Assembly (NCBI RefSeq): GCF_020193655.1
Contig: NZ_JADYVE010000007.1
Location: forward strand, 62,001 to 126,000
DNA length: 64,000 bases
Direction of reading: 5' to 3'
From: Ensifer sp. IC3342
Lineage (GTDB): Bacteria; Pseudomonadota; Alphaproteobacteria; Rhizobiales; Rhizobiaceae
Part shown: piece after piece, positions 1-64,000 of the stretch
How positions within the stretch are numbered: the first letter of the stretch is position 1
Layout: every line of letters starts with the position of its first letter
Position numbers and translations under genes: made by a program
The notes under the pieces: model-generated
Told to the model about the DNA's origin: nothing
The model's input: only the letters and a program-made list of their open reading frames with translations
Databases searched by the model: none

Positions 1-779
1 TCGTCGCTGTCGAAGCCGATCACCTTGATCTTGTCGCCGAGCTTGTTTTCCGCGATCGCCTGGCCGACGCCCTGCGCCATGATCAGATTGGAGGCGAAGA
101 CGCCGACGAGATTCGGGTTGGCGGTGATCAGGTCGGTCATCATATTGAGACCGGTCGTCGCTTGGCCATCGGCATATTTGTCGGCAACGACCTTGAAGCC
201 CGGATACTTGGTCTTAATCTGATCGAGGAAACCCTCGCGGCGCTGGTCGAGCGAGCCGACGCCCGGCAAACTGGTGATGATGGCGATTTCGCCTTCCTCC
301 TTGCCGGTCGCCTCCTTGATTGCGGCGGCGAGCCCGTCAGCGGCAATACGACCGCCCTGGACGTTGTCGGTCGTCAGGAACGAGGTGAAGGCCTTCGAGT
401 CAGCGGCCGAGTCGATGCCGATGATCGGAACAGCTTTTGCTGCCTCGTCGATCGGCTTGCCGAGCGCCTTGAATTCGGTCGGCGAGATGACGACCGCAGC
501 CGGCGAGCCGGCGACGGCATTTTCGAGAATGCTGATCTGACCGTTGATGTCCGATTCAGACTGGGCGCCAAGCTCCGGCACATTCACGCCGAGATCCTTA
601 CCGGCGGCGCGCGCGCCCGCGAGAACGATCTGCCAATAGAAGGAAGTCGTATCCTTCACGATGATCGGGATCGTGACGTCCTGCGCGAATGACGCGACCG
701 GCGCCATCGTGGCAAGGAAGGCGGCGCCGGCCAGTGCGGTAAAGGCACGGCGGGATAGAATGTGCTTTGTGATGCTCAT
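1..779 (-). CDS. Sugar ABC transporter periplasmic substrate-binding protein (C-terminus outside window)
   Basis: Reading leftward from the ATG at 779, the protein has a signal peptide (basic start SITKHILSRR, hydrophobic stretch, cleavage near ASFAQD). A periplasmic-binding-protein fold of the ribose/xylose type 1 family follows: DVTIPIIVKDTTSFYWQ at the mature N-terminus, ILENAVAGSPAAVVISP, GIDSAADSKAF, TTDNVQGGRIAADGL, GFDSD. Such proteins bind a monosaccharide in the periplasm and deliver it to an ABC permease. About 259 residues are visible; the remainder runs off the left edge, so permease and ATPase genes may lie beyond. The ligand cannot be told from sequence. A 22-bp motif 68 bp upstream is nearly identical to one before the UxaA-type gene, which ties this gene to the sugar-acid cluster. 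Confidence 0.9.
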   Translation of the reverse strand, partial: MSITKHILSRRAFTALAGAAFLATMAPVASFAQDVTIPIIVKDTTSFYWQIVLAGARAAGKDLGVNVPELGAQSESDINGQISILENAVAGSPAAVVISPTEFKALGKPIDEAAKAVPIIGIDSAADSKAFTSFLTTDNVQGGRIAADGLAAAIKEATGKEEGEIAIITSLPGVGSLDQRREGFLDQIKTKYPGFKVVADKYADGQATTGLNMMTDLITANPNLVGVFASNLIMAQGVGQAIAENKLGDKIKVIGFDSD

Positions 780-846
780 CGGGTTTCTCCTCTCAAATAC
801 ACCTGTTCCGTTATTGGATGCGATCCGCAAGGTGCATACGGATCGA

Positions 847-868
847 TCTTTTATCTATAAAAAACAGA
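847..868. promoter_or_regulatory. Putative GntR-family operator upstream of the binding-protein gene
   Basis: The 22-bp sequence begins TCTTTTATC and ends AACAGA. It matches the motif at 3796-3817 at 18 of 22 positions, with weak dyad symmetry (TCT-TT near one end, AA-AGA at the other). It lies 68 bp before the start codon of the minus-strand gene. Because the second copy sits beside the gene of a GntR regulator, I infer that it is that regulator's operator. Confidence 0.5.
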
Positions 869-1043
869 TTGGCACGCTAGCGCAGTGAACTTGAAATGGC
901 AAGCCGTTCTGCCGGTTCTATTCATTGCGTTCCTCCCAGACGCAACAACATGTTTTCATAGGCATTTCGGTATCTGGACGGGCCACCGGCGGGCCGGTGC
1001 CCCCTTTTTGGCCGTGGCGCCGACATCAAGTCGGCGCCACGTG

Positions 1044-2063
1044 TCACGCCCTTACCGCCTCGAGCCCGAGCTCGGGCGCAACAAGCGTGTAAGGTTCGAA
1101 GGCGGCAAAGTCTTGCGCCGCGATCTTCCGTCGCGTGAGTTCCATATTGCGTTCCAGGCTTGAAGGCTTCGCGGTTCCGAGCAGGACCGAGGCGACCTGG
1201 CGGTTGGCAAGCGGAAAAAGGAGCGCGGGGGCGGCAAGCGGCATGCCGCGTTCGCGTGCGATTTTTTCCATTGCAGCAACTCGCGTCCGCACGTCTTCGC
1301 TGGCCGGCATGTAGTCGAAATGGGCGCCCTCCACCGGGCCGGTGGCGAGGATGCCGGAATTGAACACGCCGCCAACGACGAGCGACGTCCCCTTCTTCTC
1401 GCAAAGAGGAAGCAACTCGGCGACCGCCGAGCGGTCGAGAAGCGTATAGCGCCCGGCCAAGAGGATGCAGTCGATATCGGCCCGCCGCATGACCTCAAGG
1501 CAGACCGGCACTTCGTTGACGCCGAGGCCGTAAGCCGAGATGACACCGCTCGATTTCAGCTCTTCCAGAGCCTTCAGGCCGGAATCCATCAGTTGCCGCA
1601 AGAGCACGGCATTCTTCGCGGCGCCGTGGGTGTAGACGCCGATGTCATGGACATAGAGGATGTCGATGCGATTGAGACCGAGGCGCGCATAGCTGAACTC
1701 GACGGACCGCATGATCGCGTCATAGCTGTAGTCGAAGGTCACGTCGAAATTCAGCGGTTTCACGTAGGAATAGTCGGGAACCGCGCCTTCCGGCACCGGA
1801 CGAAGCAGGCGGCCCACTTTTGTCGAGAGCACGAAGCTGTCGCGCGGCTTGTCCTGCAGGAAATCGCCGACGCGCCGCTCGGCCAGTCCCAGCCCGTAAT
1901 AGGGCGCTACGTCGAAATAGCGGATGCCGGCGGCCCAAGCCGCATCCAGCGTCGCCATTGCGGCCTCGCGCGTGCATTCGCGATAGAGGCCGCCAAGCCC
2001 GGCCGCGCCAAAACTGTACTCGGTCACCGCAAGGTCGGTCCGACCGATCTTTCTGGTCTGCAT
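1044..2063 (-). CDS. Aldo/keto reductase, sugar (fucose/galactose-type) dehydrogenase-like
   Basis: A 339-residue NAD(P)-dependent oxidoreductase of the aldo/keto reductase superfamily. The catalytic tetrad is visible: Asp51 and Tyr56 in FDVAPYYG, Lys82 in STKVGR, His139 in ILYVHD. The opening RKIGRTDLAVTEYSFG and the overall pattern resemble the L-fucose/D-threo-aldose 1-dehydrogenase subgroup, which oxidises an aldose to its lactone. Its position between a sugar-binding protein and a sugar-acid dehydratase fits the first oxidation of a non-phosphorylative sugar pathway. The ATG at 2063 follows a purine-rich GGAGGAAACAAGG stretch. The exact substrate is unknown. Confidence 0.85.
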   Translation of the reverse strand: MQTRKIGRTDLAVTEYSFGAAGLGGLYRECTREAAMATLDAAWAAGIRYFDVAPYYGLGLAERRVGDFLQDKPRDSFVLSTKVGRLLRPVPEGAVPDYSYVKPLNFDVTFDYSYDAIMRSVEFSYARLGLNRIDILYVHDIGVYTHGAAKNAVLLRQLMDSGLKALEELKSSGVISAYGLGVNEVPVCLEVMRRADIDCILLAGRYTLLDRSAVAELLPLCEKKGTSLVVGGVFNSGILATGPVEGAHFDYMPASEDVRTRVAAMEKIARERGMPLAAPALLFPLANRQVASVLLGTAKPSSLERNMELTRRKIAAQDFAAFEPYTLVAPELGLEAVRA

Positions 2064-2114
2064 TCCTTGTTTCCTCCTCCAAGGATGCGCGTTTCTAAAT
2101 TCAAGAGCGGATTA

Positions 2115-2222
2115 CCCTCACCCGGCCCTCTCCCCGCAAGCGGGGAGAGGGGAACTTTAGCGGCTGCGGCATCGTCCCTTCTCCCCGCGCGCGGGGAGAA
2201 GGTGCCGGCAGGCGGATGAGGG
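2115..2222. repeat. RIME1-type palindromic element, copy 1
   Basis: A ~108-bp element bounded by CCCTCACC and GGATGAGGG. It contains two strong palindromes of the form CTCCCCGC-n-GCGGGGAG and the linker GGTGCCGGCAGGCGGATGAG. It lies between the aldo/keto reductase and the UxaA-type gene. Rhizobium-specific intergenic mosaic elements with this layout are known from Sinorhizobium and relatives. It could attenuate or stabilise the mRNA between the two minus-strand genes. Confidence 0.85.
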
Positions 2223-2237
2223 CAGTCGCCTGTCCCT

Positions 2238-3770
2238 CTAAAGCGTGGCTCCCAGATGCCAGGGCACGAACTCATTGTCGCCGTAGCCGAACAGTTCGCT
2301 CTTGGTCTTGCGGCCGGAAGCCGTATCGATGATCAGGTCGAAGATTTCACGGCCAAGCCCGGCGATGGTCGCCTCTCCCGAAGCGATCACACCGCAATCG
2401 ATGTCCATGTCTTCCTCCATGGCACGATAAAGCGGCGTATTGCTGGTGAGCTTGATCGATGGCGCGGGACGACAGCCGAAACAGCTGCCGCGCCCGGTGG
2501 TAAACGCGATGACGTTGGCCCCGCCGGCGACTTGGCCGGTTGCCGAAACCGGGTCGTAGCCGGGCGTATCCATGAATACGAGCCCGTGCTCGGTCACACG
2601 CTCGGCATAATTGTAGACAGCCGTCAACGGCGAGCGTCCGCCCTTCGCGACCGCACCAAGCGATTTTTCCAGGATGGTCGTCAGACCGCCGCGCTTGTTG
2701 CCCGGCGAAGGATTATTGTCGAGCGACGCTCCGTGCAGGGCAACGTAGTTTTCCCACCAGGAAATCAGGCTATCGAGCTTGACCGCAACGTCCTCGTTGA
2801 CCGCGCGGCTGCGCAAGAGATGTTCGGCGCCGTATATCTCCGAGGTTTCCGAGAGGATCGCGGTGCCGCCGGCACCGGCGAGAATATCGACCGCGGCACC
2901 GAGCGCGGGGTTCGCCGTGACGCCCGAAAGTCCGTCGGAGCCGCCGCATTGCAAACCGACGATGATCTCGCTGACAGGTATCGGCACACGCCGCGCCGTT
3001 GCGACTTCCTGGGCGATCTCATCAAGCACGCCGAGCGCGCGCTCGACCGAGCGGCGGGACCCGCCCGCCTCCTGGATGTTGAAATGGCGCTTTTCCGCGC
3101 CCGAGCCGCTCTGGCCATAGAGCGTCAACTGGTTAACTTCGCAACCAAGCCCGACCATCAGCACGCCGCCGAAATTGGCGTGGCGGGCGTAGCCGGCAAG
3201 CGTCCGGTGCAGGTTCTTCATCCCGTCGCCGGTGGATGACATGCCGCAGCCCTGGTCGTGAACGATCGGCACGAAGCCGTCGATGCCCTCATATCTCGGG
3301 AGAATCCGCCGGTTGGCCTCGTCGGCAATGGCGCGACAGACCGTGGTGGAACAGTTCACGCTGGCGATGATGCCGATATAGTTGCGCGTTGCCGCCCGTC
3401 CGTCGGCCCTGCGGTAACCAAGGAAGGTCCGCGCCTTGTCGGCGGCGCTTGCGGACTCGGGCGCAACTGTGGCGCCGATCGCAAGACGGTCCTGGTCAAA
3501 GGCGAGATTGTGCGAATGCACGTGATCCCCGGCGCCGATATCGCTGGTCGCGCGGCCGATCGCCTGGGCGTACTTGATCACCGGCTCGCCGCTTCCAATC
3601 GCTCGTACCGCAACCTTGTGGCCGGGCTCGATCCGCACCTTGGCGCTGGCGCCGCCCGGAAGCAGCTGCCCTGCCTCGATCGGAAAGGTGGCTACGGCGA
3701 CGTTGTCCTCCGGCGAAAGAAGGATTGAAGACGGGGCGGACAAAAGCGGCACTCCTGGATTTCGTTTCAT
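2238..3770 (-). CDS. UxaA-family altronate/galactarate dehydratase-like hydro-lyase
   Basis: A 510-residue protein with both halves of the UxaA/GarD architecture fused. An SAF domain covers about residues 15-95 (ending near GDHVHSHNL). A large catalytic domain follows, with TRNYIGIIASVNCS, HDQGCGMSSTGDG, GLGCEVNQ and GSCFGCRPAPSIKLTSN. Family members dehydrate aldonic or aldaric acids (D-altronate, D-galactarate) to 2-keto-3-deoxy sugar acids, usually with a divalent metal. I chose the ATG at 3770 (MKRNPGVPLL); an in-frame extension to 3827 runs into the promoter region. It is divergent from the GntR regulator and sits near an aldolase that could cleave the keto-deoxy product. The substrate is not determinable here. 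Confidence 0.85.
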   Translation of the reverse strand: MKRNPGVPLLSAPSSILLSPEDNVAVATFPIEAGQLLPGGASAKVRIEPGHKVAVRAIGSGEPVIKYAQAIGRATSDIGAGDHVHSHNLAFDQDRLAIGATVAPESASAADKARTFLGYRRADGRAATRNYIGIIASVNCSTTVCRAIADEANRRILPRYEGIDGFVPIVHDQGCGMSSTGDGMKNLHRTLAGYARHANFGGVLMVGLGCEVNQLTLYGQSGSGAEKRHFNIQEAGGSRRSVERALGVLDEIAQEVATARRVPIPVSEIIVGLQCGGSDGLSGVTANPALGAAVDILAGAGGTAILSETSEIYGAEHLLRSRAVNEDVAVKLDSLISWWENYVALHGASLDNNPSPGNKRGGLTTILEKSLGAVAKGGRSPLTAVYNYAERVTEHGLVFMDTPGYDPVSATGQVAGGANVIAFTTGRGSCFGCRPAPSIKLTSNTPLYRAMEEDMDIDCGVIASGEATIAGLGREIFDLIIDTASGRKTKSELFGYGDNEFVPWHLGATL

Positions 3771-3795
3771 ATGCAATGATCGCGCAATCAATTTG

Positions 3796-3817
3796 TCTTT
3801 TATCCACAATAGACAGA
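3796..3817. promoter_or_regulatory. Putative GntR-family operator between dehydratase and regulator genes
   Basis: A 22-bp imperfect palindrome (TCTTTTATCC through TAGACAGA, with an outer GTCT/AGAC dyad) 26 bp before the dehydratase start codon. It is the second copy of the motif at 847-868. The surrounding 3771-4110 gap (340 bp) otherwise shows only AT-rich promoter-like DNA near the dehydratase start. The regulator is encoded at its right end. Confidence 0.5.
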
Positions 3818-4110
3818 AATACGTCAACAGGTATTATGGTCGAAAACCGGCGTCGGCAGTCGCCGTCGACCGAAGCAGGCGTGTGAAGACTGGAGCTATC
3901 AGATGGCGAAATATGCCCGCGGCGGCCAAGACAAATGCGCGCTCGCGCGCTACAGCGTCGTTGCTTCGGACGGTTTCGGATGAAGAGATCACACGGGCGA
4001 TCCACAGCGCCACAGCGACCTTTCCGCATCTGGCAAGACGAGCCGCGCGATAGAGCAGCAACGAGTTTCGGGCCGACGCCCGCAGCAACAGGGAACCAGC
4101 CGGACCTTCC

Positions 4111-4989
4111 ATGGCGAAGCAGAACACAGTTTTCAAGGATGCCTTCAATCGCTGCCTGAAGCTCTTAGCGGAGACCTCCACGCTGCCGTCCGAGCCCGAA
4201 CTCGGACAGGTGCTCGGGGTGAGCCGCACAACCGTCCGCGCCATTCTCGCCCGCTGCGAGGAGCTCAAGCTGATCATCTGGGACAAGCGCCGGAAAATCG
4301 TGCTGCGCCGTCCGGAGCCCTCCGACTATTTTCCGACGGAAGAGACCAGCTCGCTTGCAGAAATCATCGAACGCAGTTTCATGCGCCGGATTCTGGCCGG
4401 GGGCGCCGAACCCGGCATGCAGATCAACGAGCTCGAACTCGCGCGCGAGATCGGCACCGGCACGACAAGCGTACGCGAATTCCTGATCCGCTTCAGCCGC
4501 TTCGGGCTGATCGAGAAGCGGCCGAACAGCCATTGGGTGCTCAAGGGTTTTACCCGTGAGTTCGCGCTCGAACTGACCGAGGTGCGGGAAATGTTCGAGC
4601 TGAGATCCGCTGCGAGCTTCGTCGCACTGCCGGAGGATCACCCTGCCTGGGAGGAGCTGAAGAAGATTGAGGCGGTGCACCGCGAAATCCTGGCGGACAT
4701 CGACAGCCGCTACAAGGAATTTTCCGAGCTCGATGAGCGCTTCCACCTGCTGGTCCATAAATCGTCCAGCAACCGCTTCATCATCGATTTCTACGACATC
4801 ATCGCGATCGTCTTCCACTATCACTATCAGTGGAACAAGGCGAACTCGCGTGAACGCAATGCGCGCGCGCTCGAAGAGCATCTCGCCTATATCGCCGCTC
4901 TCCAGTCGCGCGACCCGAAGCAGGTGGACCAGGCTTGCCGGCGGCATCTGAAATCGGCGCGTGAGACCTTGCTGCAGTCGATTCCGTAG
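4111..4989 (+). CDS. GntR-family regulator with two tandem winged-helix domains plus an FCD domain
   Basis: A 292-residue protein. A first winged-helix segment lies at residues ~8-67 (LPSEPELGQVLGVSRTTVRA). A second lies at ~84-148 (MQINELELAREIGTGTTSVR, then LIEKRPNSHWVLKGF). The FadR-type C-terminal (FCD) domain spans ~155-287. Likely FCD metal/ligand residues are Asp208, His212, His257 and His279. FCD regulators usually sense organic or sugar acids and repress adjacent catabolic genes. Two DNA-binding modules in one FCD protein are unusual. It is divergent from the UxaA-type gene and probably controls it, and the binding-protein gene, through the shared 22-bp motif. Confidence 0.88.
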   Translation: MAKQNTVFKDAFNRCLKLLAETSTLPSEPELGQVLGVSRTTVRAILARCEELKLIIWDKRRKIVLRRPEPSDYFPTEETSSLAEIIERSFMRRILAGGAEPGMQINELELAREIGTGTTSVREFLIRFSRFGLIEKRPNSHWVLKGFTREFALELTEVREMFELRSAASFVALPEDHPAWEELKKIEAVHREILADIDSRYKEFSELDERFHLLVHKSSSNRFIIDFYDIIAIVFHYHYQWNKANSRERNARALEEHLAYIAALQSRDPKQVDQACRRHLKSARETLLQSIP

Positions 4990-5002
4990 CCGAGAGCGCG
5001 GA

Positions 5003-5803
5003 TCAGTAGCCGGATTCAGATCGCGAAGTCGGTTGCTCGCCCGAAAATTCTTGCCGCAAGCGCTGCGTTGCGCTGACAAGGAGCGTGACATCGGTGCCGA
5101 TGGCCATGAAATCGGCGCCGAGATCGCGATAGTCGCGCGCCTGGGCGAGGTCGAGGGTCATGATGCCGCGCGCCTTACCGGCGCGCTTGATACGCGCAAA
5201 GGCATCGACGATGGCGGCCCGGACATCGGGGTGACCCGGGTTGCCGAGGTGGCCCATGTCTGCGGCAAGGTCGGCCGGGCCGATAAAGAGGCCGTCCACG
5301 CCGTCGAGCGCCGCGATTTCATCGATCGCGTCCAGCCCCTTGCGGCTCTCGATCTGCAGGATGAGACAAATTTCTTCGTTGGCCGTCTGCAGGTAGTCGC
5401 CGATCCGCCCGAAATTCGAGGCGCGGCCAAGAGCGGCGCCTACGCCGCGAATGCCGTGCGGCGGATAACGAACGGCGCGGACCAGTTGCTGTGCCTGCTC
5501 GACGCTATCGACCATCGGGATAAGCAGCGTCTGAACGCCTGTATCTAGAACCTGTTTGATAAGCGCCGTATCGCCGACGCGGAGACGAACGATCGGATGG
5601 CTGCCGCGCCCGGAGGTCGCGCGGAACTGCGCCGAGAGAAGTGGCAGATCGTTCGGTGCATGCTCGCCATCGATCAAAAGCCAATCGTAGCCGCTGTCGG
5701 CCACGACTTCGGCAGCGTAGGGGCTCGCCAGCGCCACCCACAGGCCGAGCTGGAAACGGTTTTCGCGGATCGCTGCTTTAAAGGGATTCTTCGGGGCGGG
5801 CAT
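5003..5803 (-). CDS. HpcH/HpaI-family class II aldolase
   Basis: A 266-residue enzyme of the 4-hydroxy-2-oxoheptanedioate / 2-keto-3-deoxy-L-rhamnonate aldolase family. It is a metal-dependent (beta/alpha)8 barrel that splits 2-keto-4-hydroxy acids to pyruvate plus an aldehyde. Family hallmarks: LIDGEHAPND with His48, PIVRL with Arg73, metal ligands Glu152 (LQIES) and Asp178 (GPADLA), and the segment PHGIRGVG. It converges on the GntR gene with a 13-bp gap. In context it would act on the keto-deoxy acid made by the UxaA-type dehydratase. The aldehyde could be oxidised by the dehydrogenase at 6093-7547. The pathway order is an inference. Confidence 0.88.
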   Translation of the reverse strand: MPAPKNPFKAAIRENRFQLGLWVALASPYAAEVVADSGYDWLLIDGEHAPNDLPLLSAQFRATSGRGSHPIVRLRVGDTALIKQVLDTGVQTLLIPMVDSVEQAQQLVRAVRYPPHGIRGVGAALGRASNFGRIGDYLQTANEEICLILQIESRKGLDAIDEIAALDGVDGLFIGPADLAADMGHLGNPGHPDVRAAIVDAFARIKRAGKARGIMTLDLAQARDYRDLGADFMAIGTDVTLLVSATQRLRQEFSGEQPTSRSESGY

Positions 5804-5845
5804 TGATCGCTCTCCTTTGGCGGAACTAATGGTCGGAGCGGATTG

Positions 5846-5953
5846 CCCCTCACCCTAGCCCTCTCCCCGCAGGCGGGGAGAGGGGACTGGGACTTCACCG
5901 CTTGTCCCTTCTCCCCGCAAGCGGGGAGAAGGTGCCGGCAGGCGGATGAGGGG
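5846..5953. repeat. RIME1-type palindromic element, copy 2
   Basis: A nearly ideal 108-bp copy running from CCCCTCACCCTAGCC to GGCGGATGAGGGG, with two CTCCCCGC/GCGGGGAG palindromes. It lies between the aldolase and the succinate-semialdehyde dehydrogenase genes. Same family as 2115-2222, 17336-17445, 44525-44665 and the fragment at 59777-59803. The rest of the 5804-6092 gap shows no other feature. Confidence 0.88.
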
Positions 5954-6092
5954 CAACGGCCGCAGCTTTTGCAACCCCGCTCAACAAAGGTCCTGGTTCT
6001 CAATCATTCAGAATCGATGACAAGGCTAACTTATTACCCGCAAAAGGAAACCGGCCAGAGCGTTTTGGCCGGCTTGTTTTCGACGCTCCACC

Positions 6093-7547
6093 TCAGGCGA
6101 TGCCACCAAGGCAGACGTATTTAATCTCCACGAACTCCTCGATGCCATATTTCGAGCCTTCGCGGCCGAGGCCGGAAAGCTTGACGCCGCCAAAGGGCGC
6201 TTCGGCCGTGGAAATGAGCCCGGTATTAACACCGACCATGCCGTATTCGAGTGCTTCCGCGACCCGGAAGACCCGGGCGAGATCTGTGGCGTAGAAATAG
6301 GAGGCGAGACCGAACTCGGTGTCGTTGGCCTGGGCGATCACATCGGCTTCGTCCTTGAAGCGGAAGAGCGGCGCGACCGGCCCAAAGGTCTCTTCGCGCG
6401 CGACCGCCATGGCCCGCGTGACATCGGCGAGCACCGTCGCCTCGAAAAATGTGCCGCCGAGAGCGTGGCGTCGGCCCCCCTGCACGACCCGGGCGCCCTT
6501 GGCAAGCGCATCGGCGACATGCTCCTCGACCTTGGCGAGCGCCGGCTGGTCGATCAGCGGACCGAGAATGACCCCTTCCTCCATGCCGTTGCCGGTCTTA
6601 AGTTTCGCAACGGCGGCGGCAAGCTTCTCGGAGAAGGCCTCGTAGACGCCGTCCTGAACATAGATGCGGTTGGCGCAGACGCAGGTCTGACCGTTGTTGC
6701 GGAACTTGGCGATCAATGCACCCTCGACGGCCGCATCGAGATCGGCATCGTCGAAAACGATGAAGGGGGCGTTGCCGCCAAGCTCCAGGCCGAGCTTCTT
6801 GATCGTGGTCGCGCTCTGCCGATAGAGCTCCGCGCCGACTTCCGTTGAGCCGGTAAATGTCAGCTTACGCACGGCCGGGTTGGAGGTCATCTCGGCGCCG
6901 ATCTCGCGCGCCGAGCCGGTGATGACGGAAAAGAGGCCCTTCGGCATGCCGGCGCGTTCCGCGAGCACGGCGATCGCAATCGCGGAGAAGGGCGTCTGCC
7001 CGGCCGGCTTCAGCACCATGGCGCAACCGGCGGCAAAAGCAGGGCCGGCCTTGCGGGTGATCATCGCGTTCGGGAAGTTCCATGGGGTGATCGCGGCGAC
7101 AACGCCGATCGGCTGCTTCATCACCAGGATGCGCTTGTCCTTCTGATGGCCGGGCACGAGGTCGCCATAAACGCGGCGTGCCTCTTCCGCAAACCACTCG
7201 ATGAAGCTGGCACCGTAGACAATCTCGCCGGTCGCCTCGGCCAGCGGCTTGCCCTGCTCGATCGTCAGGATCTGGCCGAGATCGTCCTTGTTCTCGATCA
7301 TCAGCTCGAACCAGCGGCGCAGGACGCCCGCGCGCTCCTTGGCGGTACGCGCCGCCCATTCCTTTTGCACCCGTGCCGCGGTCTCGATCGCAGCCCGCGT
7401 CTCGGCGGCACCGAGCTTCGGGACGCGGCCGATGATCTCGCCGGTCGCCGGGTTGTTCACCTCGATCGCGTTTTTCGGGTCGGCTTCGATCCAGTTCTCG
7501 CCCACGAGAGCGGCCTGGCGAAACAGCGACGGATCTTTCAAATTCAT
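6093..7547 (-). CDS. gabD: NAD(P)-dependent succinate-semialdehyde dehydrogenase
   Basis: A 484-residue aldehyde dehydrogenase of the ALDH5/GabD type, which oxidises succinate semialdehyde to succinate. Key residues: Asn157 in TPWNFPN, the cofactor-site FTGSTEVG, general base Glu255 in LELGG, and nucleophile Cys289 in GQTCVC. Cys291 completes the CxC pair typical of GabD. The length is normal for the family. It starts 33 bp after the decarboxylase-like gene upstream, so the two are probably co-transcribed. It may act on GABA-derived semialdehyde or on an aldehyde from the neighbouring aldolase or decarboxylase. Confidence 0.92.
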   Translation of the reverse strand: MNLKDPSLFRQAALVGENWIEADPKNAIEVNNPATGEIIGRVPKLGAAETRAAIETAARVQKEWAARTAKERAGVLRRWFELMIENKDDLGQILTIEQGKPLAEATGEIVYGASFIEWFAEEARRVYGDLVPGHQKDKRILVMKQPIGVVAAITPWNFPNAMITRKAGPAFAAGCAMVLKPAGQTPFSAIAIAVLAERAGMPKGLFSVITGSAREIGAEMTSNPAVRKLTFTGSTEVGAELYRQSATTIKKLGLELGGNAPFIVFDDADLDAAVEGALIAKFRNNGQTCVCANRIYVQDGVYEAFSEKLAAAVAKLKTGNGMEEGVILGPLIDQPALAKVEEHVADALAKGARVVQGGRRHALGGTFFEATVLADVTRAMAVAREETFGPVAPLFRFKDEADVIAQANDTEFGLASYFYATDLARVFRVAEALEYGMVGVNTGLISTAEAPFGGVKLSGLGREGSKYGIEEFVEIKYVCLGGIA

Positions 7548-7580
7548 GGCGCGTCCTTCCTCGGAAAAAATCTACAGAAT

Positions 7581-8987
7581 TTATACAACTTTTTTCGCCA
7601 GCTCGACAATGGTCCTGAACGCCGTTTCCGCATCCTCCTCGGCCATCCTGAATTGCCCCGCCTGGAACCGAATGGCGATGCGTCCGTCGACCCGTGTCTG
7701 CGTCAGGTAAATGCGGCCGTCATCGTTGATCGCCTTCACCAGGGCGAGGTTGTGGGCGTCGGCATCGGAGGCGCCGGCATGTCGAAACGAAAAGAGAGAC
7801 AGAACCGGTTCAGTAACGATTTCGAAGCCCGGTTCGTTCCGCAAACGCTCGGCGAGAGCCTCCGCCCAGCGCACGTGGTTACGGATCATCTGTCGCAATC
7901 CCGAAAGGCCATGAAAGCGCAGCAGGAACCATAGCTTGAGGGCGCGAAAGCGCCGGCCGAGCGGAACGGACCATTCGGAATAATTGATGATCCCGTCCTG
8001 CCCGTGCGTCTTCAGAAATTCCGGCTGGATTGCCAGCGTGCGGACGAGATCGTCGGGGTTGCGAAGGAAATGGGCCGAGCAGTCGAATTGCGCACCCAGC
8101 CATTTGTGCGGATTGAAGACGACCGAATCGGCGCCCTCGACGCCTTGCCACAGATGGCGAAATTCCTCGCAGATCATCGCCGCGCCCGCCCAGGCGGCAT
8201 CGACATGGACGTAGAGCCCGTGTTCGCGGGCGACGCGGACGACTTCGGCAATGTCATCGCAGGCGCCGACGCTGGTGCCGCCGGTGCAGGCGATAATGCC
8301 CGCCGGGAGATAACCCGCCTTGCGATCCGCCTCGATCGCGCTCGCAAGAGCGGCGCAGTCCATCGCTCGACGCTCGCCGACTGTCGGTATCCGGACAAGA
8401 TTCTGCTCCCCAATGCCGCTCACCCAGATGGCGCGGTCGATCGAGGTGTGGACCTGATCGGAGGAATAGATGCGCACACGGGGATTGCCGGCGAGTCCTG
8501 CCCGATTGCCATTCCAGGCGAGAGCCTTTTCGCGCATCACCAGAACCGCGGCGAGCGTGGCGGATGACGCGGAATCCTGGATGACGCCGGAGAAATCTGC
8601 AGGCAGGCCGATCGCCTGCCGCAGCCAGTCGAGCATCTTCGTCTCGAGCTCGGTCGCTGCCGGCGAGGTTTGCCAAAGCATGCATTGCGCCGCAACCGCG
8701 GTCACAAGATATTCCGCGACGACGGAGACAGGCGCGGCATTGGCCGGGAAATAGGCAAAGAAACGCGGGTGCTGCCAATGGGTCATGCCCGGCATGATGA
8801 TCGTCTCGAAATCCTCGAAGATCCGCTCCATCGCCTCACCGGTTTCCGGAGGAGATTGTGCGATTTGGCCGGCTGTCTCACCGGCGGCCGTCTGCGCTCG
8901 GACCGGACGGTCTCGAAGCGATTGCCGGTAGTCCACGCCCCATTCCGCGGCCTTGGCCGACCAATGTCTGAACGTCGCTTCGTCCAT
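7581..8987 (-). CDS. PLP-dependent aromatic L-amino acid decarboxylase-like protein
   Basis: A 468-residue group II pyridoxal-phosphate decarboxylase (tyrosine/tryptophan/DOPA decarboxylase-like). Visible landmarks are MTHWQHPRFFAYFPAN near residue 70, substrate/PLP-stacking His180 (DQVHTS), Asp263 (VHVDAAWAG) and the Schiff-base Lys295 (FNPHKWLG). It converts an aromatic amino acid to an amine, or in some relatives to an aldehyde. It is the first gene of a probable two-gene unit with gabD. The C-terminal half is complete (RIAIRFQAGQF). The substrate is uncertain, since glutamate-like or atypical aldehyde-synthase activities occur in this fold. Confidence 0.88.
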   Translation of the reverse strand: MDEATFRHWSAKAAEWGVDYRQSLRDRPVRAQTAAGETAGQIAQSPPETGEAMERIFEDFETIIMPGMTHWQHPRFFAYFPANAAPVSVVAEYLVTAVAAQCMLWQTSPAATELETKMLDWLRQAIGLPADFSGVIQDSASSATLAAVLVMREKALAWNGNRAGLAGNPRVRIYSSDQVHTSIDRAIWVSGIGEQNLVRIPTVGERRAMDCAALASAIEADRKAGYLPAGIIACTGGTSVGACDDIAEVVRVAREHGLYVHVDAAWAGAAMICEEFRHLWQGVEGADSVVFNPHKWLGAQFDCSAHFLRNPDDLVRTLAIQPEFLKTHGQDGIINYSEWSVPLGRRFRALKLWFLLRFHGLSGLRQMIRNHVRWAEALAERLRNEPGFEIVTEPVLSLFSFRHAGASDADAHNLALVKAINDDGRIYLTQTRVDGRIAIRFQAGQFRMAEEDAETAFRTIVELAKKVV

Positions 8988-9123
8988 CGTTCCCTCCCAT
9001 ACTCATGTTGCGGTTTCATCGATGCTGGAACTTTTGTAGCGTGACGCCGAATTCGCCCTCCTGGCCTTCAACGAGACACCGGGACCTCCCAGAGGATTCA
9101 TGCGCAAATAAGGATGTTCGTTC

Positions 9124-9720
9124 GTGACAGAAATCAACCATAGAAGAGCCGACCACCCGATCCACTCAATTTTCCTGGAACGCTGGTCGCCGCGCGCCTT
9201 TACTGGCGAGGAAATCAGCGAAAAGGATCTGCTTGCCCTTTTTGAGGCCGCGCGCTGGGCGCCTTCGGCGAGCAACAACCAGCCCTGGCGCTTCGTCTAT
9301 GCCCGCCGCGGCACCGAGCACTTTGCGTCGCTCTTGGACATTCTCGACGAAAGCAACCAGCGCTGGGCGAAAAACGCCTCGGCGATCGTGATCATTCTTT
9401 CGAAGACCCACAGGCTTACATCAAACGGTGAGATGCGGCCGGCCTACACCCATGCCTTCGACACCGGGGCCGCATGGTTCGCGCTCGCGCTGCAAACGCG
9501 ACTTGCCGGCTTGTACGCGCATGCGATGGCGGGAATCGACCGGGACAAGGCCATGCGCGTGCTCGGTGTACCGGAGCATTATCGAGTCGAAGCCGCGGTG
9601 GCGATCGGCAAACTTGCCGACCCCTCGACGCTGCCGGACGATCTGCGCGAGCGGGAAAAGCCGAGCCAGCGCAAGCCGATTGCCGATTTCGTTTTCGAAG
9701 GCCGGTTCAAGGCCGACTGA
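9124..9720 (+). CDS. Nitroreductase-family FMN oxidoreductase
   Basis: A 198-residue nitroreductase-fold flavoprotein beginning at a GTG. FMN-binding features are ERWSPRAFTGEEIS near the N-terminus, FEAARWAPSASNNQPWRF (residues ~40-58), and the C-terminal VEAAVAIGKLADP with a basic REREKPSQRKP tail. Members reduce nitroaromatics, quinones or unknown electrophiles using NAD(P)H. The gene stands alone and converges with gyrB. Physiological substrate unknown. Confidence 0.85.
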   Translation: MTEINHRRADHPIHSIFLERWSPRAFTGEEISEKDLLALFEAARWAPSASNNQPWRFVYARRGTEHFASLLDILDESNQRWAKNASAIVIILSKTHRLTSNGEMRPAYTHAFDTGAAWFALALQTRLAGLYAHAMAGIDRDKAMRVLGVPEHYRVEAAVAIGKLADPSTLPDDLREREKPSQRKPIADFVFEGRFKAD

Positions 9721-9735
9721 CCACGTAAAGGAAGA

Positions 9736-9755
9736 CCGGCGCCTTTCAGCGCCGG
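9736..9755. terminator. Hairpin between convergent nitroreductase and gyrB genes
   Basis: An inverted repeat CCGGCGC-n6-GCGCCGG in the 63-bp gap between two convergent genes. It lacks a long T tract, so intrinsic termination is plausible but not certain. Confidence 0.5.
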
Positions 9756-9783
9756 CCAAATCTGGATCCTGCGATCGAGCGGA

Positions 9784-12225
<2,442 letters not shown>

Positions 12226-12352
12226 TCAGGTCTTTCCAGGTTACGGACGTCGTGATTCGGTGCGAATCACAGCGCGGAGGCCTTACGGACTATAGGAAAT
12301 TTGTCCACGGCTTCCAAATCCCGGACCGCGCCTGGCGGTCGGGAACAGGCTT

Positions 12353-12730
12353 TCATCCCCTGTCATTATCAGGAATTGTGGCTTTTTCCAAAATATCTTC
12401 CAAGGCCCGGATCGTCTCTTCCGACAAACCGCGTATCTGCCCGCTCAGCCGGTTGGCAAATGCGGTGTGGCCGGGTGGCAGGCCGGACGTGTCGAGCACC
12501 ACCTTCGGGTCGGAAATATCGGCGATGCGGAAGAGCTCGTCCGCCTCGTCCCAGATCACATTGAAATAGCCGGCGACGCGCTGCAGAAAGTCGAAGCTCG
12601 GCGCACCACGCTTGCCGTGCTCGAGTGCCGAGAGGTAGGCCGCCGAAACACCGATCGCCGCCGCCATCTGCTTTTGCGACACGCCCTTCTTGCGCCGCAG
12701 CTCGCGCATAGCCTCGCCAAAAGGCGTCAT
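12353..12730 (-). CDS. XRE-family helix-turn-helix regulator
   Basis: A 125-residue protein with an N-terminal Cro/CI-type HTH at residues ~6-60 (KKGVSQKQMAAAIGVSAAYL, then SALEHGKRGAPS). A C-terminal extension of ~60 residues has no recognised domain. Its ATG overlaps the stop of the upstream smr gene by 4 bp (ATGA), so mltA, smr and this gene form one transcriptional unit. Homologues in this position are common in rhizobia; the target genes are unknown. Confidence 0.88.
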   Translation of the reverse strand: MTPFGEAMRELRRKKGVSQKQMAAAIGVSAAYLSALEHGKRGAPSFDFLQRVAGYFNVIWDEADELFRIADISDPKVVLDTSGLPPGHTAFANRLSGQIRGLSEETIRALEDILEKATIPDNDRG

Positions 12731-13290
12731 GTCGCGCTTCCCTTGGCGCGAGCGAGGCGGACATAGAGCGCGCCCTCGCCCCCATGATTTCGCGCCGCCG
12801 GCTCATAGGACGAGATCAGCGGACGAAACTCCGGGAGCGAAAACCAGAGAGGCACCGCCCGCTTCAGCGCACCGTCGCTTCCGAGCGACGTGCCCTTGCC
12901 GGTGATGACCAGGACGTGGCGAAGGCCACGCTCGTGCGCCTTCATGAGAAACTGCAGGAGCAGGCCGTGCGCTTCGCTCTGGATCATGCCGTGGAGGTCG
13001 ATCCGCGCTTCGAGCGCCACGCGGCCCTTTGCGAGCTTGCGCTTCACCGGCCTTTCAAGCGGATGGTGACGACGCTCGGCTTTGCCCTTGCTGAGCGTGA
13101 AGCCCGGCTCGGCCTTTTCTTGCGGGCCTGTCGCAACTTTCGGCGAATCCGGCGCGGCGGGCGCAACCTCTTCGCTCCCGCCAAGCAAATCCGCGAGATC
13201 CTCGAGACGGCCAGGCATTGGCCGGGTCGAACGTGCGACCTTCCCCCAAAGAATGCGATCCTCCGGCGAAAGCTTCTTTTCCCTAGCCAT
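12727..13290 (-). CDS. Smr-domain protein
   Basis: A 187-residue protein starting MAREKKLSPEDRILWGKVA. It has a ~90-residue basic, disordered-looking N-terminal half and a C-terminal Smr (small MutS-related) domain with DLHGMIQSEAH and VLVITGKGTSLGSDG. Smr domains are typically nucleases acting on nicked or branched DNA, or on RNA. I chose the start at 13290, which overlaps the end of mltA by 8 bp; a longer frame to 13380 lies wholly within mltA. The stop overlaps the XRE gene start. Precise role unknown. Confidence 0.87.
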   Translation of the reverse strand: MAREKKLSPEDRILWGKVARSTRPMPGRLEDLADLLGGSEEVAPAAPDSPKVATGPQEKAEPGFTLSKGKAERRHHPLERPVKRKLAKGRVALEARIDLHGMIQSEAHGLLLQFLMKAHERGLRHVLVITGKGTSLGSDGALKRAVPLWFSLPEFRPLISSYEPAARNHGGEGALYVRLARAKGSAT

Positions 13291-14389
13291 GGCGGTATCT
13301 GCCCGCGGCCGCCCGCGGGACGAAGATGAAGAAATCCGCGGCATTGCGGACCGATCCCGCGAGATTGCCCGCCTCCTCACCGGAACCGGTAAAGATGTCT
13401 CCGCGCGCGGGGCCGACGATCGCCGAACCCGTGTCCAGCGCGAGCATCAGACGCGCGAACGACCGTCCGCCGTCGAGATGGGTAATGGTCTCGCTGGCAA
13501 TATAGAAGGGGACGCCGAAGGTATGGATCAGCCGATCGACGGCAAGTGATCGACCAGGCTCCAGCGGGACCTTCGCCGCGGCAACCGGCCCCAAGCCATC
13601 ATCATCTACTGACGCCTCGCGGAAAAAGATGAAGGAGCGGTTGTGCCAGAGGATCTCGTCTACCTTTTCGGGATGTGCCGCGAGCCAGGCGCGGATGCTG
13701 GCCATCGATACGGCCGCGGAGTCGATTTCGCCGCGATCGATCAGCAGCTTTCCGATTGCGGAAAAACGGTGCCCGGTCTTTGCCGCATAGGTGATGCGCC
13801 GTCGCGCTCCGTCTGGATAGGCGAGCCGGGCCGCACCCTGGACATGAACGAAAAAGACGTCGACCTTCGACCGGGCATAGGCGATCTCAAGCCCGCGCCC
13901 CGCGAGGAAGCCTCGCTCGATCGCCTCGCGGTCCGGATATTCCTCGATCTCGTCGCCCCGAAGCCGCCCGAAGGCGAAATACGGGTCCATGCCATGCGGC
14001 CGGTTCGCGTCGTCGATGTCGATCAAATCGGCCGGCCGGCGGTAGAAGGGAAAGCGAAAAATCTCATCCGTCTCGGCACGGACTTCGATCTCCGGCTCGT
14101 AAAAAGCGGTAACGAAGCCCCTGCCGCTCTCGCCCGTCCGGACCCTGAACGGAAGAAACTGCTCCTCGAAAAAGGCGCGCGCCGCTGCCGCGTCGGCAAC
14201 TTGTGCGCCGGCGGCCTCGAAAGCAGGCAACAGGTCTGCCACGGAAATGCCGAGTGAGCCTGTCTTGTAGGGTTTCGCCGTGGTGACGTGATGATGGCAG
14301 CGGCGAAGGGAGGCAATAACAGGTGTCGGATCGTCTGCCTGCCAGCCGGACAGTTCGGAAAAGGCGACCGGCTCCAAATGAAAGGCCAT
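13283..14389 (-). CDS. mltA: Lytic murein transglycosylase A family protein
   Basis: A 368-residue MltA/3D-domain protein that cleaves peptidoglycan glycan strands to 1,6-anhydro products. Landmarks are FFEEQFLPFRVR, GFVTAFYEPEIEVRAETDE, a central barrel (SKVDVFFVHVQGAARL), and the C-terminal 3D segment ALDTGSAIVGPARGDIFTGSG with its conserved aspartates. As predicted it lacks a clear signal peptide or lipobox, unlike E. coli MltA, and no better start is visible because the tim44-like gene ends 7 bp upstream. It overlaps smr by 8 bp. It is either exported in a non-standard way or its N-terminus is unrecognised. Confidence 0.9.
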   Translation of the reverse strand: MAFHLEPVAFSELSGWQADDPTPVIASLRRCHHHVTTAKPYKTGSLGISVADLLPAFEAAGAQVADAAAARAFFEEQFLPFRVRTGESGRGFVTAFYEPEIEVRAETDEIFRFPFYRRPADLIDIDDANRPHGMDPYFAFGRLRGDEIEEYPDREAIERGFLAGRGLEIAYARSKVDVFFVHVQGAARLAYPDGARRRITYAAKTGHRFSAIGKLLIDRGEIDSAAVSMASIRAWLAAHPEKVDEILWHNRSFIFFREASVDDDGLGPVAAAKVPLEPGRSLAVDRLIHTFGVPFYIASETITHLDGGRSFARLMLALDTGSAIVGPARGDIFTGSGEEAGNLAGSVRNAADFFIFVPRAAAGRYRHG

Positions 14390-14396
14390 GCTCGCC

Positions 14397-15101
14397 TCAG
14401 TTTTCCGATTCCGTGGCGATCAGTTTCCAGTTGGGATCGCGCGATCGGATATCACGCGAGAAGGTCCAGAGGTCGTTCACTTCGGCGACGGAGTCGGCGT
14501 CGCCGTCGATCAGCTTGCCCAGCTTGTCGTAGGTGGCCGAGATGAGCTGGCTGATGATCCGGACGGTAATGTTTTCCTCGTTGTCCTTGATCTCGGCATG
14601 GGTGATGTCGGCTTTTTCGATGCCGACAAAGGTCGACTTGACCACCTCGCCCTTGGCCTCCCGTTCGGAAATGGCCGCATCGAAGCCCTCATAGACCTCG
14701 CGCGACAGCAGTCCCTTCAGCGTCTTGCGGTCGCCGTCGGCGAAAGCCATCACGATCATCTCATAGGCCATCTTGGCGCCGTTTACGAAATCCTCCGGAT
14801 TGAAGCTGCGGTCGGCGTCGCTCAACGCCCTGAGCTGGCCGTTCAAAGGCGTACCGGCCTTGGCAACGGCATCGATGGCTGCGTAGCGGGACTCGTCTTC
14901 GACGGAGCTTTCGCGGCGGGGAAGTTGCACGACCTTGCCATTGTCGGCGCCCTCCGGACCCTTGCTCATCTCGCGCGGCGAATAGGGATCGAAAGGCGGT
15001 CGCTCATTGCCCGTACGGCGTCCCAGAACGCTGCGCAACTGCAGAAAGATGACCACGGCAGCGATCAGGAAAAAAAACGTGATGAAGTCGAAAGAGCCCA
15101 T
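14397..15101 (-). CDS. Tim44/TimA-family membrane-anchored protein
   Basis: A 234-residue protein with one N-terminal transmembrane helix (FDFITFFFLIAAVVIFLQL), a charged linker, and a C-terminal Tim44-like domain at ~90-232. The domain contains FVNGAKMAYEMIVMAFADGD, LLSREVYEGFDAAI and NDLWTFSRDIRSRDPNWKL. Bacterial members are relatives of the mitochondrial import component Tim44 and are membrane-associated. I chose the ATG at 15101 (GGGTGGAA upstream) over a GTG at 15107. It is divergent from fxsA and heads the tim44-mltA-smr-xre unit. The secB gene next door makes a link to protein targeting attractive but unproven. Confidence 0.87.
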   Translation of the reverse strand: MGSFDFITFFFLIAAVVIFLQLRSVLGRRTGNERPPFDPYSPREMSKGPEGADNGKVVQLPRRESSVEDESRYAAIDAVAKAGTPLNGQLRALSDADRSFNPEDFVNGAKMAYEMIVMAFADGDRKTLKGLLSREVYEGFDAAISEREAKGEVVKSTFVGIEKADITHAEIKDNEENITVRIISQLISATYDKLGKLIDGDADSVAEVNDLWTFSRDIRSRDPNWKLIATESEN

Positions 15102-15235
15102 TTCCACCCGGAACCGCTGTTAGAATTTCTCTTACTATCCCATATAGTCCGCAAGGATAAACCATTCAAATGGCGATGTCGCACCCTTAAACCGGAGGCC
15201 AAACAATTGCACGAAACTTCTGGCGAGCGTTGTCG

Positions 15236-15742
15236 ATGCGTTCCCTGATCCTTCCACTTGTCATCCTCGGGCTGCCGCTCGCGGAAATCGCCGGCTTCGT
15301 CATCGTCGGTCGCGAAGTCGGGCTCCTCATGACGTTGCTCCTCGTATTTCTGAGCGGCGCAGTCGGTGTCGCGCTGCTGCGCGTCCAGGGTTTCGAGGTG
15401 TTTCGCCGCGTTCAGGAATCCGCTCGGGCGGGCCGTGATCCGGGCCGTGAGGTTCTCGAGGGTGCGCTGGTCTTCGTCGCCGCTATCCTCCTGATCGTGC
15501 CGGGTTTCATCAGCGACATCATCGGCCTCATCCTGTTCCTGCCACCGGTAAGGCGCGCCGTCGCCACATTCCTGCAGACAAGAATGACTATAGTGACGGC
15601 CGGAACGGGTTTCTACCGCTCTGGTCCTGCCGGACGCGACGAACGCACCGGACCGCGCGTCATCGACCTCAACGAGGACGAATTCTCCCGCGAGAAGAAG
15701 GATGACGACGGGTCCTCGCCGACGAACCGGATCTCCCGGTAG
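15236..15742 (+). CDS. fxsA: FxsA-family cytoplasmic-membrane protein
   Basis: A 168-residue small integral membrane protein. The N-terminal hydrophobic segments are LILPLVILGLPLAEIAGFVI, VGLLMTLLLVFLSGAVGVAL and GALVFVAAILLIVPGFISDI. The FxsA signature (PGFISDIIGLILFLPPVR) is followed by a polar cytoplasmic tail of ~60 residues. In E. coli FxsA counteracts phage T7 exclusion by the F plasmid; its general role is unclear. I prefer the ATG at 15236 to the TTG two codons earlier. A terminator follows at 15768. Confidence 0.87.
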   Translation: MRSLILPLVILGLPLAEIAGFVIVGREVGLLMTLLLVFLSGAVGVALLRVQGFEVFRRVQESARAGRDPGREVLEGALVFVAAILLIVPGFISDIIGLILFLPPVRRAVATFLQTRMTIVTAGTGFYRSGPAGRDERTGPRVIDLNEDEFSREKKDDDGSSPTNRISR

Positions 15743-15767
15743 AAATCCCAAAACAACAGCAAGCGGG

Positions 15768-15787
15768 AAAGCGCCTTCGCGCTTTTT
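15768..15787 (+). terminator. Rho-independent terminator after fxsA
   Basis: An AAAGCGC-CTTC-GCGCTTT hairpin with a stable tetraloop, followed by T residues, 26 bp after the fxsA stop. Confidence 0.75.
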
Positions 15788-15935
15788 GTCCATCGACGCG
15801 ACAACACGTCTATAATGGTAAGGGGACAGACGAAAATCGCTTGTCCCGCTCCAAAAAGGCCCGGACGGCAAGGGTTGTAAGCCCAAGTCCGAAATGATAG
15901 ATGGCCTCACTGATTTGAAGTCCGAGGAAACCCTT

Positions 15936-16439
15936 ATGACGACTGATACCGCATCCACCGGCAACGGCGGCACGCAGCAAAGCCCCGCGCTCAACATCCT
16001 GGCCCAGTATGTCAAGGATCTTTCCTTCGAGAATCCCGGTGCGCCGCGTTCTCTGCAGGCTCGTGAACGTGCACCGTCGATCAACATCAATGTCAACGTC
16101 AACGCCAATCCGCTCGCCGAGAACGATTTCGACGTCGTTCTGTCACTGAATGCGGAAGCGAAGGACGGCGACAAGGTTCTGTTCAACGTCGAACTCGCCT
16201 ATGGCGGCGTGTTCCGCGTTTCCGGTTTCCCGCAGGAACACATGCTGCCGTTGCTCTTCATCGAGTGCCCGCGGCTGCTCTTCCCCTTTGCGCGCCAGAT
16301 CGTCGCCGACGCGACCCGCAACGGTGGCTTTCCGCCGCTGATGATCGACCCGATCGATTTCGCCCAGATGTTCGCGCAGCGCATGGCTGAAGAAAAGGTC
16401 CGCGCTCAGGTCGCCAACAGCAACGACACGGCCAACTGA
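15936..16439 (+). CDS. secB: Protein-export chaperone SecB
   Basis: A 167-residue SecB, the tetrameric cytosolic chaperone that holds preproteins unfolded and passes them to SecA. Family features include [63 protein letters not shown] and [14 protein letters not shown]. The ATG at 15936 follows a GAGGAAA ribosome-binding site. An in-frame ATG 14 codons earlier adds residues not conserved in the family. It converges with dnaQ; a shared bidirectional terminator lies between them. Confidence 0.96.
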
Positions 16440-16465
16440 TCGGCCATCGGCTGCAATCATTTGAG

Positions 16466-16495
16466 AAAAAGGCCCGGCGAAAACCGGGCTTTTTT
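16466..16495. terminator. Bidirectional terminator between secB and dnaQ
   Basis: A hairpin AAAAAGGCCCGG-n-CCGGGCTTTTTT, with an A tract on the left and a T tract on the right. It can terminate both convergent genes. Confidence 0.85.
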
Positions 16496-16499
16496 CATT

Positions 16500-17198
16500 T
16501 CAGCACTGGTATTTCGACCAGATCGCCTTGGTGCCGATCTTGGCGACAAGGGCGGCATGCGCCGCGACCTCGACCTCCGTCATCCGGGCGGGCAAGGATC
16601 TCGGTCTCTGCAGGACGATGATCGGCCCATCCTCCGCTTCGATCGTCTGGCCACCGGCCACGCTCGTCACAAGGCCGAGCGCCGCCTGGCGGCCGCCGAT
16701 CATCTCGATGTAGACTTCCGCCAGCAGTTCCGAGTCGAGCAGCGCGCCGTGCTTGGCGCGATGGGAATTATCGATACCATACCGGCGGCAGAGGGCATCG
16801 AGCGAATTCGGACCCATCGGATGTTTGCGCCTGGCGAGCACAAGCGTGTCTGTGACCAGTTCGCCCGCCACCGATGGAAGGCCCAAACGGGCAAATTCTG
16901 CATTGATGAAACTGATGTCGAAGGTGGCGTTATGCGCCACCCAGCGCGCGCCGCCGAAAAAGTCCAGAATCTGGTCGGCGACGTTGGCGAAGCTCGGCTT
17001 GTCCTTCAGGAACTCGTCGGTAATGCCGTGAACGGCCAAGGCATCCGGATGGACCTTGCGGTCGCCCGGATTGATGTAGAGATGCAGCGTGCGTCCCGTC
17101 GGAAACTGGTTCTCGAGCTCGACGCCGCCGATTTCGATCACGCGATCGTCGCGGCTGTCGAGCCCGGTCGTTTCGGTGTCGAAGATGATTTCACGCAT
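16500..17198 (-). CDS. dnaQ: DNA polymerase III epsilon subunit (3'-5' proofreading exonuclease)
   Basis: A 232-residue DEDDh exonuclease. ExoI is IFDTETTGLD at the N-terminus, ExoII is AHNATFDISFINAEF, and ExoIII includes HGALLDSELLAEVYIEM. It proofreads for the replicative polymerase alpha subunit. I chose the ATG at 17198 (MREIIFDTETTG), which places ExoI at the N-terminus as in homologues. It is the last gene downstream of ppsR-maf-aroE-coaE, separated from coaE by 270 bp holding a RIME element, so it may have its own promoter. Confidence 0.96.
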   Translation of the reverse strand: MREIIFDTETTGLDSRDDRVIEIGGVELENQFPTGRTLHLYINPGDRKVHPDALAVHGITDEFLKDKPSFANVADQILDFFGGARWVAHNATFDISFINAEFARLGLPSVAGELVTDTLVLARRKHPMGPNSLDALCRRYGIDNSHRAKHGALLDSELLAEVYIEMIGGRQAALGLVTSVAGGQTIEAEDGPIIVLQRPRSLPARMTEVEVAAHAALVAKIGTKAIWSKYQC

Positions 17199-17335
17199 GC
17201 GGCGTTCCCTTGGGACGACGTTTCGGAGCGAATCAATCCGAAGCTGATGTCTATTCTTAACGGCATTTCTTCCGCAGTTGAAGCGGTGGCGCAGGAGTTT
17301 GCACCGGATCGGAAGGTGCATTGAATTGACGATAG

Positions 17336-17445
17336 CCCCTCATCCGCCCTGCCGGCACCTTCTCCCCGCTCCCCGGGGAGAAGGGACAAGCCACCACGTA
17401 TGTGTCCCCTCTCCGCGCCTGCGGGGAGAGGGCTAAGGTGAGGGG
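17336..17445. repeat. RIME1-type palindromic element, copy 3 (inverted)
   Basis: A ~110-bp copy in the opposite orientation to copies 1 and 2, running from CCCCTCATCCGCC to GGTGAGGGGC. It contains both CTCCCCGC-type palindromes and lies between coaE and dnaQ. Confidence 0.87.
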
Positions 17446-17468
17446 CATTCACGGCCCCGCTGCATCCG

Positions 17469-18053
17469 CTATCCCTTCCGTAGCTGATCTACGATTGCCC
17501 GGATTTGCTTTCGAGTGACATCGAAACTGTCGCTCGTGTCGATGACGTGGTCCGCCCGCGCGCGCTTTTCGCTGTCCGGTACCTGGCGCGCGAGGATCAT
17601 CGCGAATTTTTCCGCCGTCATTCCCGGCCGCTTCATCACCCGTTCCCGCTGTATTTCGGAAGCGCAGGTGACGACGACGACCCGGTCGACGCGTCCTTCC
17701 GCCTTCGTCTCAAAAAGCAACGGTATATCGAGGACCACGAAGGGGGCACCGGCGGCGCGGTGCGTGGCAATAAATTCGCTCTCCTTGGCACGAACGAGCG
17801 GATGGACGATCTGCTCGAGCTCGGCAAGCCGCTCCGGCGCTGTGAGAAGCCGCCGCGAGAGTTCTGCCCGATCGATGACGCCGTCCTTTACCACCCCGGG
17901 AAATGCCGCCTCCACCGGCGCCACAGCCTCGCCGCGATAAAGCTCGTGAACGGCTTCGTCGGCATCGTTCACCGGGACACCGAACTCGCGGAACATCTGG
18001 GCGGCGGTCGACTTGCCCATTCCGATCGATCCCGTGAGGCCGACAATGATCAT
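17469..18053 (-). CDS. coaE: Dephospho-CoA kinase
   Basis: A 194-residue P-loop kinase catalysing the last step of coenzyme A synthesis, ATP-dependent phosphorylation of dephospho-CoA. The Walker A is [12 protein letters not shown] at residues ~5-16, followed by [11 protein letters not shown], the lid-region [10 protein letters not shown], and a C-terminal [12 protein letters not shown]. Its start overlaps the aroE stop by 4 bp, showing translational coupling. Confidence 0.95.
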
Positions 18054-18910
18054 TTGTGTCTGTCCATATCGTCAATGATGATCTGCCGAAGGGTTTCGTC
18101 GACGACCGGCCGACGGCCAAACCATCGCTCGAATCCCGGCACCGCCTGATGCAGCAGCATGCCAAGCCCATCGACAATCGCAAAGCCCTGCTCTTCGGCC
18201 TGACGCAGCAGCGGCGTCTTCAGCGGCACATAGACAATGTCCGTAACGACCGCATCCTTCGCCATCATCGAGAAATCGATCTCGGGCGACGGTTCGCCAT
18301 CCATGCCAAGCGAGGTCGTGTTGATGAAAAGCCCGGCATAGGTCATCACTTCGGACAGCGCGCCGAGCGGGTGAGCGTGAACAACGGCGCCAAAACGGTC
18401 CGCGAGTTCCTGCGCCCTGGCCGGCGTCCGGTTGACGACGTGGATTGCCTTGATGCCGCGATTGCGAACTGCCTGGATGACGGCACGGCTGGCGCCGCCG
18501 GCGCCGAGAACGACGGCGGTCGAAATCTGGTCCCATCCTTTCGCGCGCTCGTCGAGGTTGGCGACGAAGCCTTGCCCGTCGGTGTTCGTCGCGCAAATCT
18601 CTCCGCCATCGACCCACAAGGTGTTGGCAGCTCCGAGCTCGGCGCACAGTTCGTCCGGGCGATCGGAAAGTTGGAAAGCCGCTTCCTTGTGCGGAATGGT
18701 GACATTGCCGCCGCAGAAACCGGAAGCGCCGCTTCTCAATTGACGCATGAAATCCGGAAAATCTTCCGGCGAGACCTCATGGGCCTGGTAGCTGCCGGCG
18801 ATCCCCAGCTGTTTCAGCCAGTAGCCGTGGATCAGCGGCGAGCGCGAATGCTTCACCGGAAATCCGGTGACGAAGGCATGGTTAATAAATGTTTCACGTG
18901 AATCACGCAT
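18050..18910 (-). CDS. aroE: Shikimate dehydrogenase
   Basis: A 286-residue enzyme reducing 3-dehydroshikimate to shikimate with NADPH in aromatic amino acid synthesis. The substrate-binding N-terminus [17 protein letters not shown] and the catalytic lysine region [12 protein letters not shown] are clear, as are the dinucleotide-binding [11 protein letters not shown] and [11 protein letters not shown] chose the ATG at 18910, which overlaps maf by 8 bp; a longer frame upstream is inside maf. A parS-like site (18890-18905) lies within the first codons. Confidence 0.95.
18890..18905. promoter_or_regulatory. parS-like ParB-binding site 1
   Basis: TGTTTCACGTGAATCA matches the alphaproteobacterial parS consensus TGTTTCACGTGAAACA at 15 of 16 positions. 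It lies in the aroE 5' end, reaching the end of maf, and is the only site left of the predicted origin. Confidence 0.75.
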
Positions 18911-19502
18911 CAATCGAGCCCAGGTCACGGAGTTTGGAAAGCAGTGGCAGCATCGGCAAGCCGAGAATCGTAAAATAGTCGCCTTCGATCTTTTCGAAGA
19001 GCTGGATGCCCTCGCCTTCGAGCTGATAGGCGCCGACGCTGGCAAGCGCCTTCTCGCCAACCCTTGCAAGGTGTCTTTCGATGAAGCCCCGACTAAGAGG
19101 GCGCACGGTCATGTGGGCCGAGGAAACATGGCGCCAGACGACCTCGCCGTCACGGACAAGAACGACCGCGCTGTTCAGGCTGTGCGTCTTGCCGGACAGC
19201 GAGAAGAGATGATCGGCGGCCTCCGCCATATCCCTGGGCTTGTGATAGACGCGCGACCCGAGTGACATCGTCTGGTCCGAACCGATGACGAGAGCACCGT
19301 CAAAGTGCCGCGCAACATCCTTTGCCTTTGCCTCAGCCAAAGCCAGTGCGACGTCCACGGGAGAAGCGCCCGCTGCCTCGAGCGGCTGCTCCAGCGCCCG
19401 CTCATCGACTTGCGCCGCCCTCGACTGAAACACAAGCCCGGCATTTTCCAACAGGGCGCGGCGAAATGGACTGGCGGAAGCCAACACTAGGGTAGTCGTC
19501 AT
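18903..19502 (-). CDS. maf: Maf-family nucleotide pyrophosphatase
   Basis: A 199-residue Maf/Ham1-type protein. The family start [18 protein letters not shown] is seen, with E/D-rich central motifs ([28 protein letters not shown]) and the C-terminal [23 protein letters not shown] cut here to its core [13 protein letters not shown]. Maf proteins hydrolyse non-canonical or modified NTPs and are linked to division control. The start at 19502 gives the conserved N-terminus. It lies in a tight ppsR-maf-aroE-coaE series. Confidence 0.93.
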
Positions 19503-19530
19503 GGTTCTATCCCGGATCCTTCGCTTCGCT

Positions 19531-20352
19531 CTATCTGAGCCGTGGACGCAGGGCAACGATCGCGGCGGCGGTTTCCTCGATCGAGCGGCGCGTCACGTCG
19601 ATCATTGGCCAATTGTTGCGCGCACAGAGCGAGCGGGCGTACTTCAACTCCTCGGCGATCGAGGCCCGGTCGGTATAATCTTCGCCGTGGAAGGTCTGGG
19701 TTGTTCCGAGCAACCGGTGCTGGCGCACTTGCGCGATCCTGTCGGCTGTCGCGATAAGCCCGACGACCAGCGGTTTCGTCGCGCTGAGCAAACCGTCGGG
19801 CAGCGGCACGCCGGGCACGATAGGGATGTTTGCCGTCTTGATGCCGCGATTGGCAAGATAGATGCTCGTCGGCGTCTTCGATGTGCGACTTACGCCGACA
19901 AGAACGACGTCGGCCTCGTCGAAATCCGCCGGCATCTGGCCGTCGTCATGGTCCATGGTGAAGTTCAGCGCCTCGATCCGGGCGAAATATTCCGCATCCA
20001 TGACATGTTGCGCTCCCGACCGGCGGCGGGACGGCGAGCCGAGATAGGATTGAAACAGGTCGATGATCGGATCGAGTACCGAGACGCAAGGGACACCGAT
20101 CTCGCGGCAACGCTGATTGATGACGTCGGCAAGCTCGCGGTCGACGATCGTGTAAAGAACGATGCCCGGCGCACCGTCGATCGCTTCAAGCACCTGCATG
20201 AGCTGCTTCCGGTTCCGGATCAGCGGGTAGACATGCTCCAACGCATGCGACGACTGGAACTGCGCCGCCGCGGCACGTCCCGCGGCAATCAGCGTCTCGC
20301 CCGTCGAATCGGAGACGAGGTGCAGGTGGAAATAGTTTTTTCGGTTCTCCAC
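19531..20352 (-). CDS. Pyruvate, phosphate dikinase regulatory protein (PPSR family)
   Basis: A 273-residue DUF299 protein. Members are bifunctional serine/threonine kinase-phosphorylases that inactivate and reactivate PPDK or PEP synthetase. Features are [15 protein letters not shown] at the N-terminus and the P-loop region [20 protein letters not shown]. The start is a GTG at 20352. This gene borders the predicted origin, and its orientation leads away from it. It is the first gene of the ppsR-maf-aroE-coaE unit. Confidence 0.93.
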
Positions 20353-20436
20353 GCAATTCTCCGGGGGCTGTTGATAGGCCGGGACAGAAACAGGTAACGG
20401 CGCGGCGGCTCTTCAGGCAAGTGGAAAAGCGCCGAC

Positions 20437-20445
20437 TTATTCACA
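20437..20445 (+). promoter_or_regulatory. DnaA box, exact consensus
   Basis: TTATTCACA is a full match to the TTATNCACA DnaA-box consensus, inside the predicted origin. Confidence 0.8.
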
Positions 20446-20479
20446 TCCCTGACCCGAGCGGAGAACGTCGAACGGGCCA

Positions 20480-20488
20480 TGTGGAAAA
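20480..20488 (-). promoter_or_regulatory. DnaA box, one mismatch
   Basis: The reverse strand reads TTTTCCACA, one base from TTATCCACA. Confidence 0.6.
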
Positions 20489-20527
20489 GACTCATGGCGA
20501 TGACAAAGTGTCACGCGTTTCGACAGC

Positions 20528-20536
20528 TTGTACACA
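20528..20536 (+). promoter_or_regulatory. DnaA box, one mismatch
   Basis: TTGTACACA differs from TTATNCACA at position 3. Confidence 0.6.
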
Positions 20537-20758
20537 GGAAGCGCAAAATTCTCGGAGAGTATAAGCTTCAGATTCTTAAGCGTTTTCTTCTTTCTCCTTG
20601 GTCCAGGCTGGCAGATCGGCATTCTTCTCCCCGTTTCATGCGGAGACGGCACGGCCTTTGGATGAATTGCGGATTGATTTTAATCCTTGATAGCCACCGA
20701 CTCTAAGAAATAGAAACCTTTTAAAATCAGTTTGATTATATTTTGGGAGAAGCTGCGG

Positions 20759-21790
20759 GTGAGCGAGATACGTCGCAAGGTCCTCGAGGTGCTGGACGGC
20801 AAATGTCTGACGCCACCGCCGATCTGGCTCATGCGCCAGGCGGGACGTTACCTTCCGGAATATCGTGAGACGCGGTCGAAGGCGGGAAGTTTCCTTGATC
20901 TCTGCTACACGCCAGATCTGGCTGTGGAAGTGACCCTGCAGCCCATCCGACGCTATGGCTTCGATGCGGCGATCCTCTTTTCCGATATCCTGGTAATCCC
21001 GGACGCTCTCCACCGGAATGTCCGCTTTGAGGAAGGTCATGGGCCGAAGATGGATCCGATCGATGCGGACGGCATTGCGCGGCTCAGCGCCGCTGGCGTC
21101 TCCGATCACCTGCGGCCCGTCATCGAGACGGTTTCACGACTGCGGCGGGAATTGCCGGCGGAAACGACGCTGCTGGGTTTCTGTGGCGCGCCATGGACCG
21201 TCGCAACTTATATGATTGCGGGCCACGGAACGCCGGATCAGGCCCCTGCACGGCTCTTTGCCTATCGCCATCCGAAGGAATTCAACGATCTGCTGGCGTT
21301 CCTCGCTGACGTTTCCGCCGACTACCTAGTGGAGCAGATCGACGCGGGCGCGGATGCGGTGCAGATCTTCGACTCCTGGGCCGGTGTGCTCGGCGAGGAG
21401 GAATTCGCCCGCTTTGCAGCCGAGCCCGTGCGCCGGATGATCGGGTCTGTTCGCGCACGGCGGCCGTCGGCCAAGATCATTGCCTTCGCCAAGGGAGCGG
21501 GGCTCTTGCTCAAGGAGTACCGGCAGGCAACGCGCGCCGATGCAATCGGGCTCGATTGGTCGGTGCCGCTGTCGTTCGCGGCCGAGCTGCAGAAGGATGG
21601 CGCGGTGCAGGGCAATCTGGATCCGATGCGGGTCGTGGCCGGCGGCGCCGCGCTGGAAAGCGGAATCGACCGGATTCTCGATGTGCTCGGCAGCGGACCA
21701 CTGATCTTCAATCTCGGACACGGGATTACTCCGCAGGCGGACCCGGCGAACGTGACGGCCTTGGTGTCGCGGGTCCGCGGGAGGCGATGA
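20759..21790 (+). CDS. hemE: Uroporphyrinogen decarboxylase
   Basis: A 343-residue enzyme converting uroporphyrinogen III to coproporphyrinogen III in haem synthesis. The signature [20 protein letters not shown] sits at the N-terminus; [15 protein letters not shown] and QIFDSWAG are further family motifs, and the C-terminus has [13 protein letters not shown]. Translation starts at a GTG (20759) after a TTGGGAGA ribosome-binding site. It is the first gene to the right of the origin and overlaps the next gene (ATGA). Confidence 0.97.
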
Positions 21791-22329
21791 TGGGCGAGCG
21801 CCAGACCGATAGCGGGCCGGGAAACAGGGCGCGCCTGCGCGCATGGATCGCCCTGTCGGCCTTTTTTTTGCTGCTGGTCGGCCTCTTCGTCTGGCAGCCG
21901 GACGACCTCTACCTCTGGATCAAGGCGCTGCACGTTATTGCCGTGATATCCTGGATGGCGGCACTTCTCTATATGCCGCGTCTCTTCATCTATCACACCG
22001 ATGCGGCGCCGGGGTCGGCGCAGTCGGAAACGTTCAAGATGATGGAGCAGCGCCTGCTGAAGGTCATCATGAACCCGGCGATGATGATCTCGTGGGCGCT
22101 CGGCCTCTACCTGGCATGGAGCGTCTACCGCTTTCAGGGCGGCTGGCTGCACGCCAAGCTCTTTTTCGTCGTGCTGTTGACCGTTGTGCATGTGCATTTC
22201 AGTCGTGCGGTGAGAGCCTTCGAGCGTGACGAGAATCGCCGTGACGCACGCTACTGGCGGCTGATGAACGAGGCCCCGACGCTGCTGATGATTCTCATCG
22301 TCATCATGGTCGTGGTGAAACCATTTTGA
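21787..22329 (+). CDS. hemJ: Protoporphyrinogen IX oxidase HemJ-type membrane protein
   Basis: A 180-residue integral membrane protein of the UPF0093/HemJ family. It oxidises protoporphyrinogen IX in bacteria lacking HemG and HemY. About four to five hydrophobic helices are visible, with the conserved [26 protein letters not shown] and a C-terminal [15 protein letters not shown]. Its start overlaps the hemE stop, so the two haem-synthesis genes are translationally coupled. Confidence 0.92.
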
Positions 22330-22385
22330 ATTCAATCGATTTTTTGCTGCAATAGTTGTCGCTAATTTGCCGCAGCCCCTTGCGG

Positions 22386-22401
22386 CGTTTCACGTGAATC
22401 G
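22386..22401. promoter_or_regulatory. parS-like ParB-binding site 2
   Basis: CGTTTCACGTGAATCG in the gap between hemJ and rho keeps the central TTTCACGTGAA and differs from the consensus at the edges. Confidence 0.6.
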
Positions 22402-22526
22402 CTATTTTCCATCATCTCCTTCATCTCTTGGCTTGTGACAAAGTTTAGAGCCTGCCTCTTCCCTTCCGCAGCTCCCTTACAAAAATCACGCCAACTTCCA
22501 TTCCCATACCCACACATGGATTCTTC

Positions 22527-23792
<1,266 letters not shown>

Positions 23793-23813
23793 CGCAGTTC
23801 GGGGTTCTGTGTA

Positions 23814-23846
23814 AATGGCCGGGACGCATCACGTCCCGGCCATTTT
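23814..23846 (+). terminator. Rho-independent terminator after rho
   Basis: A 13-bp stem AATGGCCGGGACG / CGTCCCGGCCATT with a 5-nt loop, followed by TT, 21 bp after the rho stop. Confidence 0.85.
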
Positions 23847-23921
23847 CCGTGTTGCGGCATCTATTTCCTTAGCCGGATTCGTCGAAGGCGCGATCAGAGG
23901 ACCAGTATTTCAGTTCCACGA

Positions 23922-23937
23922 TGATTCACGTGAAACA
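23922..23937. promoter_or_regulatory. parS-like ParB-binding site 3
   Basis: TGATTCACGTGAAACA has 15 of 16 matches to the parS consensus. It lies in the 470-bp gap between rho and mnmE, which also holds the rho terminator and a mosaic repeat. Confidence 0.75.
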
Positions 23938-24087
23938 CGGAGTGCCACTTGTGTGGGCGGTTGTGCCAGTCGGAGAGGCTTGATTTCCGACGCCCGGAGG
24001 TGCATAAGTCGCGGCGCTCTGCATCCTGTGCAGAAATGGTGAGGGTTGCTCGGGCGAGAATGATGGCCGTCCCTGATGCGACTGGCC

Positions 24088-24192
24088 CTACAGCGCCGCG
24101 CGTCCCTGGACGCGCAAAGGTCGCTGTAGCACCTTGAATTGCTGCATGATTTTGGGCTTAAATCGATTTCGATTTAAGGAATCATGCGGTAG
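24088..24192. repeat. Rhizobial mosaic palindromic repeat, copy 1
   Basis: A ~105-bp element: CTACAGCG...CGCGCAAAGGTCGCTGTAG, then TTGAATTGCTGCATGA and a palindrome TTAAATCG-ATTTCGATTTAA, ending ATCATGCGGTAG. Related copies lie at 34469, 47758, 58947 and, degenerate, 37913. It is intergenic, upstream of mnmE. Confidence 0.8.
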
Positions 24193-24262
24193 CCCCTCAA
24201 CGACAGAAGATGAAACCGAGCTTGCGGACAACGACTTAGGCTCGGGGACGCGCGGTGGCCCA

Positions 24263-25588
24263 ATGCAATTTACGGATACGATCTATGCACTTTCGAGCGG
24301 CGCCCTGCCCGCCGGCGTTGCCGTTATCCGCATCAGTGGTCCGGCCACAGCCGTGGCAATTGCGCGACTCTGCGGGCCTCTGCCGCCTGCCCGCACCGCG
24401 ACCTTGAGAACGATTCGGACTCGAAACGGTGAGCCGCTGGATAGTGGGCTGGTGCTTTACTTTCCGGGGCCGGCATCCTTCACCGGCGAGGATTGCTGTG
24501 AAATGCAGGTGCATGGCGGGCGGGGAGTCGTCCATGCGATATTGGGAGAGCTTGCAGAGGCCGATGGTCTGCGCCACGCGGAGGCGGGCGAGTTTTCGAG
24601 GCGGGCGTTTCAAAACGGCAAGATGGACCTGGTGGAGGTCGAGGGCCTTGCGGATCTGATCGCGGCCGAGACGGAGATGCAACGCCGATTGGCACTCGAG
24701 CATTCGGGTGGCGGGCAGTCGGCGCTTTACGACGGTTGGGCGCGGCGCCTGACTCATGCGCGCGCCATGATCGAAGCCGAGCTCGATTTCGCCGACGAGG
24801 ATGATGTTCCGGGATCGGTCAGCGCTTCGATCTGGAAAGACATGGCGAAGCTCCGCGGTGAAATCGAAGAGCATATCGGCCAAGCAGGGCTGGCGGAGAT
24901 CATCCGTGATGGCCTTAAGATCGTTATTGCCGGCGAGCCGAATGCGGGCAAGTCGAGTCTCATGAATGCGTTGGCGAAGCGCGACGTCGCGATCGTGACG
25001 GAGATAGCCGGCACCACACGCGATATCATCTCCGTCGACCTTTCATTAGCCGGATTCTCCGTGAAACTGTTCGACACGGCTGGGTTGCGGGAAACCGATG
25101 AAGTTGTCGAACGCGAGGGCATCCGCCGCGCACGCGAAACCATCGGACGAGCCGATCTCGTGCTGCTGTTATCGGATAATCCGGCACGTTTCTTTATGGG
25201 TGATGCCATTCCGGAAAACGTCCCAATCATAAAGGTTGCGACGAAGATTGACCGGGACGACGTTTCGTGGCTGCCGAGCGATGCGGATATATTCCTGTCG
25301 ACGAAGACTGGAGCCGGTGTTGCCGACCTGTTGGAAGCGCTGGGGTCCTACCTTCCGGACCTGACAGGCAGGACATCCTTGTCGATGCCATCGCGGAAGC
25401 GTCACGTCGATTGCCTTCGTCAGGCAAGCGCTGCCTTGGAGCGCAGCCTGTCGGCGGAGGCATTGGGGCTGGATATACAGGCGGAGCAACTGCGCGTGGC
25501 GGCGGATGCGCTCGGCCGCATCACTGGGCGCGTCGACGTCGAGAACCTGCTCGATGTGATATTTTCGGAGTTCTGTATCGGCAAGTAA
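24263..25588 (+). CDS. mnmE: tRNA modification GTPase MnmE
   Basis: A 441-residue GTPase acting with MnmG to form 5-(carboxymethyl)aminomethyl-uridine at the tRNA wobble position. The N-terminal folate-binding domain begins DTIYALSSGALPAGVAVIRI. The G domain has Walker A GEPNAGKSSLMNAL, switch region IAGTTRDIIS, DTAGLRETD and KVATKIDRD. The C-terminus ends FCIGK with the catalytic cysteine. The ATG at 24263 is chosen for the conserved N-terminus. Its position beside mnmG and rsmG is typical of origin regions. Confidence 0.97.
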   Translation: MQFTDTIYALSSGALPAGVAVIRISGPATAVAIARLCGPLPPARTATLRTIRTRNGEPLDSGLVLYFPGPASFTGEDCCEMQVHGGRGVVHAILGELAEADGLRHAEAGEFSRRAFQNGKMDLVEVEGLADLIAAETEMQRRLALEHSGGGQSALYDGWARRLTHARAMIEAELDFADEDDVPGSVSASIWKDMAKLRGEIEEHIGQAGLAEIIRDGLKIVIAGEPNAGKSSLMNALAKRDVAIVTEIAGTTRDIISVDLSLAGFSVKLFDTAGLRETDEVVEREGIRRARETIGRADLVLLLSDNPARFFMGDAIPENVPIIKVATKIDRDDVSWLPSDADIFLSTKTGAGVADLLEALGSYLPDLTGRTSLSMPSRKRHVDCLRQASAALERSLSAEALGLDIQAEQLRVAADALGRITGRVDVENLLDVIFSEFCIGK

Positions 25589-25622
25589 ACGAACCGATAC
25601 AACGACAGCGAGTCACCCGCAG

Positions 25623-25638
25623 CGTTTCACGTGAAACC
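25623..25638. promoter_or_regulatory. parS-like ParB-binding site 4
   Basis: CGTTTCACGTGAAACC contains the complete 14-bp core palindrome GTTTCACGTGAAAC and lies between mnmE and mnmG. It is among the best matches in the window. Confidence 0.85.
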
Positions 25639-25693
25639 TCTTGACTCGCGTGATGAAATTCAGAATCAGGGCTGGACTAGCTGGAGCATTGGA

Positions 25694-27577
25694 ATGTCGA
25701 GTTATGATGTCATCGTGATTGGCGGCGGACATGCCGGCTGCGAGGCCGCTTCGGCCTCCGCGCGGCTTGGCGCCCGCACCGCCCTCATCACGCATAGGCG
25801 CGACACCATCGGGGTCATGTCCTGCAATCCCGCCATCGGTGGCTTGGGTAAGGGCCATCTGGTGCGGGAGATCGACGCCCTGGACGGCTTAATGGGTCGC
25901 GTCGCGGATGCTGCTGGCATTCAGTTTCGCCTGCTTAATCGCCGCAAGGGGCCCGCTGTGCGGGGCCCCCGGACGCAGGCGGATCGCAAGCTCTATCGAG
26001 AAGCGATGCAGCAGGCTATCGCTGCCGTGGACAATCTCTCGGTCATCGAGGGTGACGCTTTTGACTTGCTGACCGAAGATGGCACGGTGTGCGGTGTTGT
26101 TATGAAGGATGGGCGCATCTTTCGGGGGGTATCGGTCGTGCTTACGACCGGCACGTTTCTGAAAGGCCTGATTCATATTGGCGATCGCAAGATTCCAGCC
26201 GGTCGCGTCGGAGAGGAACCTTCGCTCGGGCTTTCGGAGACCTTGGCGCGCTTCGGGCTCAATCTGGGACGATTGAAGACAGGCACACCGGCCCGGCTCG
26301 ATGGCCGGACGATTGATTGGGACCGCGTCGGTCGCCAGGGACCCGACGAGGATCCGGTGCCGTTTTCATTCTTGACCGATGAGATCGTGAATCGGCAGAT
26401 CGACTGCGGCGTCACGCGGACGACCGAAGCCACGCACAAACTCATCGCTGAAAACATTCATCGCTCCGCCATGTATTCCGGTCAGATCGAAGGCGTCGGC
26501 CCTCGCTACTGCCCGTCGATCGAGGACAAGATCGTTCGCTTCGGCGAACGGGATGGCCACCAGATCTTTCTGGAGCCGGAGGGGCTGGACGACGATACGG
26601 TTTACCCCAATGGCATTTCGACCTCGCTGCCCGAGGAAGTCCAGGATGCCTTTATCCGAACCATCCCAGGATTGGAGGAAGTGACGATACTGCAGCCCGG
26701 TTACGCCATCGAATATGATCATGTCGACCCGCGGGAGCTGCAACTCTCGCTGGCGGTGCGGAAGGCGCCTGGCCTGTTCCTCGCCGGCCAGATCAACGGC
26801 ACGACCGGTTATGAAGAGGCAGGCGCCCAGGGTCTAGTCGCGGGACTGAATGCCGCGCTCGCCGCCTTGGGCCGCGCACCGTTCCATTTCAGCCGTACCG
26901 ATTCCTATATCGGCGTTATGATCGATGACTTGACGTCGCGTGGCATCGCCGAACCCTATCGGATGTTCACATCGCGCGCCGAGTATCGGCTGTCGCTGCG
27001 AGCCGATAACGCCGACGTGCGGCTGACGCCGGTCGGTATCGATCTGGGCCTGGTGGGCGAGACGCGTCAGCAGCGCTTCGAAGAGTGGAAGGGTCGTTAT
27101 GAGAGCGGGCGCGCGCTGTTGCAATCCCTCTCGGTGACGCCGACCCAGGGCAAGCGGTTTGGCCTGAAACTCAATCAGGATGGCCAGCGCCGATCGGCCT
27201 TTGAGATCTTGTCCTACCCCGAGCAATCGATCGAAGGATTGAAGCCCCTGTGGCCGGAACTCGACGCGATCGACGGGCGTGTCGTCGAGGCGCTGGAGAT
27301 TGATGCTGCCTATGCGGTCTATATGGAAAGGCAGGCGTCGGACATTGCCGGCATTCGCCGCGAAGAGAGCACCAGCATTCCGGAAGACTTCGACTACAGT
27401 CTGCTGCCGGGATTGTCGAATGAGTTGAAGCAGAAGCTCGCCCAACAAAAACCGCGCAATCTTGCACAGGCAATGAAGGTCGATGGGATGACGCCGGCCG
27501 CCGTGTCGCTGATCCTTACCTGGCTGAAGCGCCAGGATCGTGAAGAGCTGCGTGTGGCGAGGCAAGCCGTACAATGA
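25694..27577 (+). CDS. mnmG: tRNA uridine 5-carboxymethylaminomethyl modification enzyme MnmG
   Basis: A 627-residue FAD-dependent partner of MnmE. The FAD-binding start is [22 protein letters not shown]-like GidA motifs are seen: [40 protein letters not shown] (20 residues), [17 protein letters not shown] and [20 protein letters not shown]. The start at 25694 (GGA upstream) gives the normal N-terminus; an earlier in-frame ATG would overlap parS site 4. It overlaps rsmG by 4 bp. Confidence 0.97.
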
Positions 27578-28215
27578 AAACGAGTCTGGCCGGAAGCTTG
27601 AACGGATTGCGTGTTTCACGTGAAACGGTCGAGAAGCTAGAGCACTTTGGTGCCTTGTTTCAGAAATGGGCGAAGTCGATAAACCTCGTGGCGCCGTCGA
27701 CCCTCGAGGATTTATGGCGGCGTCATATTCTCGACAGCCTGCAGATCTTCCAACTGGCGCCGACGCCGAAGATCTGGGTCGATCTTGGCAGCGGCGGCGG
27801 GTTTCCCGGAGTGATTACGGCGATTTGCCTGTCAGAGCTTGGGGACGGCTGGGTTCACCTGGTTGAAAGCAACAACAAGAAATGCGCGTTTCTGCGCGTG
27901 GCGCTGAACGAAACCGGCGCCCGGGGCTCTGTGCACCCAATTCGAATCGAAAGCGCGAGTGCAGTCATCCCCCGTTGCGACGCTATTTCGGCGCGTGCAC
28001 TCGCCGATCTGAGCCAATTGCTGGATTATTGCACCCCTTGGATGATCGGCGAAGGTGCCAATGCGGTCGCCTACTTTCATAAAGGGCGGGATTACCAGCA
28101 GGAAATAAACAAAGCCGTTAGCCGGTTTCAATTCGATCTGGTAAAACATGCGAGTGTCGTCGAGCGAGATTCGGTTGTGCTCGAGATTGCAAATCTTTCA
28201 CGTCGGACGAAGTGA
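27574..28215 (+). CDS. rsmG: 16S rRNA (guanine527-N7)-methyltransferase RsmG
   Basis: A 213-residue SAM-dependent methyltransferase that modifies G527 of 16S rRNA. It shows [20 protein letters not shown], the SAM motif [13 protein letters not shown] and [15 protein letters not shown]. Its ATG overlaps the mnmG stop. A parS-like site is embedded in codons 13-18, where it encodes VSRET. It ends overlapping or adjacent to parA, so mnmG-rsmG-parA-parB read as one unit. Confidence 0.95.
27612..27627. promoter_or_regulatory. parS-like ParB-binding site 5, inside rsmG
   Basis: TGTTTCACGTGAAACG is a 15 of 16 match containing the full core palindrome. It lies in coding sequence of rsmG, 0.6 kb before parA. 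Confidence 0.85.
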
Positions 28216-28229
28216 TAGGCGAGCGAAAC

Positions 28230-29024
28230 ATGTTTGGCCCCAGAAATCGGATTATCACAATTGCTAACCAGAAAGGCGGGGTCGGAAAGACGACAACCGC
28301 AATCAATCTTGCGACCGCTTTGGCCGCAATTGGCGAGAAAGTTCTGATTGTTGACCTCGATCCGCAAGGAAATGCCAGCACGGGCCTCGGAATTCAGCGC
28401 CGCGATCGGCATCTTTCTTCCTATGAATTGATGATGGGAAGCCATTCGATCGGCGATATCGCCCAAAGCACGGCGGTACCGAATCTCTCGATCGTGCCTT
28501 CGACCATGGATCTGCTCGGCATCGAGATGGAAATCGCTCGGGAGTCCGACCGTGTGTTTCGCCTTCGCAAGGCGCTCGCAGCCCATGAGGCCCTCGCCTA
28601 TTCCTATGTCCTGGTCGACTGCCCGCCATCCTTCAATCTCTTGACGATGAACGCTATGGCCGCCGCGCATTCCGTGCTGGTGCCATTGCAGTGCGAGTTC
28701 TTTGCGTTGGAAGGTTTGAGCCAGTTGCTGGAGACCGTCGATCAGGTGCGTCGGACGGTCAATCCGAGCCTGGACATCCAGGGAATCGTCCTGACGATGT
28801 TTGATTCCCGTAACAATCTCGCTCAGCAGGTCGTGAGTGACGTCCGCACCCATCTGGGCGACAAGGTCTATCACACTTTGATTCCGCGAAACGTCCGGGT
28901 TTCGGAGGCACCCTCCTACGGCAAGCCGGCCATTCTCTACGATTTAAAGTGCGCCGGAAGCCAAGCATATCTGCAATTGGCGTCCGAAGTGATCCAGCGC
29001 GAGCGGCAACGCAAGGCTGCGTAA
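28230..29024 (+). CDS. parA: Chromosome partitioning ATPase ParA
   Basis: A 264-residue deviant Walker-A ATPase (NQKGGVGKTTTAINLATAL) with LIVDLDPQGNAST, VLVDCPPSFNLLTMNA and SEAPSYGKPAI. It forms the DNA-bound gradient that moves ParB-parS complexes. I prefer the ATG at 28230. A GTG at 28212, overlapping the rsmG stop, is a possible alternative that adds six residues. It is followed 33 bp later by parB. Confidence 0.97.
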   Translation: MFGPRNRIITIANQKGGVGKTTTAINLATALAAIGEKVLIVDLDPQGNASTGLGIQRRDRHLSSYELMMGSHSIGDIAQSTAVPNLSIVPSTMDLLGIEMEIARESDRVFRLRKALAAHEALAYSYVLVDCPPSFNLLTMNAMAAAHSVLVPLQCEFFALEGLSQLLETVDQVRRTVNPSLDIQGIVLTMFDSRNNLAQQVVSDVRTHLGDKVYHTLIPRNVRVSEAPSYGKPAILYDLKCAGSQAYLQLASEVIQRERQRKAA

Positions 29025-29057
29025 TCGTTTCGGAATCGTAATAAGATTGGATGACAG

Positions 29058-29948
29058 ATGAACGACGACAGCTCCAAAAGGCGTCTCGGCCGCGGTCTCG
29101 CGGCGTTGATCGGCGAAATGGATCAGCCGTTGCAAGGCGGTGCCACGTCGCAGACGCCCTTCAATCCCGATCGCCGCGTGCCGATCGAGTTTGTGTCGCG
29201 CAATCCCCGCAACCCCCGTCGCCAGTTTGACGAAGCGGAACTGCAGGATCTTGCGAGCTCGATCCGCCAGCACGGCATCGTGCAACCGGTCGTCGTGCGC
29301 ACCGTTGGTAATGACCGCTACGAGATCATTGCCGGCGAGCGCCGCTGGCGCGCGGCTCAACTTGCGGGCTTTACGGAGATCCCGGTGATCGTGCGAGACG
29401 TGGACGATCGTACCGCGCTGGAGATCGCGATCGTCGAGAACGTCCAGCGATCCGATCTCAACCCGCTCGAAGAGGCGCTGGGCTACGAACAGCTGATCGC
29501 CGAACACGGCTACACGCAAAATGACCTGGGCGACATCATCGGCAAGAGCCGAAGCCATGTGGCCAACAGCCTGCGACTGCTGAAGCTGCCGGAGCCCGTG
29601 CGCGACATGCTGTCGGATGGCAGCCTCTCGGCCGGCCACGCGCGAGCGCTGATCCCGACCTCGGATCCGGTGGCGTTGGCGCGCAACATCGTCGCGAAGG
29701 GGCTTTCGGTGCGCGAGGCGGAGCGCCTGGCGCAGAACGATATCCGCGCACAGAACGACCCCAACTTCGCCAAGGCGCCGCGCCGGGAGGAGAAGGATGC
29801 CGATACGCTGGCGCTCGAGCGCACGCTGTCGGATAGCCTCGGGCTCGAAGTCACCGTCAGCCACAAGGCCTCTGGCGGGTATCTGCGGATCGCCTACAAG
29901 ACACTTGACCAGCTCGAAGAGATTTGCCGGCTGCTGGAGCGCCGCTGA
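29058..29948 (+). CDS. parB: Chromosome partitioning protein ParB
   Basis: A 296-residue CTP-dependent DNA clamp that loads at parS. The N-terminal ParA-interacting segment RRLGRGLAALIGE is followed by the CTP-binding fold (NPRNPRRQFDE, GERRWRAAQLAG, ENVQRSDLNPLEEA). A helix-turn-helix follows (YTQNDLGDIIGKSRSHVANS), then a linker and C-terminal dimerisation region. It is the last gene of the mnmG-rsmG-parA-parB unit. The scattered TTTCACGTGAA sites are its likely targets. Confidence 0.97.
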   Translation: MNDDSSKRRLGRGLAALIGEMDQPLQGGATSQTPFNPDRRVPIEFVSRNPRNPRRQFDEAELQDLASSIRQHGIVQPVVVRTVGNDRYEIIAGERRWRAAQLAGFTEIPVIVRDVDDRTALEIAIVENVQRSDLNPLEEALGYEQLIAEHGYTQNDLGDIIGKSRSHVANSLRLLKLPEPVRDMLSDGSLSAGHARALIPTSDPVALARNIVAKGLSVREAERLAQNDIRAQNDPNFAKAPRREEKDADTLALERTLSDSLGLEVTVSHKASGGYLRIAYKTLDQLEEICRLLERR

Positions 29949-29964
29949 GCGTAGCGCTGCTATA

Positions 29965-30009
29965 CCCGCGCCGTCGTCCTTGGGTTAAGCTCGAGGATGA
30001 CGGCGCGGG
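29965..30009. repeat. Long inverted repeat between parB and holA
   Basis: A 16-bp arm CCCGCGCCGTCGTCCT pairs (one G-T) with AGGATGACGGCGCGGG across a 13-nt loop. It lies in the 165-bp gap between convergent parB and holA. There is no T tract. It may be a degenerate GTCATCC-type alphaproteobacterial palindromic repeat serving as a transcription barrier for both genes. Confidence 0.7.
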
Positions 30010-30113
30010 GAGTCCGTGCAAGATCCTTGCGTTGCATCCAGTTCGGCCGGCAACTGCGTTGCACTTCTTCTGCTTCAGAGGCCAGCCTGAGCGAGCCCAA
30101 TCGTACTTTGCCG

Positions 30114-31148
30114 TCAGCGCTTAGCCGACTGCACGGTGATCGCCAGGAGGTTCTGCAGAACGAGACTGTCTTCCAGGCTCGGCCGCGTGCGACTTTGATA
30201 GATCGTCGCCTGTAGCCGGCTCATTTCCCGCCGGATTGCTGGTCCGGTCCAGTGCCGAAGTGCTGCTTCGACAATCGGTTTGCGCCGGAAGTGCAGGTTC
30301 CTTCCAAGGCTGGCGATCACCTGGCTAGGAGATTGGCGGCTGGCATCCATTTCGGAGCGCATGGCGTCCAATTGCTGGAACTGTCGCAGGCACGCCTGGA
30401 GCACGAGAAACGGCGGCGTCTTCGACGTCGTAATCTTCCTCATGGCGTGGAGTAGCGCGTCCACATCGCCTTTCAGCACGGCATCGACCGCGTCGTCGAC
30501 AGAAATCGCACTGGCATCGCCGACGATATCGAGCACATCGTCCTCGTCCACTATCTCTTTCCCGCGGCAGTAAAGCGCCAGTTTTCTCACCTCATTGCGC
30601 GAAGCAAGACGATCGCCGCCGAGCGCCTCGAGCAGGCGCTCGCGTGCGGCAGGGGTGAGCCGAAGCCCCGCTTCGGCGAGTTCCTGGTCGATAAGCGCGT
30701 GCAGGCTGCGGGCGTCGTCGCTGTAGCAGGCGATTGACGCGATGGAACGGGCTGATTCGCCGGCCTTTCGAAGAGCTGCCCCCTTCTTGAGGTCGCCGGC
30801 CTCTATGAGGAGGTAGCTGCCGGTGGGCGGTTCAGCGGCAAGGATCTGCAATGCTTCGGAAAGCGCCTTCTCGGCGGAGGCACCGCGGATCCAGACGAGT
30901 TTTTCACCGCCAAAAAGGCCAATGGCATTGATCTCGTCGAGCAATCGTCCGGGATCCTGCTGCACGTCGCTAGCGTCGAGTTTGACGACGGCAAACGGGT
31001 CATCGAGCGGGATGCCGAATTTTGAAGCGAGCAGCGCGGCGCGTTCCGAAACGAGACCGCGATCGGGGCCGTAGAGCAAGAAAAGCCGGTAGCTTCCAGA
31101 CGCCTTCTGCAGGAAGCCGTCGAACTCGTGCGACTTGATCTCGCTCAT
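30114..31148 (-). CDS. holA: DNA polymerase III delta subunit
   Basis: A 344-residue clamp-loader subunit that opens the sliding clamp. HolA features include FLLYGPDRGLVSERA near the N-terminus, the mid-region LIEAGDLKKGAALRK, and LGGDRLASRNEVRKLALY with C-terminal RQFQQLDAMR. It lies 12 bp after lptE in a leuS-lptE-holA unit, the same order seen in many alphaproteobacteria. Confidence 0.93.
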   Translation of the reverse strand: MSEIKSHEFDGFLQKASGSYRLFLLYGPDRGLVSERAALLASKFGIPLDDPFAVVKLDASDVQQDPGRLLDEINAIGLFGGEKLVWIRGASAEKALSEALQILAAEPPTGSYLLIEAGDLKKGAALRKAGESARSIASIACYSDDARSLHALIDQELAEAGLRLTPAARERLLEALGGDRLASRNEVRKLALYCRGKEIVDEDDVLDIVGDASAISVDDAVDAVLKGDVDALLHAMRKITTSKTPPFLVLQACLRQFQQLDAMRSEMDASRQSPSQVIASLGRNLHFRRKPIVEAALRHWTGPAIRREMSRLQATIYQSRTRPSLEDSLVLQNLLAITVQSAKR

Positions 31149-31160
31149 CCGAACCCCGGA

Positions 31161-31706
31161 TCAGCGGCCGAGGGCCGATGCGATGTCGGCGCCGATGATC
31201 TCCGCCAGTTCCTTCGCCGCGCGGTTCTCGCCGTCGCGAATGGCGCGGACCTTGGCGAATTCCTGTTGAGGGAAGTCGACCAGCGCAACGGCCGTTCGGT
31301 TGCCCGCTCTGACGGTTTCGCCGGTGGCGGTTTTGGTCAGGTTGTAGTCCGCCTTCACGACAATGCGGCCGGCTCCTGCGTCGTCATCGTCACGGTCATT
31401 GTCCGTCGTGTCAAACAGCACACCCATGGTCCGGTGCGAGACATTGAGTGCGAGATGATATTGTGGGTTGACCGGCTCGCCAGCGCCGCGTGAAGCGAGG
31501 AAGATGAGGGCGTTGCGCACTTCCTGCTCGACGCGGTCGTCAGCCTCCGAGATCTCGATCGAAGCGAGCGCCACCGACGTCGAGCCGGTGGGGCCGTCGG
31601 AGTAAAGCGGCCGCACCTGGCAACCCGCCAAAGCGGTCAACAGCAGGCCGCCCGCCAGTATCGGAAATGACCGGAGGCGAAGGGCGGCTTTATCAGACAA
31701 CGACAT
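31161..31706 (-). CDS. lptE: LPS-assembly lipoprotein LptE
   Basis: A 181-residue outer-membrane lipoprotein plugging the LptD translocon. The signal peptide ends in a lipobox LTALAGC, followed by [12 protein letters not shown]. The rest is a LptE/RlpB-type domain with [16 protein letters not shown] and [13 protein letters not shown] chose the ATG at 31706, inside the last codons of leuS (14-bp overlap), which exposes the signal peptide; a longer frame lies within leuS. Confidence 0.9.
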
Positions 31707-34323
31707 TGACGATCCTCTGCGGCACGACGATGATCTTTTTCGGGTTGCTGCCGTTGAGCGCCGCTTTGACGGCGTCGAGAGCAAGCACGGCGCTTTCGAT
31801 CGCACTCTGATCAGCGTCACGCGCGATTGTCAAATCGGCGCGCTTCTTGCCGTTGATCTGGACCGGCAGGGTGATTTCGTTCTCGACGACCAGGACCGGG
31901 TCAAAGCTCGGCCAAGCGCGCTCGGCGATCAAACCGTCGCCGCCGATCTCCCGCCAGCATTCTTCCGCCAGGTGCGGCATCATCGGCGCGATCAGATTGA
32001 CCAGGATCGCAACGGCGTCCTTTACGGCCGCGGTGACTGCCGGACCGGCCTTGCCGCCGGCCACCTGGGTCAGCGGAGCGGCCACAACGTTGACGAGTTC
32101 GTAGATCCGCGCCACTGCCTTGTTGAAGGCGAGCTTGTCGTAGTCGGCTTCCACCGCGCGCAGCGTCCTATGCGCGGCCTGGGAGATGGCGAGGCCGTCG
32201 CCTTCTTTCGCCGGCGAAGCTTCGATTGCTCGCAGGTTTTCAGCGGCCTCGGCGATGAGCCTCCAGACGCGCTGAACGAAACGATGAGCGCCCTCGACGC
32301 CTGCTTCGGACCAGATCACGTCGCGGTCCGGCGGCGAATCGGAGAGAACGAAGAAGCGGGCCGTGTCGGCACCGTAGGAGCTGATGATGTCATCCGGATC
32401 GACGACGTTCTTCTTCGACTTCGACATCTTCTCGATCGAGCCGATGGCGATTACCTCACCGGTCTCGATCAGAAGCGCGCGCCGCTCACCGTCGACTTCC
32501 TCGACGCGGACCTCGGCCGGCGTGATCCATTCGCGCTGGGCGCCCTCACCGCGGCTGTAGGTCTCGTGCACCACCATGCCCTGGGTGAACAGGCCCTTGA
32601 ACGGTTCGTCGAGCGCCACGTGGCCGGTCGCCTTCATCGCGCGGGTGAAGAAGCGAGAATAGAGCAGGTGCAGGATCGCGTGCTCGATGCCGCCGATATA
32701 TTGGTCGACGGGAAGCCAATGGTTGGCGACTTTCGCGTCGGTCGGATTGTCCTCCCACGGCGCGGTAAAGCGTGCGAAGTACCAAGAGGAATCGACGAAC
32801 GTGTCCATGGTGTCGGTTTCGCGCCGGGCGTCCTTGCCGCACTCAGGGCAGGCGACATGCCGCCAGGTCGGATGACGATCGAGCGGATTGCCTGGCTTGT
32901 CGAAGGTCACGTCCGGCGGCAGCGTCACCGGCAGATCCGCCTTCGGCACCGGCACCACGCCGCAGTCGTCGCAGTGGATCACCGGGATAGGGCAGCCCCA
33001 ATAGCGCTGCCGCGAGATGCCCCAGTCGCGCAGGCGGAAATTAACCTTGCGCTCCGCTTGCGGCGTACCGCCCAACGCTTCCTTTTCGAGCCTCGAGGCG
33101 ACCATCTCGAAGGCGTCTTCCGTCGAAAGGCCGTCGAGGAAGCGCGAATTGATCATCACCCCGTCGCCGACATAGGCTTCGTTCTCGATCTTGAAACTTG
33201 CGGCGTCGGCTTCCTTCGGCATCACCACGGGGATGACCGGCAGGTCGTATTTGCGGGCGAAGTCCAGGTCGCGCTGGTCACCGGAAGGGCAGCCGAAGAT
33301 GGCTCCCGTGCCGTAGTCCATCAGCACGAAATTGGCGATATAAACCGGCAGTTCCCAACTCGGATCGAGCGGGTGCTTTGCGCGAATGCGGGTATCGATG
33401 CCTTTCTTTTCGGCCGTTTCGAGCGCAGCGAGCGAGGTGCCGGCGCGCCGGCATTCCTCGCAGAATGCCTCGATCTGGGCATTGCTGGCGGCGGCCTCCT
33501 TGGCGAGCGGATGGTCCGCCGAAATTGCCAGGAATGAGGCGCCGAACAGCGTATCCGGGCGTGTCGTATAGACGGTCAGTTCCGTCGTGCCATCCGGAAC
33601 GGTCGCAGCATCGAGCTCCCACCGCACCAGCAGGCCCTCGGAGCGGCCGATCCAGTTCTTCTGCATCAGCCGGACCTTTTCCGGCCACTGATCGAGCCCG
33701 TCGAGCGCGTCGAGCAGGTCCTGGCTGAAATCGGTGATGCGGAAGAACCATTGAGTCAGTTCGCGCTGCTCTACCAGAGCGCCGGAACGCCAGCCGCGAC
33801 CGTCGATCACCTGCTCGTTAGCGAGCACGGTGTTGTCGACCGGATCCCAGTTGACCTTCGACTGCTTGCGGTAGACGAGACCCTTCTCGAGGAAATCGAG
33901 GAAGAGATGCTGCTGGCGCTGGTAATAGGCCGGATCGCAGGTGGCGAATTCGCGGTTCCAGTCGAGCGACAGGCCCATCACCTTCAGCTGCGCCTTCATC
34001 GAGGCGATGTTCTGATAAGTCCAACTCGCCGGATGCACGCCGCGTTCCATCGCGGCGTTTTCCGCCGGCATGCCGAAGGCATCCCAGCCCATCGGATGCA
34101 GCACGTTGAAGCCGCGGGCGCGCTTGTAGCGGGCAACGACGTCACCCATGGTGTAGTTGCGCACGTGCCCCATGTGGATACGGCCCGAGGGATAGGGGAA
34201 CATCTCGAGCACATAATATTTTTCGCGCGGATCGTCGTTGCTGGTCTCGAAGACCTTGCCTGCTTCCCATTCCTGCTGCCAGCGCGGTTCGGCATCACGC
34301 GGATTATATCGTTCGGTCGCCAT
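31693..34323 (-). CDS. leuS: Leucyl-tRNA synthetase
   Basis: An 876-residue class I aminoacyl-tRNA synthetase. The HIGH-type motif [20 protein letters not shown] is at ~residues 42-61. The editing domain has [16 protein letters not shown], the zinc-like [11 protein letters not shown] and CPECGK motifs are present, and the KMSKS loop is [15 protein letters not shown]. The ATG at 34323 ([16 protein letters not shown]) is the conserved start; an in-frame extension to 34395 is unlikely. First gene of leuS-lptE-holA. Confidence 0.98.
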
Positions 34324-34468
34324 TGTCGTTTCGATGTTCCGGAAATTCTGGGGGCGCTCAGGCACCCTCATGATAGCTGGCGTGACCTTCATCACGAAAC
34401 CGCTTGAGCGTCAAGTTTTGAAGGGGTTGGCAGTGCACTTTGGCATGTTTAGGCGGGCGATCTGCCCG

Positions 34469-34573
34469 CTACAGCGCCCTGCGTCTTATCACGCGCGCAA
34501 AGGATGCTATAGCACTTTGGGTTGCCGCATGTTTTGTCCTCAATCGGGTAGGTTTTAGGGAAACATGCAGCAG
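34469..34573. repeat. Rhizobial mosaic palindromic repeat, copy 2
   Basis: A ~105-bp copy from CTACAGCGCC through AAAGGATGCTATAGCACTTTGG to AACATGCAGCAG. It fills much of the 325-bp gap between divergent leuS and yggS, where no other feature is seen. It is more diverged than copies 1 and 4 and lacks the ATTTCGATTTAA arm. Confidence 0.75.
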
Positions 34574-34648
34574 GCCTTGGCAAGGACCGCGAGTTTCAAT
34601 AAGCGGCAGAGGAGGTTAATCGTGGTCTTCGGACGTGGGAGCGCAAGG

Positions 34649-35308
34649 ATGGAAGTTCAGGAGCGGTTGAACGATGTCGTGAGCCGGATTCGCGCCAGCG
34701 AAAAGGCGGCAAAACGGCCCCAGGATGCCGTCACTCTGGTTGCCGTGTCGAAAACCTTCGATGCCGACGCGATACGTCCGGCGATTGCCGCCGGCCAGCG
34801 CGTCTTCGGTGAGAATCGCGTCCAGGAGGCAGAGCGCAAATGGCCAGCGCTCCGCCTTGAGACGCCCGATGTCGAACTGCATTTGATCGGCCCCTTGCAG
34901 TCGAACAAGGCGGTCGACGCAGTCGCGCTCTTCGATGTCATCGAGACCATCGATCGCGAGAAGATTGCCCGGGCGGTCTCCGCCGAGATGAAGCGGCAGG
35001 GCCGCAATCTTCGCCTCTATGTCCAGGTCAACACCGGCCTAGAGCCGCAGAAGGCCGGCGTCGCCCCGGAAGACACCGCCGCCTTCGTCGAGCTTTGCCG
35101 CAGCGAACTGGCGATGAAGATCGAAGGCCTCATGTGCATTCCTCCGGTTGACGAGAACCCTGGTCCGCATTTCGCGCTGCTTGCGAAGCTTGCCGCGGAA
35201 TGCGGTCTCGACAAGCTCTCGATGGGCATGTCCGGTGATTTCGAGACGGCGATCGCCTTCGGCGCCACCAGCGTTCGCGTTGGCTCGGCGATTTTTGGGG
35301 CGCGCTGA
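34649..35308 (+). CDS. YggS/PROSC-family pyridoxal phosphate-binding protein
   Basis: A 219-residue alanine-racemase-fold protein that binds PLP at Lys35 (VAVSKT) and is involved in PLP homeostasis. Family motifs are VFGENRVQEAERKW, LHLIGPLQSNKA, LYVQVNTGLEPQKAG, GLMCIPP and LSMGMSGDFETAI. I chose the ATG at 34649; the in-frame ATG at 34565 lies in repeat DNA. A stand-alone gene. Confidence 0.92.
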   Translation: MEVQERLNDVVSRIRASEKAAKRPQDAVTLVAVSKTFDADAIRPAIAAGQRVFGENRVQEAERKWPALRLETPDVELHLIGPLQSNKAVDAVALFDVIETIDREKIARAVSAEMKRQGRNLRLYVQVNTGLEPQKAGVAPEDTAAFVELCRSELAMKIEGLMCIPPVDENPGPHFALLAKLAAECGLDKLSMGMSGDFETAIAFGATSVRVGSAIFGAR

Positions 35309-35533
35309 GGCTTTCCTAGTCGCGGCTTATCGCGCGAGGGCGGGTTTGCGACGCCAATGTCTGTCACGGCCGCCCGTCATTGGTGTACCGTTGGGCCGTG
35401 CGCGAAATCGATGGTTGAGTGGCACGAAGGTGCGATTCCCTCGTCCAATCGACACACTTTTGCATCCGGCAGTGCCCGCGAGTATCTTGCGAGGACGTGA
35501 AAAATCTGGCCCAGAATGAGAGGGAGCTCGGGA

Positions 35534-36415
35534 TCATTTCGGTCGCTGCGCTCCGATGTCCTTTACGGACTCAAGGCCCGAATTGCCAAACATTACCGGT
35601 TGCTCATCGTACAAGGCAAAATCGCCCCAGTGCCCGCCGCCAATTTGGTTATTGACGATGCTGATCGAAATATCATCGACAGCGCCGCCGCCCTTCCGTC
35701 CGTCGAGATAGACGGTGTAGCCGCCTCCCAAAAGGCGATTGCAGCTGATGGTGATATCCGACAGACCTGCAAAGTGATTGGCCATCATGACGGCCGAGGT
35801 TTGGCCGTGGTCGTTGATCACTGTATTGCCAATGATATCGATATTTCGCCCACCATTGATCTCGATACCGTCGAAATGTGGATCGGTCTTTGCGGCATGT
35901 AGATCGTGAATGAAATTGCCTCGGACCGTGGATGGTCCCCATATTGTCATGCCGTTCTCAGCGTGGTGTATATTGCTGCGGAGGATGGTTCCGAAACCAT
36001 AGATGGCATTGACGGTCGCACCGCGGGCGTCAATCTCACTGTCCATGAGAGTGAAGCCCTTGGCCTCATCCATGATTCTTAGTGCATGCCATGGAGTGTC
36101 TGAAATGAGCCTGGTGTTCTTGACGGTGACGTTCTTGGCCTCGACGACGATATCGCCCAGAACCTCCAGACTGCTGATGACGGTGTTGTCCTTCGTCACA
36201 TGAAGCGTTCCCTTGTACTGGGTCAGCTTCGTCCCGACGGGCACCCCGGTGTTCGAGGCGTCGGGAAACAGATCGCACGGGTTCACTTGTGATGCGCAAA
36301 GCGTCGCTCGTTCGAATTGGCAAGTTTCGGCAGCGCTGGCATCGAGTGCGTCCCACGCCGAGTTTAAGGCCGCGAAAGGAATCGCAAGAAAAGGCGCCAA
36401 TTTATTGCGTCTCAT
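35534..36415 (-). CDS. Secreted right-handed beta-helix protein, function unknown
   Basis: A 293-residue protein starting MRRNKLAPFLAIPFAALN, with a likely signal peptide ending near ASAAETC. A cysteine-bearing segment (CQFERATLCASQVNPCDLF) is followed by a parallel beta-helix built from short repeats (NTVISSLEVLGDIVVEAKNV, DGIEINGGRNIDIIGNTVIN, DITISCNRLLGGGYTVYLDG). Similar folds occur in pectate lyases, mannuronan epimerases and surface proteins, but I see no diagnostic catalytic set. An ATG at 36454 would add 13 residues. Base composition is less GC-rich than the neighbours. It is followed upstream by a glycosyltransferase gene, 8 bp from its upstream start region, suggesting a small accessory module. 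Confidence 0.75.
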   Translation of the reverse strand: MRRNKLAPFLAIPFAALNSAWDALDASAAETCQFERATLCASQVNPCDLFPDASNTGVPVGTKLTQYKGTLHVTKDNTVISSLEVLGDIVVEAKNVTVKNTRLISDTPWHALRIMDEAKGFTLMDSEIDARGATVNAIYGFGTILRSNIHHAENGMTIWGPSTVRGNFIHDLHAAKTDPHFDGIEINGGRNIDIIGNTVINDHGQTSAVMMANHFAGLSDITISCNRLLGGGYTVYLDGRKGGGAVDDISISIVNNQIGGGHWGDFALYDEQPVMFGNSGLESVKDIGAQRPK

Positions 36416-36469
36416 CTCATCGCTCCGCAATGCTTTGTGAATACTGTCAAGCAAACCGCCGATTGCTGA

Positions 36470-37423
36470 TCACCTAGCGTCGGTCCGCCAGCGCATCATA
36501 TGCGACGTAAGATGACGCTGCCGCTTATTGAGGAGCTTGGTGGCCATCCTGAAGAGCGATGCTACTGTGGACCCAAGATGGTTGGGATGGTCCGTGAGAC
36601 CGGCGATCAGGAATTTCAACGACCGCCGCTTCTTGCCCATCTTGTAAAGCGCGATTGCCAGGTCAATCATCAGCCTCGATCTATGTTTCCTTCTTGCCGA
36701 AAGCACACCCTTGTTTTTCCTGAGGATACGCAGCAGCCCCATCGTCTGTTTATGCCTGCTGCATGAAATGCTGTCGCTCGATATATATCCCAGTACGACC
36801 GGCTCGATATCTTCATAGAGTGTCGTGTGCTGCGCGAGCCGTATCGCGAATTCCCAATCCTCGTTAGCCCGCGCGCACGGATCGAACCAGGAGTTCCCGG
36901 GAAAGCAATCCCGCCGAAAGAGTGTGTTCTGCAAACTGATGCGGTTCTCTGATAGCAGACGACCGAGCTGATCTTCCTCCAGCCTCAATCGGCCCTCGGG
37001 CGGCGGCGCAAAGGCCACTTTGGCAGGACCGAAATTGAAAGAAGCGTCGCGGCCATAGAGGATTTTGGCGCCCGTAACCACGCCAACATGGGCCGGGAGG
37101 GTCGAAAAGAGGGAAATCTGGCGCATCAGCTTGCCAGGCAACCAGATGTCGTCGCTGTCCTGGAAGGCAATGTAGTTGCCTCTGGCTTCGGCAAGACCCG
37201 TATTGCGAGCCGCAGCTGCGCCGCCGTTCTTCACGCGCCGTACGTATTTCACCCGCGGGTCACAAAAGCTGCGGACCACGCCCTCGACGTCCTCAGTCGA
37301 GCCGTCATCTACGACAATAAGTTCAAGGTTTTCATATGATTGGCTGAGAACGCTCGCCATCGCCGCGGCCAGGCTACGCGTTCGATTGAACGTCGGGAGT
37401 ATGACGGAGACATCAGCGTTCAT
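36470..37423 (-). CDS. Family 2 glycosyltransferase
   Basis: A 317-residue GT-A glycosyltransferase. It starts NADVSVILPTFNRTRSLAAA, has the nucleotide-sugar site LELIVVDDGSTEDVE, NGGAAAARNTGL, the DxD-like IAFQDSDDIWLPGKL and the acceptor-side ANEDWEFAIRLAQ. A basic C-terminal ~100 residues follows (KMGKKRRSLKF, KLLNKRQRH). It probably adds a sugar to a surface polysaccharide; donor and acceptor are unknown. The ATG at 37423 is chosen over 37450. It lies just upstream of the beta-helix gene on the same strand. Confidence 0.87.
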   Translation of the reverse strand: MNADVSVILPTFNRTRSLAAAMASVLSQSYENLELIVVDDGSTEDVEGVVRSFCDPRVKYVRRVKNGGAAAARNTGLAEARGNYIAFQDSDDIWLPGKLMRQISLFSTLPAHVGVVTGAKILYGRDASFNFGPAKVAFAPPPEGRLRLEEDQLGRLLSENRISLQNTLFRRDCFPGNSWFDPCARANEDWEFAIRLAQHTTLYEDIEPVVLGYISSDSISCSRHKQTMGLLRILRKNKGVLSARRKHRSRLMIDLAIALYKMGKKRRSLKFLIAGLTDHPNHLGSTVASLFRMATKLLNKRQRHLTSHMMRWRTDAR

Positions 37424-38109
37424 GGGACGGCCTCCATAGGGAATGGCCAACTTCTACTTCGCTATCGCCTTTGTACTTTCCATGGAACGTGGCGCTCGCG
37501 CGGGGAATGGCACACTGAAACGGATTTCAAGACAACGCGAAGGCCCTCCTCCAAGAGTCACGATATGCGGAGAGGCCGTGGTGTGGGAAGCCACGCCAAA
37601 GCATGCAACATCTATCCCTTTGGACGGCGGAGCGCCGTGGACGAAGCTGCCCACCTCGTCGGAAGAACGAGGACGAGGCATACATTGCGTCTAAAGCCGT
37701 AGACCCAAGTGGGCTGGCAGCGCGGCGCTCGGCTCGTCCGTTCGTCTCTTCCCTATATCGCTTTCCCCTGTTTGGACGTGGCACATCGGACCAGTAGGAC
37801 TTTCGCCCCACTCGCCGGCCTCTTGGCGGTGGTCATCCCGCAGCTCTGCGGCCGTTCGACGGAACGGTCTCATCCACGGATGCAAGGACAGCGGAGCGGG
37901 CGCGTCGGCGTCCTACTGCATGATTCCTGAAATCGGAATGCGGTAATTTAACGTGCTGCAGCGACGACTTTCCGCGTCCGATTGGACGCGCGGCGCCGCA
38001 GGGAACCCTATTACCCTTTCGTCGGGGTTCTCGTTTGCCTCCGTTGGCCTATCTTCTCTGGCCGAGGAGCCGGGCTTTGTCCGGAAAAGTCAGTGGGAGG
38101 AGAACGGAT
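37424..38109. other. 686-bp non-coding segment with no recognisable gene
   Basis: Short open frames on both strands here show no recognisable protein motif and no plausible start signals, so I call none of them. The right half carries a degenerate mosaic repeat (37913-37999), and the prpE ribosome-binding region lies at its end. It may be a remnant of a gene lost from the accessory segment. That is an inference from size only. Confidence 0.5.
37913..37999. repeat. Rhizobial mosaic palindromic repeat, degenerate inverted copy
   Basis: CTACTGCATGATTCCTGAAATCGG ... GTGCTGCAGCGAC ... GCGCGGCGCCGC is an inverted, shortened version of the elements at 24088 and 58947 (first motif: CTACTGCATGATTCC). 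The central palindrome is partly deleted. Confidence 0.65.
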
Positions 38110-40017
38110 ATGGCGAGCCGCTATTCCGAAGTGTACGCCGCGTGGAAGGCCGATCCGCACGGATTTTGGGCCGGTGCGGCCGGATCGATCGACTGGTTCC
38201 AATCACCCGAGCGCATTTTCGAGTCCGAGCGCGGGACCTATGGGCACTGGTTTCCCGACGGGATGACGAACACCTGCTACAACTGTCTCGACCGCCATGT
38301 GGAAGGCGGCCGGGCTCAGCAGCCAGCCTTCATCTATGACAGCCCCGTCACCGGCCGGATCGAAAAGATCTCCTATGGCGATTTGCTCGCCGACGTGAAG
38401 GCGATGGCTGCTGTCTATCGCAATCTCGGGATCGGCAAGGGCGACCGGATCATCATCTACATGCCGATGATCCCTCAGGCAGCGGTGGCCATGCTCGCCG
38501 CCGCGCGCATCGGCGCGGTGCATTCGGTCGTCTTTGGCGGTTTTGCCGCCAACGAGCTTGCCGTACGCATCGACGATTGCCAGGCGAAGTTGGTCGTCTC
38601 AGCGAGCTGTGGTCTCGAACCCGGGCGCACCGTCGCCTACAAGCCGCTTCTCGATACGGCTATCGAGATCGCCGCTAGCAAGCCGGACCATTGCCTGATT
38701 TTTCAGCGCGACATGCTCGCCGCCGACATGGTTCCCGGCCGGGACATCGACTTTGCCGAGGCGCTCGCAGCGGTGAAGCAAGCCGGCAAAGAGGCGCCCT
38801 GCACCCCTGTCGCATCGACCGATCCGCTTTACGTGCTCTATACGTCGGGGACCACCGGGCAGCCGAAGGGTGTCGTACGCGACAATGGCGGCCACATGGT
38901 CGCGCTCAAATGGTCGATGGAGCATTTCTTCGGCGTGCGGCCCGGTGAGGTCTTCTGGGCCGCTTCTGACATCGGTTGGGTGGTCGGGCACTCTTACATC
39001 GTCTACGGGCCGCTTCTCAATGGCAACACCTCCGTCCTCTTCGAAGGCAAGCCGGTCGGCACGCCCGATCCCGGCACCTATTGGCGTATCATCGCCGAGC
39101 ACGGCGTCGTGGTCATGTTCACCGCGCCGACGGCATTGCGGGCGATCCGCAAGGAGGATCCCGAAGCCACTTATGTGTCCCGGTACGACCTCTCGCATTT
39201 CCGGGCGCTTTACCTCGCCGGCGAACGAGCGGACCCGGACACGATCCAATGGGCCGAGCGGGCGCTCGGCGTCCCGGTCATCGATCACTGGTGGCAGACG
39301 GAGACGGGATGGCCTGTCGCCGGCAATCCAATGGGCCTGGGACTGCTGCCGGTAAAATACGGCTCCCCGGCTGTTCCCCTGCCCGGCTACGACGTTCAGG
39401 TGCTCGATGACGCCGGGCACCCGGTGGGGCCGGGCACGCTCGGCAATGTGGTGGTCAAGCTGCCGCTCCCGCCCGGTTGCCTGCCGACGCTCTGGAACGC
39501 CGACGACCGCTTCCGCGCGGCCTATCTCGACGAATATCCCGGCTTCTACAAGACGGCGGATGCTGGCTATGTCGACGACGACGGCTACATCTTCATCATG
39601 GCTCGCACCGACGACATCATCAACGTCGCCGGCCACCGGCTGTCGACCGGAGCCATGGAGGAGGTCTGCGCCAGCCATCCCGACGTGGCGGAATGCGCGG
39701 TGATCGGCATCGCCGATTCGCTGAAGGGTCAGGTCCCGGCGGGCTTCCTGGTGATCAATTCCAATGTTTCCCGTGAAACGTCGGAAATCGAAAGGGAAGT
39801 CGTCACGCTCGTGCGCGAGCGGATCGGACCCGTTGCCGCCTTCCGGATGGCGATCTGCGTCAAGCGTTTGCCGAAGACACGTTCCGGCAAGATCCTCCGG
39901 GCGACGATCCAGAAGATTGCCGACCGCCAGCCCTGGAAGATGCCGGCGACAATCGACGACCCGGCGATCCTCGACGAGATTACCGAAGCGCTGCACGCGA
40001 AGGGTATCGGGCTGTAG
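38110..40017 (+). CDS. prpE: Propionyl-CoA synthetase (propionate-CoA ligase)
   Basis: A 635-residue acyl-adenylating enzyme converting propionate, CoA and ATP to propionyl-CoA. The ATP-binding motif YTSGTTGQPKGVVRDNGGH carries the RDNGG variant typical of PrpE. Also seen are IYMPMIPQAAVAMLAAARIG, DHWWQTETGWP and the C-terminal acetylation/catalytic [10 protein letters not shown]. The ATG at 38110 follows GGAGGAGAAC. A one-mismatch parS-like site lies in the coding region (39765-39780). It is paralogous to acs at 42532. Confidence 0.93.
   Translation: MASRYSEVYAAWKADPHGFWAGAAGSIDWFQSPERIFESERGTYGHWFPDGMTNTCYNCLDRHVEGGRAQQPAFIYDSPVTGRIEKISYGDLLADVKAMAAVYRNLGIGKGDRIIIYMPMIPQAAVAMLAAARIGAVHSVVFGGFAANELAVRIDDCQAKLVVSASCGLEPGRTVAYKPLLDTAIEIAASKPDHCLIFQRDMLAADMVPGRDIDFAEALAAVKQAGKEAPCTPVASTDPLYVLYTSGTTGQPKGVVRDNGGHMVALKWSMEHFFGVRPGEVFWAASDIGWVVGHSYIVYGPLLNGNTSVLFEGKPVGTPDPGTYWRIIAEHGVVVMFTAPTALRAIRKEDPEATYVSRYDLSHFRALYLAGERADPDTIQWAERALGVPVIDHWWQTETGWPVAGNPMGLGLLPVKYGSPAVPLPGYDVQVLDDAGHPVGPGTLGNVVVKLPLPPGCLPTLWNADDRFRAAYLDEYPGFYKTADAGYVDDDGYIFIMARTDDIINVAGHRLSTGAMEEVCASHPDVAECAVIGIADSLKGQVPAGFLVINSNVSRETSEIEREVVTLVRERIGPVAAFRMAICVKRLPKTRSGKILRATIQKIADRQPWKMPATIDDPAILDEITEALHAKGIGL
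39765..39780. promoter_or_regulatory. parS-like site 6, inside prpE (core mismatch)
   Basis: TGTTTCCCGTGAAACG differs from parS in the central CACGTG (CCCGTG) and at the last base. It encodes VSRET, as the rsmG site does. Binding is less certain than for the other sites. Confidence 0.4.
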
Positions 40018-40024
40018 GCGAGCG

Positions 40025-40900
40025 TCATCCCGCCACCGGGTTGACGACCGCCTTGAACCACGCACAGAAGGCGGAAGCCGCCTTCTGCCGCGAGACCTTG
40101 CTAATGAGGAAATAACTCTCGTGCTCCAGGACGGCGATGTCGGAGAGCACGATCAGGTCGCCGTTTTCGATTTCCCGCCGGCATACTTCGACCGGGCAAA
40201 GCGCCACGCCGTGACCGGCGATGGCGGCTGTTGCCAACAGATTAAAGTCCTGGAAGACCGGCCCGCCAAGCGGCTGGCGGGGCGAGAGGCCGGCTTTGGT
40301 AAGCCAATGCTGCCAGTGTCTCGTCGTCTCGTCATGGAGCAGGTCCGCTGCAGCGATGTCGTCGGGCGTGGCGATGCTGCCCTTGCGCTCCAGGTAGCGC
40401 GGGCTGGCGACCGGTCGATTGACGCGCGAAAACAGCCGCTCGCAAGCGACACCATCCGAAGTGTCGGCGCCAAGCGTGATCAGGACATCGCAACCTGTCT
40501 CGCGCAGGCGCTGCGCGGCCGAGGCGTAAACCACCTTCACCGCGATGTCGGCATTGGCGGCGAGGAAATCGCCCAGCGCCGGGATCAGCCAGCGCGTTGC
40601 GACCGAGGGAATGCATGCAACGGTGATCTCGGATTTCGTTCTCTGTTTCAACGCCTCCGCTTCGGCCGAAACGCGTTCGAAACTGGCCGACAGGATTTCG
40701 GCCAGCCTTTCGGCTTCCGGCGCCAGGCGGACACCGCGCTTTTCCCGCAGGAACAGCGGTCGCCCGAACCATTCCTCCAATTGCCGAATTTGGTGGCTGA
40801 CCGCCGCATGCGTCACATGCAACTCATCGGCTGCGCGCGAAAAGCTCGCCAGGCGTGCTGCGGCTTCGAAAACCCTGAGCGCGCCGAGTGGTGGCATCAT
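40025..40900 (-). CDS. LysR-family transcriptional regulator (GcvA-like)
   Basis: A 291-residue LysR regulator. The N-terminal winged helix ([40 protein letters not shown]) is followed by a substrate-binding domain with [21 protein letters not shown] and [19 protein letters not shown]. The ATG at 40900 is preceded by GAGGAGAA. It is divergent from the stand-alone ectoine-synthase-like gene, with a 137-bp gap, and probably regulates that gene. It converges on prpE with a 7-bp gap. Confidence 0.9.
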
Positions 40901-41037
40901 ATATAAATTCTCCTCAACGATCCGGTGAGGAATCGTCATTTGTGCAAAAGACGAATCCAGCAAATAAAGAGCTCACTGCGATCCGATCTGAGTTCGCATC
41001 GCGGCATTTGTCAAATTTTCTTACAGTAGGAGACCGC

Positions 41038-41424
41038 ATGTTCGTGCGCAGCCTGAAGGGTGTCGAAGCCACAGACTATTTCGTCGAATGGGGAAGCGGT
41101 ACGAGCCATAGGCTGCTGACGCAAGAGGACGGCATGGGATTTACCGTCTGCCACACGGTGGTGCGCGCCAATACGGTTTCGCTGCTCGAATACCGCAATC
41201 ATCTCGAAGCCTGCTATTGCATCGCCGGCGAAGGCGAGGTCGAGGACATGCAGGGCAACGTCTTCCCGATCCGCAAGGGCGACATCTATGTGCTCGATCA
41301 GCACGACAAGCACTATTTGCGCGGCGGCCGCGACGAAGACCTGATCCTCGTCAGCATCTTCAATCCGCCGCTCAAGGGAACCGAGCGACACAATCTCAAC
41401 GACCCGTCAGGCTCGGCCTACTGA
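41038..41424 (+). CDS. Stand-alone ectoine synthase (EctC)-like cupin
   Basis: A 128-residue cupin of the L-ectoine synthase family. The family core is seen: [36 protein letters not shown] and [11 protein letters not shown]. Glu57, Tyr84 and His92 fall at the positions I recall for the EctC iron site; Arg25, Thr40, Tyr52 and His55 also fit the active-site set, while the usual Trp21 and Cys105 appear replaced. No ectA or ectB is nearby. The ATG at 41038 follows TAGGAGACC. Such orphan EctC proteins may make ectoine from imported precursor or act on another substrate. It is divergent from a LysR regulator. Confidence 0.85.
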
Positions 41425-41434
41425 TCCGCGCAAC

Positions 41435-41464
41435 AAAAAACCCGGATCGCGAGATCCGGGTTTT
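41435..41464. terminator. Bidirectional terminator between ectC-like gene and trcR
   Basis: Stem AACCCGGATC-GCGA-GATCCGGGTT with an A tract on the left and a T tract on the right, between convergent genes. Confidence 0.88.
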
Positions 41465-41489
41465 GCCCATTTCTGTTGTCGACGGACGA

Positions 41490-42188
41490 TCAATAATCGT
41501 CGTCTTCGTCGTCCTTGCGATCCGACTTCAGTGACTTCAGCTTGGCGAAGACGGCATCGGCGTCGATTTCCTTCTCTTCCTCGCGATCGAAGCTGTAGCC
41601 GAGCTTTTCGGTCTCCTGTGCTGCCTCCAGCGTTGCACCCGTCTCGGCCGCGGTCGGCAGCGGGCGGCCCTTGGAGGCGCGTTCGACTTCCAGATCGAGG
41701 TCGATCTGCGAGCAGAGGCCAAGCGTCACCGGATCCATCGGCGTCAGGTTGGCCGAGTTCCAATGGGTGCGCTCGCGAATCTGCTCGATCGTCGTCTTCG
41801 TGGTGCCGACCAGCCGCGAAATCTGCGCGTCCTTCAGCTCGGGATGGTTGCGCACCAACCAGAGGATGGCGTTCGGACGGTCCTGGCGCTTGGAGACCGG
41901 TGTATAGCGCGGGCCCTTGCGCTTGGAGTCCGGAACGCGAACCTTCGGTTCGGAGAGCTTGAGCTTGTGGTTCGGGTTTGCTTCGCCGCGCGCGATCTCG
42001 TCGCGAGAGAGCTGACCGGTGGCGATCGGATCGAGGCCCTTGATGCCCTGCGCCGATTCACCGTCGGCGATCGCTTTCACTTCGAGCGGGTGCAGCTTGC
42101 AGAACTGCGCGATCTGGTCGAACGACAGCGCTGTGTTGTCAACGAGCCAGACGGCGGTTGCCTTGGGCATAAGCAGTTGCTGAGCCAT
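41490..42188 (-). CDS. trcR: Cell cycle transcriptional regulator TrcR (DUF1013)
   Basis: A 232-residue DUF1013 protein. Conserved sections are MPKATAVWLVDNTALSFDQI, QFCKLHPLEVKAIADGE, GPRYTPVSKRQDRPNAILWL and ISRLVGTTKTTIEQIRERTH, the last resembling a helix-turn-helix. The C-terminus is very acidic (KDDEDDDY). The family is known in alphaproteobacteria as an RNA-polymerase-associated, cell-cycle-linked transcription factor. It ends at a terminator shared with the ectC-like gene. Confidence 0.9.
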   Translation of the reverse strand: MAQQLLMPKATAVWLVDNTALSFDQIAQFCKLHPLEVKAIADGESAQGIKGLDPIATGQLSRDEIARGEANPNHKLKLSEPKVRVPDSKRKGPRYTPVSKRQDRPNAILWLVRNHPELKDAQISRLVGTTKTTIEQIRERTHWNSANLTPMDPVTLGLCSQIDLDLEVERASKGRPLPTAAETGATLEAAQETEKLGYSFDREEEKEIDADAVFAKLKSLKSDRKDDEDDDY

Positions 42189-42388
42189 GGAAATAGTCCT
42201 TTTGTCCGTCCGCGCCGGTGTCGCGGGCCGTGGAGTCTACCACTGATTTCCGGGAATTGAGGCCTCTATAACGTCACTGTCGCGAAATTGCAATTCTTTC
42301 AGCACCGAATGTCCTTTTGTCTAATTGCGGGCGGGTTTTGACCTGCTATGAATCGTGACCGAAGCGGGGCGGCTGGGAGGTCGTCCTC

Positions 42389-42505
42389 AAGCGGGATGAG
42401 GAAATGTGTGGTGCGGTGTTCCGCCCCGCATCCCGCTCCAGCTTTAGGAATCGATCACGTTTGTGATCTTGGGTCGGTTCGAGCCAGACTCACAGACGTG
42501 ATCTG
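42389..42505. repeat. Rhizobial intergenic palindromic repeat (AGCGGGATGAGG type)
   Basis: A ~117-bp element: AGCGGGATGAGGAAATGTG ... CCGCATCCCGCT, then CTTTAGGAATCGATCACG and a second imperfect palindrome up to GACGTGATCTGG. It resembles an intergenic repeat common in Sinorhizobium, though I recall it rather than matched it. It occupies the right part of the 343-bp gap between trcR and acs, in the acs leader. Nothing else is seen in the gap. Confidence 0.7.
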
Positions 42506-42531
42506 GCCAGGAATGCGCAGGGAGGAAACAC

Positions 42532-44481
42532 ATGTCCGTTAAGACCTATCCGGTTCTGAAATCCGCCAAGAGCCGGACGCTGCTCGACAACGCTGACTAT
42601 CTGAAGTGGTACGAGGAAAGTGTTGCCGATCCGGACAAGTTCTGGGGCAAGCACGGCAAGCGGATCGATTGGTTCAAGCCTTACACCAAGGTCAAGAACA
42701 CGACCTTCAAGGGCAAGGTGTCGATCAAGTGGTACGAGGACGGCATTACCAACGTCTCCTACAACTGTATCGACCGCCATCTGAAGACCCATGGCGAGAA
42801 GACCGCAATCATTTGGGAGGGGGATAACCCCTATATCGATAAGAAGATCACCTATAACCAGCTTTACGATCAGGTCTGCCGTCTCGCCAATGTGCTGAAG
42901 AAACACGGCGTCAAGAAGGGCGATCGCGTCACCATCTACATGCCGATGATTCCGGAGGCGGCTTACGCGATGCTCGCCTGCGCCCGAATCGGCGCCATCC
43001 ATTCGGTTGTCTTCGGCGGCTTCTCGCCGGATGCGCTCGCCGGCCGCATCGTCGACTGTGAATCCACCTTCGTCATCACCTGCGACGAGGGCGTGCGCGG
43101 CGGCAAACCGGTTCCGCTTAAGGAAAACACCGAAAGGGCGATCGATATCGCCGCGAGGCAGCACGTGATGGTCAACAAGGTGCTGGTCGTGCGCCGCACC
43201 GGCGGCAAGGTCCCGTGGGCGCCGGGGCGCGATATCTGGTACCATCAGGAAATCGCGACCGTGAAGCCGGACTGCCCGCCGGCGAAGATGAGAGCCGAGG
43301 ACCCGCTGTTCATTCTCTACACCTCGGGCTCGACCGGCAAGCCGAAGGGCGTGCTGCATACGACCGGCGGTTATCTCGTCTACGCGTCGATGACGCACGA
43401 ATATGTCTTCGATTACCGTGACGGCGATATCTACTGGTGCACGGCCGACGTTGGCTGGGTGACGGGCCACTCCTACATCGTCTACGGGCCGCTTGCCAAC
43501 GCGGCGACGACGCTGATGTTCGAAGGCGTGCCGAACTTCCCGGATGCGGGCCGCTTCTGGGAGGTCATCGACAAGCACAAGGTCAACGTCTTCTACACGG
43601 CGCCGACGGCGATCCGCGCGCTGATGGGTGCCGGCGACGAGTTTGTCACGCGCTCCTCGCGTTCGTCCCTGCGCTTGCTTGGGACTGTCGGTGAACCGAT
43701 CAATCCGGAAGCCTGGGAATGGTACTACAATGTCGTCGGCGAACAGCGCTCGCCGATCGTCGACACTTGGTGGCAGACGGAAACGGGCGGCATTCTGATC
43801 ACCCCGCTGCCGGGTGCGACCGATCTGAAGCCCGGTTCTGCGACGAGGCCCTTCTTCGGCGTGCAGCCGCAGCTCGTCGACAACGAGGGCAATGTGCTAG
43901 AGGGCCCGGCCGACGGCAATCTCTGCATCACCGACAGCTGGCCGGGCCAGATGAGGACGGTCTATGGCGACCATGCGCGGTTCATCCAGACCTATTTCTC
44001 CACCTACAAGGGGAAGTATTTCACCGGTGACGGCTGCAGGCGCGACGAGGACGGCTATTACTGGATCACCGGCCGCGTCGATGACGTGCTCAATGTCTCC
44101 GGCCATCGCCTCGGCACGGCCGAGGTCGAGTCGGCGCTCGTCTCGCACCATCTGGTCTCGGAGGCGGCTGTGGTCGGCTATCCGCACCCGATCAAGGGGC
44201 AGGGCATTTACTGCTATGTCTCGTTGATGGCCGGCGAGACCGGCAACGACGATCTTCGCCAGGATCTCGTCAAGCATGTTCGCTCGGAGATCGGACCGAT
44301 CGCCACGCCTGACAAGATCCAGTTCGCGCCCGGCCTGCCGAAGACGCGATCCGGCAAGATCATGCGCCGCATTCTTCGCAAGATCGCCGAGGACGATTTC
44401 GGTTCTTTGGGCGATACTTCGACGCTTGCCGATCCCGCGGTGGTCGACGATCTGATCGCCAATCGCCAGAATCGCGCGTGA
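42532..44481 (+). CDS. acs: Acetyl-coenzyme A synthetase
   Basis: A 649-residue AMP-forming ligase making acetyl-CoA from acetate. Motifs are [17 protein letters not shown], the ATP-binding [32 protein letters not shown] and the C-terminal [11 protein letters not shown] containing the lysine that is acetylated in homologues. The ATG at 42532 follows GGAGGAAACAC. It has its own long leader with a repeat. Paralogue of prpE, which is 2.5 kb to the left. Confidence 0.96.
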
Positions 44482-44524
44482 TGTGCGCACGGGGGGCCTT
44501 TGCCGCGCAAGGGCGCGACAAAGG

Positions 44525-44665
44525 CCCCTCGTCCGGCCTGCCGGATACCTTCTCCCCGCTTGCGGGGCGGGAGGACTTTGCTGCAACCTCACGCCCTCCC
44601 TTTCCTTCGAAATGGCATCCTCCTCCTGTCTCCCCGCATGCGACGAGAGGGCTAGGGTCAGGGGG
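44525..44665. repeat. Diverged RIME1-type element, copy 4
   Basis: A ~141-bp element bounded by CCCCTCGTCCGGCC and CTAGGGTCAGGGGG. The first palindrome is CTCCCCGCTTGCGGGGCGGG. The second is eroded (CTCCCCGCATGCGACGAG), and the middle is expanded by ~30 bp relative to other copies. It occupies much of the 44482-44839 gap; the remainder shows no feature. Confidence 0.75.
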
Positions 44666-44839
44666 CGGACCGCAACGGGTGGCTTGAGCAGCAACGATCC
44701 CGAACTGATGGGTCGCGTCATTTAGCCGGAGTCGAGTAAATGGCCTGACTCGCGCTCGGGCGCTTACAGCACCACGATCTCGGCATAGCGCCCACCGAAT
44801 CGCCAACGAAACGAGTTTACTCTATCGAGGCGTAACGTT

Positions 44840-45040
44840 TCAGAAATCGATCGCCCGACCCTTGATCTCCCAATCGCCGAAGCGCGCCGGGTCGAGGCCG
44901 CCGCGTCCGCCCACTTCCGTCGGCATGTCCTGCGGCTTTGCGGCGCGCCGTCTCTCCTCAGCCTCCTTCAGCGCGCGCAGAGCGGCTGCCGGCAGCGGGC
45001 GTTTGGGCCGGTCGGGTGCATTGTCATTGTCGTTCTGCAT
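44840..45040 (-). CDS. DUF1674 / SDHAF4-like small protein
   Basis: A 66-residue protein beginning MQNDNDNAPDRPKRPLPAAA. The C-terminal DUF1674 signature PTEVGGRGGLDPARFGDWEI ends close to the terminus (KGRAIDF). Eukaryotic SDHAF4 with this motif helps assemble succinate dehydrogenase flavoprotein; bacterial members are uncharacterised. I chose the ATG at 45040. A parS-like site lies upstream, toward htpX. Confidence 0.85.
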   Translation of the reverse strand: MQNDNDNAPDRPKRPLPAAALRALKEAEERRRAAKPQDMPTEVGGRGGLDPARFGDWEIKGRAIDF

Positions 45041-45119
45041 GGGATGCCGGATTTTCGTGATATTGAAGAGCGTTGGGTTTATACCCATCATATAAGCGGT
45101 TCCGTGCGAACGGAAACCC

Positions 45120-45135
45120 TGATTCACGTGAAACG
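45120..45135. promoter_or_regulatory. parS-like ParB-binding site 7
   Basis: TGATTCACGTGAAACG is a 14 of 16 match, in the 183-bp gap between the divergent DUF1674 gene and htpX, about 16 kb right of parB. Confidence 0.65.
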
Positions 45136-45223
45136 TTCGTGTAAGACGGGCGGAACAGAAAGCAGTCGCGCCCGGATTCCATCGCCGAACGGATGACTGG
45201 ACAAATATGCCTGGAGCTCATCC

Positions 45224-46183
45224 ATGAACCTCATGCGCACCGCAATGCTGCTTGCCGTCATGACCGTCCTCTTCATGGCCGTCGGCTACGCCATCGGCGG
45301 CCGGGGCGGCATGATGATCGCCCTCGTGATCGCCGCGGGCATGAACTTCTTCTCCTACTGGAATTCCGATCGCATGGTCTTGAGCATGTACCGGGCCCAG
45401 GAGGTGGATGAACGCACTGCGCCCGAATATTACGGAATCGTCCGGGATCTGGCGCAGAATGCCGGTTTGCCGATGCCGCGCGTCTATGTCATCGACAGTC
45501 CGCAGCCGAACGCCTTTGCCACCGGCCGCAACCCTGAGAACGCCGCGGTTGCTGCTTCCACAGGTCTCTTGCATTCGCTTTCCTATGAGGAAGTCGCCGG
45601 CGTCATGGCGCATGAGCTTGCGCATATCCAGTATCGTGACACTCTGACGATGACGTTGACGGCGACACTTGCCGGCGCGATCTCGATGCTTGGCAACTTC
45701 GCCTTCTTCTTCGGCGGCAACCGCGACAACAACAATCCACTCGGCTTCATCGGCGTCCTTGTTGCGATGATCGTCGCGCCGCTCGCGGCGATGCTGGTGC
45801 AGATGGCGATCAGCCGCACCCGCGAATATTCCGCTGACCGGCGCGGCGCGGAAATTTGCGGCAATCCGCTCTGGCTTTCTTCGGCACTCCAGAAAATCGC
45901 CGGCGCCGCTCATGTGATCCACAATGACGACGCCGAACGCAACCCGGCGACCGCACATATGTTCATCATCAATCCGCTTTCCGGCGAACGGATGGACAAT
46001 CTCTTCTCGACCCATCCGAGCACCGAAAATCGCGTTGCGGCACTCGAGGAGATGGCGCGCGGGATGTCGATGGGCTCGACCTCGCCGGCGCGTGCTGATA
46101 ATTCGGTGCGCAAATCGCGCTCTGTCCCGAGAACCGGCTGGGGTCGCGGTGGTTCCGAACCGCCCAAAGGTCCCTGGTCCTGA
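45224..46183 (+). CDS. htpX: Membrane zinc metalloprotease HtpX
   Basis: A 319-residue M48-family membrane protease for quality control of membrane proteins. N-terminal transmembrane helices ([37 protein letters not shown]) precede the zinc motif [13 protein letters not shown]. The ligand glutamate lies in [13 protein letters not shown]; two further helices lie between. The C-terminal ~40 residues are basic. The stop overlaps the rsmB start by 1 bp. Confidence 0.95.
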
Positions 46184-47601
46184 TGCCCGACGAGAAGAAA
46201 AACGATTTACGACCGAAACGAACCCGAGCTCAGAAAGCGCCGCCAAAGACAGCGCAGAGCAGAACCGGCGCCGCAATGGCGGAGAAGCCAGGTTTGAAGA
46301 GCCGCCAGGCGGCCGCGAAGATCCTGGCAGCCGTCGTCGACCGCAAGACCTCTCTTGACGGCATGCTCGACCAGGAGCACGGCAATCCAGCCTATCGCGA
46401 ACTCAATGATGCCGATCGAGCACTCGTGCGCGCCATCCTCAATTCGGCGCTTCGGAATTTGCCACGCATTCGGGCGGCAATCGACTCTCTGCTGCAAACG
46501 CCGCTGCCGGAGGGCGCGCGTGCACTCGATCATGTGCTGACGGTTGCCGCGGCGCAAATCCTCTATCTCGACATTCCGGATCATTCCGCCGTCGACCTTG
46601 CCGTGGAGCAGGCGCAGGCCGATCCGCGCAATCGCCGCTTCGCGAGGCTCGTCAATGCCGTTCTTCGCCGGCTTTCGCGTGAAAAGGACGCTATTCTCGA
46701 CAAGGTGAAGACCATTCCGGCAATGCCGGACTGGTTTTACGAAAGGCTCGTGATCCACTACGGCCGGGAGCAGGCCGAGCGCATATCGGCGGCGCAAGAG
46801 GTTCCGGCCGCAATCGATCTGTCGGTGAAGTCCGAGCCGAGCGCCTGGGCCGAGCGTCTTGGAGGCACGGTGCTTCCGACCGGCTCTGTCCGGCTTGGAA
46901 CTTTTTCGGGCGCCATTCCTGCGTTGCCGGGATTTTCGGAAGGGCAGTGGTGGGTCCAGGATGCGGCTGCCGCTATTCCGGCGCGCCTCTTCGGCGATCT
47001 TAAAGGCAAGAGCGTTGTCGACCTCTGCGCGGCTCCGGGCGGCAAGACGGCACAGCTTATCCTCGCCGGAGCAAAAGTGACAGCGCTCGATCAATCGTCC
47101 AGCCGCTTGCGGCGTCTGAAGGGCAATCTGGCGCGGCTCGGCCTCGAGGCCCGGACGAAAGAAGTCAATATGGCTGACTTCGAACCGGAAGAACTCTTCG
47201 ATGCGGCGCTGCTCGACGCCCCCTGCTCCTCCACGGGAACGACGCGCCGTCATCCGGATGTGCTCTGGACGAAGGGGCCGGAGGACGTCGAGAAGCTCGC
47301 GGGGCTGCAGGAGCGCTTGCTGCGTCACGCGCTGACCGTCGTGAAGCCCGGTGGGCTGGTGGTCTTTTCCAATTGCTCGCTCGACCCGCGCGAAGGCGAG
47401 GAGGTTGTCGCCCGTGTCGTCGGCGATGGTGCAGATTGTGAGCGCGTGCCAATTGCTGCAGCCGATTGGCCAGGGCTCGGAGAGGCAATCACAGAGCGCG
47501 GCGAGTTTCGCACGACGCCCGCCATGCTGCCGCTGGCGCCGCCCTTTTCCGGCGGGCTCGACGGCTTCTACGCCGCCATGCTTCGCCGCAAGCGCGCCTG
47601 A
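46183..47601 (+). CDS. RsmB/NOP-family rRNA cytosine-C5 methyltransferase
   Basis: A 472-residue protein. An N-terminal NusB-like/RsmB domain (SRQAAAKILAAVVDRKTSLD; YREL...DRALVRAILNSALRNL) is followed by a SAM methyltransferase domain with DLCAAPGGKTAQLIL, the motif IV cysteine LDAPCSSTGTTRRHPDVLW and motif VI FSNCSLDPREGEE. The basic first ~30 residues may be excess; an alternative ATG is at 46276. It is likely 16S rRNA m5C methylation. It follows htpX directly. Confidence 0.92.
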   Translation: MPDEKKNDLRPKRTRAQKAPPKTAQSRTGAAMAEKPGLKSRQAAAKILAAVVDRKTSLDGMLDQEHGNPAYRELNDADRALVRAILNSALRNLPRIRAAIDSLLQTPLPEGARALDHVLTVAAAQILYLDIPDHSAVDLAVEQAQADPRNRRFARLVNAVLRRLSREKDAILDKVKTIPAMPDWFYERLVIHYGREQAERISAAQEVPAAIDLSVKSEPSAWAERLGGTVLPTGSVRLGTFSGAIPALPGFSEGQWWVQDAAAAIPARLFGDLKGKSVVDLCAAPGGKTAQLILAGAKVTALDQSSSRLRRLKGNLARLGLEARTKEVNMADFEPEELFDAALLDAPCSSTGTTRRHPDVLWTKGPEDVEKLAGLQERLLRHALTVVKPGGLVVFSNCSLDPREGEEVVARVVGDGADCERVPIAAADWPGLGEAITERGEFRTTPAMLPLAPPFSGGLDGFYAAMLRRKRA

Positions 47602-47757
47602 AGATCGGCGCAACTGCCGCCGTCAACAGGCTGTTTTGCCGCGACAATTGACGCTATCGGGCCGTCGGCCTATCAATGTCGACAGGATTGATAAAAGTTT
47701 AATGATCTTTCCGGCACCATCTGCTGGAAAGGGATTCTGGCGCAAGCCGGGCATGCG

Positions 47758-47860
47758 CTCCAGCGCCGTGCGTCTTTGTGGACGCCAAAGGTCGCTGCAG
47801 CACTTGGAATTGCTGTGTGTTCCTGTCCTCAAATCGGAGCGATTTAGGACACACGCAGTG
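47758..47860. repeat. Rhizobial mosaic palindromic repeat, copy 3
   Basis: A ~103-bp copy from CTCCAGCGCC through GGTCGCTGCAGCACTTGG to CACACGCAGTG. It lies in the 314-bp gap between rsmB and the heparinase-like gene; nothing else is seen in the gap. Confidence 0.75.
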
Positions 47861-47915
47861 GCCTCAGGCGCTTCGAAAGGGTCCGTTGCAGGAATAAGGA
47901 AACCGACGGGCGCTG

Positions 47916-49592
47916 ATGGTGTTTTCCGGTAAGCAAAGGCTTCTTTACCTGTATCTGCGGGAAGGCTGGCGCCGATTTTCGCGCCGCATCGCGCTCGGCC
48001 GGCTGACGGCGATGCGCTTTGCCGGGTCAACGCCTGACCGGCTGATCGTTGCGCCGACCGACCTGAGGGCGATCGATCCCTTCGTTGCCGAAGAGATTCT
48101 TGCGGGCCGCTTTCCGCTTGCCGGCCGCGTGCTCGATACCGAAGGCGAATCCCCCTTCGAGATCGATCTGCCGTCGCACGAATTTGCGGTCCGGCTCCAT
48201 TCCTTCGGCTGGCTGCGGCATCTGCGCGCGATCCGCGATGATGCCGGCTATGTCAGGCTCCGGCAGATCGTCGACGATTGGATCGGCAGCCACGGCCGCA
48301 ACATCGGCGGCATCTCCTGGGAAGCGGATGTGATCGCCCAGCGCATCATCGCCTGGCTGTCGCATTCGCCGGTGGTGCTCAGAAACGCCGAGCACGGGTT
48401 CTACCGCCGCTTCCTGAAAAGCCTGGCTTTCCAGATTCGCTACCTTCGGCACATTTCGGATACGGTCTGCGACGGCGAGGCGCGCCTGCGCGTGCGCATG
48501 GCGCTCGCCATGGCATCGGTGTCGATGCCGGCCTCGGCTTCCGCCATCCGCAAGGCCTCCCGCAATCTCGATCTGGAACTCGATCGTCAGATCCTGCCGG
48601 ACGGCGCCCATTCCTCGCGCAGCCCCCGGGCGGGGCTCGAGCTTCTGCTCGATCTGCTGCCGCTCAGGCAAACCTATGTCAATCTTGGTCACGATGTGCC
48701 GTCTCGGCTCATTCCCTGCATCGACCGGATGTATCCGGCCTTGCGCTTCTTCCGTCACCAAGGCGGCGAACTCGCGCTTTTCAATGGTGCGACCTCCGTC
48801 TTGGCGCATGAACTCGCGTCGGTGCTGCGGTATGACGAAACGGCCGGCGAGCCGTTCCACTCGCTGCCCCATGCTCACTATGAGCGGCTGTCGCTCGGCG
48901 AAACTGTTGTCATCATGGATACCGGGCGCCCGCTTTCGATCGACCTTTCGCGCAGCGCCCACGCGGGCTGCCTCTCCTTCGAGATGTCGTCGGGCAGAAA
49001 TCGCTTTGTCATCAATTCTGGCGCGCCGAAGTTTGCCGGCGAACGATTTCGCCAGATGGCCCGCGCGACCGCCGCCCATTCCACGGTGACGGTCAACGAC
49101 ACGTCCTCGTGCCGCTTTTCCCAATCGCGTTTCCTGGGGCCGATCATGACGTCCGGGCTCTCGAAGGTGCTGGTCGAGCGAAGGGATGAGCCGGGCCGCA
49201 TCGAGTCCGTCTGGGCCAGTCACGATGGCTATCTCGCCTCCTTCGGCCTGCTTCATGAACGCGACATCAGCATCTTGAACGGAGGCCGGCTGCTGCGTGG
49301 CCGCGATCGGCTTTCGCGAGGCGATGGCGGCGATCCGGATGCCGCCAGTGCCGTCGCCCGCTTTCACATCCACCCGGCGATTGCGATGCGGCGGGCGAGC
49401 GGCAGCGAAATTTATCTGGTCGCACCCGATGGCGAAGCCTGGCTCTTCGCCTGCCGGGATGGGGAACTGGCGATCGAGGAGGACATCTTCTTCGCTGATC
49501 CCTCGGGCGTGCGGGCGTCGTCGCAGATAACCATCACCTTCGCCGCCGCCGTACAGCCGGAAATCCAGTGGACGCTTACCCGCGAGAGCTAG
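47916..49592 (+). CDS. Heparinase II/III-family protein
   Basis: A 558-residue protein. An alpha-helical N-terminal half (LRHLRAIRDDAGYVRLRQIV, SWEADVIAQRIIAWLSHSPV) is followed by a beta-rich C-terminal half with INSGAPKFAGERFRQMARAT and AHSTVTVNDTSSCRF, the pattern of heparinase II/III-like polysaccharide lyases. No signal peptide is obvious. It probably acts on a polyanionic polysaccharide, but the substrate is unknown. AAGGA lies upstream of the ATG. The order rsmB, this gene, purH on one strand suggests partial co-transcription. Confidence 0.85.
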   Translation: MVFSGKQRLLYLYLREGWRRFSRRIALGRLTAMRFAGSTPDRLIVAPTDLRAIDPFVAEEILAGRFPLAGRVLDTEGESPFEIDLPSHEFAVRLHSFGWLRHLRAIRDDAGYVRLRQIVDDWIGSHGRNIGGISWEADVIAQRIIAWLSHSPVVLRNAEHGFYRRFLKSLAFQIRYLRHISDTVCDGEARLRVRMALAMASVSMPASASAIRKASRNLDLELDRQILPDGAHSSRSPRAGLELLLDLLPLRQTYVNLGHDVPSRLIPCIDRMYPALRFFRHQGGELALFNGATSVLAHELASVLRYDETAGEPFHSLPHAHYERLSLGETVVIMDTGRPLSIDLSRSAHAGCLSFEMSSGRNRFVINSGAPKFAGERFRQMARATAAHSTVTVNDTSSCRFSQSRFLGPIMTSGLSKVLVERRDEPGRIESVWASHDGYLASFGLLHERDISILNGGRLLRGRDRLSRGDGGDPDAASAVARFHIHPAIAMRRASGSEIYLVAPDGEAWLFACRDGELAIEEDIFFADPSGVRASSQITITFAAAVQPEIQWTLTRES

Positions 49593-49733
49593 CGAGAGCG
49601 AGATCGTCGCCTATTTTCCGCTCCCGGCGGTGCCGAAGGTTCCTTCACGGGGCAAGCTATGCTAACGGGCAGCCATCCCAATCGCCGGCACCTTTCTCCC
49701 CAAGCGTCCGGCGCCGCCAAAGGAGCATGGTTG

Positions 49734-51344
49734 ATGGCTGTCCCCTCCAAGAAAATTCCCGCCCCGGACGAAGTCCGGATCCGCACCGCCCTCCTCTCGG
49801 TTTCCGACAAGACCGGCATTGTCGAGCTCGCGCGTGCTCTTCACGAAAAGGGCGTGCGCCTTGTTTCGACCGGCGGCACGCACAAGGCACTGTCGGACGC
49901 CGGGCTTCCGGTCAGCGACGTTTCGGAGCTGACCGGCTTTCCGGAGGTCATGGACGGCCGCGTCAAGACACTTCACCCCGGCGTTCATGGTGGCCTGCTC
50001 GCCATTCGCGACGACGCCGAGCACGTGGCGGCGATGGACAAGCACGGTATTACCGCCATCGATCTTGCCGTCATCAATCTCTATCCGTTCGAGGAGGTTC
50101 GCGCCAAGGGCGGCGATTATCCGACGACGGTCGAGAACATCGACATCGGCGGTCCGGCGATGATCCGGGCTTCCGCAAAGAACCATGCCTATGTGACGAT
50201 CGTCACCGATCCGGCGGACTATCCGCTGTTGCTCGAAGAAATCGCCGGCGGCGCGACGCGCTATGCCTTCCGCCAGAAGATGGCTGCAAAGGCCTATGCC
50301 CGCACGGCGGCCTACGATGCCGCGATCTCCAACTGGTTCGCCGACGTTCTCGATACGCCGATGCCGCGCCATCGCGTAATTGGCGGCGTGCTCAAGGAGG
50401 AAATGCGTTACGGCGAAAACCCCCATCAGAAGGCCGGCTTCTACGTGACCGGCGAAAACCGCCCGGGGGTCGCGACCGCCACACTACTGCAGGGCAAGCA
50501 GCTCTCCTACAACAACATCAACGACACCGACGCCGCCTTCGAACTCGTGGCGGAGTTCCTGCCGGAGAAGGCTTCGGCCTGCGCCATCATCAAGCACGCC
50601 AACCCCTGCGGCGTCGCAACCGCGCCGTCGCTTGCGGAAGCCTACCGCCGGGCGCTCGCCTGCGATTCCACCTCGGCCTATGGCGGTATCATCGCACTCA
50701 ATCAGGAGCTCGACGCCGAGACGGCGGAAGAGATCGTCAAGCTCTTCACCGAGGTCATCATCGCGCCGTCCGTGAGTGACGAGGCGAAGGCGATCATCGC
50801 GCGCAAGCCGAACCTCCGGTTGCTTGCTACCGGCGGCCTGCCGGATCCGCGCCTGCCGGGCCTTTCCGCAAAGACGGTCGCCGGCGGCCTGCTCGTCCAA
50901 ACGCGTGACAATGGCATGGTCGAAGATCTCGAACTCAAGGTCGTGACCAAGCGCGCACCGACGGCCCAGGAGCTCGAGGACATGAAGTTCGCCTTCAAGG
51001 TGGCGAAGCACGTCAAGTCGAACGCTATCGTCTATGCCAAGGACGGCCAGACGGCCGGCATCGGCGCCGGCCAGATGAGCCGTGTCGATTCCGCCCGCAT
51101 CGCCGCCATCAAGGCGGAGGAAGCCGCCAAGGCGCTCGGACTTGCCGAACCGCTGACCCGCGGTTCTGCGGTGGCATCGGAGGCGTTCCTGCCTTTCGCC
51201 GACGGCCTCCTGTCGGCAATCGCCGCCGGCGCCACCGCCGTCATCCAGCCGGGCGGCTCGATGCGTGACGAAGAGGTGATTGCCGCGGCAAACGAGCACG
51301 ACGTTGCCATGGTCTTCACCGGCATGCGCCATTTCCGGCATTGA
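49734..51344 (+). CDS. purH: Bifunctional AICAR transformylase / IMP cyclohydrolase
   Basis: A 536-residue enzyme for the last two steps of IMP synthesis. The N-terminal IMP cyclohydrolase domain has [44 protein letters not shown] and NLYPFEEV. The C-terminal transformylase domain has [25 protein letters not shown] with the Lys-His pair, and AIQP-like [16 protein letters not shown]. The ATG at 49734 follows AAAGGAG. The 141-bp leader shows no recognisable ZTP or purine riboswitch. A terminator follows. Confidence 0.97.
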
Positions 51345-51366
51345 GGCCAGTGACAGCCTGATTGAG

Positions 51367-51397
51367 AACCCGCCGCGAAAGCCCTCTCGGCGGGTTT
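51367..51397 (+). terminator. Rho-independent terminator after purH
   Basis: Stem AACCCGCCG / CGGCGGGTT followed by a T run, 23 bp after the purH stop. It converges with the MFS gene. Confidence 0.88.
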
Positions 51398-51398
51398 T

Positions 51399-52787
51399 TC
51401 ATGCCGGGCGATGCGCCGGATAGGGTGTGCGCAGAAGGATGGCGAGACCCGCGGCAAGGAAAGCGACCAGCGCCAACATGCCGATGCGTGCGGAATCGGC
51501 CATCACCGTGATCGTTGCGACGGAGGCGGGGGCAAGAAACGACGTCGCGCGTCCGGAAAGGGCATAGAGGCCGAAGTAACGGCCAGCTTCCTCAACCGCA
51601 ACGCTTCGGGCGAGGTAAGAACGAGACGAGGCCTGAACCGGTCCGAAGGCGATGCCGACCAGGAGGCCGTAAAGAATGTAGGCCCTTTCCGCCGCCGTGC
51701 CGAAGAGACCGCCGGAATCTTCCGTCGGAAGCGTCAGCAACCCGAACAGCGTGAAGCCGGGCCCGGTCGAGACGATGCCGAGCGTGGCGATGGTGAGACA
51801 GACGAGGCTCGCAACGACAATCGTCTTCGAGCCGAGATGTGCGTCGAGCCAGCTCGCACAAAGGCAGCCGCCGATCGCGACGACGTTGAGGATGATGCCG
51901 TAAATGCCGAGTTCCATCGTCTGCCAAGCGAACATCCCCGCAGCAAAGGTGCCGCCGAGCGCCAACAGGCCGTTGACGCCGTCCTGAAAGATCATCCGAG
52001 CGACCAGGAAGCGTAATATCCCGGACCTTTGCTTCAGTTCCCCAAGCGTGCCCTTCAGCTCCAAAAGACCGGCGGAGACGGCCCTGCCCAACGGCATCGC
52101 CGCCTTCGCCGCGTCCGGCGTGAAGAAGAACATCGGCAGGATGAAGATCAGGTACCAGACGGCCGAGATCGGCCCCGTAATGCGGGCGTCCTCTCCCTTC
52201 GCGGGATCGAGCCCGAAGAGCGGTTCCGCCCCGAGTGCCGTCTTACCCGTTGCTGGATTTCCGGCAAGGAAGGCCACCACGGCGATCAACACGATCATAC
52301 CGCCGAGATAGCCGAGCCCCCAGGCAATATTCGAGATGCGGCCCACTTCTTTCTCGCTCACCAGCCGCGTCATCATCGAATCGTTGAAGACGATCGAAAA
52401 TTCGGCGGCAACGGTCGCCAAAGCGAGGAAGATTGCGGGATAGAGGATGGGCGAGCCCGGTGCGGCGAACCAAAGCATGGCGAGCGAGACGATCTTGATG
52501 ACGGCGAAGAAGCCGATCCAAGGCTTGCGTTGGCCGGTCGCGTCGGCGATCGCGCCGAGCACCGGCGAAAGAACCGCGATGATGATGCCCGAGACAGTGA
52601 GCGTATAGCCCCAGACCGCCTGCCCTTGCACATGGTCGGCCGTGAGCCGGGACACGAAATAGGGCGCGAAGATGAAGGTGGTGATGACGGTGAAGAAGGG
52701 CTGCGCGGCCCAGTCGAACAGCATCCAGCCGATGATGCCGAGGCGTGATGCACTGGGCTGCTTTCTCGCTTCGGCCGTAACGTCCAA
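51399..52787 (-). CDS. MFS transporter, UMF1 (Atg22-like) family
   Basis: A 462-residue major facilitator with about 12 hydrophobic helices. Landmarks are IGWMLFDWAAQPFFTVITTF at the N-terminus, APYFVSRL, SPVLGAIADATGQRKPWIG, SEKEVGRISNIAWGLGYLGG and GLLVGIAFGPVQASSRSYLA. These fit the UMF1 family related to the yeast vacuolar effluxer Atg22 (amino acid export). Substrate unknown. It lies downstream of the glutamate dehydrogenase gene on the same strand, with a 123-bp gap. Confidence 0.87.
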   Translation of the reverse strand: MDVTAEARKQPSASRLGIIGWMLFDWAAQPFFTVITTFIFAPYFVSRLTADHVQGQAVWGYTLTVSGIIIAVLSPVLGAIADATGQRKPWIGFFAVIKIVSLAMLWFAAPGSPILYPAIFLALATVAAEFSIVFNDSMMTRLVSEKEVGRISNIAWGLGYLGGMIVLIAVVAFLAGNPATGKTALGAEPLFGLDPAKGEDARITGPISAVWYLIFILPMFFFTPDAAKAAMPLGRAVSAGLLELKGTLGELKQRSGILRFLVARMIFQDGVNGLLALGGTFAAGMFAWQTMELGIYGIILNVVAIGGCLCASWLDAHLGSKTIVVASLVCLTIATLGIVSTGPGFTLFGLLTLPTEDSGGLFGTAAERAYILYGLLVGIAFGPVQASSRSYLARSVAVEEAGRYFGLYALSGRATSFLAPASVATITVMADSARIGMLALVAFLAAGLAILLRTPYPAHRPA

Positions 52788-52810
52788 TTTCCCCTCCCGG
52801 AATTAATCGA

Positions 52811-52834
52811 CCCTCGCCGATTGTTTGGCGAGGG
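52811..52834 (-). terminator. Hairpin after the glutamate dehydrogenase gene
   Basis: Inverted repeat CCCTCGCC-n8-GGCGAGGG between the gdh stop and the MFS start. There is no T tract, so it may only attenuate transcription. Confidence 0.4.
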
Positions 52835-52910
52835 CCGATAACGCGTTGAAATCGCGATTAAACCCGAAGCGGAATCAGTCCTCCGGGCCGATTGCCCCGG
52901 ACGGACTGTG

Positions 52911-55900
52911 TCATCTCGCCTTGGCGCGTGCAAGATCGCTGAGCAGGCCAGCCGCGACCGTGATCTTGGCGAGTGTCGTCTCGCCCTTTTCGGTCAGCAG
53001 CTTCAACTGGTCGCCGACTCGCGAGACGCGCTCGCGATCGTTGTCGTGCCAGGCGAGCACGGGATTGCGTTCGCCCTTCTGCTCGACGAGCGCCGCGATG
53101 GTGATGTCGCGCCTTGCAGCGCCAATATCGGCGACAGCGCGCGAAAGCGCCATCGCCTCAAACTGCTCCGTGGCCGGAACCCGATCGGCTGCGGCGAGCA
53201 GCCGATCGATCCTGAGGTTCTCCGTCACAGTGAAATAACCCTGCGCGGTGCGGCTCAGCGTTTCCTTCGTTTCGGTGGAGATTTGCATGATCTCCGGCAC
53301 AAGGGTCATCAGCGACAGTTCGGCAATTTCCTCCGCGAGCTTTGCCGGTACGCCGCTTTCGATGAAGGTTGCGGCCTTCAATCGTGCTTCTTCGGCTCCG
53401 GACATCGCGGCACGCATCGTGCCACGCAGCTTTTGCAAGCCGTCACGCAGACGCGAAACCGCATCCGAAACCGGGCCGCTCGCGGCGCGCGTGCGCAAAG
53501 CCTTCTCGGTGACGAGGGCGAAGACGCGGCTCACCTCCTGATAAAGCGCATTCTGGACAGCGCCGCTGATCCGGTTGTCAAGCGCGTCGATCTCTCCGTA
53601 AATCCGCTGCAGGTCGAAGCCGTCGAGCGCCAGCACGGCCGCCTTGACGACGTCGCTGGAGAGAAAGCCGGTCGTATCCGTCAGGGTCGAAACGAAGGCG
53701 GGGCCACCGCGGTTGATCACTTCGTTGCCGAGGACCGTCGCGATGATCTCACGGCGCAGCCGGTGCCCGCGGATGTCGCCGGCATAGGTCTTGCGCATCT
53801 TTGCCGGGAAATAGCGCTCGAGCGTGGTGGAGAAATAGGGATCATCCGGCAGGTCGCCGACGATCAGCTCATCGAACAGCACCAGCTTTGCATAGGAGAG
53901 CAGCACGCCGATCTCGGGGCGCGTCAACGGCTTGCCCGCCTGGTAACGCTCGCTCATGGCGAGTTCCGTCGGCAGGGTCTCGACCTTGCGGTTGAGGTGG
54001 CCATCGGCCTCGAGCCGCCCCATTAGCCGCGCAAGCGACGTGCGGTTCTGGAGCCCCTGCATCTCCGTGAGCGAGATCGCCAGCGATTGCTGGTAGTTGT
54101 TGCGCAGCACGAGATGCGCCACCTCGTTCGTCATCGCCACCAGAAGCGTGTTGCGCTTCGGCCTCGTCAGACGATCATCCCGCATGGCCGAGGCGAGCGC
54201 GATCTTGATGTTGACCTCGACGTCGGAGGAGTTGACGCCGGCCGAATTGTCGATCGCGTCCGAATTGCAGCGCCCGCCGGCGAGCGAGAAGCCGATGCGG
54301 CCCTTCTGGGTGACGCCAAGATTGGCGCCTTCACCGATCACGCGGGCACGCACCTCCTCCGCCGTGACGCGGATCGCGTCGTTGGCGCGGTCGCCGACTT
54401 CGGCATCCGTTTCGTTGCTGCCACGCACATAGGTGCCGATGCCACCGAACCAGAGCAGGTCGACCTGGCTCTTGAGGATGGCGTTCATGATCTCGAAGGG
54501 GGTCGCCTTCTGCTTGTCGATGCCGATTGCCGCCATTGCTTCCGGCGTCAGTGTCACTGACTTTTCGGCGCGCGAGATGATCATCGCGCCCTCAGACAGC
54601 GCCTTGCGGTCGTAGTCCTGCCAGCTCGAGCGTGGCAGCGCGAACATGCGTTTGCGCTCGGCGAAAGAGAGGTCGGTATCCGGATTCGGATCGATGAAGA
54701 TGTCGCGATGGTCGAAGGCGGCGATCAGCCGGATCTTCTCCGAAAGCAGCATGCCATTGCCGAACACGTCGCCGGACATGTCGCCGACGCCGGCGACCGT
54801 GAAGGGCGTCGTCTGAATGTCGATGTCCATTTCGCGGAAATGACGCTTGACGGCTTCCCAGGCGCCGCGGGCGGTTATGCCCATCTTCTTATGGTCGTAA
54901 CCCGCCGAGCCGCCGGAGGCGAAGGCGTCGTCGAGCCAGAAGCCGGCTTCCTGGGCAAGCCCGTTGGCCGTGTCGGAGAAGGTGGCGGTTCCTTTGTCGG
55001 CCGCGACGACGAAATAGGGATCGTCGCCGTCGAGCCTCAGCGTGTCGGCCGGCGGCACGACATCTTGGCCGACGATGTTGTCGGTCACCGAGAGCAGCGT
55101 GCGGACATAGGTCTTGTAGGCCTCCGTACCGGCCTTGAAAATTTCATCACGCGTACCGCCGACAGGCAGGTGCTTCGGGTAGAAGCCGCCCTTGGCGCCG
55201 ACCGGCACGATGACCGCATTCTTGACCTGCTGTGCCTTGACGAGGCCGAGCACCTCGGTGCGGTAGTCTTGCGCCCGGTCGGACCAGCGAAGGCCGCCGC
55301 GCGCCACCTTGCCGAAGCGCAGGTGCACGCCTTCGACCTCGGTGCCATAAACGAAGATCTCACGGAAAGGCCGCGGCTCTGGCAGGCCGTCGAGCTGCTT
55401 CGGGTCGAGCTTGAAAGCAAGGACGGCGCGGGGCTTGCCGTCCGCATCCCTTTGGAAATAGTTCGTCCGGAGCGTCGACTGGATCACGTTGACGTAGCGC
55501 CGCAGGATCTGGTCCTCGTCGAGACTCGGCACGGCCGAGAGCGCCTCGTCGATGGCCGAGAGCAAGGCATTGCCTTTCTTCGTGCGCGCCTTGACCTCGG
55601 TCTTGGGATCCATGCGCGTCGCAAACAGCCGGAAGATATCGGCAGCGATCGCCGGATACTTGTTCAGCGTGTCGGCGATATAGCCCTGCGAATAGGTGAT
55701 CCCGGCCTGACGCAGATAGCGCGCATAGGCGCGCAGCACCGTGACCTCGCGCGCGGTGAGGCCGGCAAGCAAGATCAGGCGGTTGAAAGTGTCGTCCTCG
55801 ATCGTGCCGTTCCAGGCGGCAAGGAACGCCTCTTCGAGCGCATGACCGGTCTTGGCGAGGTTCACCGCATGTCCGTCCCGGTGGACCAGCTCCATGTCGT

Positions 55901-57692
55901 GCAGCACGACGAGCCGCTGTTCTGCCGCATGGGAGCTGACGCCGATGTCGTAGGTCTGCTCGCTGATGACGCGGAAACCGAGATTTTCGAGGAGCGGCAC
56001 CCGACGCGAGAGCGAAACCGGATCTTCCGCGTGAAAGATCTTCAGCTCCAGCGTGTCCGGCCTTTCCTGCTGCTTATGATAGAAGGAGATGCGGATCGGG
56101 TCATCGACCTTGCAGGCGGCGATATCGTGGAGGTCGCCATAGGCCTCCGCCGGCGTGAAGGCGGCCTGATAGGCTTCGCCAACAGAGATCTCGATGCCGT
56201 CCTTGCGGGCAAGCAGGTCGAAACGATCGGTCCAACGGGTGACGATGCCGCGAACCGCCTCCTCGAGCTTCGACTGCGGGACACGCGGCGTCTTGCCGCC
56301 GTAGCGGCCGATGATGAAATGGACACGTGCCAGCCCGCCTTCGGGGAAGGCAGGGTAATAGGCGGAAACGCGGCCGTCATAGACCGTCTTCAGATAGTTG
56401 CCGATCTTCTCGCGCACAGCCGAGTCGTATTGCTCGCGCGGCACGAAGACGAGGACCGAGACGAAGCGGTCGAAATGGTCGATGCGCGGCAGGACCCTAA
56501 TGCGCGGCCGGTCGCTGAGTTCGTTGATCTGCTCGCAGAAGGCGGCGAGCAGGCCGACGTCGATTTGGAAAAGGTCGTCGCGCGGATAGGATTCCAGCGT
56601 GTTTGCCAGCATCTTGCCGGAATGGCTCTGGGGATCGTAGCCGAAATAGTCGATGATCTTTTCGATCTTGTGCCGGAGCAATGGTATTTCCGAAGCCTGA
56701 CGGGTATAGGCCGTCGAAGTGAAGAGGCCGACAATGCGGAGTTCCCCGACCACATTGCCGGAGGCGTCGAAGCGCTTGACGCCGATGTAGTCCATATAGG
56801 CGCGGCGGTGGACGACGGATTTCACATTGGCCTTGGTGACGATCAGGAACTCGGGTCCCTCAAGGAAGGCGATGATTTCCGGCGTCGTCAGCACGGCATC
56901 CTTGCCCTGGCGCAGTACGCGGACGTCGGGGTTGGAGAGGAGGCCTAGGCCCCTGCCCTTGCCGCGTTCGACCGTCGCGTCATCGCCTTTGCCGGAATAG
57001 GTGTATTCCCGCATTCCGAGGAAGGTGAAATTGTTGTCCCTTAGCCAGCGAAGGAACGCGAGCGCCTCGTCACGATCACTCTTCTTGCGAGACGCATTGT
57101 AGTCTTCCAGGTCCTGCATGGCCTGGTTGAGCAATGCCGTCATCGCCGGCCAGTCGTGGACGGCCTGGTGCACCTGCTCCAACACGTCGGCAATGCGGTT
57201 GCTCAGCGAACGCGCTTCGAGCGGCGCCAGCTTGTTCAAGTGGATCTGGATATGGCTCACCCGGTGCGCCGGATCGCTTTCCTCGTCCGGATCGAACAGC
57301 TTGATGGATTTGCCCGGTTCCATGACCAGAATGGGATGGATCGCGAGGTGGATGTCGCGGTGCGTGCTCGTCACCTCGCCCATGACGGAATCATAGAGGA
57401 ACGGCATGTTGCGTTCGGTGATGGCGATGATCGAGACATCGGTACCACCCGGAGCAATCCCTGGTACGGTTTCGACCGAAACCTGCGGCTTGCCGCCGTC
57501 CCAGCGCGCGAGTTCCTTGCGCGCATGCGCCGCGGTCAGCGCCAGCATGTCGGCGGTGTAGAGGTCGAGGTCGTCGTTGCTTGCCCCACCGAAGAGGATC
57601 TCGGGCGCCAGCGCCTCAGCGCCGATCTTGCTTGCAGCCGCCTTGGCCGCGTCGATATGCCTGTCCCGTTTTGGATTGTATTTCACGCCCAT
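52911..57692 (-). CDS. NAD-specific glutamate dehydrogenase, 180-kDa type
   Basis: A 1593-residue protein of the large NAD-GDH (GDH2) class, which deaminates glutamate to 2-oxoglutarate with NAD+. The long N-terminal region carries ACT-like regulatory segments. The catalytic core contains GGLRWSDRAQDYRTEVLGLV, NAVIVPVGAKGGFYPKHLP with the active lysine, GVGDMSGDVFGNGML, DHRDIFIDPNPD and GEGANLGVTQKGRI. The C-terminal ~400 residues are helical. The preferred ATG at 57692 follows GGGGAGAGAG; the frame opens five codons earlier. One of the largest genes in such genomes, probably for amino acid catabolism. Confidence 0.96.
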   Translation of the reverse strand: MGVKYNPKRDRHIDAAKAAASKIGAEALAPEILFGGASNDDLDLYTADMLALTAAHARKELARWDGGKPQVSVETVPGIAPGGTDVSIIAITERNMPFLYDSVMGEVTSTHRDIHLAIHPILVMEPGKSIKLFDPDEESDPAHRVSHIQIHLNKLAPLEARSLSNRIADVLEQVHQAVHDWPAMTALLNQAMQDLEDYNASRKKSDRDEALAFLRWLRDNNFTFLGMREYTYSGKGDDATVERGKGRGLGLLSNPDVRVLRQGKDAVLTTPEIIAFLEGPEFLIVTKANVKSVVHRRAYMDYIGVKRFDASGNVVGELRIVGLFTSTAYTRQASEIPLLRHKIEKIIDYFGYDPQSHSGKMLANTLESYPRDDLFQIDVGLLAAFCEQINELSDRPRIRVLPRIDHFDRFVSVLVFVPREQYDSAVREKIGNYLKTVYDGRVSAYYPAFPEGGLARVHFIIGRYGGKTPRVPQSKLEEAVRGIVTRWTDRFDLLARKDGIEISVGEAYQAAFTPAEAYGDLHDIAACKVDDPIRISFYHKQQERPDTLELKIFHAEDPVSLSRRVPLLENLGFRVISEQTYDIGVSSHAAEQRLVVLHDMELVHRDGHAVNLAKTGHALEEAFLAAWNGTIEDDTFNRLILLAGLTAREVTVLRAYARYLRQAGITYSQGYIADTLNKYPAIAADIFRLFATRMDPKTEVKARTKKGNALLSAIDEALSAVPSLDEDQILRRYVNVIQSTLRTNYFQRDADGKPRAVLAFKLDPKQLDGLPEPRPFREIFVYGTEVEGVHLRFGKVARGGLRWSDRAQDYRTEVLGLVKAQQVKNAVIVPVGAKGGFYPKHLPVGGTRDEIFKAGTEAYKTYVRTLLSVTDNIVGQDVVPPADTLRLDGDDPYFVVAADKGTATFSDTANGLAQEAGFWLDDAFASGGSAGYDHKKMGITARGAWEAVKRHFREMDIDIQTTPFTVAGVGDMSGDVFGNGMLLSEKIRLIAAFDHRDIFIDPNPDTDLSFAERKRMFALPRSSWQDYDRKALSEGAMIISRAEKSVTLTPEAMAAIGIDKQKATPFEIMNAILKSQVDLLWFGGIGTYVRGSNETDAEVGDRANDAIRVTAEEVRARVIGEGANLGVTQKGRIGFSLAGGRCNSDAIDNSAGVNSSDVEVNIKIALASAMRDDRLTRPKRNTLLVAMTNEVAHLVLRNNYQQSLAISLTEMQGLQNRTSLARLMGRLEADGHLNRKVETLPTELAMSERYQAGKPLTRPEIGVLLSYAKLVLFDELIVGDLPDDPYFSTTLERYFPAKMRKTYAGDIRGHRLRREIIATVLGNEVINRGGPAFVSTLTDTTGFLSSDVVKAAVLALDGFDLQRIYGEIDALDNRISGAVQNALYQEVSRVFALVTEKALRTRAASGPVSDAVSRLRDGLQKLRGTMRAAMSGAEEARLKAATFIESGVPAKLAEEIAELSLMTLVPEIMQISTETKETLSRTAQGYFTVTENLRIDRLLAAADRVPATEQFEAMALSRAVADIGAARRDITIAALVEQKGERNPVLAWHDNDRERVSRVGDQLKLLTEKGETTLAKITVAAGLLSDLARAKAR

Positions 57693-57974
57693 GAACTCTC
57701 TCCCCATTCGTGATAGACGAGCCTATCAGAACCATGGCCAATGGCGACCGTTTTATGCTCGATTTCGGCAAAATCGAGCCAAAGTTTGGAGAAATTCACG
57801 CGATTTCGACCTAAATCCATTTAAATCGAAGGCGATTTTGCAAAAATTGCTCGAAAAACCTTAGAAACGAACGAAAACGCCGAAGTACTTGATGGCCTCT
57901 GTTTCCCGCCCCCTGTTGACAGGCCTGTGACAGACAGGCGATCACACTTTGATTCGAGGAAATGGAACTGCCCG

Positions 57975-58856
57975 ATGCCCGAAATGCCTGCAGTACCCGG
58001 CGCCGTCATCGTCATTTCAAGCCATGTGGTTCGCGGCACGGTCGGCAATCGGGCCGCGGTCTTCGCATTGGAGACGCTCGGGCATCGCGTCTGGGCCGTG
58101 CCGACGGTGATCCTGTCGTGGCATCCGGGTCACGGCCGCTCGACGCGGGTGACGATCGCCGACACTGACTTCCAGTCGATGATCGATGATCTCATCGATG
58201 CACGCTGGATCGGTGAAGTCAGAGCCGTTCTTTCGGGCTATCTCGGGTCACCAGGCCAGGTCGACGGCGTGGCGCAACTGGTGACGGCGTTGCGCCAGCG
58301 CGATCCCCAAGTGCTATACGCCTGCGATCCGGTCATCGGCGATGGCAACGGCATTTACGTTTCGGCCGAGATCGCGGCCGCTGTGCGCGACCGGCTGCTG
58401 CCGCTGGCGACGCTCACGACGCCCAACCGGTTTGAGCTCTCCTGGCTCGTCGGAGCTGCCCTTGAAACGAATACGGCGATCCTCGACGCGGCACTCGGTC
58501 TCGGACCTTCACGCGTGCTGGTGACGTCGGCGATCCCGATGATGACCGGTGGCACGGGTAATCTCTACCTTTCTGGCAGCCATGCGCTGCTGGCCGAGCA
58601 CCGGTTGGTCGACAATCCGCCGAACGGCACTGGCGATCTGCTGGCCGCCGTGTTTCTGGCGCGGCTGCTCCAGGGGCTCTCCGAAGAGCGGGCGCTACAG
58701 ATGGCGACCGCCAGCGTGTTCGAGATCATTGCGCGCACTGCCCGGCGCGGTGCCGACGAACTGACGCTCGAGCAGGACGCCTCGAGCCTTGCAACGCCCA
58801 TGGCCATGGTGCAGATGCGGCGCCTCTTGCATCCAAGTCAGGTGCGGAAGAAATAG
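57975..58856 (+). CDS. Pyridoxal kinase-like protein (PdxY family)
   Basis: A 293-residue ribokinase-fold enzyme. PdxY/PdxK motifs are GAVIVISSHVVRGTVGNRAA, FALETLGHRVWAVPTVILS, YACDPVIGDGNGIYV, TTPNRFELSWL and the catalytic anion-hole NPPNGTGDLLAAVFLARL. It phosphorylates pyridoxal to PLP in the salvage pathway. I chose the ATG at 57975. It is divergent from the glutamate dehydrogenase gene; the 282-bp gap contains AT-rich promoter-like DNA around 57780-57850. Confidence 0.9.
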   Translation: MPEMPAVPGAVIVISSHVVRGTVGNRAAVFALETLGHRVWAVPTVILSWHPGHGRSTRVTIADTDFQSMIDDLIDARWIGEVRAVLSGYLGSPGQVDGVAQLVTALRQRDPQVLYACDPVIGDGNGIYVSAEIAAAVRDRLLPLATLTTPNRFELSWLVGAALETNTAILDAALGLGPSRVLVTSAIPMMTGGTGNLYLSGSHALLAEHRLVDNPPNGTGDLLAAVFLARLLQGLSEERALQMATASVFEIIARTARRGADELTLEQDASSLATPMAMVQMRRLLHPSQVRKK

Positions 58857-58946
58857 CGGCGGATATAAAAGAAATGGCTTATAAGCGCTCCTCGCCCTTT
58901 TTGAAGCGCTAAGGTCGCTGTAACACTTCGACGCTTCAGTGGGTCT

Positions 58947-59051
58947 CTACAGGGCCGCGCGTCTTACTCAGACGCGCAAAGGTCGCTGTAGCACTTTGGA
59001 TTGCTGCATTTTGTCCTTAAATCGATTCCGATTTAAGGAATCATGCAGTAG
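58947..59051. repeat. Rhizobial mosaic palindromic repeat, copy 4
   Basis: A ~105-bp copy: CTACAGGGCCGCGCG...GCGCAAAGGTCGCTGTAG, then TTGGATTGCTGCATTTTG, the TTAAATCG-ATTTAA palindrome and ATCATGCAGTAG. It is 5' of the carbonic anhydrase gene. A partial GGTCGCTGTAACACTTCG fragment just upstream (58913-58930) suggests a second, eroded unit. Confidence 0.8.
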
Positions 59052-59092
59052 GACGATGCAGCAATGAATGAGTGAATGACGCGGGGTTATCG

Positions 59093-59740
59093 ATGGATAT
59101 GCAGGGCTTTCCGGAACATCTTCTAACCGGCTACCGCAATTTCATGAGCGGTCGTTTCAGCGAGCAGCAGCAACGCTACAAGACGCTTGCCGAGAGCGGT
59201 CAGAAGCCGAAGACGATGGTTATCGCCTGTTGCGATTCTCGGGCCGCTCCCGAAACGATCTTCGACAGCGGTCCCGGAGAACTCTTCGTCGTCCGCAACG
59301 TCGCCAACCTGATGCCGCCATACGAGCCGGATGGGCACTATCACTCGACCTCCGCCGCGCTCGAGTTCGCGGTTCAGTCCTTGCGCGTCAGCAACATCGT
59401 CGTCATGGGACATGGGCGCTGCGGGGGCATCAAGGCGGCGCTCGATCCGGATGCGGAACCCTTGTCCCCCGGCGATTTCATCGGGCGGTGGATGAACCTT
59501 TTGAAGCCCTCCGCCGAGCAGATCCAGAGCAACGATGTCATGACCCAGGCGGAACGCCAGCGGGCGCTCGAACGGGTGTCGATTCGCAATTCGATCGCCA
59601 ACCTGCGCACTTTCCCTTGCGTCCAGATCCTGGAGGCAAAAGGCAAGCTGCAGCTTCATGGCGCCTGGTTCGACATCTCGACCGGGGAGCTTTGGGTGAT
59701 GGACGCCAAGACCGGTGATTTTGCCCGACCGGGCATGTGA
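59093..59740 (+). CDS. Beta-class carbonic anhydrase
   Basis: A 215-residue zinc enzyme interconverting CO2 and bicarbonate. Zinc-site motifs are IACCDSRAAPETIF (Cys46, Asp48, Arg50) and VMGHGRCGGIKAAL (His107, Cys110). FVVRNVANLMPPYEPDGHYH and EFAVQSLRVSNIVV are further family hallmarks. The ATG at 59093 is preferred to a GTG at 59072. It stands alone, between a mosaic repeat and a partial RIME element. Confidence 0.94.
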   Translation: MDMQGFPEHLLTGYRNFMSGRFSEQQQRYKTLAESGQKPKTMVIACCDSRAAPETIFDSGPGELFVVRNVANLMPPYEPDGHYHSTSAALEFAVQSLRVSNIVVMGHGRCGGIKAALDPDAEPLSPGDFIGRWMNLLKPSAEQIQSNDVMTQAERQRALERVSIRNSIANLRTFPCVQILEAKGKLQLHGAWFDISTGELWVMDAKTGDFARPGM

Positions 59741-59776
59741 CGAAAGGGTGCGGTTGGTTCGCACTGATGCAACGTG

Positions 59777-59803
59777 CCCCTCTTCCGGCAGGCGGACGAG
59801 GGG
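59777..59803. repeat. Partial RIME1-type fragment, copy 5
   Basis: CCCCTCTTCCGGCAGGCGG then ACGAGGGG, the terminal half-palindrome of a RIME element between the convergent carbonic anhydrase and MltB-like genes. It could act as a weak terminator. Confidence 0.6.
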
Positions 59804-59833
59804 CAAATTGAATCGTCGTGGCCTGCGGTCTTC

Positions 59834-60655
59834 TCAGTAGCCGTCGATCTCGGCGCCGATGATGGCGATTGCCTGCTGATAGACGCTGGCTGCGTTCCAT
59901 CCCTGGATCGCAGCGTAATTGACTTCGCCGGGCTGATAGCCGCCGCCCGGCTGCCAACCATGGCCGCGCAGGAAGTTGGCCGTGGAGGCGAGTGCATCCG
60001 CCTTGGAGCGGACCATGTCGATATGGCCGTCGCCATCGCCGTCCACGCCAAATCTCAACACGTTGACCGGCAGGAACTGGGTCTGTCCGATTTCGCCATG
60101 GGCAGCACCCCGGGCGGCCGGACTCAGATCGCCGCGCTCGACGAGTTGGAGCGCGGCGTAGAGCTGGTTGGTGAAATAATCCGAACGCCGACAGTCATAG
60201 GCGAGCGTCGAGACGGCCGAGAGCGTATGTTCCTTGCCCATGAACGAGCCGAAGCCAGTCTCCATGCCCCAGATCGCGATCAGCGGCCCCGCCGGCACGC
60301 CGAAGCGCTGCTCGATGCTGTCGAAGAGCCTGGCGTTCTGTGCCCGCATCTTCTTGCCACGCGAGATAATCGTCTGTCCGCCGCGCTTCTGCATGAACTG
60401 GTCGAGCGAGAGCTTGAAGCTCTTCTGGCCGCGGTCGGCGCGGATCGTCGCCCTGTTATAGGCAACGCCGGAGAGCGCCTGGTCGATGACCGCGGGGCTG
60501 ATGCCGTTGCCGGCGGCTTGCTGTTTGAACTCGGCTACCCAGGCTTGAAAGCCGCTGGCGTCATTGCCGCATTGAGCCGCCGCCGCTGTCGCGGGAAGGA
60601 TCGCCGCTGAAAACAGGGCCGCAAGCCCCGCCACTACGCACTTTGCGCTGTGCAT
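59834..60655 (-). CDS. Lytic murein transglycosylase, MltB-like
   Basis: A 273-residue periplasmic protein. A signal peptide (HSAKCVVAGLAALFSAAILP, cleavage near AAAAQC) precedes a SLT_2/MltB domain with the catalytic glutamate in WGMETGFGSFMG, CRRSDYFTNQLYAALQLVER and HGEIGQTQFLP. DGDGDGHIDMV resembles a calcium-binding loop seen in the family. It cleaves peptidoglycan glycan strands. I chose the ATG at 60655. It is the second transglycosylase in the window after mltA. Confidence 0.93.
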   Translation of the reverse strand: MHSAKCVVAGLAALFSAAILPATAAAAQCGNDASGFQAWVAEFKQQAAGNGISPAVIDQALSGVAYNRATIRADRGQKSFKLSLDQFMQKRGGQTIISRGKKMRAQNARLFDSIEQRFGVPAGPLIAIWGMETGFGSFMGKEHTLSAVSTLAYDCRRSDYFTNQLYAALQLVERGDLSPAARGAAHGEIGQTQFLPVNVLRFGVDGDGDGHIDMVRSKADALASTANFLRGHGWQPGGGYQPGEVNYAAIQGWNAASVYQQAIAIIGAEIDGY

Positions 60656-60746
60656 GAAATACCCCGTCGTTGCCCGAACAATCACTTGTCTTCAAAAAAC
60701 GCCGGCTTCTGCCGGCCTATTACTGGTCCCGCGTTACGGGATGTCA

Positions 60747-60762
60747 TGTTTCACGTGAATCC
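60747..60762. promoter_or_regulatory. parS-like ParB-binding site 8
   Basis: TGTTTCACGTGAATCC is a 14 of 16 match, in the gap upstream of the MltB-like gene. It is the most distant site, about 31 kb from parB. Confidence 0.6.
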
Positions 60763-60790
60763 GCTCAACACCGGCGGAAGAACCAATGGT

Positions 60791-60828
60791 AAGCCCCGCG
60801 GGGTCCTTTGGCGGACCGGGCGGGGCTT
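60791..60828 (-). terminator. Hairpin terminator after asd
   Basis: Outer arms AAGCCCCG / CGGGGCTT enclose an inner GGGTCC / GGACC pairing. It lies just after the asd stop in the 197-bp gap before the MltB-like gene. The following T tract is short. Confidence 0.65.
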
Positions 60829-60852
60829 CAATTCAAACGCGAACGGGGCCGA

Positions 60853-61887
60853 TCAAGCGGCCTGCTTGCGTGGCTTGACCAGGCCGCGGTTGACGAGCAA
60901 CTCGGCGATCTGGATGGCGTTGAGAGCGGCGCCCTTGCGCAGGTTGTCGGAGACGACCCACATGTTGAGGCCGTTCTCGACCGTCGCGTCCTCGCGGATG
61001 CGCGAAATATAGGTCGCATCTTCGCCAGCGCATTCGTAAGGCGTCACGTAGCCGCCGTTTTCATGCTTGTCGACCACCAGGCAACCCGGCGCCTCGCGCA
61101 GGATCTCGCGTGCCTCGTCGGCGGTAATTTCGTTCTCAAATTCGATATTGACCGATTCCGAATGACCGATGAAGACGGGAACGCGCACGGCCGTGCAGGT
61201 CACCTTGATCTTCGGATCGAGCATCTTCTTGGTTTCCGCCAGAACCTTCCACTCTTCCTTGGTGTAGCCGTCTTCCATGAACACGTCGATGTGCGGGATG
61301 ACGTTGAAGGCGATGCGCTTGGTGAATTTCTTGCTCTCGATCGGATCGGCAACAAAGACGGCGCGGGTCTGGTTGAAGAGCTCGTCCATGCCATCCTTGC
61401 CGGCGCCGGAAACCGACTGATAGGTGGAAACGACGACACGCTTGATCGTGGCGCGGTCATGCAGCGGCTTCAGCGCGACGACGAGCTGGGCGGTCGAGCA
61501 ATTCGGATTGGCGATGATATTCTTCTTCGAGAAAAGCGTGATCGCATCGGGGTTTACTTCGGGGACGATCAGCGGAACGTCGGCGTCGTACCGCCAGGCG
61601 GAGGAATTGTCGATGACGACGCAGCCCTGCTGGCCGATCTTCGGCGAATACTTCTGCGAAACCGCGCCGCCGGCCGACATCAGGCAGATATCGGTGTCGG
61701 AGAAATCATAAGTTTCGAGGTTGGAGACTTTCAGCGTCTTGTCGCCATAGGAAACTTCGGTACCGACGGAGCGCGACGAGGCGAGCGCCACGACTTCATC
61801 GGCGGGAAAACCGCGTTCCGAAAGGATGTTCAGCATCTCCCGGCCGACATTGCCGGTGGCGCCTGCGACTGCAATCTTGAAACCCAT
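60853..61887 (-). CDS. asd: Aspartate-semialdehyde dehydrogenase
   Basis: A 344-residue NADPH enzyme that converts aspartyl phosphate to aspartate semialdehyde for lysine, threonine, methionine and diaminopimelate synthesis. The nucleotide motif is GATGNVGRE at residues 9-17, the catalytic Cys130 is in IANPNCSTAQL, and YQSVSGAGKDGM and GHSESVNIEFE are conserved. It stands alone, divergent from the transporter gene. Confidence 0.97.
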   Translation of the reverse strand: MGFKIAVAGATGNVGREMLNILSERGFPADEVVALASSRSVGTEVSYGDKTLKVSNLETYDFSDTDICLMSAGGAVSQKYSPKIGQQGCVVIDNSSAWRYDADVPLIVPEVNPDAITLFSKKNIIANPNCSTAQLVVALKPLHDRATIKRVVVSTYQSVSGAGKDGMDELFNQTRAVFVADPIESKKFTKRIAFNVIPHIDVFMEDGYTKEEWKVLAETKKMLDPKIKVTCTAVRVPVFIGHSESVNIEFENEITADEAREILREAPGCLVVDKHENGGYVTPYECAGEDATYISRIREDATVENGLNMWVVSDNLRKGAALNAIQIAELLVNRGLVKPRKQAA

Positions 61888-62443
61888 GATCTAAGCTCTC
61901 TTTCTGTCTCTCCTCGTCTGGTGGAGGGGGAAACCGCGCGGGAGGCCCGCTAGATTTCCTGTCCCCGGCCGTACCGGGGAGAGAGCGGAGGGCCAGAGAC
62001 GTCAGACGGTTTTCGTCGTCGTTTTGGCCGTTGTTTTGCTAGCGAGCGAGAAATGGCGAGCCTGCGCGGCGGCAAGTGCCGGCAAGATCAGCGCAGCAAT
62101 GGACGGACCGTTCGGTCGCATGGCGGTTTCCTCGTTCGCCGCTGCTCATACGCGGTTTTCGGCAAGAGTCAAGCCGGCGGCGCCTGTTGCGCGTCATTCG
62201 CTTTGCGGGTTTCGCCGAATGCCGACGGAAAGCGCTTCCGCACTTTTCCGTGATCCCGTCCCGGTGCCGCGCCCGATCGCCGCATTAGACGAAAGTCATA
62301 AGTCGAAAGCATCCCTGCCTCGGCTCACGCTTTTCTGACATCCTTTCATCAGGCGTACCCCGTCCGAAGACTTAAGGGAGGAAACCGGGTCAACGAAAGA
62401 ACGGGCGCTCGCAATGCCAATTTTTGAAGTGGAGGACATCAAA
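61888..62443. other. 556-bp intergenic region without a recognised gene
   Basis: It lies between the divergent asd and MFS genes. A palindrome (TCCCCGGCCGTACCGGGGA near 61960) is the only structure I see. Open frames around 62024-62338 have no family resemblance and are not called. Promoters for both flanking genes should be here, but I could not define them. Confidence 0.5.
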
Positions 62444-64000
62444 ATGGCGAATGTCGCAACAGCGGACGGCGTGAGAGCCGGTCCCATGACCGGCGAGGAG
62501 AAGAAGGTCATCTTCGCTTCGTCGCTCGGTACCGTCTTCGAATGGTACGATTTCTATCTTTACGGCTCGCTTGCCGTTTATATCGGTGCCACCTTCTTCA
62601 GTTCTTACCCCGAAACGACGCGAAACATCTTCGCGCTGCTCGCTTTTGCTGCCGGCTTTCTGGTGCGCCCGTTCGGCGCGCTCGTTTTCGGTCGTCTCGG
62701 TGACCTCGTCGGTCGCAAGTATACGTTCCTCGTCACGATTCTGATCATGGGTCTTTCGACCTTCCTCGTCGGTGTCCTGCCAGGCGCCGCCTCGATCGGT
62801 ATTGCCGCTCCGATCCTGCTGCTTGCCTTGCGTATGCTTCAGGGCCTCGCGCTCGGTGGCGAATACGGCGGTGCTGCGACCTACGTGGCCGAACATGCGC
62901 CGCATGGGCGTCGCGGCTATTTCACCTCGTGGATCCAAACCACCGCAACGCTTGGCCTGTTCCTGTCGCTGGTGGTCATCCTGCTCGTCCAGTTCCTCGT
63001 CGGCAAGGAAGCCTTCGCGGCCTGGGGCTGGCGTATTCCGTTCCTGGTTTCTGTTGCGCTTCTTGGTGTTTCCGTCTGGATCCGTCTGAAGATGAACGAA
63101 TCTCCGGCCTTCAAGCGGATGAAGGAAGAAGGCAAGGGCTCGAAGGCGCCGCTGTCGGAAGCCTTTGGCCAATGGAAGAATGCCAAGATCGCGCTTCTGG
63201 CACTTTTCGGTGCCGTGGTCGGCCAGGCCGTCGTCTGGTATTCCGGTCAGTTCTACGCACTGTTCTTCCTGACGGGCGTCCTCAAGGTCGACGGCCAATC
63301 GGCGAACCTGATGGTTGCCGCTTCGCTGCTCCTCGGCACTGGCTTCTTCGTTTTCTTCGGTTGGCTTTCCGACAAGATCGGCCGCAAGCCGATCATTATG
63401 GCCGGCCTGCTGCTCGCCATGCTCACCTACTTCCCGCTGTTCCAGGCGCTGACCTGGGCCGGCAACCCGGCGCTTGCCGAAGCGCAGGAAAGCGTACGCG
63501 CAACGGTGACCGCCGCGCCGGGCGACTGCAAGTTCCAGTTCAACCCGACCGGCACGGCGAAATTCACCACCTCGTGCGACATTGCGACCGCCTTCCTGAC
63601 CAAGAACTCCGTTCCTTATGACGTCGTGAGCACTGCGGCGGCGGGAACGCCGGCGACTGTCAAGATCGGCGAAACGACGATCACCAGCTACGATGCGGTT
63701 GCCGCCGGCGACAAGGCGAAGGCCGAGGATGCGGCCTTCAGCAAGCAGGTCAATATGGCGCTGCAGGCTTCCGGCTATCCGCTGGTGCGTGCAGCGGCGA
63801 AGGTTCCGGAGTCCAAACTCGACGCCTTCGTCGCGGCCAATCCGGAACTGGCGCTCGACGCGGCTGCTGTCCGCGCCGGCGAAAAGACCATGGTGCCGGC
63901 CGACAAGCTGGTTGCCGACAAGCTGCTGACGAAAGAAGAAGTTGGCGGCGCCACCGAAATGGCGGTCTATTCGATCGACAAGGGTGGTGCCTTCTCGATG
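62444..64000 (+). CDS. MHS-family MFS metabolite:proton symporter with large periplasmic insertion (3' end outside window)
   Basis: The first 519 residues are visible, from the ATG at 62444 after GGAGGA. The MHS signature is clear: SSLGTVFEWYDFYLYGSL, FGALVFGRLGDLVGRKYTF, GGEYGGAATYVAEHAPHGRR and a second half with GWLSDKIGRKPIIMAGLL. After about residue 340 the frame leaves the membrane pattern and runs at least ~170 residues of polar sequence (NPALAEAQESVRATVTAAPG, CKFQFNPTGTAKF) to the right edge. Two cysteines lie in it. Typical members have only a short loop here. Such transporters take up organic acids or osmolytes; substrate unknown. Confidence 0.87.
   Translation, partial: MANVATADGVRAGPMTGEEKKVIFASSLGTVFEWYDFYLYGSLAVYIGATFFSSYPETTRNIFALLAFAAGFLVRPFGALVFGRLGDLVGRKYTFLVTILIMGLSTFLVGVLPGAASIGIAAPILLLALRMLQGLALGGEYGGAATYVAEHAPHGRRGYFTSWIQTTATLGLFLSLVVILLVQFLVGKEAFAAWGWRIPFLVSVALLGVSVWIRLKMNESPAFKRMKEEGKGSKAPLSEAFGQWKNAKIALLALFGAVVGQAVVWYSGQFYALFFLTGVLKVDGQSANLMVAASLLLGTGFFVFFGWLSDKIGRKPIIMAGLLLAMLTYFPLFQALTWAGNPALAEAQESVRATVTAAPGDCKFQFNPTGTAKFTTSCDIATAFLTKNSVPYDVVSTAAAGTPATVKIGETTITSYDAVAAGDKAKAEDAAFSKQVNMALQASGYPLVRAAAKVPESKLDAFVAANPELALDAAAVRAGEKTMVPADKLVADKLLTKEEVGGATEMAVYSIDKGGAFSM

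Follow-up and report, generated by a model that had tools for sequence, protein, structure and literature searches.

After loading at parS, dimers of ParB close into clamps in a CTP-dependent way and slide outward, serving both ParA and SMC; the field has yet to explain why bacteria should have several parS sites that differ in quality. Two of the systems compared below differ in their distance from the host of the DNA analysed, Agrobacterium tumefaciens belonging to the same bacterial family and Thermus thermophilus to an unrelated lineage. All are described as they stand in excerpts of the sources cited.

In Caulobacter crescentus ParB nucleates at several origin-near parS sites with measured graded affinities, a conserved half, GTGAAA, is common to the sites, and there are intragenic ones (PMC5815017). 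The locus described here is alike in having several origin-near sites, one conserved half and intragenic sites, however C. crescentus has 5-7 sites with the five strongest within 5 kb, whereas here there are ten over about 105 kb. In Bacillus subtilis eight sites, unequally occupied by ParB, are dispersed over about 0.75 Mb as against about 105 kb here; the clustering of its strong sites seems to keep SMC collisions down, with wide separation of strong sites leading to blockage (PMC8357415). The parSc1 of Burkholderia cenocepacia has the same canonical 16-mer as found here, its variants being laboratory ones and those here natural sites, and in SPR imaging with ParBc1 one-arm T3A probes were similar to wild type (PMC5450999). 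The same excerpt places the variation of natural parS repeats at position 1 or position 5, adds that in some species 7 or 10 is permissive too, though less so, and does not name position 3. In T. thermophilus the wild-type EMSA probe starts with TGTTTCCCGTGAAACA, which is the 14-base core of our site P6 (PMC4409726). The ParB of Pseudomonas aeruginosa recognises single arms (heptanucleotides, or half-parS), many of which are scattered over the genome, unlike the full-length hemi sites around the origin here (PMC10419367). Finally, ParB1 of A. tumefaciens is enriched at parS1, which like the sites here is near the origin and has the canonical consensus (PMC9239152).

The partitioning genes and the likely origin

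The window, by which we mean the whole stretch of 64,000 nucleotides that was analysed, contains adjacent parA and parB genes about 8 kb from a low-GC spacer beside hemE that is the predicted origin (Table 1). The closest solved structure to this ParB, 6t1f, is a chromosome-partitioning protein ParB, and iiagerrwraaq here aligns with ivagerrwraaq of 6t1f at GERR, a motif of the ParB CTP pocket. The spacer, between a PF03618 gene and hemE at about 20.5 kb, is likely the origin: the lowest-GC 300 bp of the window begins at 20471, and DnaA-box-like 9-mers with one mismatch are found in it at 20437 and 20480. The sole exact 9-mer of this kind in the window is at 3800, and three further one-mismatch ones lie elsewhere.

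A sequence-only reading had proposed eight parS-like sites around these genes. Their assignment to the neighbouring parAB is upheld by restriction to the origin region, by the canonical ParA and ParB domains and by the fact that all 33 genomes of the genus contain 7-10 sites matching GNTTCACGTGAANC. It is strongly supported, on sequence grounds, that the eight constitute the parS array, and thus the predicted centromere, of the primary chromosome's ParABS in a Sinorhizobium/Ensifer relative.

Table 1. Putative parS sites and associated features of the window
Feature	Position	Strand	Description
P1	18890..18905	+	TGTTTCACGTGAATCA, T3A-hemi parS; within aroE at its 5' end; - strand codes for DSRET
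likely replication origin	20350..20731	.	between PF03618 gene and hemE; low GC
rho promoter-like element	22380..22408	+	TTGCGG-N17-TATTTT, GAATC (GANTC) in spacer; kept also without parS
P2	22386..22401	+	CGTTTCACGTGAATCG, T3A-hemi parS; fills 17-bp spacer of conserved element upstream of rho
P3	23922..23937	+	TGATTCACGTGAAACA, T3A-hemi parS; rho-mnmE spacer
P4	25623..25638	+	CGTTTCACGTGAAACC, two canonical arms; between mnmE and mnmG
P5	27612..27627	+	TGTTTCACGTGAAACG, two canonical arms; within rsmG (VSRET)
parA	28212..29024	+	Pfam AAA_31, 8.2e-61; no NCBIfam model over its cut-off
parB	29058..29948	+	ParB_N PF02195, HTH_ParB PF17762, ParB_C PF23552; best solved relative 6t1f, 1.7e-67
P6	39765..39780	+	TGTTTCCCGTGAAACG, one arm altered at position 7; within prpE-like gene (NVSRET)
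P7	45120..45135	+	TGATTCACGTGAAACG, T3A-hemi parS; upstream of htpX
P8	60747..60762	+	TGTTTCACGTGAATCC, T3A-hemi parS; spacer 3' of asd

The array in the window and in the genome

All eight 16-mers are present where the earlier reading had placed them; they are palindromes like TGTTTCACGTGAAACA, each 1-3 mismatches from that 16-mer, and are commoner than chance. A 12-mer search of the window allowing two mismatches gave 10 matches against 1.75 expected (sd 1.31), a number reached in 0 of 100 shuffles; the two extra matches, at 46673 and 56025, were rejected as the outer bases are absent. The statement that other CACGTG hexamers lack the flanks also holds, with 7 of the 15 in the window falling within sites and 8 being flankless.

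Equal frequency of the motif across the rest of the genome had been named as grounds for abandoning the idea, and a genome-wide scan found instead that WTTCACGTGAAW is restricted to one contig, C93: it occurs at 8 places in the 7,420,954 bases of the 7.42-Mb genome, 8 of 8 on C93 and 7 inside the window, and its reversed pattern occurs at none in the same 7,420,954 bases. With up to one mismatch to GWTTCACGTGAAWC there are 13 places genome-wide, 11 of them on C93; with up to two there are 33 as against 14 for the reversed pattern, and therefore the two-mismatch places are mostly background. Allowing single mismatches, ten sites surround the likely origin over about 105 kb, with the perfect pair P4/P5 2 kb apart among them, and the array extends left of the window to C93:28454 and C93:17527, 33.5 and 44.5 kb outside. 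C93:55070 (GTTTCACATGAAAC) was excluded as a doubtful parS; it lies inside a longer perfect inverted repeat, as judged by eye.

The strong lopsidedness first described, seven sites to the right of the origin and one to the left, does not survive this extension, since three sites are found to the left and seven to the right of about 20.5 kb, and is partly an effect of the window edge. The sites had also been called mostly intergenic, which is true of five of the eight, P1 (aroE), P5 (rsmG) and P6 (prpE-like) being within genes. For the gene containing P6 the top NCBIfam model is propionate--CoA ligase, which scores 740.7 bits and so falls short of its cut-off of 955; the intervals 21843-22226 and 44727-44900 have no Pfam family match.

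Two proposed sub-classes, one with an -ATC right half and one with a TGATTC left half, are reverse complements and collapse into one class in two orientations, in which a canonical arm GTTTCAC is joined to a T3A arm GATTCAC. The array has two sites with two canonical arms, seven with one altered arm and one, C93:17527, with both altered.

Conservation of site classes in relatives

Comparison with relatives shows that these classes persist while the neighbouring neutral sequence saturates. In eight fully listed genomes of the genus (G001-G008) order, spacing, orientation and class are the same as here, the exceptions being that the P2 homologue is absent in G002, the 17527 homologue varies and is absent in G007, and the 28454 homologue is altered in G004. 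P3 is identical in 30 of 30 loci with flanks that are scrambled (ungapped conservation 0.41-0.42), only 14 of 579 four-fold sites being invariant in these loci; in one locus of the four-site alignment, L026, the contig is too short for three of the four to be located. P7 and P8 are unchanged in nine of nine, P7, P8 and P0 having been read in eight genomes plus this one, of 33 in the genus, and the surroundings of P3 and P8 are not conserved. At the homologues of C93:17527, read in seven genomes plus this one, of the 33, the C and A arms are swapped between genomes. T is absent in 62 of 387 A-containing neutral columns, so the failure of any one site to toggle is weak evidence.

In 80 named ParB loci of close relatives, covering about 10 kb each side and tallied for the GNTTCACGTGAANC form, there are 155 two-canonical-arm sites (GTTTCACGTGAAAC), 75 at P4, 80 at P5 and none elsewhere; the remainder comprises 141 sites, all of them T3A-hemi (140) but for a single A/C, and T3A on both arms is found at none as against 16.8 expected with independent arms. 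Further one- and two-mismatch forms, mainly of P6, exist beside these. Across the family double T3A occurs in 1 of 121 genomes where about 29-31 would be expected among 540 sites, an expectation taken from a hand tally of 73 sites among the matches listed for 17 family genomes. That tally kept G110:C349, alone on its contig, and omitted G077:C11 and G110:C163, which have both arms altered and contigs of their own; counting these two, the expectation is about 29 instead of 31. A further set of 11 genomes from 10 genera, hand-picked mostly through high PrpE matches, has 21 perfect sites, which form ten pairs about 2 kb apart and one single, with none elsewhere and 49 altered sites alongside.

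On balance we think it moderately probable, from these comparisons, that the array combines a strong core with an attenuated periphery. ParA and ParB, whose genes lie inside it, would work the centromere of the main chromosome, loading would take place mainly at the perfect pair P4/P5, and selection would hold the outlying sites below full strength; thus weakened, they would widen the ParB domain without becoming rival loading centres for ParB, ParA or SMC. Counting against attenuation, 3 of the 17 family genomes listed break the perfect-pair rule, with five perfect sites in G123, four in G103 and three in G071.

A possible though less probable explanation is neutral tolerance, whereby a one-arm T3A site is bound nearly like a perfect one, the hemi form is inherited by descent and double changes are absent since they abolish binding. 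With ParBc1, one-arm T3A and T3C are indeed close to wild type and symmetric changes at 3-14 abolish binding (PMC5450999, excerpt), a tolerance that matches the common T3A-hemi and nearly absent double T3A sites here, and given these SPR scores the T3A class may be hardly weaker than the perfect one. The graded affinity suggested in the sequence-only reading is supported indirectly, by the way each site keeps its class in relatives, and is opposed by the ParBc1 result. Nor are T3A-hemi matches limited to alphas: 9 of 88 non-alpha Pseudomonadota in the sample have them, whatever their distance from the origin. Neutral tolerance does not, however, sit easily with the A staying on the same arm in P3, P7 and P8 despite saturated or nearly saturated flanks, with the lack of any perfect site beyond P4/P5 in the 80 loci, or with the P6 and 17527 homologues, which switch base and side yet remain imperfect.

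It is very improbable that arm asymmetry gives direction to ParB or SMC loading. Orientation is fixed for P0, P7 and P8 in nine aligned genomes and for P3 in 30, but it is mixed along one chromosome arm and flipped in the P6 and 17527 homologues, and the idea was rejected on these mixed and changed orientations.

The site within prpE

Among 58 prpE orthologues, 49 have an intact P6, of which 36 are TCC-CGT, six TCA-CGG, seven T3A and none perfect; the nine without an intact site were left out, two of them being partly decayed TCC-CGT sites, and the prpE rows at 38-40%, which are paralogues, were excluded. The altered arm has changed sides, with at least four switches between TCC and TCA on both the parB+mnmG tree and the prpE tree, each requiring two linked substitutions, and the sister pair L036/L039 is unlike at P6.

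The codons found at P6 are improbable by codon usage (2.1e-3 and 7.1e-4), a point in favour of selection on the site. The perfect form would need codons that are rarer still (2.7e-4), which favours neutral tolerance in that this form is rare regardless. Codon usage predicts about 3.7 perfect sites among 42 VSRET sites, the probability of finding none being about 0.02 under an independence that fails. The absence of the perfect form in prpE is thus only moderately surprising, and our confidence in an attenuated periphery is lowered by it. A limited literature search for synonymous or intragenic parS gave no relevant match.

The site upstream of rho and methylation

At P2 all 33 loci that have parS, counted at up to two mismatches, contain GANTC, as do 38 of 46 without, where its N is A in 20, G in 17 and C in one, and the TTGCGG-N17-TATTTT element is retained in 42 of the 46 loci without parS. 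A GANTC kept beside a promoter-like core, one mark of a CcrM-regulated promoter, is thus present at P2. As the element survives without parS, parS would be the addition, and the A arm of P2 is accounted for by the overlapping conserved GANTC, which counts against attenuation at this site. A sigma-70 scan upstream of rho at a stricter threshold gave no promoter match and did not score TTGCGG-N17-TATTTT, so the promoter reading of the element rests on conservation.

The placing of P2 inside such an element, together with the inverted repeats seen by eye around C93:28454 and the excluded 55070, might suggest that some palindromes act in transcription, as promoter or hairpins, and not in segregation. 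This is a slim prospect, as there are no conserved surroundings at P3 and P8, P5 and P6 lie within genes, and the rho element so often persists without parS.

The T3A arm makes GANTC, the CcrM target, in GATTCACGTGAAAC, and ParB loading at most of the outlying sites could then follow full or hemi-methylation and hence replication. GANTC is present in every T3A arm by construction, that is in six T3A-hemi sites and C93:17527 in this genome, C27:530903 holds the gene for a RAMA-domain (CcrM-type) protein, A:C:G is 34:4:1 among the one-arm-altered sites in the hand tally of matches listed for the 17 genomes, and the GANTC kept at P2 without parS and an excerpt of PMC5172544 may be cited in support. 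Against this, the sample includes 13 RAMA-positive alphas from other orders, of which 12 lack any T3A-hemi match and the thirteenth, G258, carries a single one a long way from its perfect sites; none of the nine T3A-matching genomes outside the alphas has a match over the cut-off to RAMA, the sole methylase query; and P6 is imperfect without GANTC in 42 of 49. The idea that CcrM accounts for the T3A class in general was rejected on this distribution of RAMA and T3A-hemi matches across the sampled genomes, and we regard methylation coupling as unlikely. Its combination with selection, in which peripheral sites are kept imperfect and the altered arm mostly installs a CcrM site so that replication-linked methylation switches outer ParB loading, is equally doubtful; if true, sequence would fix centromere strength at each site and methylation would fix it at each stage of the cell cycle.

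Implications

At rho, a parS appears to have been built into a promoter-like spacer over an independently conserved GANTC. More generally, the relatives give a testable answer site by site to the question of unequal parS quality, with two positions perfect, the rest imperfect and one switching its damaged arm rather than turning perfect, and the natural variants supply ready-made point changes with which parS quality could be studied. If a strong core with an attenuated periphery is upheld, centromere strength would be both distributed and capped, perhaps limiting competing ParB or SMC loading.

An ordinary centromere with an extended parS array

The parAB genes of this Ensifer genome lie within an array of parS sites, the palindromic 16-mers recognised by ParB, which fall into classes by the sequence of their two arms, and these classes are conserved in relatives. 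As a chromosomal ParABS centromere the array is ordinary, and both partition proteins show the domains expected of ParA and ParB. Two Ensifer strains encode a ParB with 99% identity to the one here, from which the genome is presumably Sinorhizobium/Ensifer. The genes run in the order DnaQ-like exonuclease gene, coaE-like (presumably, from its translation), aroE, maf, PF03618 gene, low-GC spacer, hemE, rho, mnmE, mnmG, rsmG, parA, parB. All eight 16-mers claimed by the sequence-only reading are where it placed them (P1-P8), and the window has 10 matches at up to two mismatches against 1.75 expected by chance. The genome-wide scan proposed by that reading, run on the draft of 7,420,954 bases in 115 contigs, restricts the exact 12-mer WTTCACGTGAAW to contig C93, of which the window covers positions 62001-126000 (8/8 places: seven inside the window, the eighth at C93:28455), with no place for its reversed pattern. 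The 14-mer GWTTCACGTGAAWC with one mismatch is found at 13 places, of which 11 are on C93: the eight window sites, C93:28454 (P0), C93:17527 and C93:55070; with two mismatches there are 33 places against 14 for the reversed pattern. C93:55070 was set aside as a parS, sitting, as judged by eye, within a longer inverted repeat. P0, 33.5 kb left of the window, lies within a GC-rich inverted repeat, also judged by eye: the site is in the 3' arm, and part of a parS half recurs in the opposite arm.

The likely replication origin is a spacer that holds the window's lowest-GC 300 bp and two DnaA-box-like 9-mers with one mismatch each; the sole exact DnaA-box 9-mer of the window, at 3800, lies outside it. 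The 7:1 lopsidedness described earlier becomes three sites left and seven right of this origin once C93:17527 and P0 are included, and the two sub-classes proposed earlier are reverse complements of a single class, T3A-hemi, which occurs in either orientation.

Positions of parS sites and associated features (window coordinates unless prefixed C93; offsets approximate, from 20.54 kb)
Feature	Position	Offset (kb)	Arms or content
C93:17527	C93:17527	~-65	one C arm, one A arm
P0	C93:28454	~-54	one GTTTCAC, one GATTCAC (T3A)
P1	18890-18905	~-1.7	one GTTTCAC, one GATTCAC (T3A)
Low-GC spacer	~20.35-20.73 kb		likely origin
P2	22386	+1.8	one GTTTCAC, one GATTCAC (T3A)
rho-mnmE spacer	23793-24256		
P3	23922	+3.4	one GTTTCAC, one GATTCAC (T3A)
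GANTC left of P4	25610-25614		GAGTC, few bases off
P4	25623	+5.1	both GTTTCAC
GANTC right of P4	25643-25647		GACTC, few bases off
P5	27612-27627	+7.1	both GTTTCAC
parB to prpE site	29058-39780		10.7 kb; 8.1 kb in locus L013 (~2.6 kb extra DNA here)
P6	39765-39780	+19.2	one arm GTTTCCC
Upstream of P7	45070-45135		conserved CATCATATAA, small inverted repeat
P7	45120	+24.6	one GTTTCAC, one GATTCAC (T3A)
P8	60747	+40.2	one GTTTCAC, one GATTCAC (T3A)

Site classes are held in relatives

All 33 genomes of the genus carry 7-10 GNTTCACGTGAANC sites, and in the eight listed in full (G001-G008) order, spacing and class are as here bar few exceptions (22386 is missing in G002 and 17527 in G007, 28454 is altered in G004, and the 17527 homologues vary). 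In the best 80 of 365 ParB loci, which are hence from Sinorhizobium, Rhizobium and neighbours, 155 sites within about 10 kb have two canonical arms, 75 at P4 and 80 at P5 with none away from them, and the altered sites are 140 T3A-hemi and one A/C; A/A (double T3A) sites number zero against 16.8 expected with independent arms. Double T3A is found in one of 121 family genomes, against ~29-31 expected among 540 sites when the arm frequency is taken from 73 or 75 listed sites counted by hand. Among 11 genomes of 10 genera, picked by us and with the perfect pair recognised by its spacing, the 21 perfect sites form ten ~2-kb pairs and one single with none elsewhere, and the 49 altered sites are 43 T3A, three T/C, two A/C and one T/G. 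The two-perfect-site rule is not universal, as three of the 17 family genomes listed, from three genera, exceed it (G123 five, G103 four, G071 three).

Many Rhizobium loci have a T3A-hemi site ~40 bp from perfect P4, near -3.45 kb from parB (for example L070-L076, L079, L080, L084, L086-L091), and in L075, L079, L084, L086 and L087, also Rhizobium, a P6-type CCCGTG site lies just 3' of parB, ~0.9-1.05 kb past its start. The family genome G111 (4.8 Mb) has 19 GNTTCACGTGAANC sites, the highest of the 121.

The altered arm itself is conserved. P3 is GATTCACGTGAAAC in 30/30 cases (29 named loci and the window) in a spacer varying from 340 to 1115 bp, with flanks at an ungapped conservation of 0.41-0.42, a figure lowered by indels, and only 14/579 four-fold sites are invariant in its loci. 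Four-fold columns with A also have T in 325/387 cases and lack it in 62/387, so that a single non-toggling A is only suggestive. P7 and P8 are kept in 9/9 each (flank conservation 0.51-0.73) and P0 in 8/9, the exception keeping the A arm with the opposite arm changed, and the eight 17527 homologues (GCTT..AATC four, GATT..AAGC three, GTTT..AAGC one) exchange arms and are never perfect. Sinorhizobium loci have a long rho-mnmE spacer (340-1115 bp), the remaining loci examined a short one (70-312 bp), and P3 is found in the long form only.

The site within prpE

P6 takes one of three forms in 58 prpE orthologues (36 GTTTCCCGTGAAAC, six GTTTCACGGGAAAC, seven GTTTCACGTGAATC; nine have no intact site) and is perfect in none of them, though the perfect form is one substitution from each. 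The constraint acts on DNA, since the peptide is not conserved in orthologues without the site and the TCC-CGT codons are improbable from codon usage (2.1e-3). Exchanges between TCC-CGT and TCA-CGG number at least four on quick trees of parB+mnmG and of prpE, the latter built with the site masked, and each entails two substitutions three bases apart that shift the damage to the opposite arm. A perfect site would require two codons that are rare (2.7e-4), with ~3.7 of 42 VSRET sites expected perfect by codon usage, and the absence of such a site is therefore moderate, not overwhelming, evidence for held imperfection. The 30 prpE loci of family genomes comprise five intact sites (this genome included), one decayed and 24 with none, again without a perfect site. 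P6 is a plausible candidate ParB site, because in the accessible part of a Thermus thermophilus study a probe starting TGTTTCCCGTGAAACA served as wild-type chromosomal parS (PMC4409726).

The genic sites P1, P5 and P6 all encode SRET. AroE has it as DSRET, while both RsmG and the PrpE-like protein have VSRET, and this peptide could help find genic parS in protein data.

The rho site and methylation

The P2 16-mer occupies the 17-base spacer of TTGCGG-N17-TATTTT, an element we infer to be the rho promoter and which a standard sigma-70 scan upstream of rho left unscored. Among 79 rho upstream regions the element is present in 31/33 with parS (at up to two mismatches) and 42/46 without, and a GANTC by the second hexamer in 33/33 and 38/46 respectively, its N in the parS-less regions being A in 20, G in 17 and C in one. 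This GANTC is retained with or without parS, therefore P2 was built over a pre-existing GANTC and the overlap explains its A arm. Three imperfect P2 sites in genus loci, and likewise one in Neorhizobium, keep the GAATC arm with the opposite arm changed.

Every T3A change creates GANTC, the target of the methylase CcrM, and only within this genome's order might T3A sites, with low probability, be coupled to methylation. The wider distribution does not follow CcrM. Its RAMA domain is found in 31/32 sampled alphas and 6/88 others (just one of the six over the cut-off), and T3A-hemi matches in 12/18 genomes of the order (29 sites), 1/14 other alphas (one site, distant from that genome's perfect sites) and 9/88 non-alphas (11 sites), with none for the reversed pattern in the same genomes; the T3A class is therefore frequent in this order without tracking CcrM. 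C- or G-hemi matches (three, two and four genomes respectively, one each) are at background, their count falling below the reversed control, and GTTYCACGTGRAAC is present in 114/120 sampled genomes.

What imperfect sites may do

ParB nucleates at parS and then spreads. It would seem that P4 and P5 serve as the main platform, and that outlying sites kept sub-maximal would give a broader ParB domain without competition. In Bacillus, separated strong parS sites lead to SMC blockage, according to the accessible part of that study (PMC8357415). The accessible text of a Burkholderia study (PMC5450999) has a single arm keeping some binding and symmetric position-3 changes abolishing it; one-arm T3A was about wild type in that assay, which measures binding and not CTP-dependent loading, and this is the main doubt on sub-maximal outlying sites. 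Within the accessible parS literature, which mostly lacks subscription papers, there is no per-site class fixed across species, no arm exchange and no parS in a rho promoter, and of the exact variant strings the P6 core only appears, in the Thermus work (PMC4409726) and a review. The new part is the pattern of held imperfection, in a ParABS centromere that is as such ordinary.
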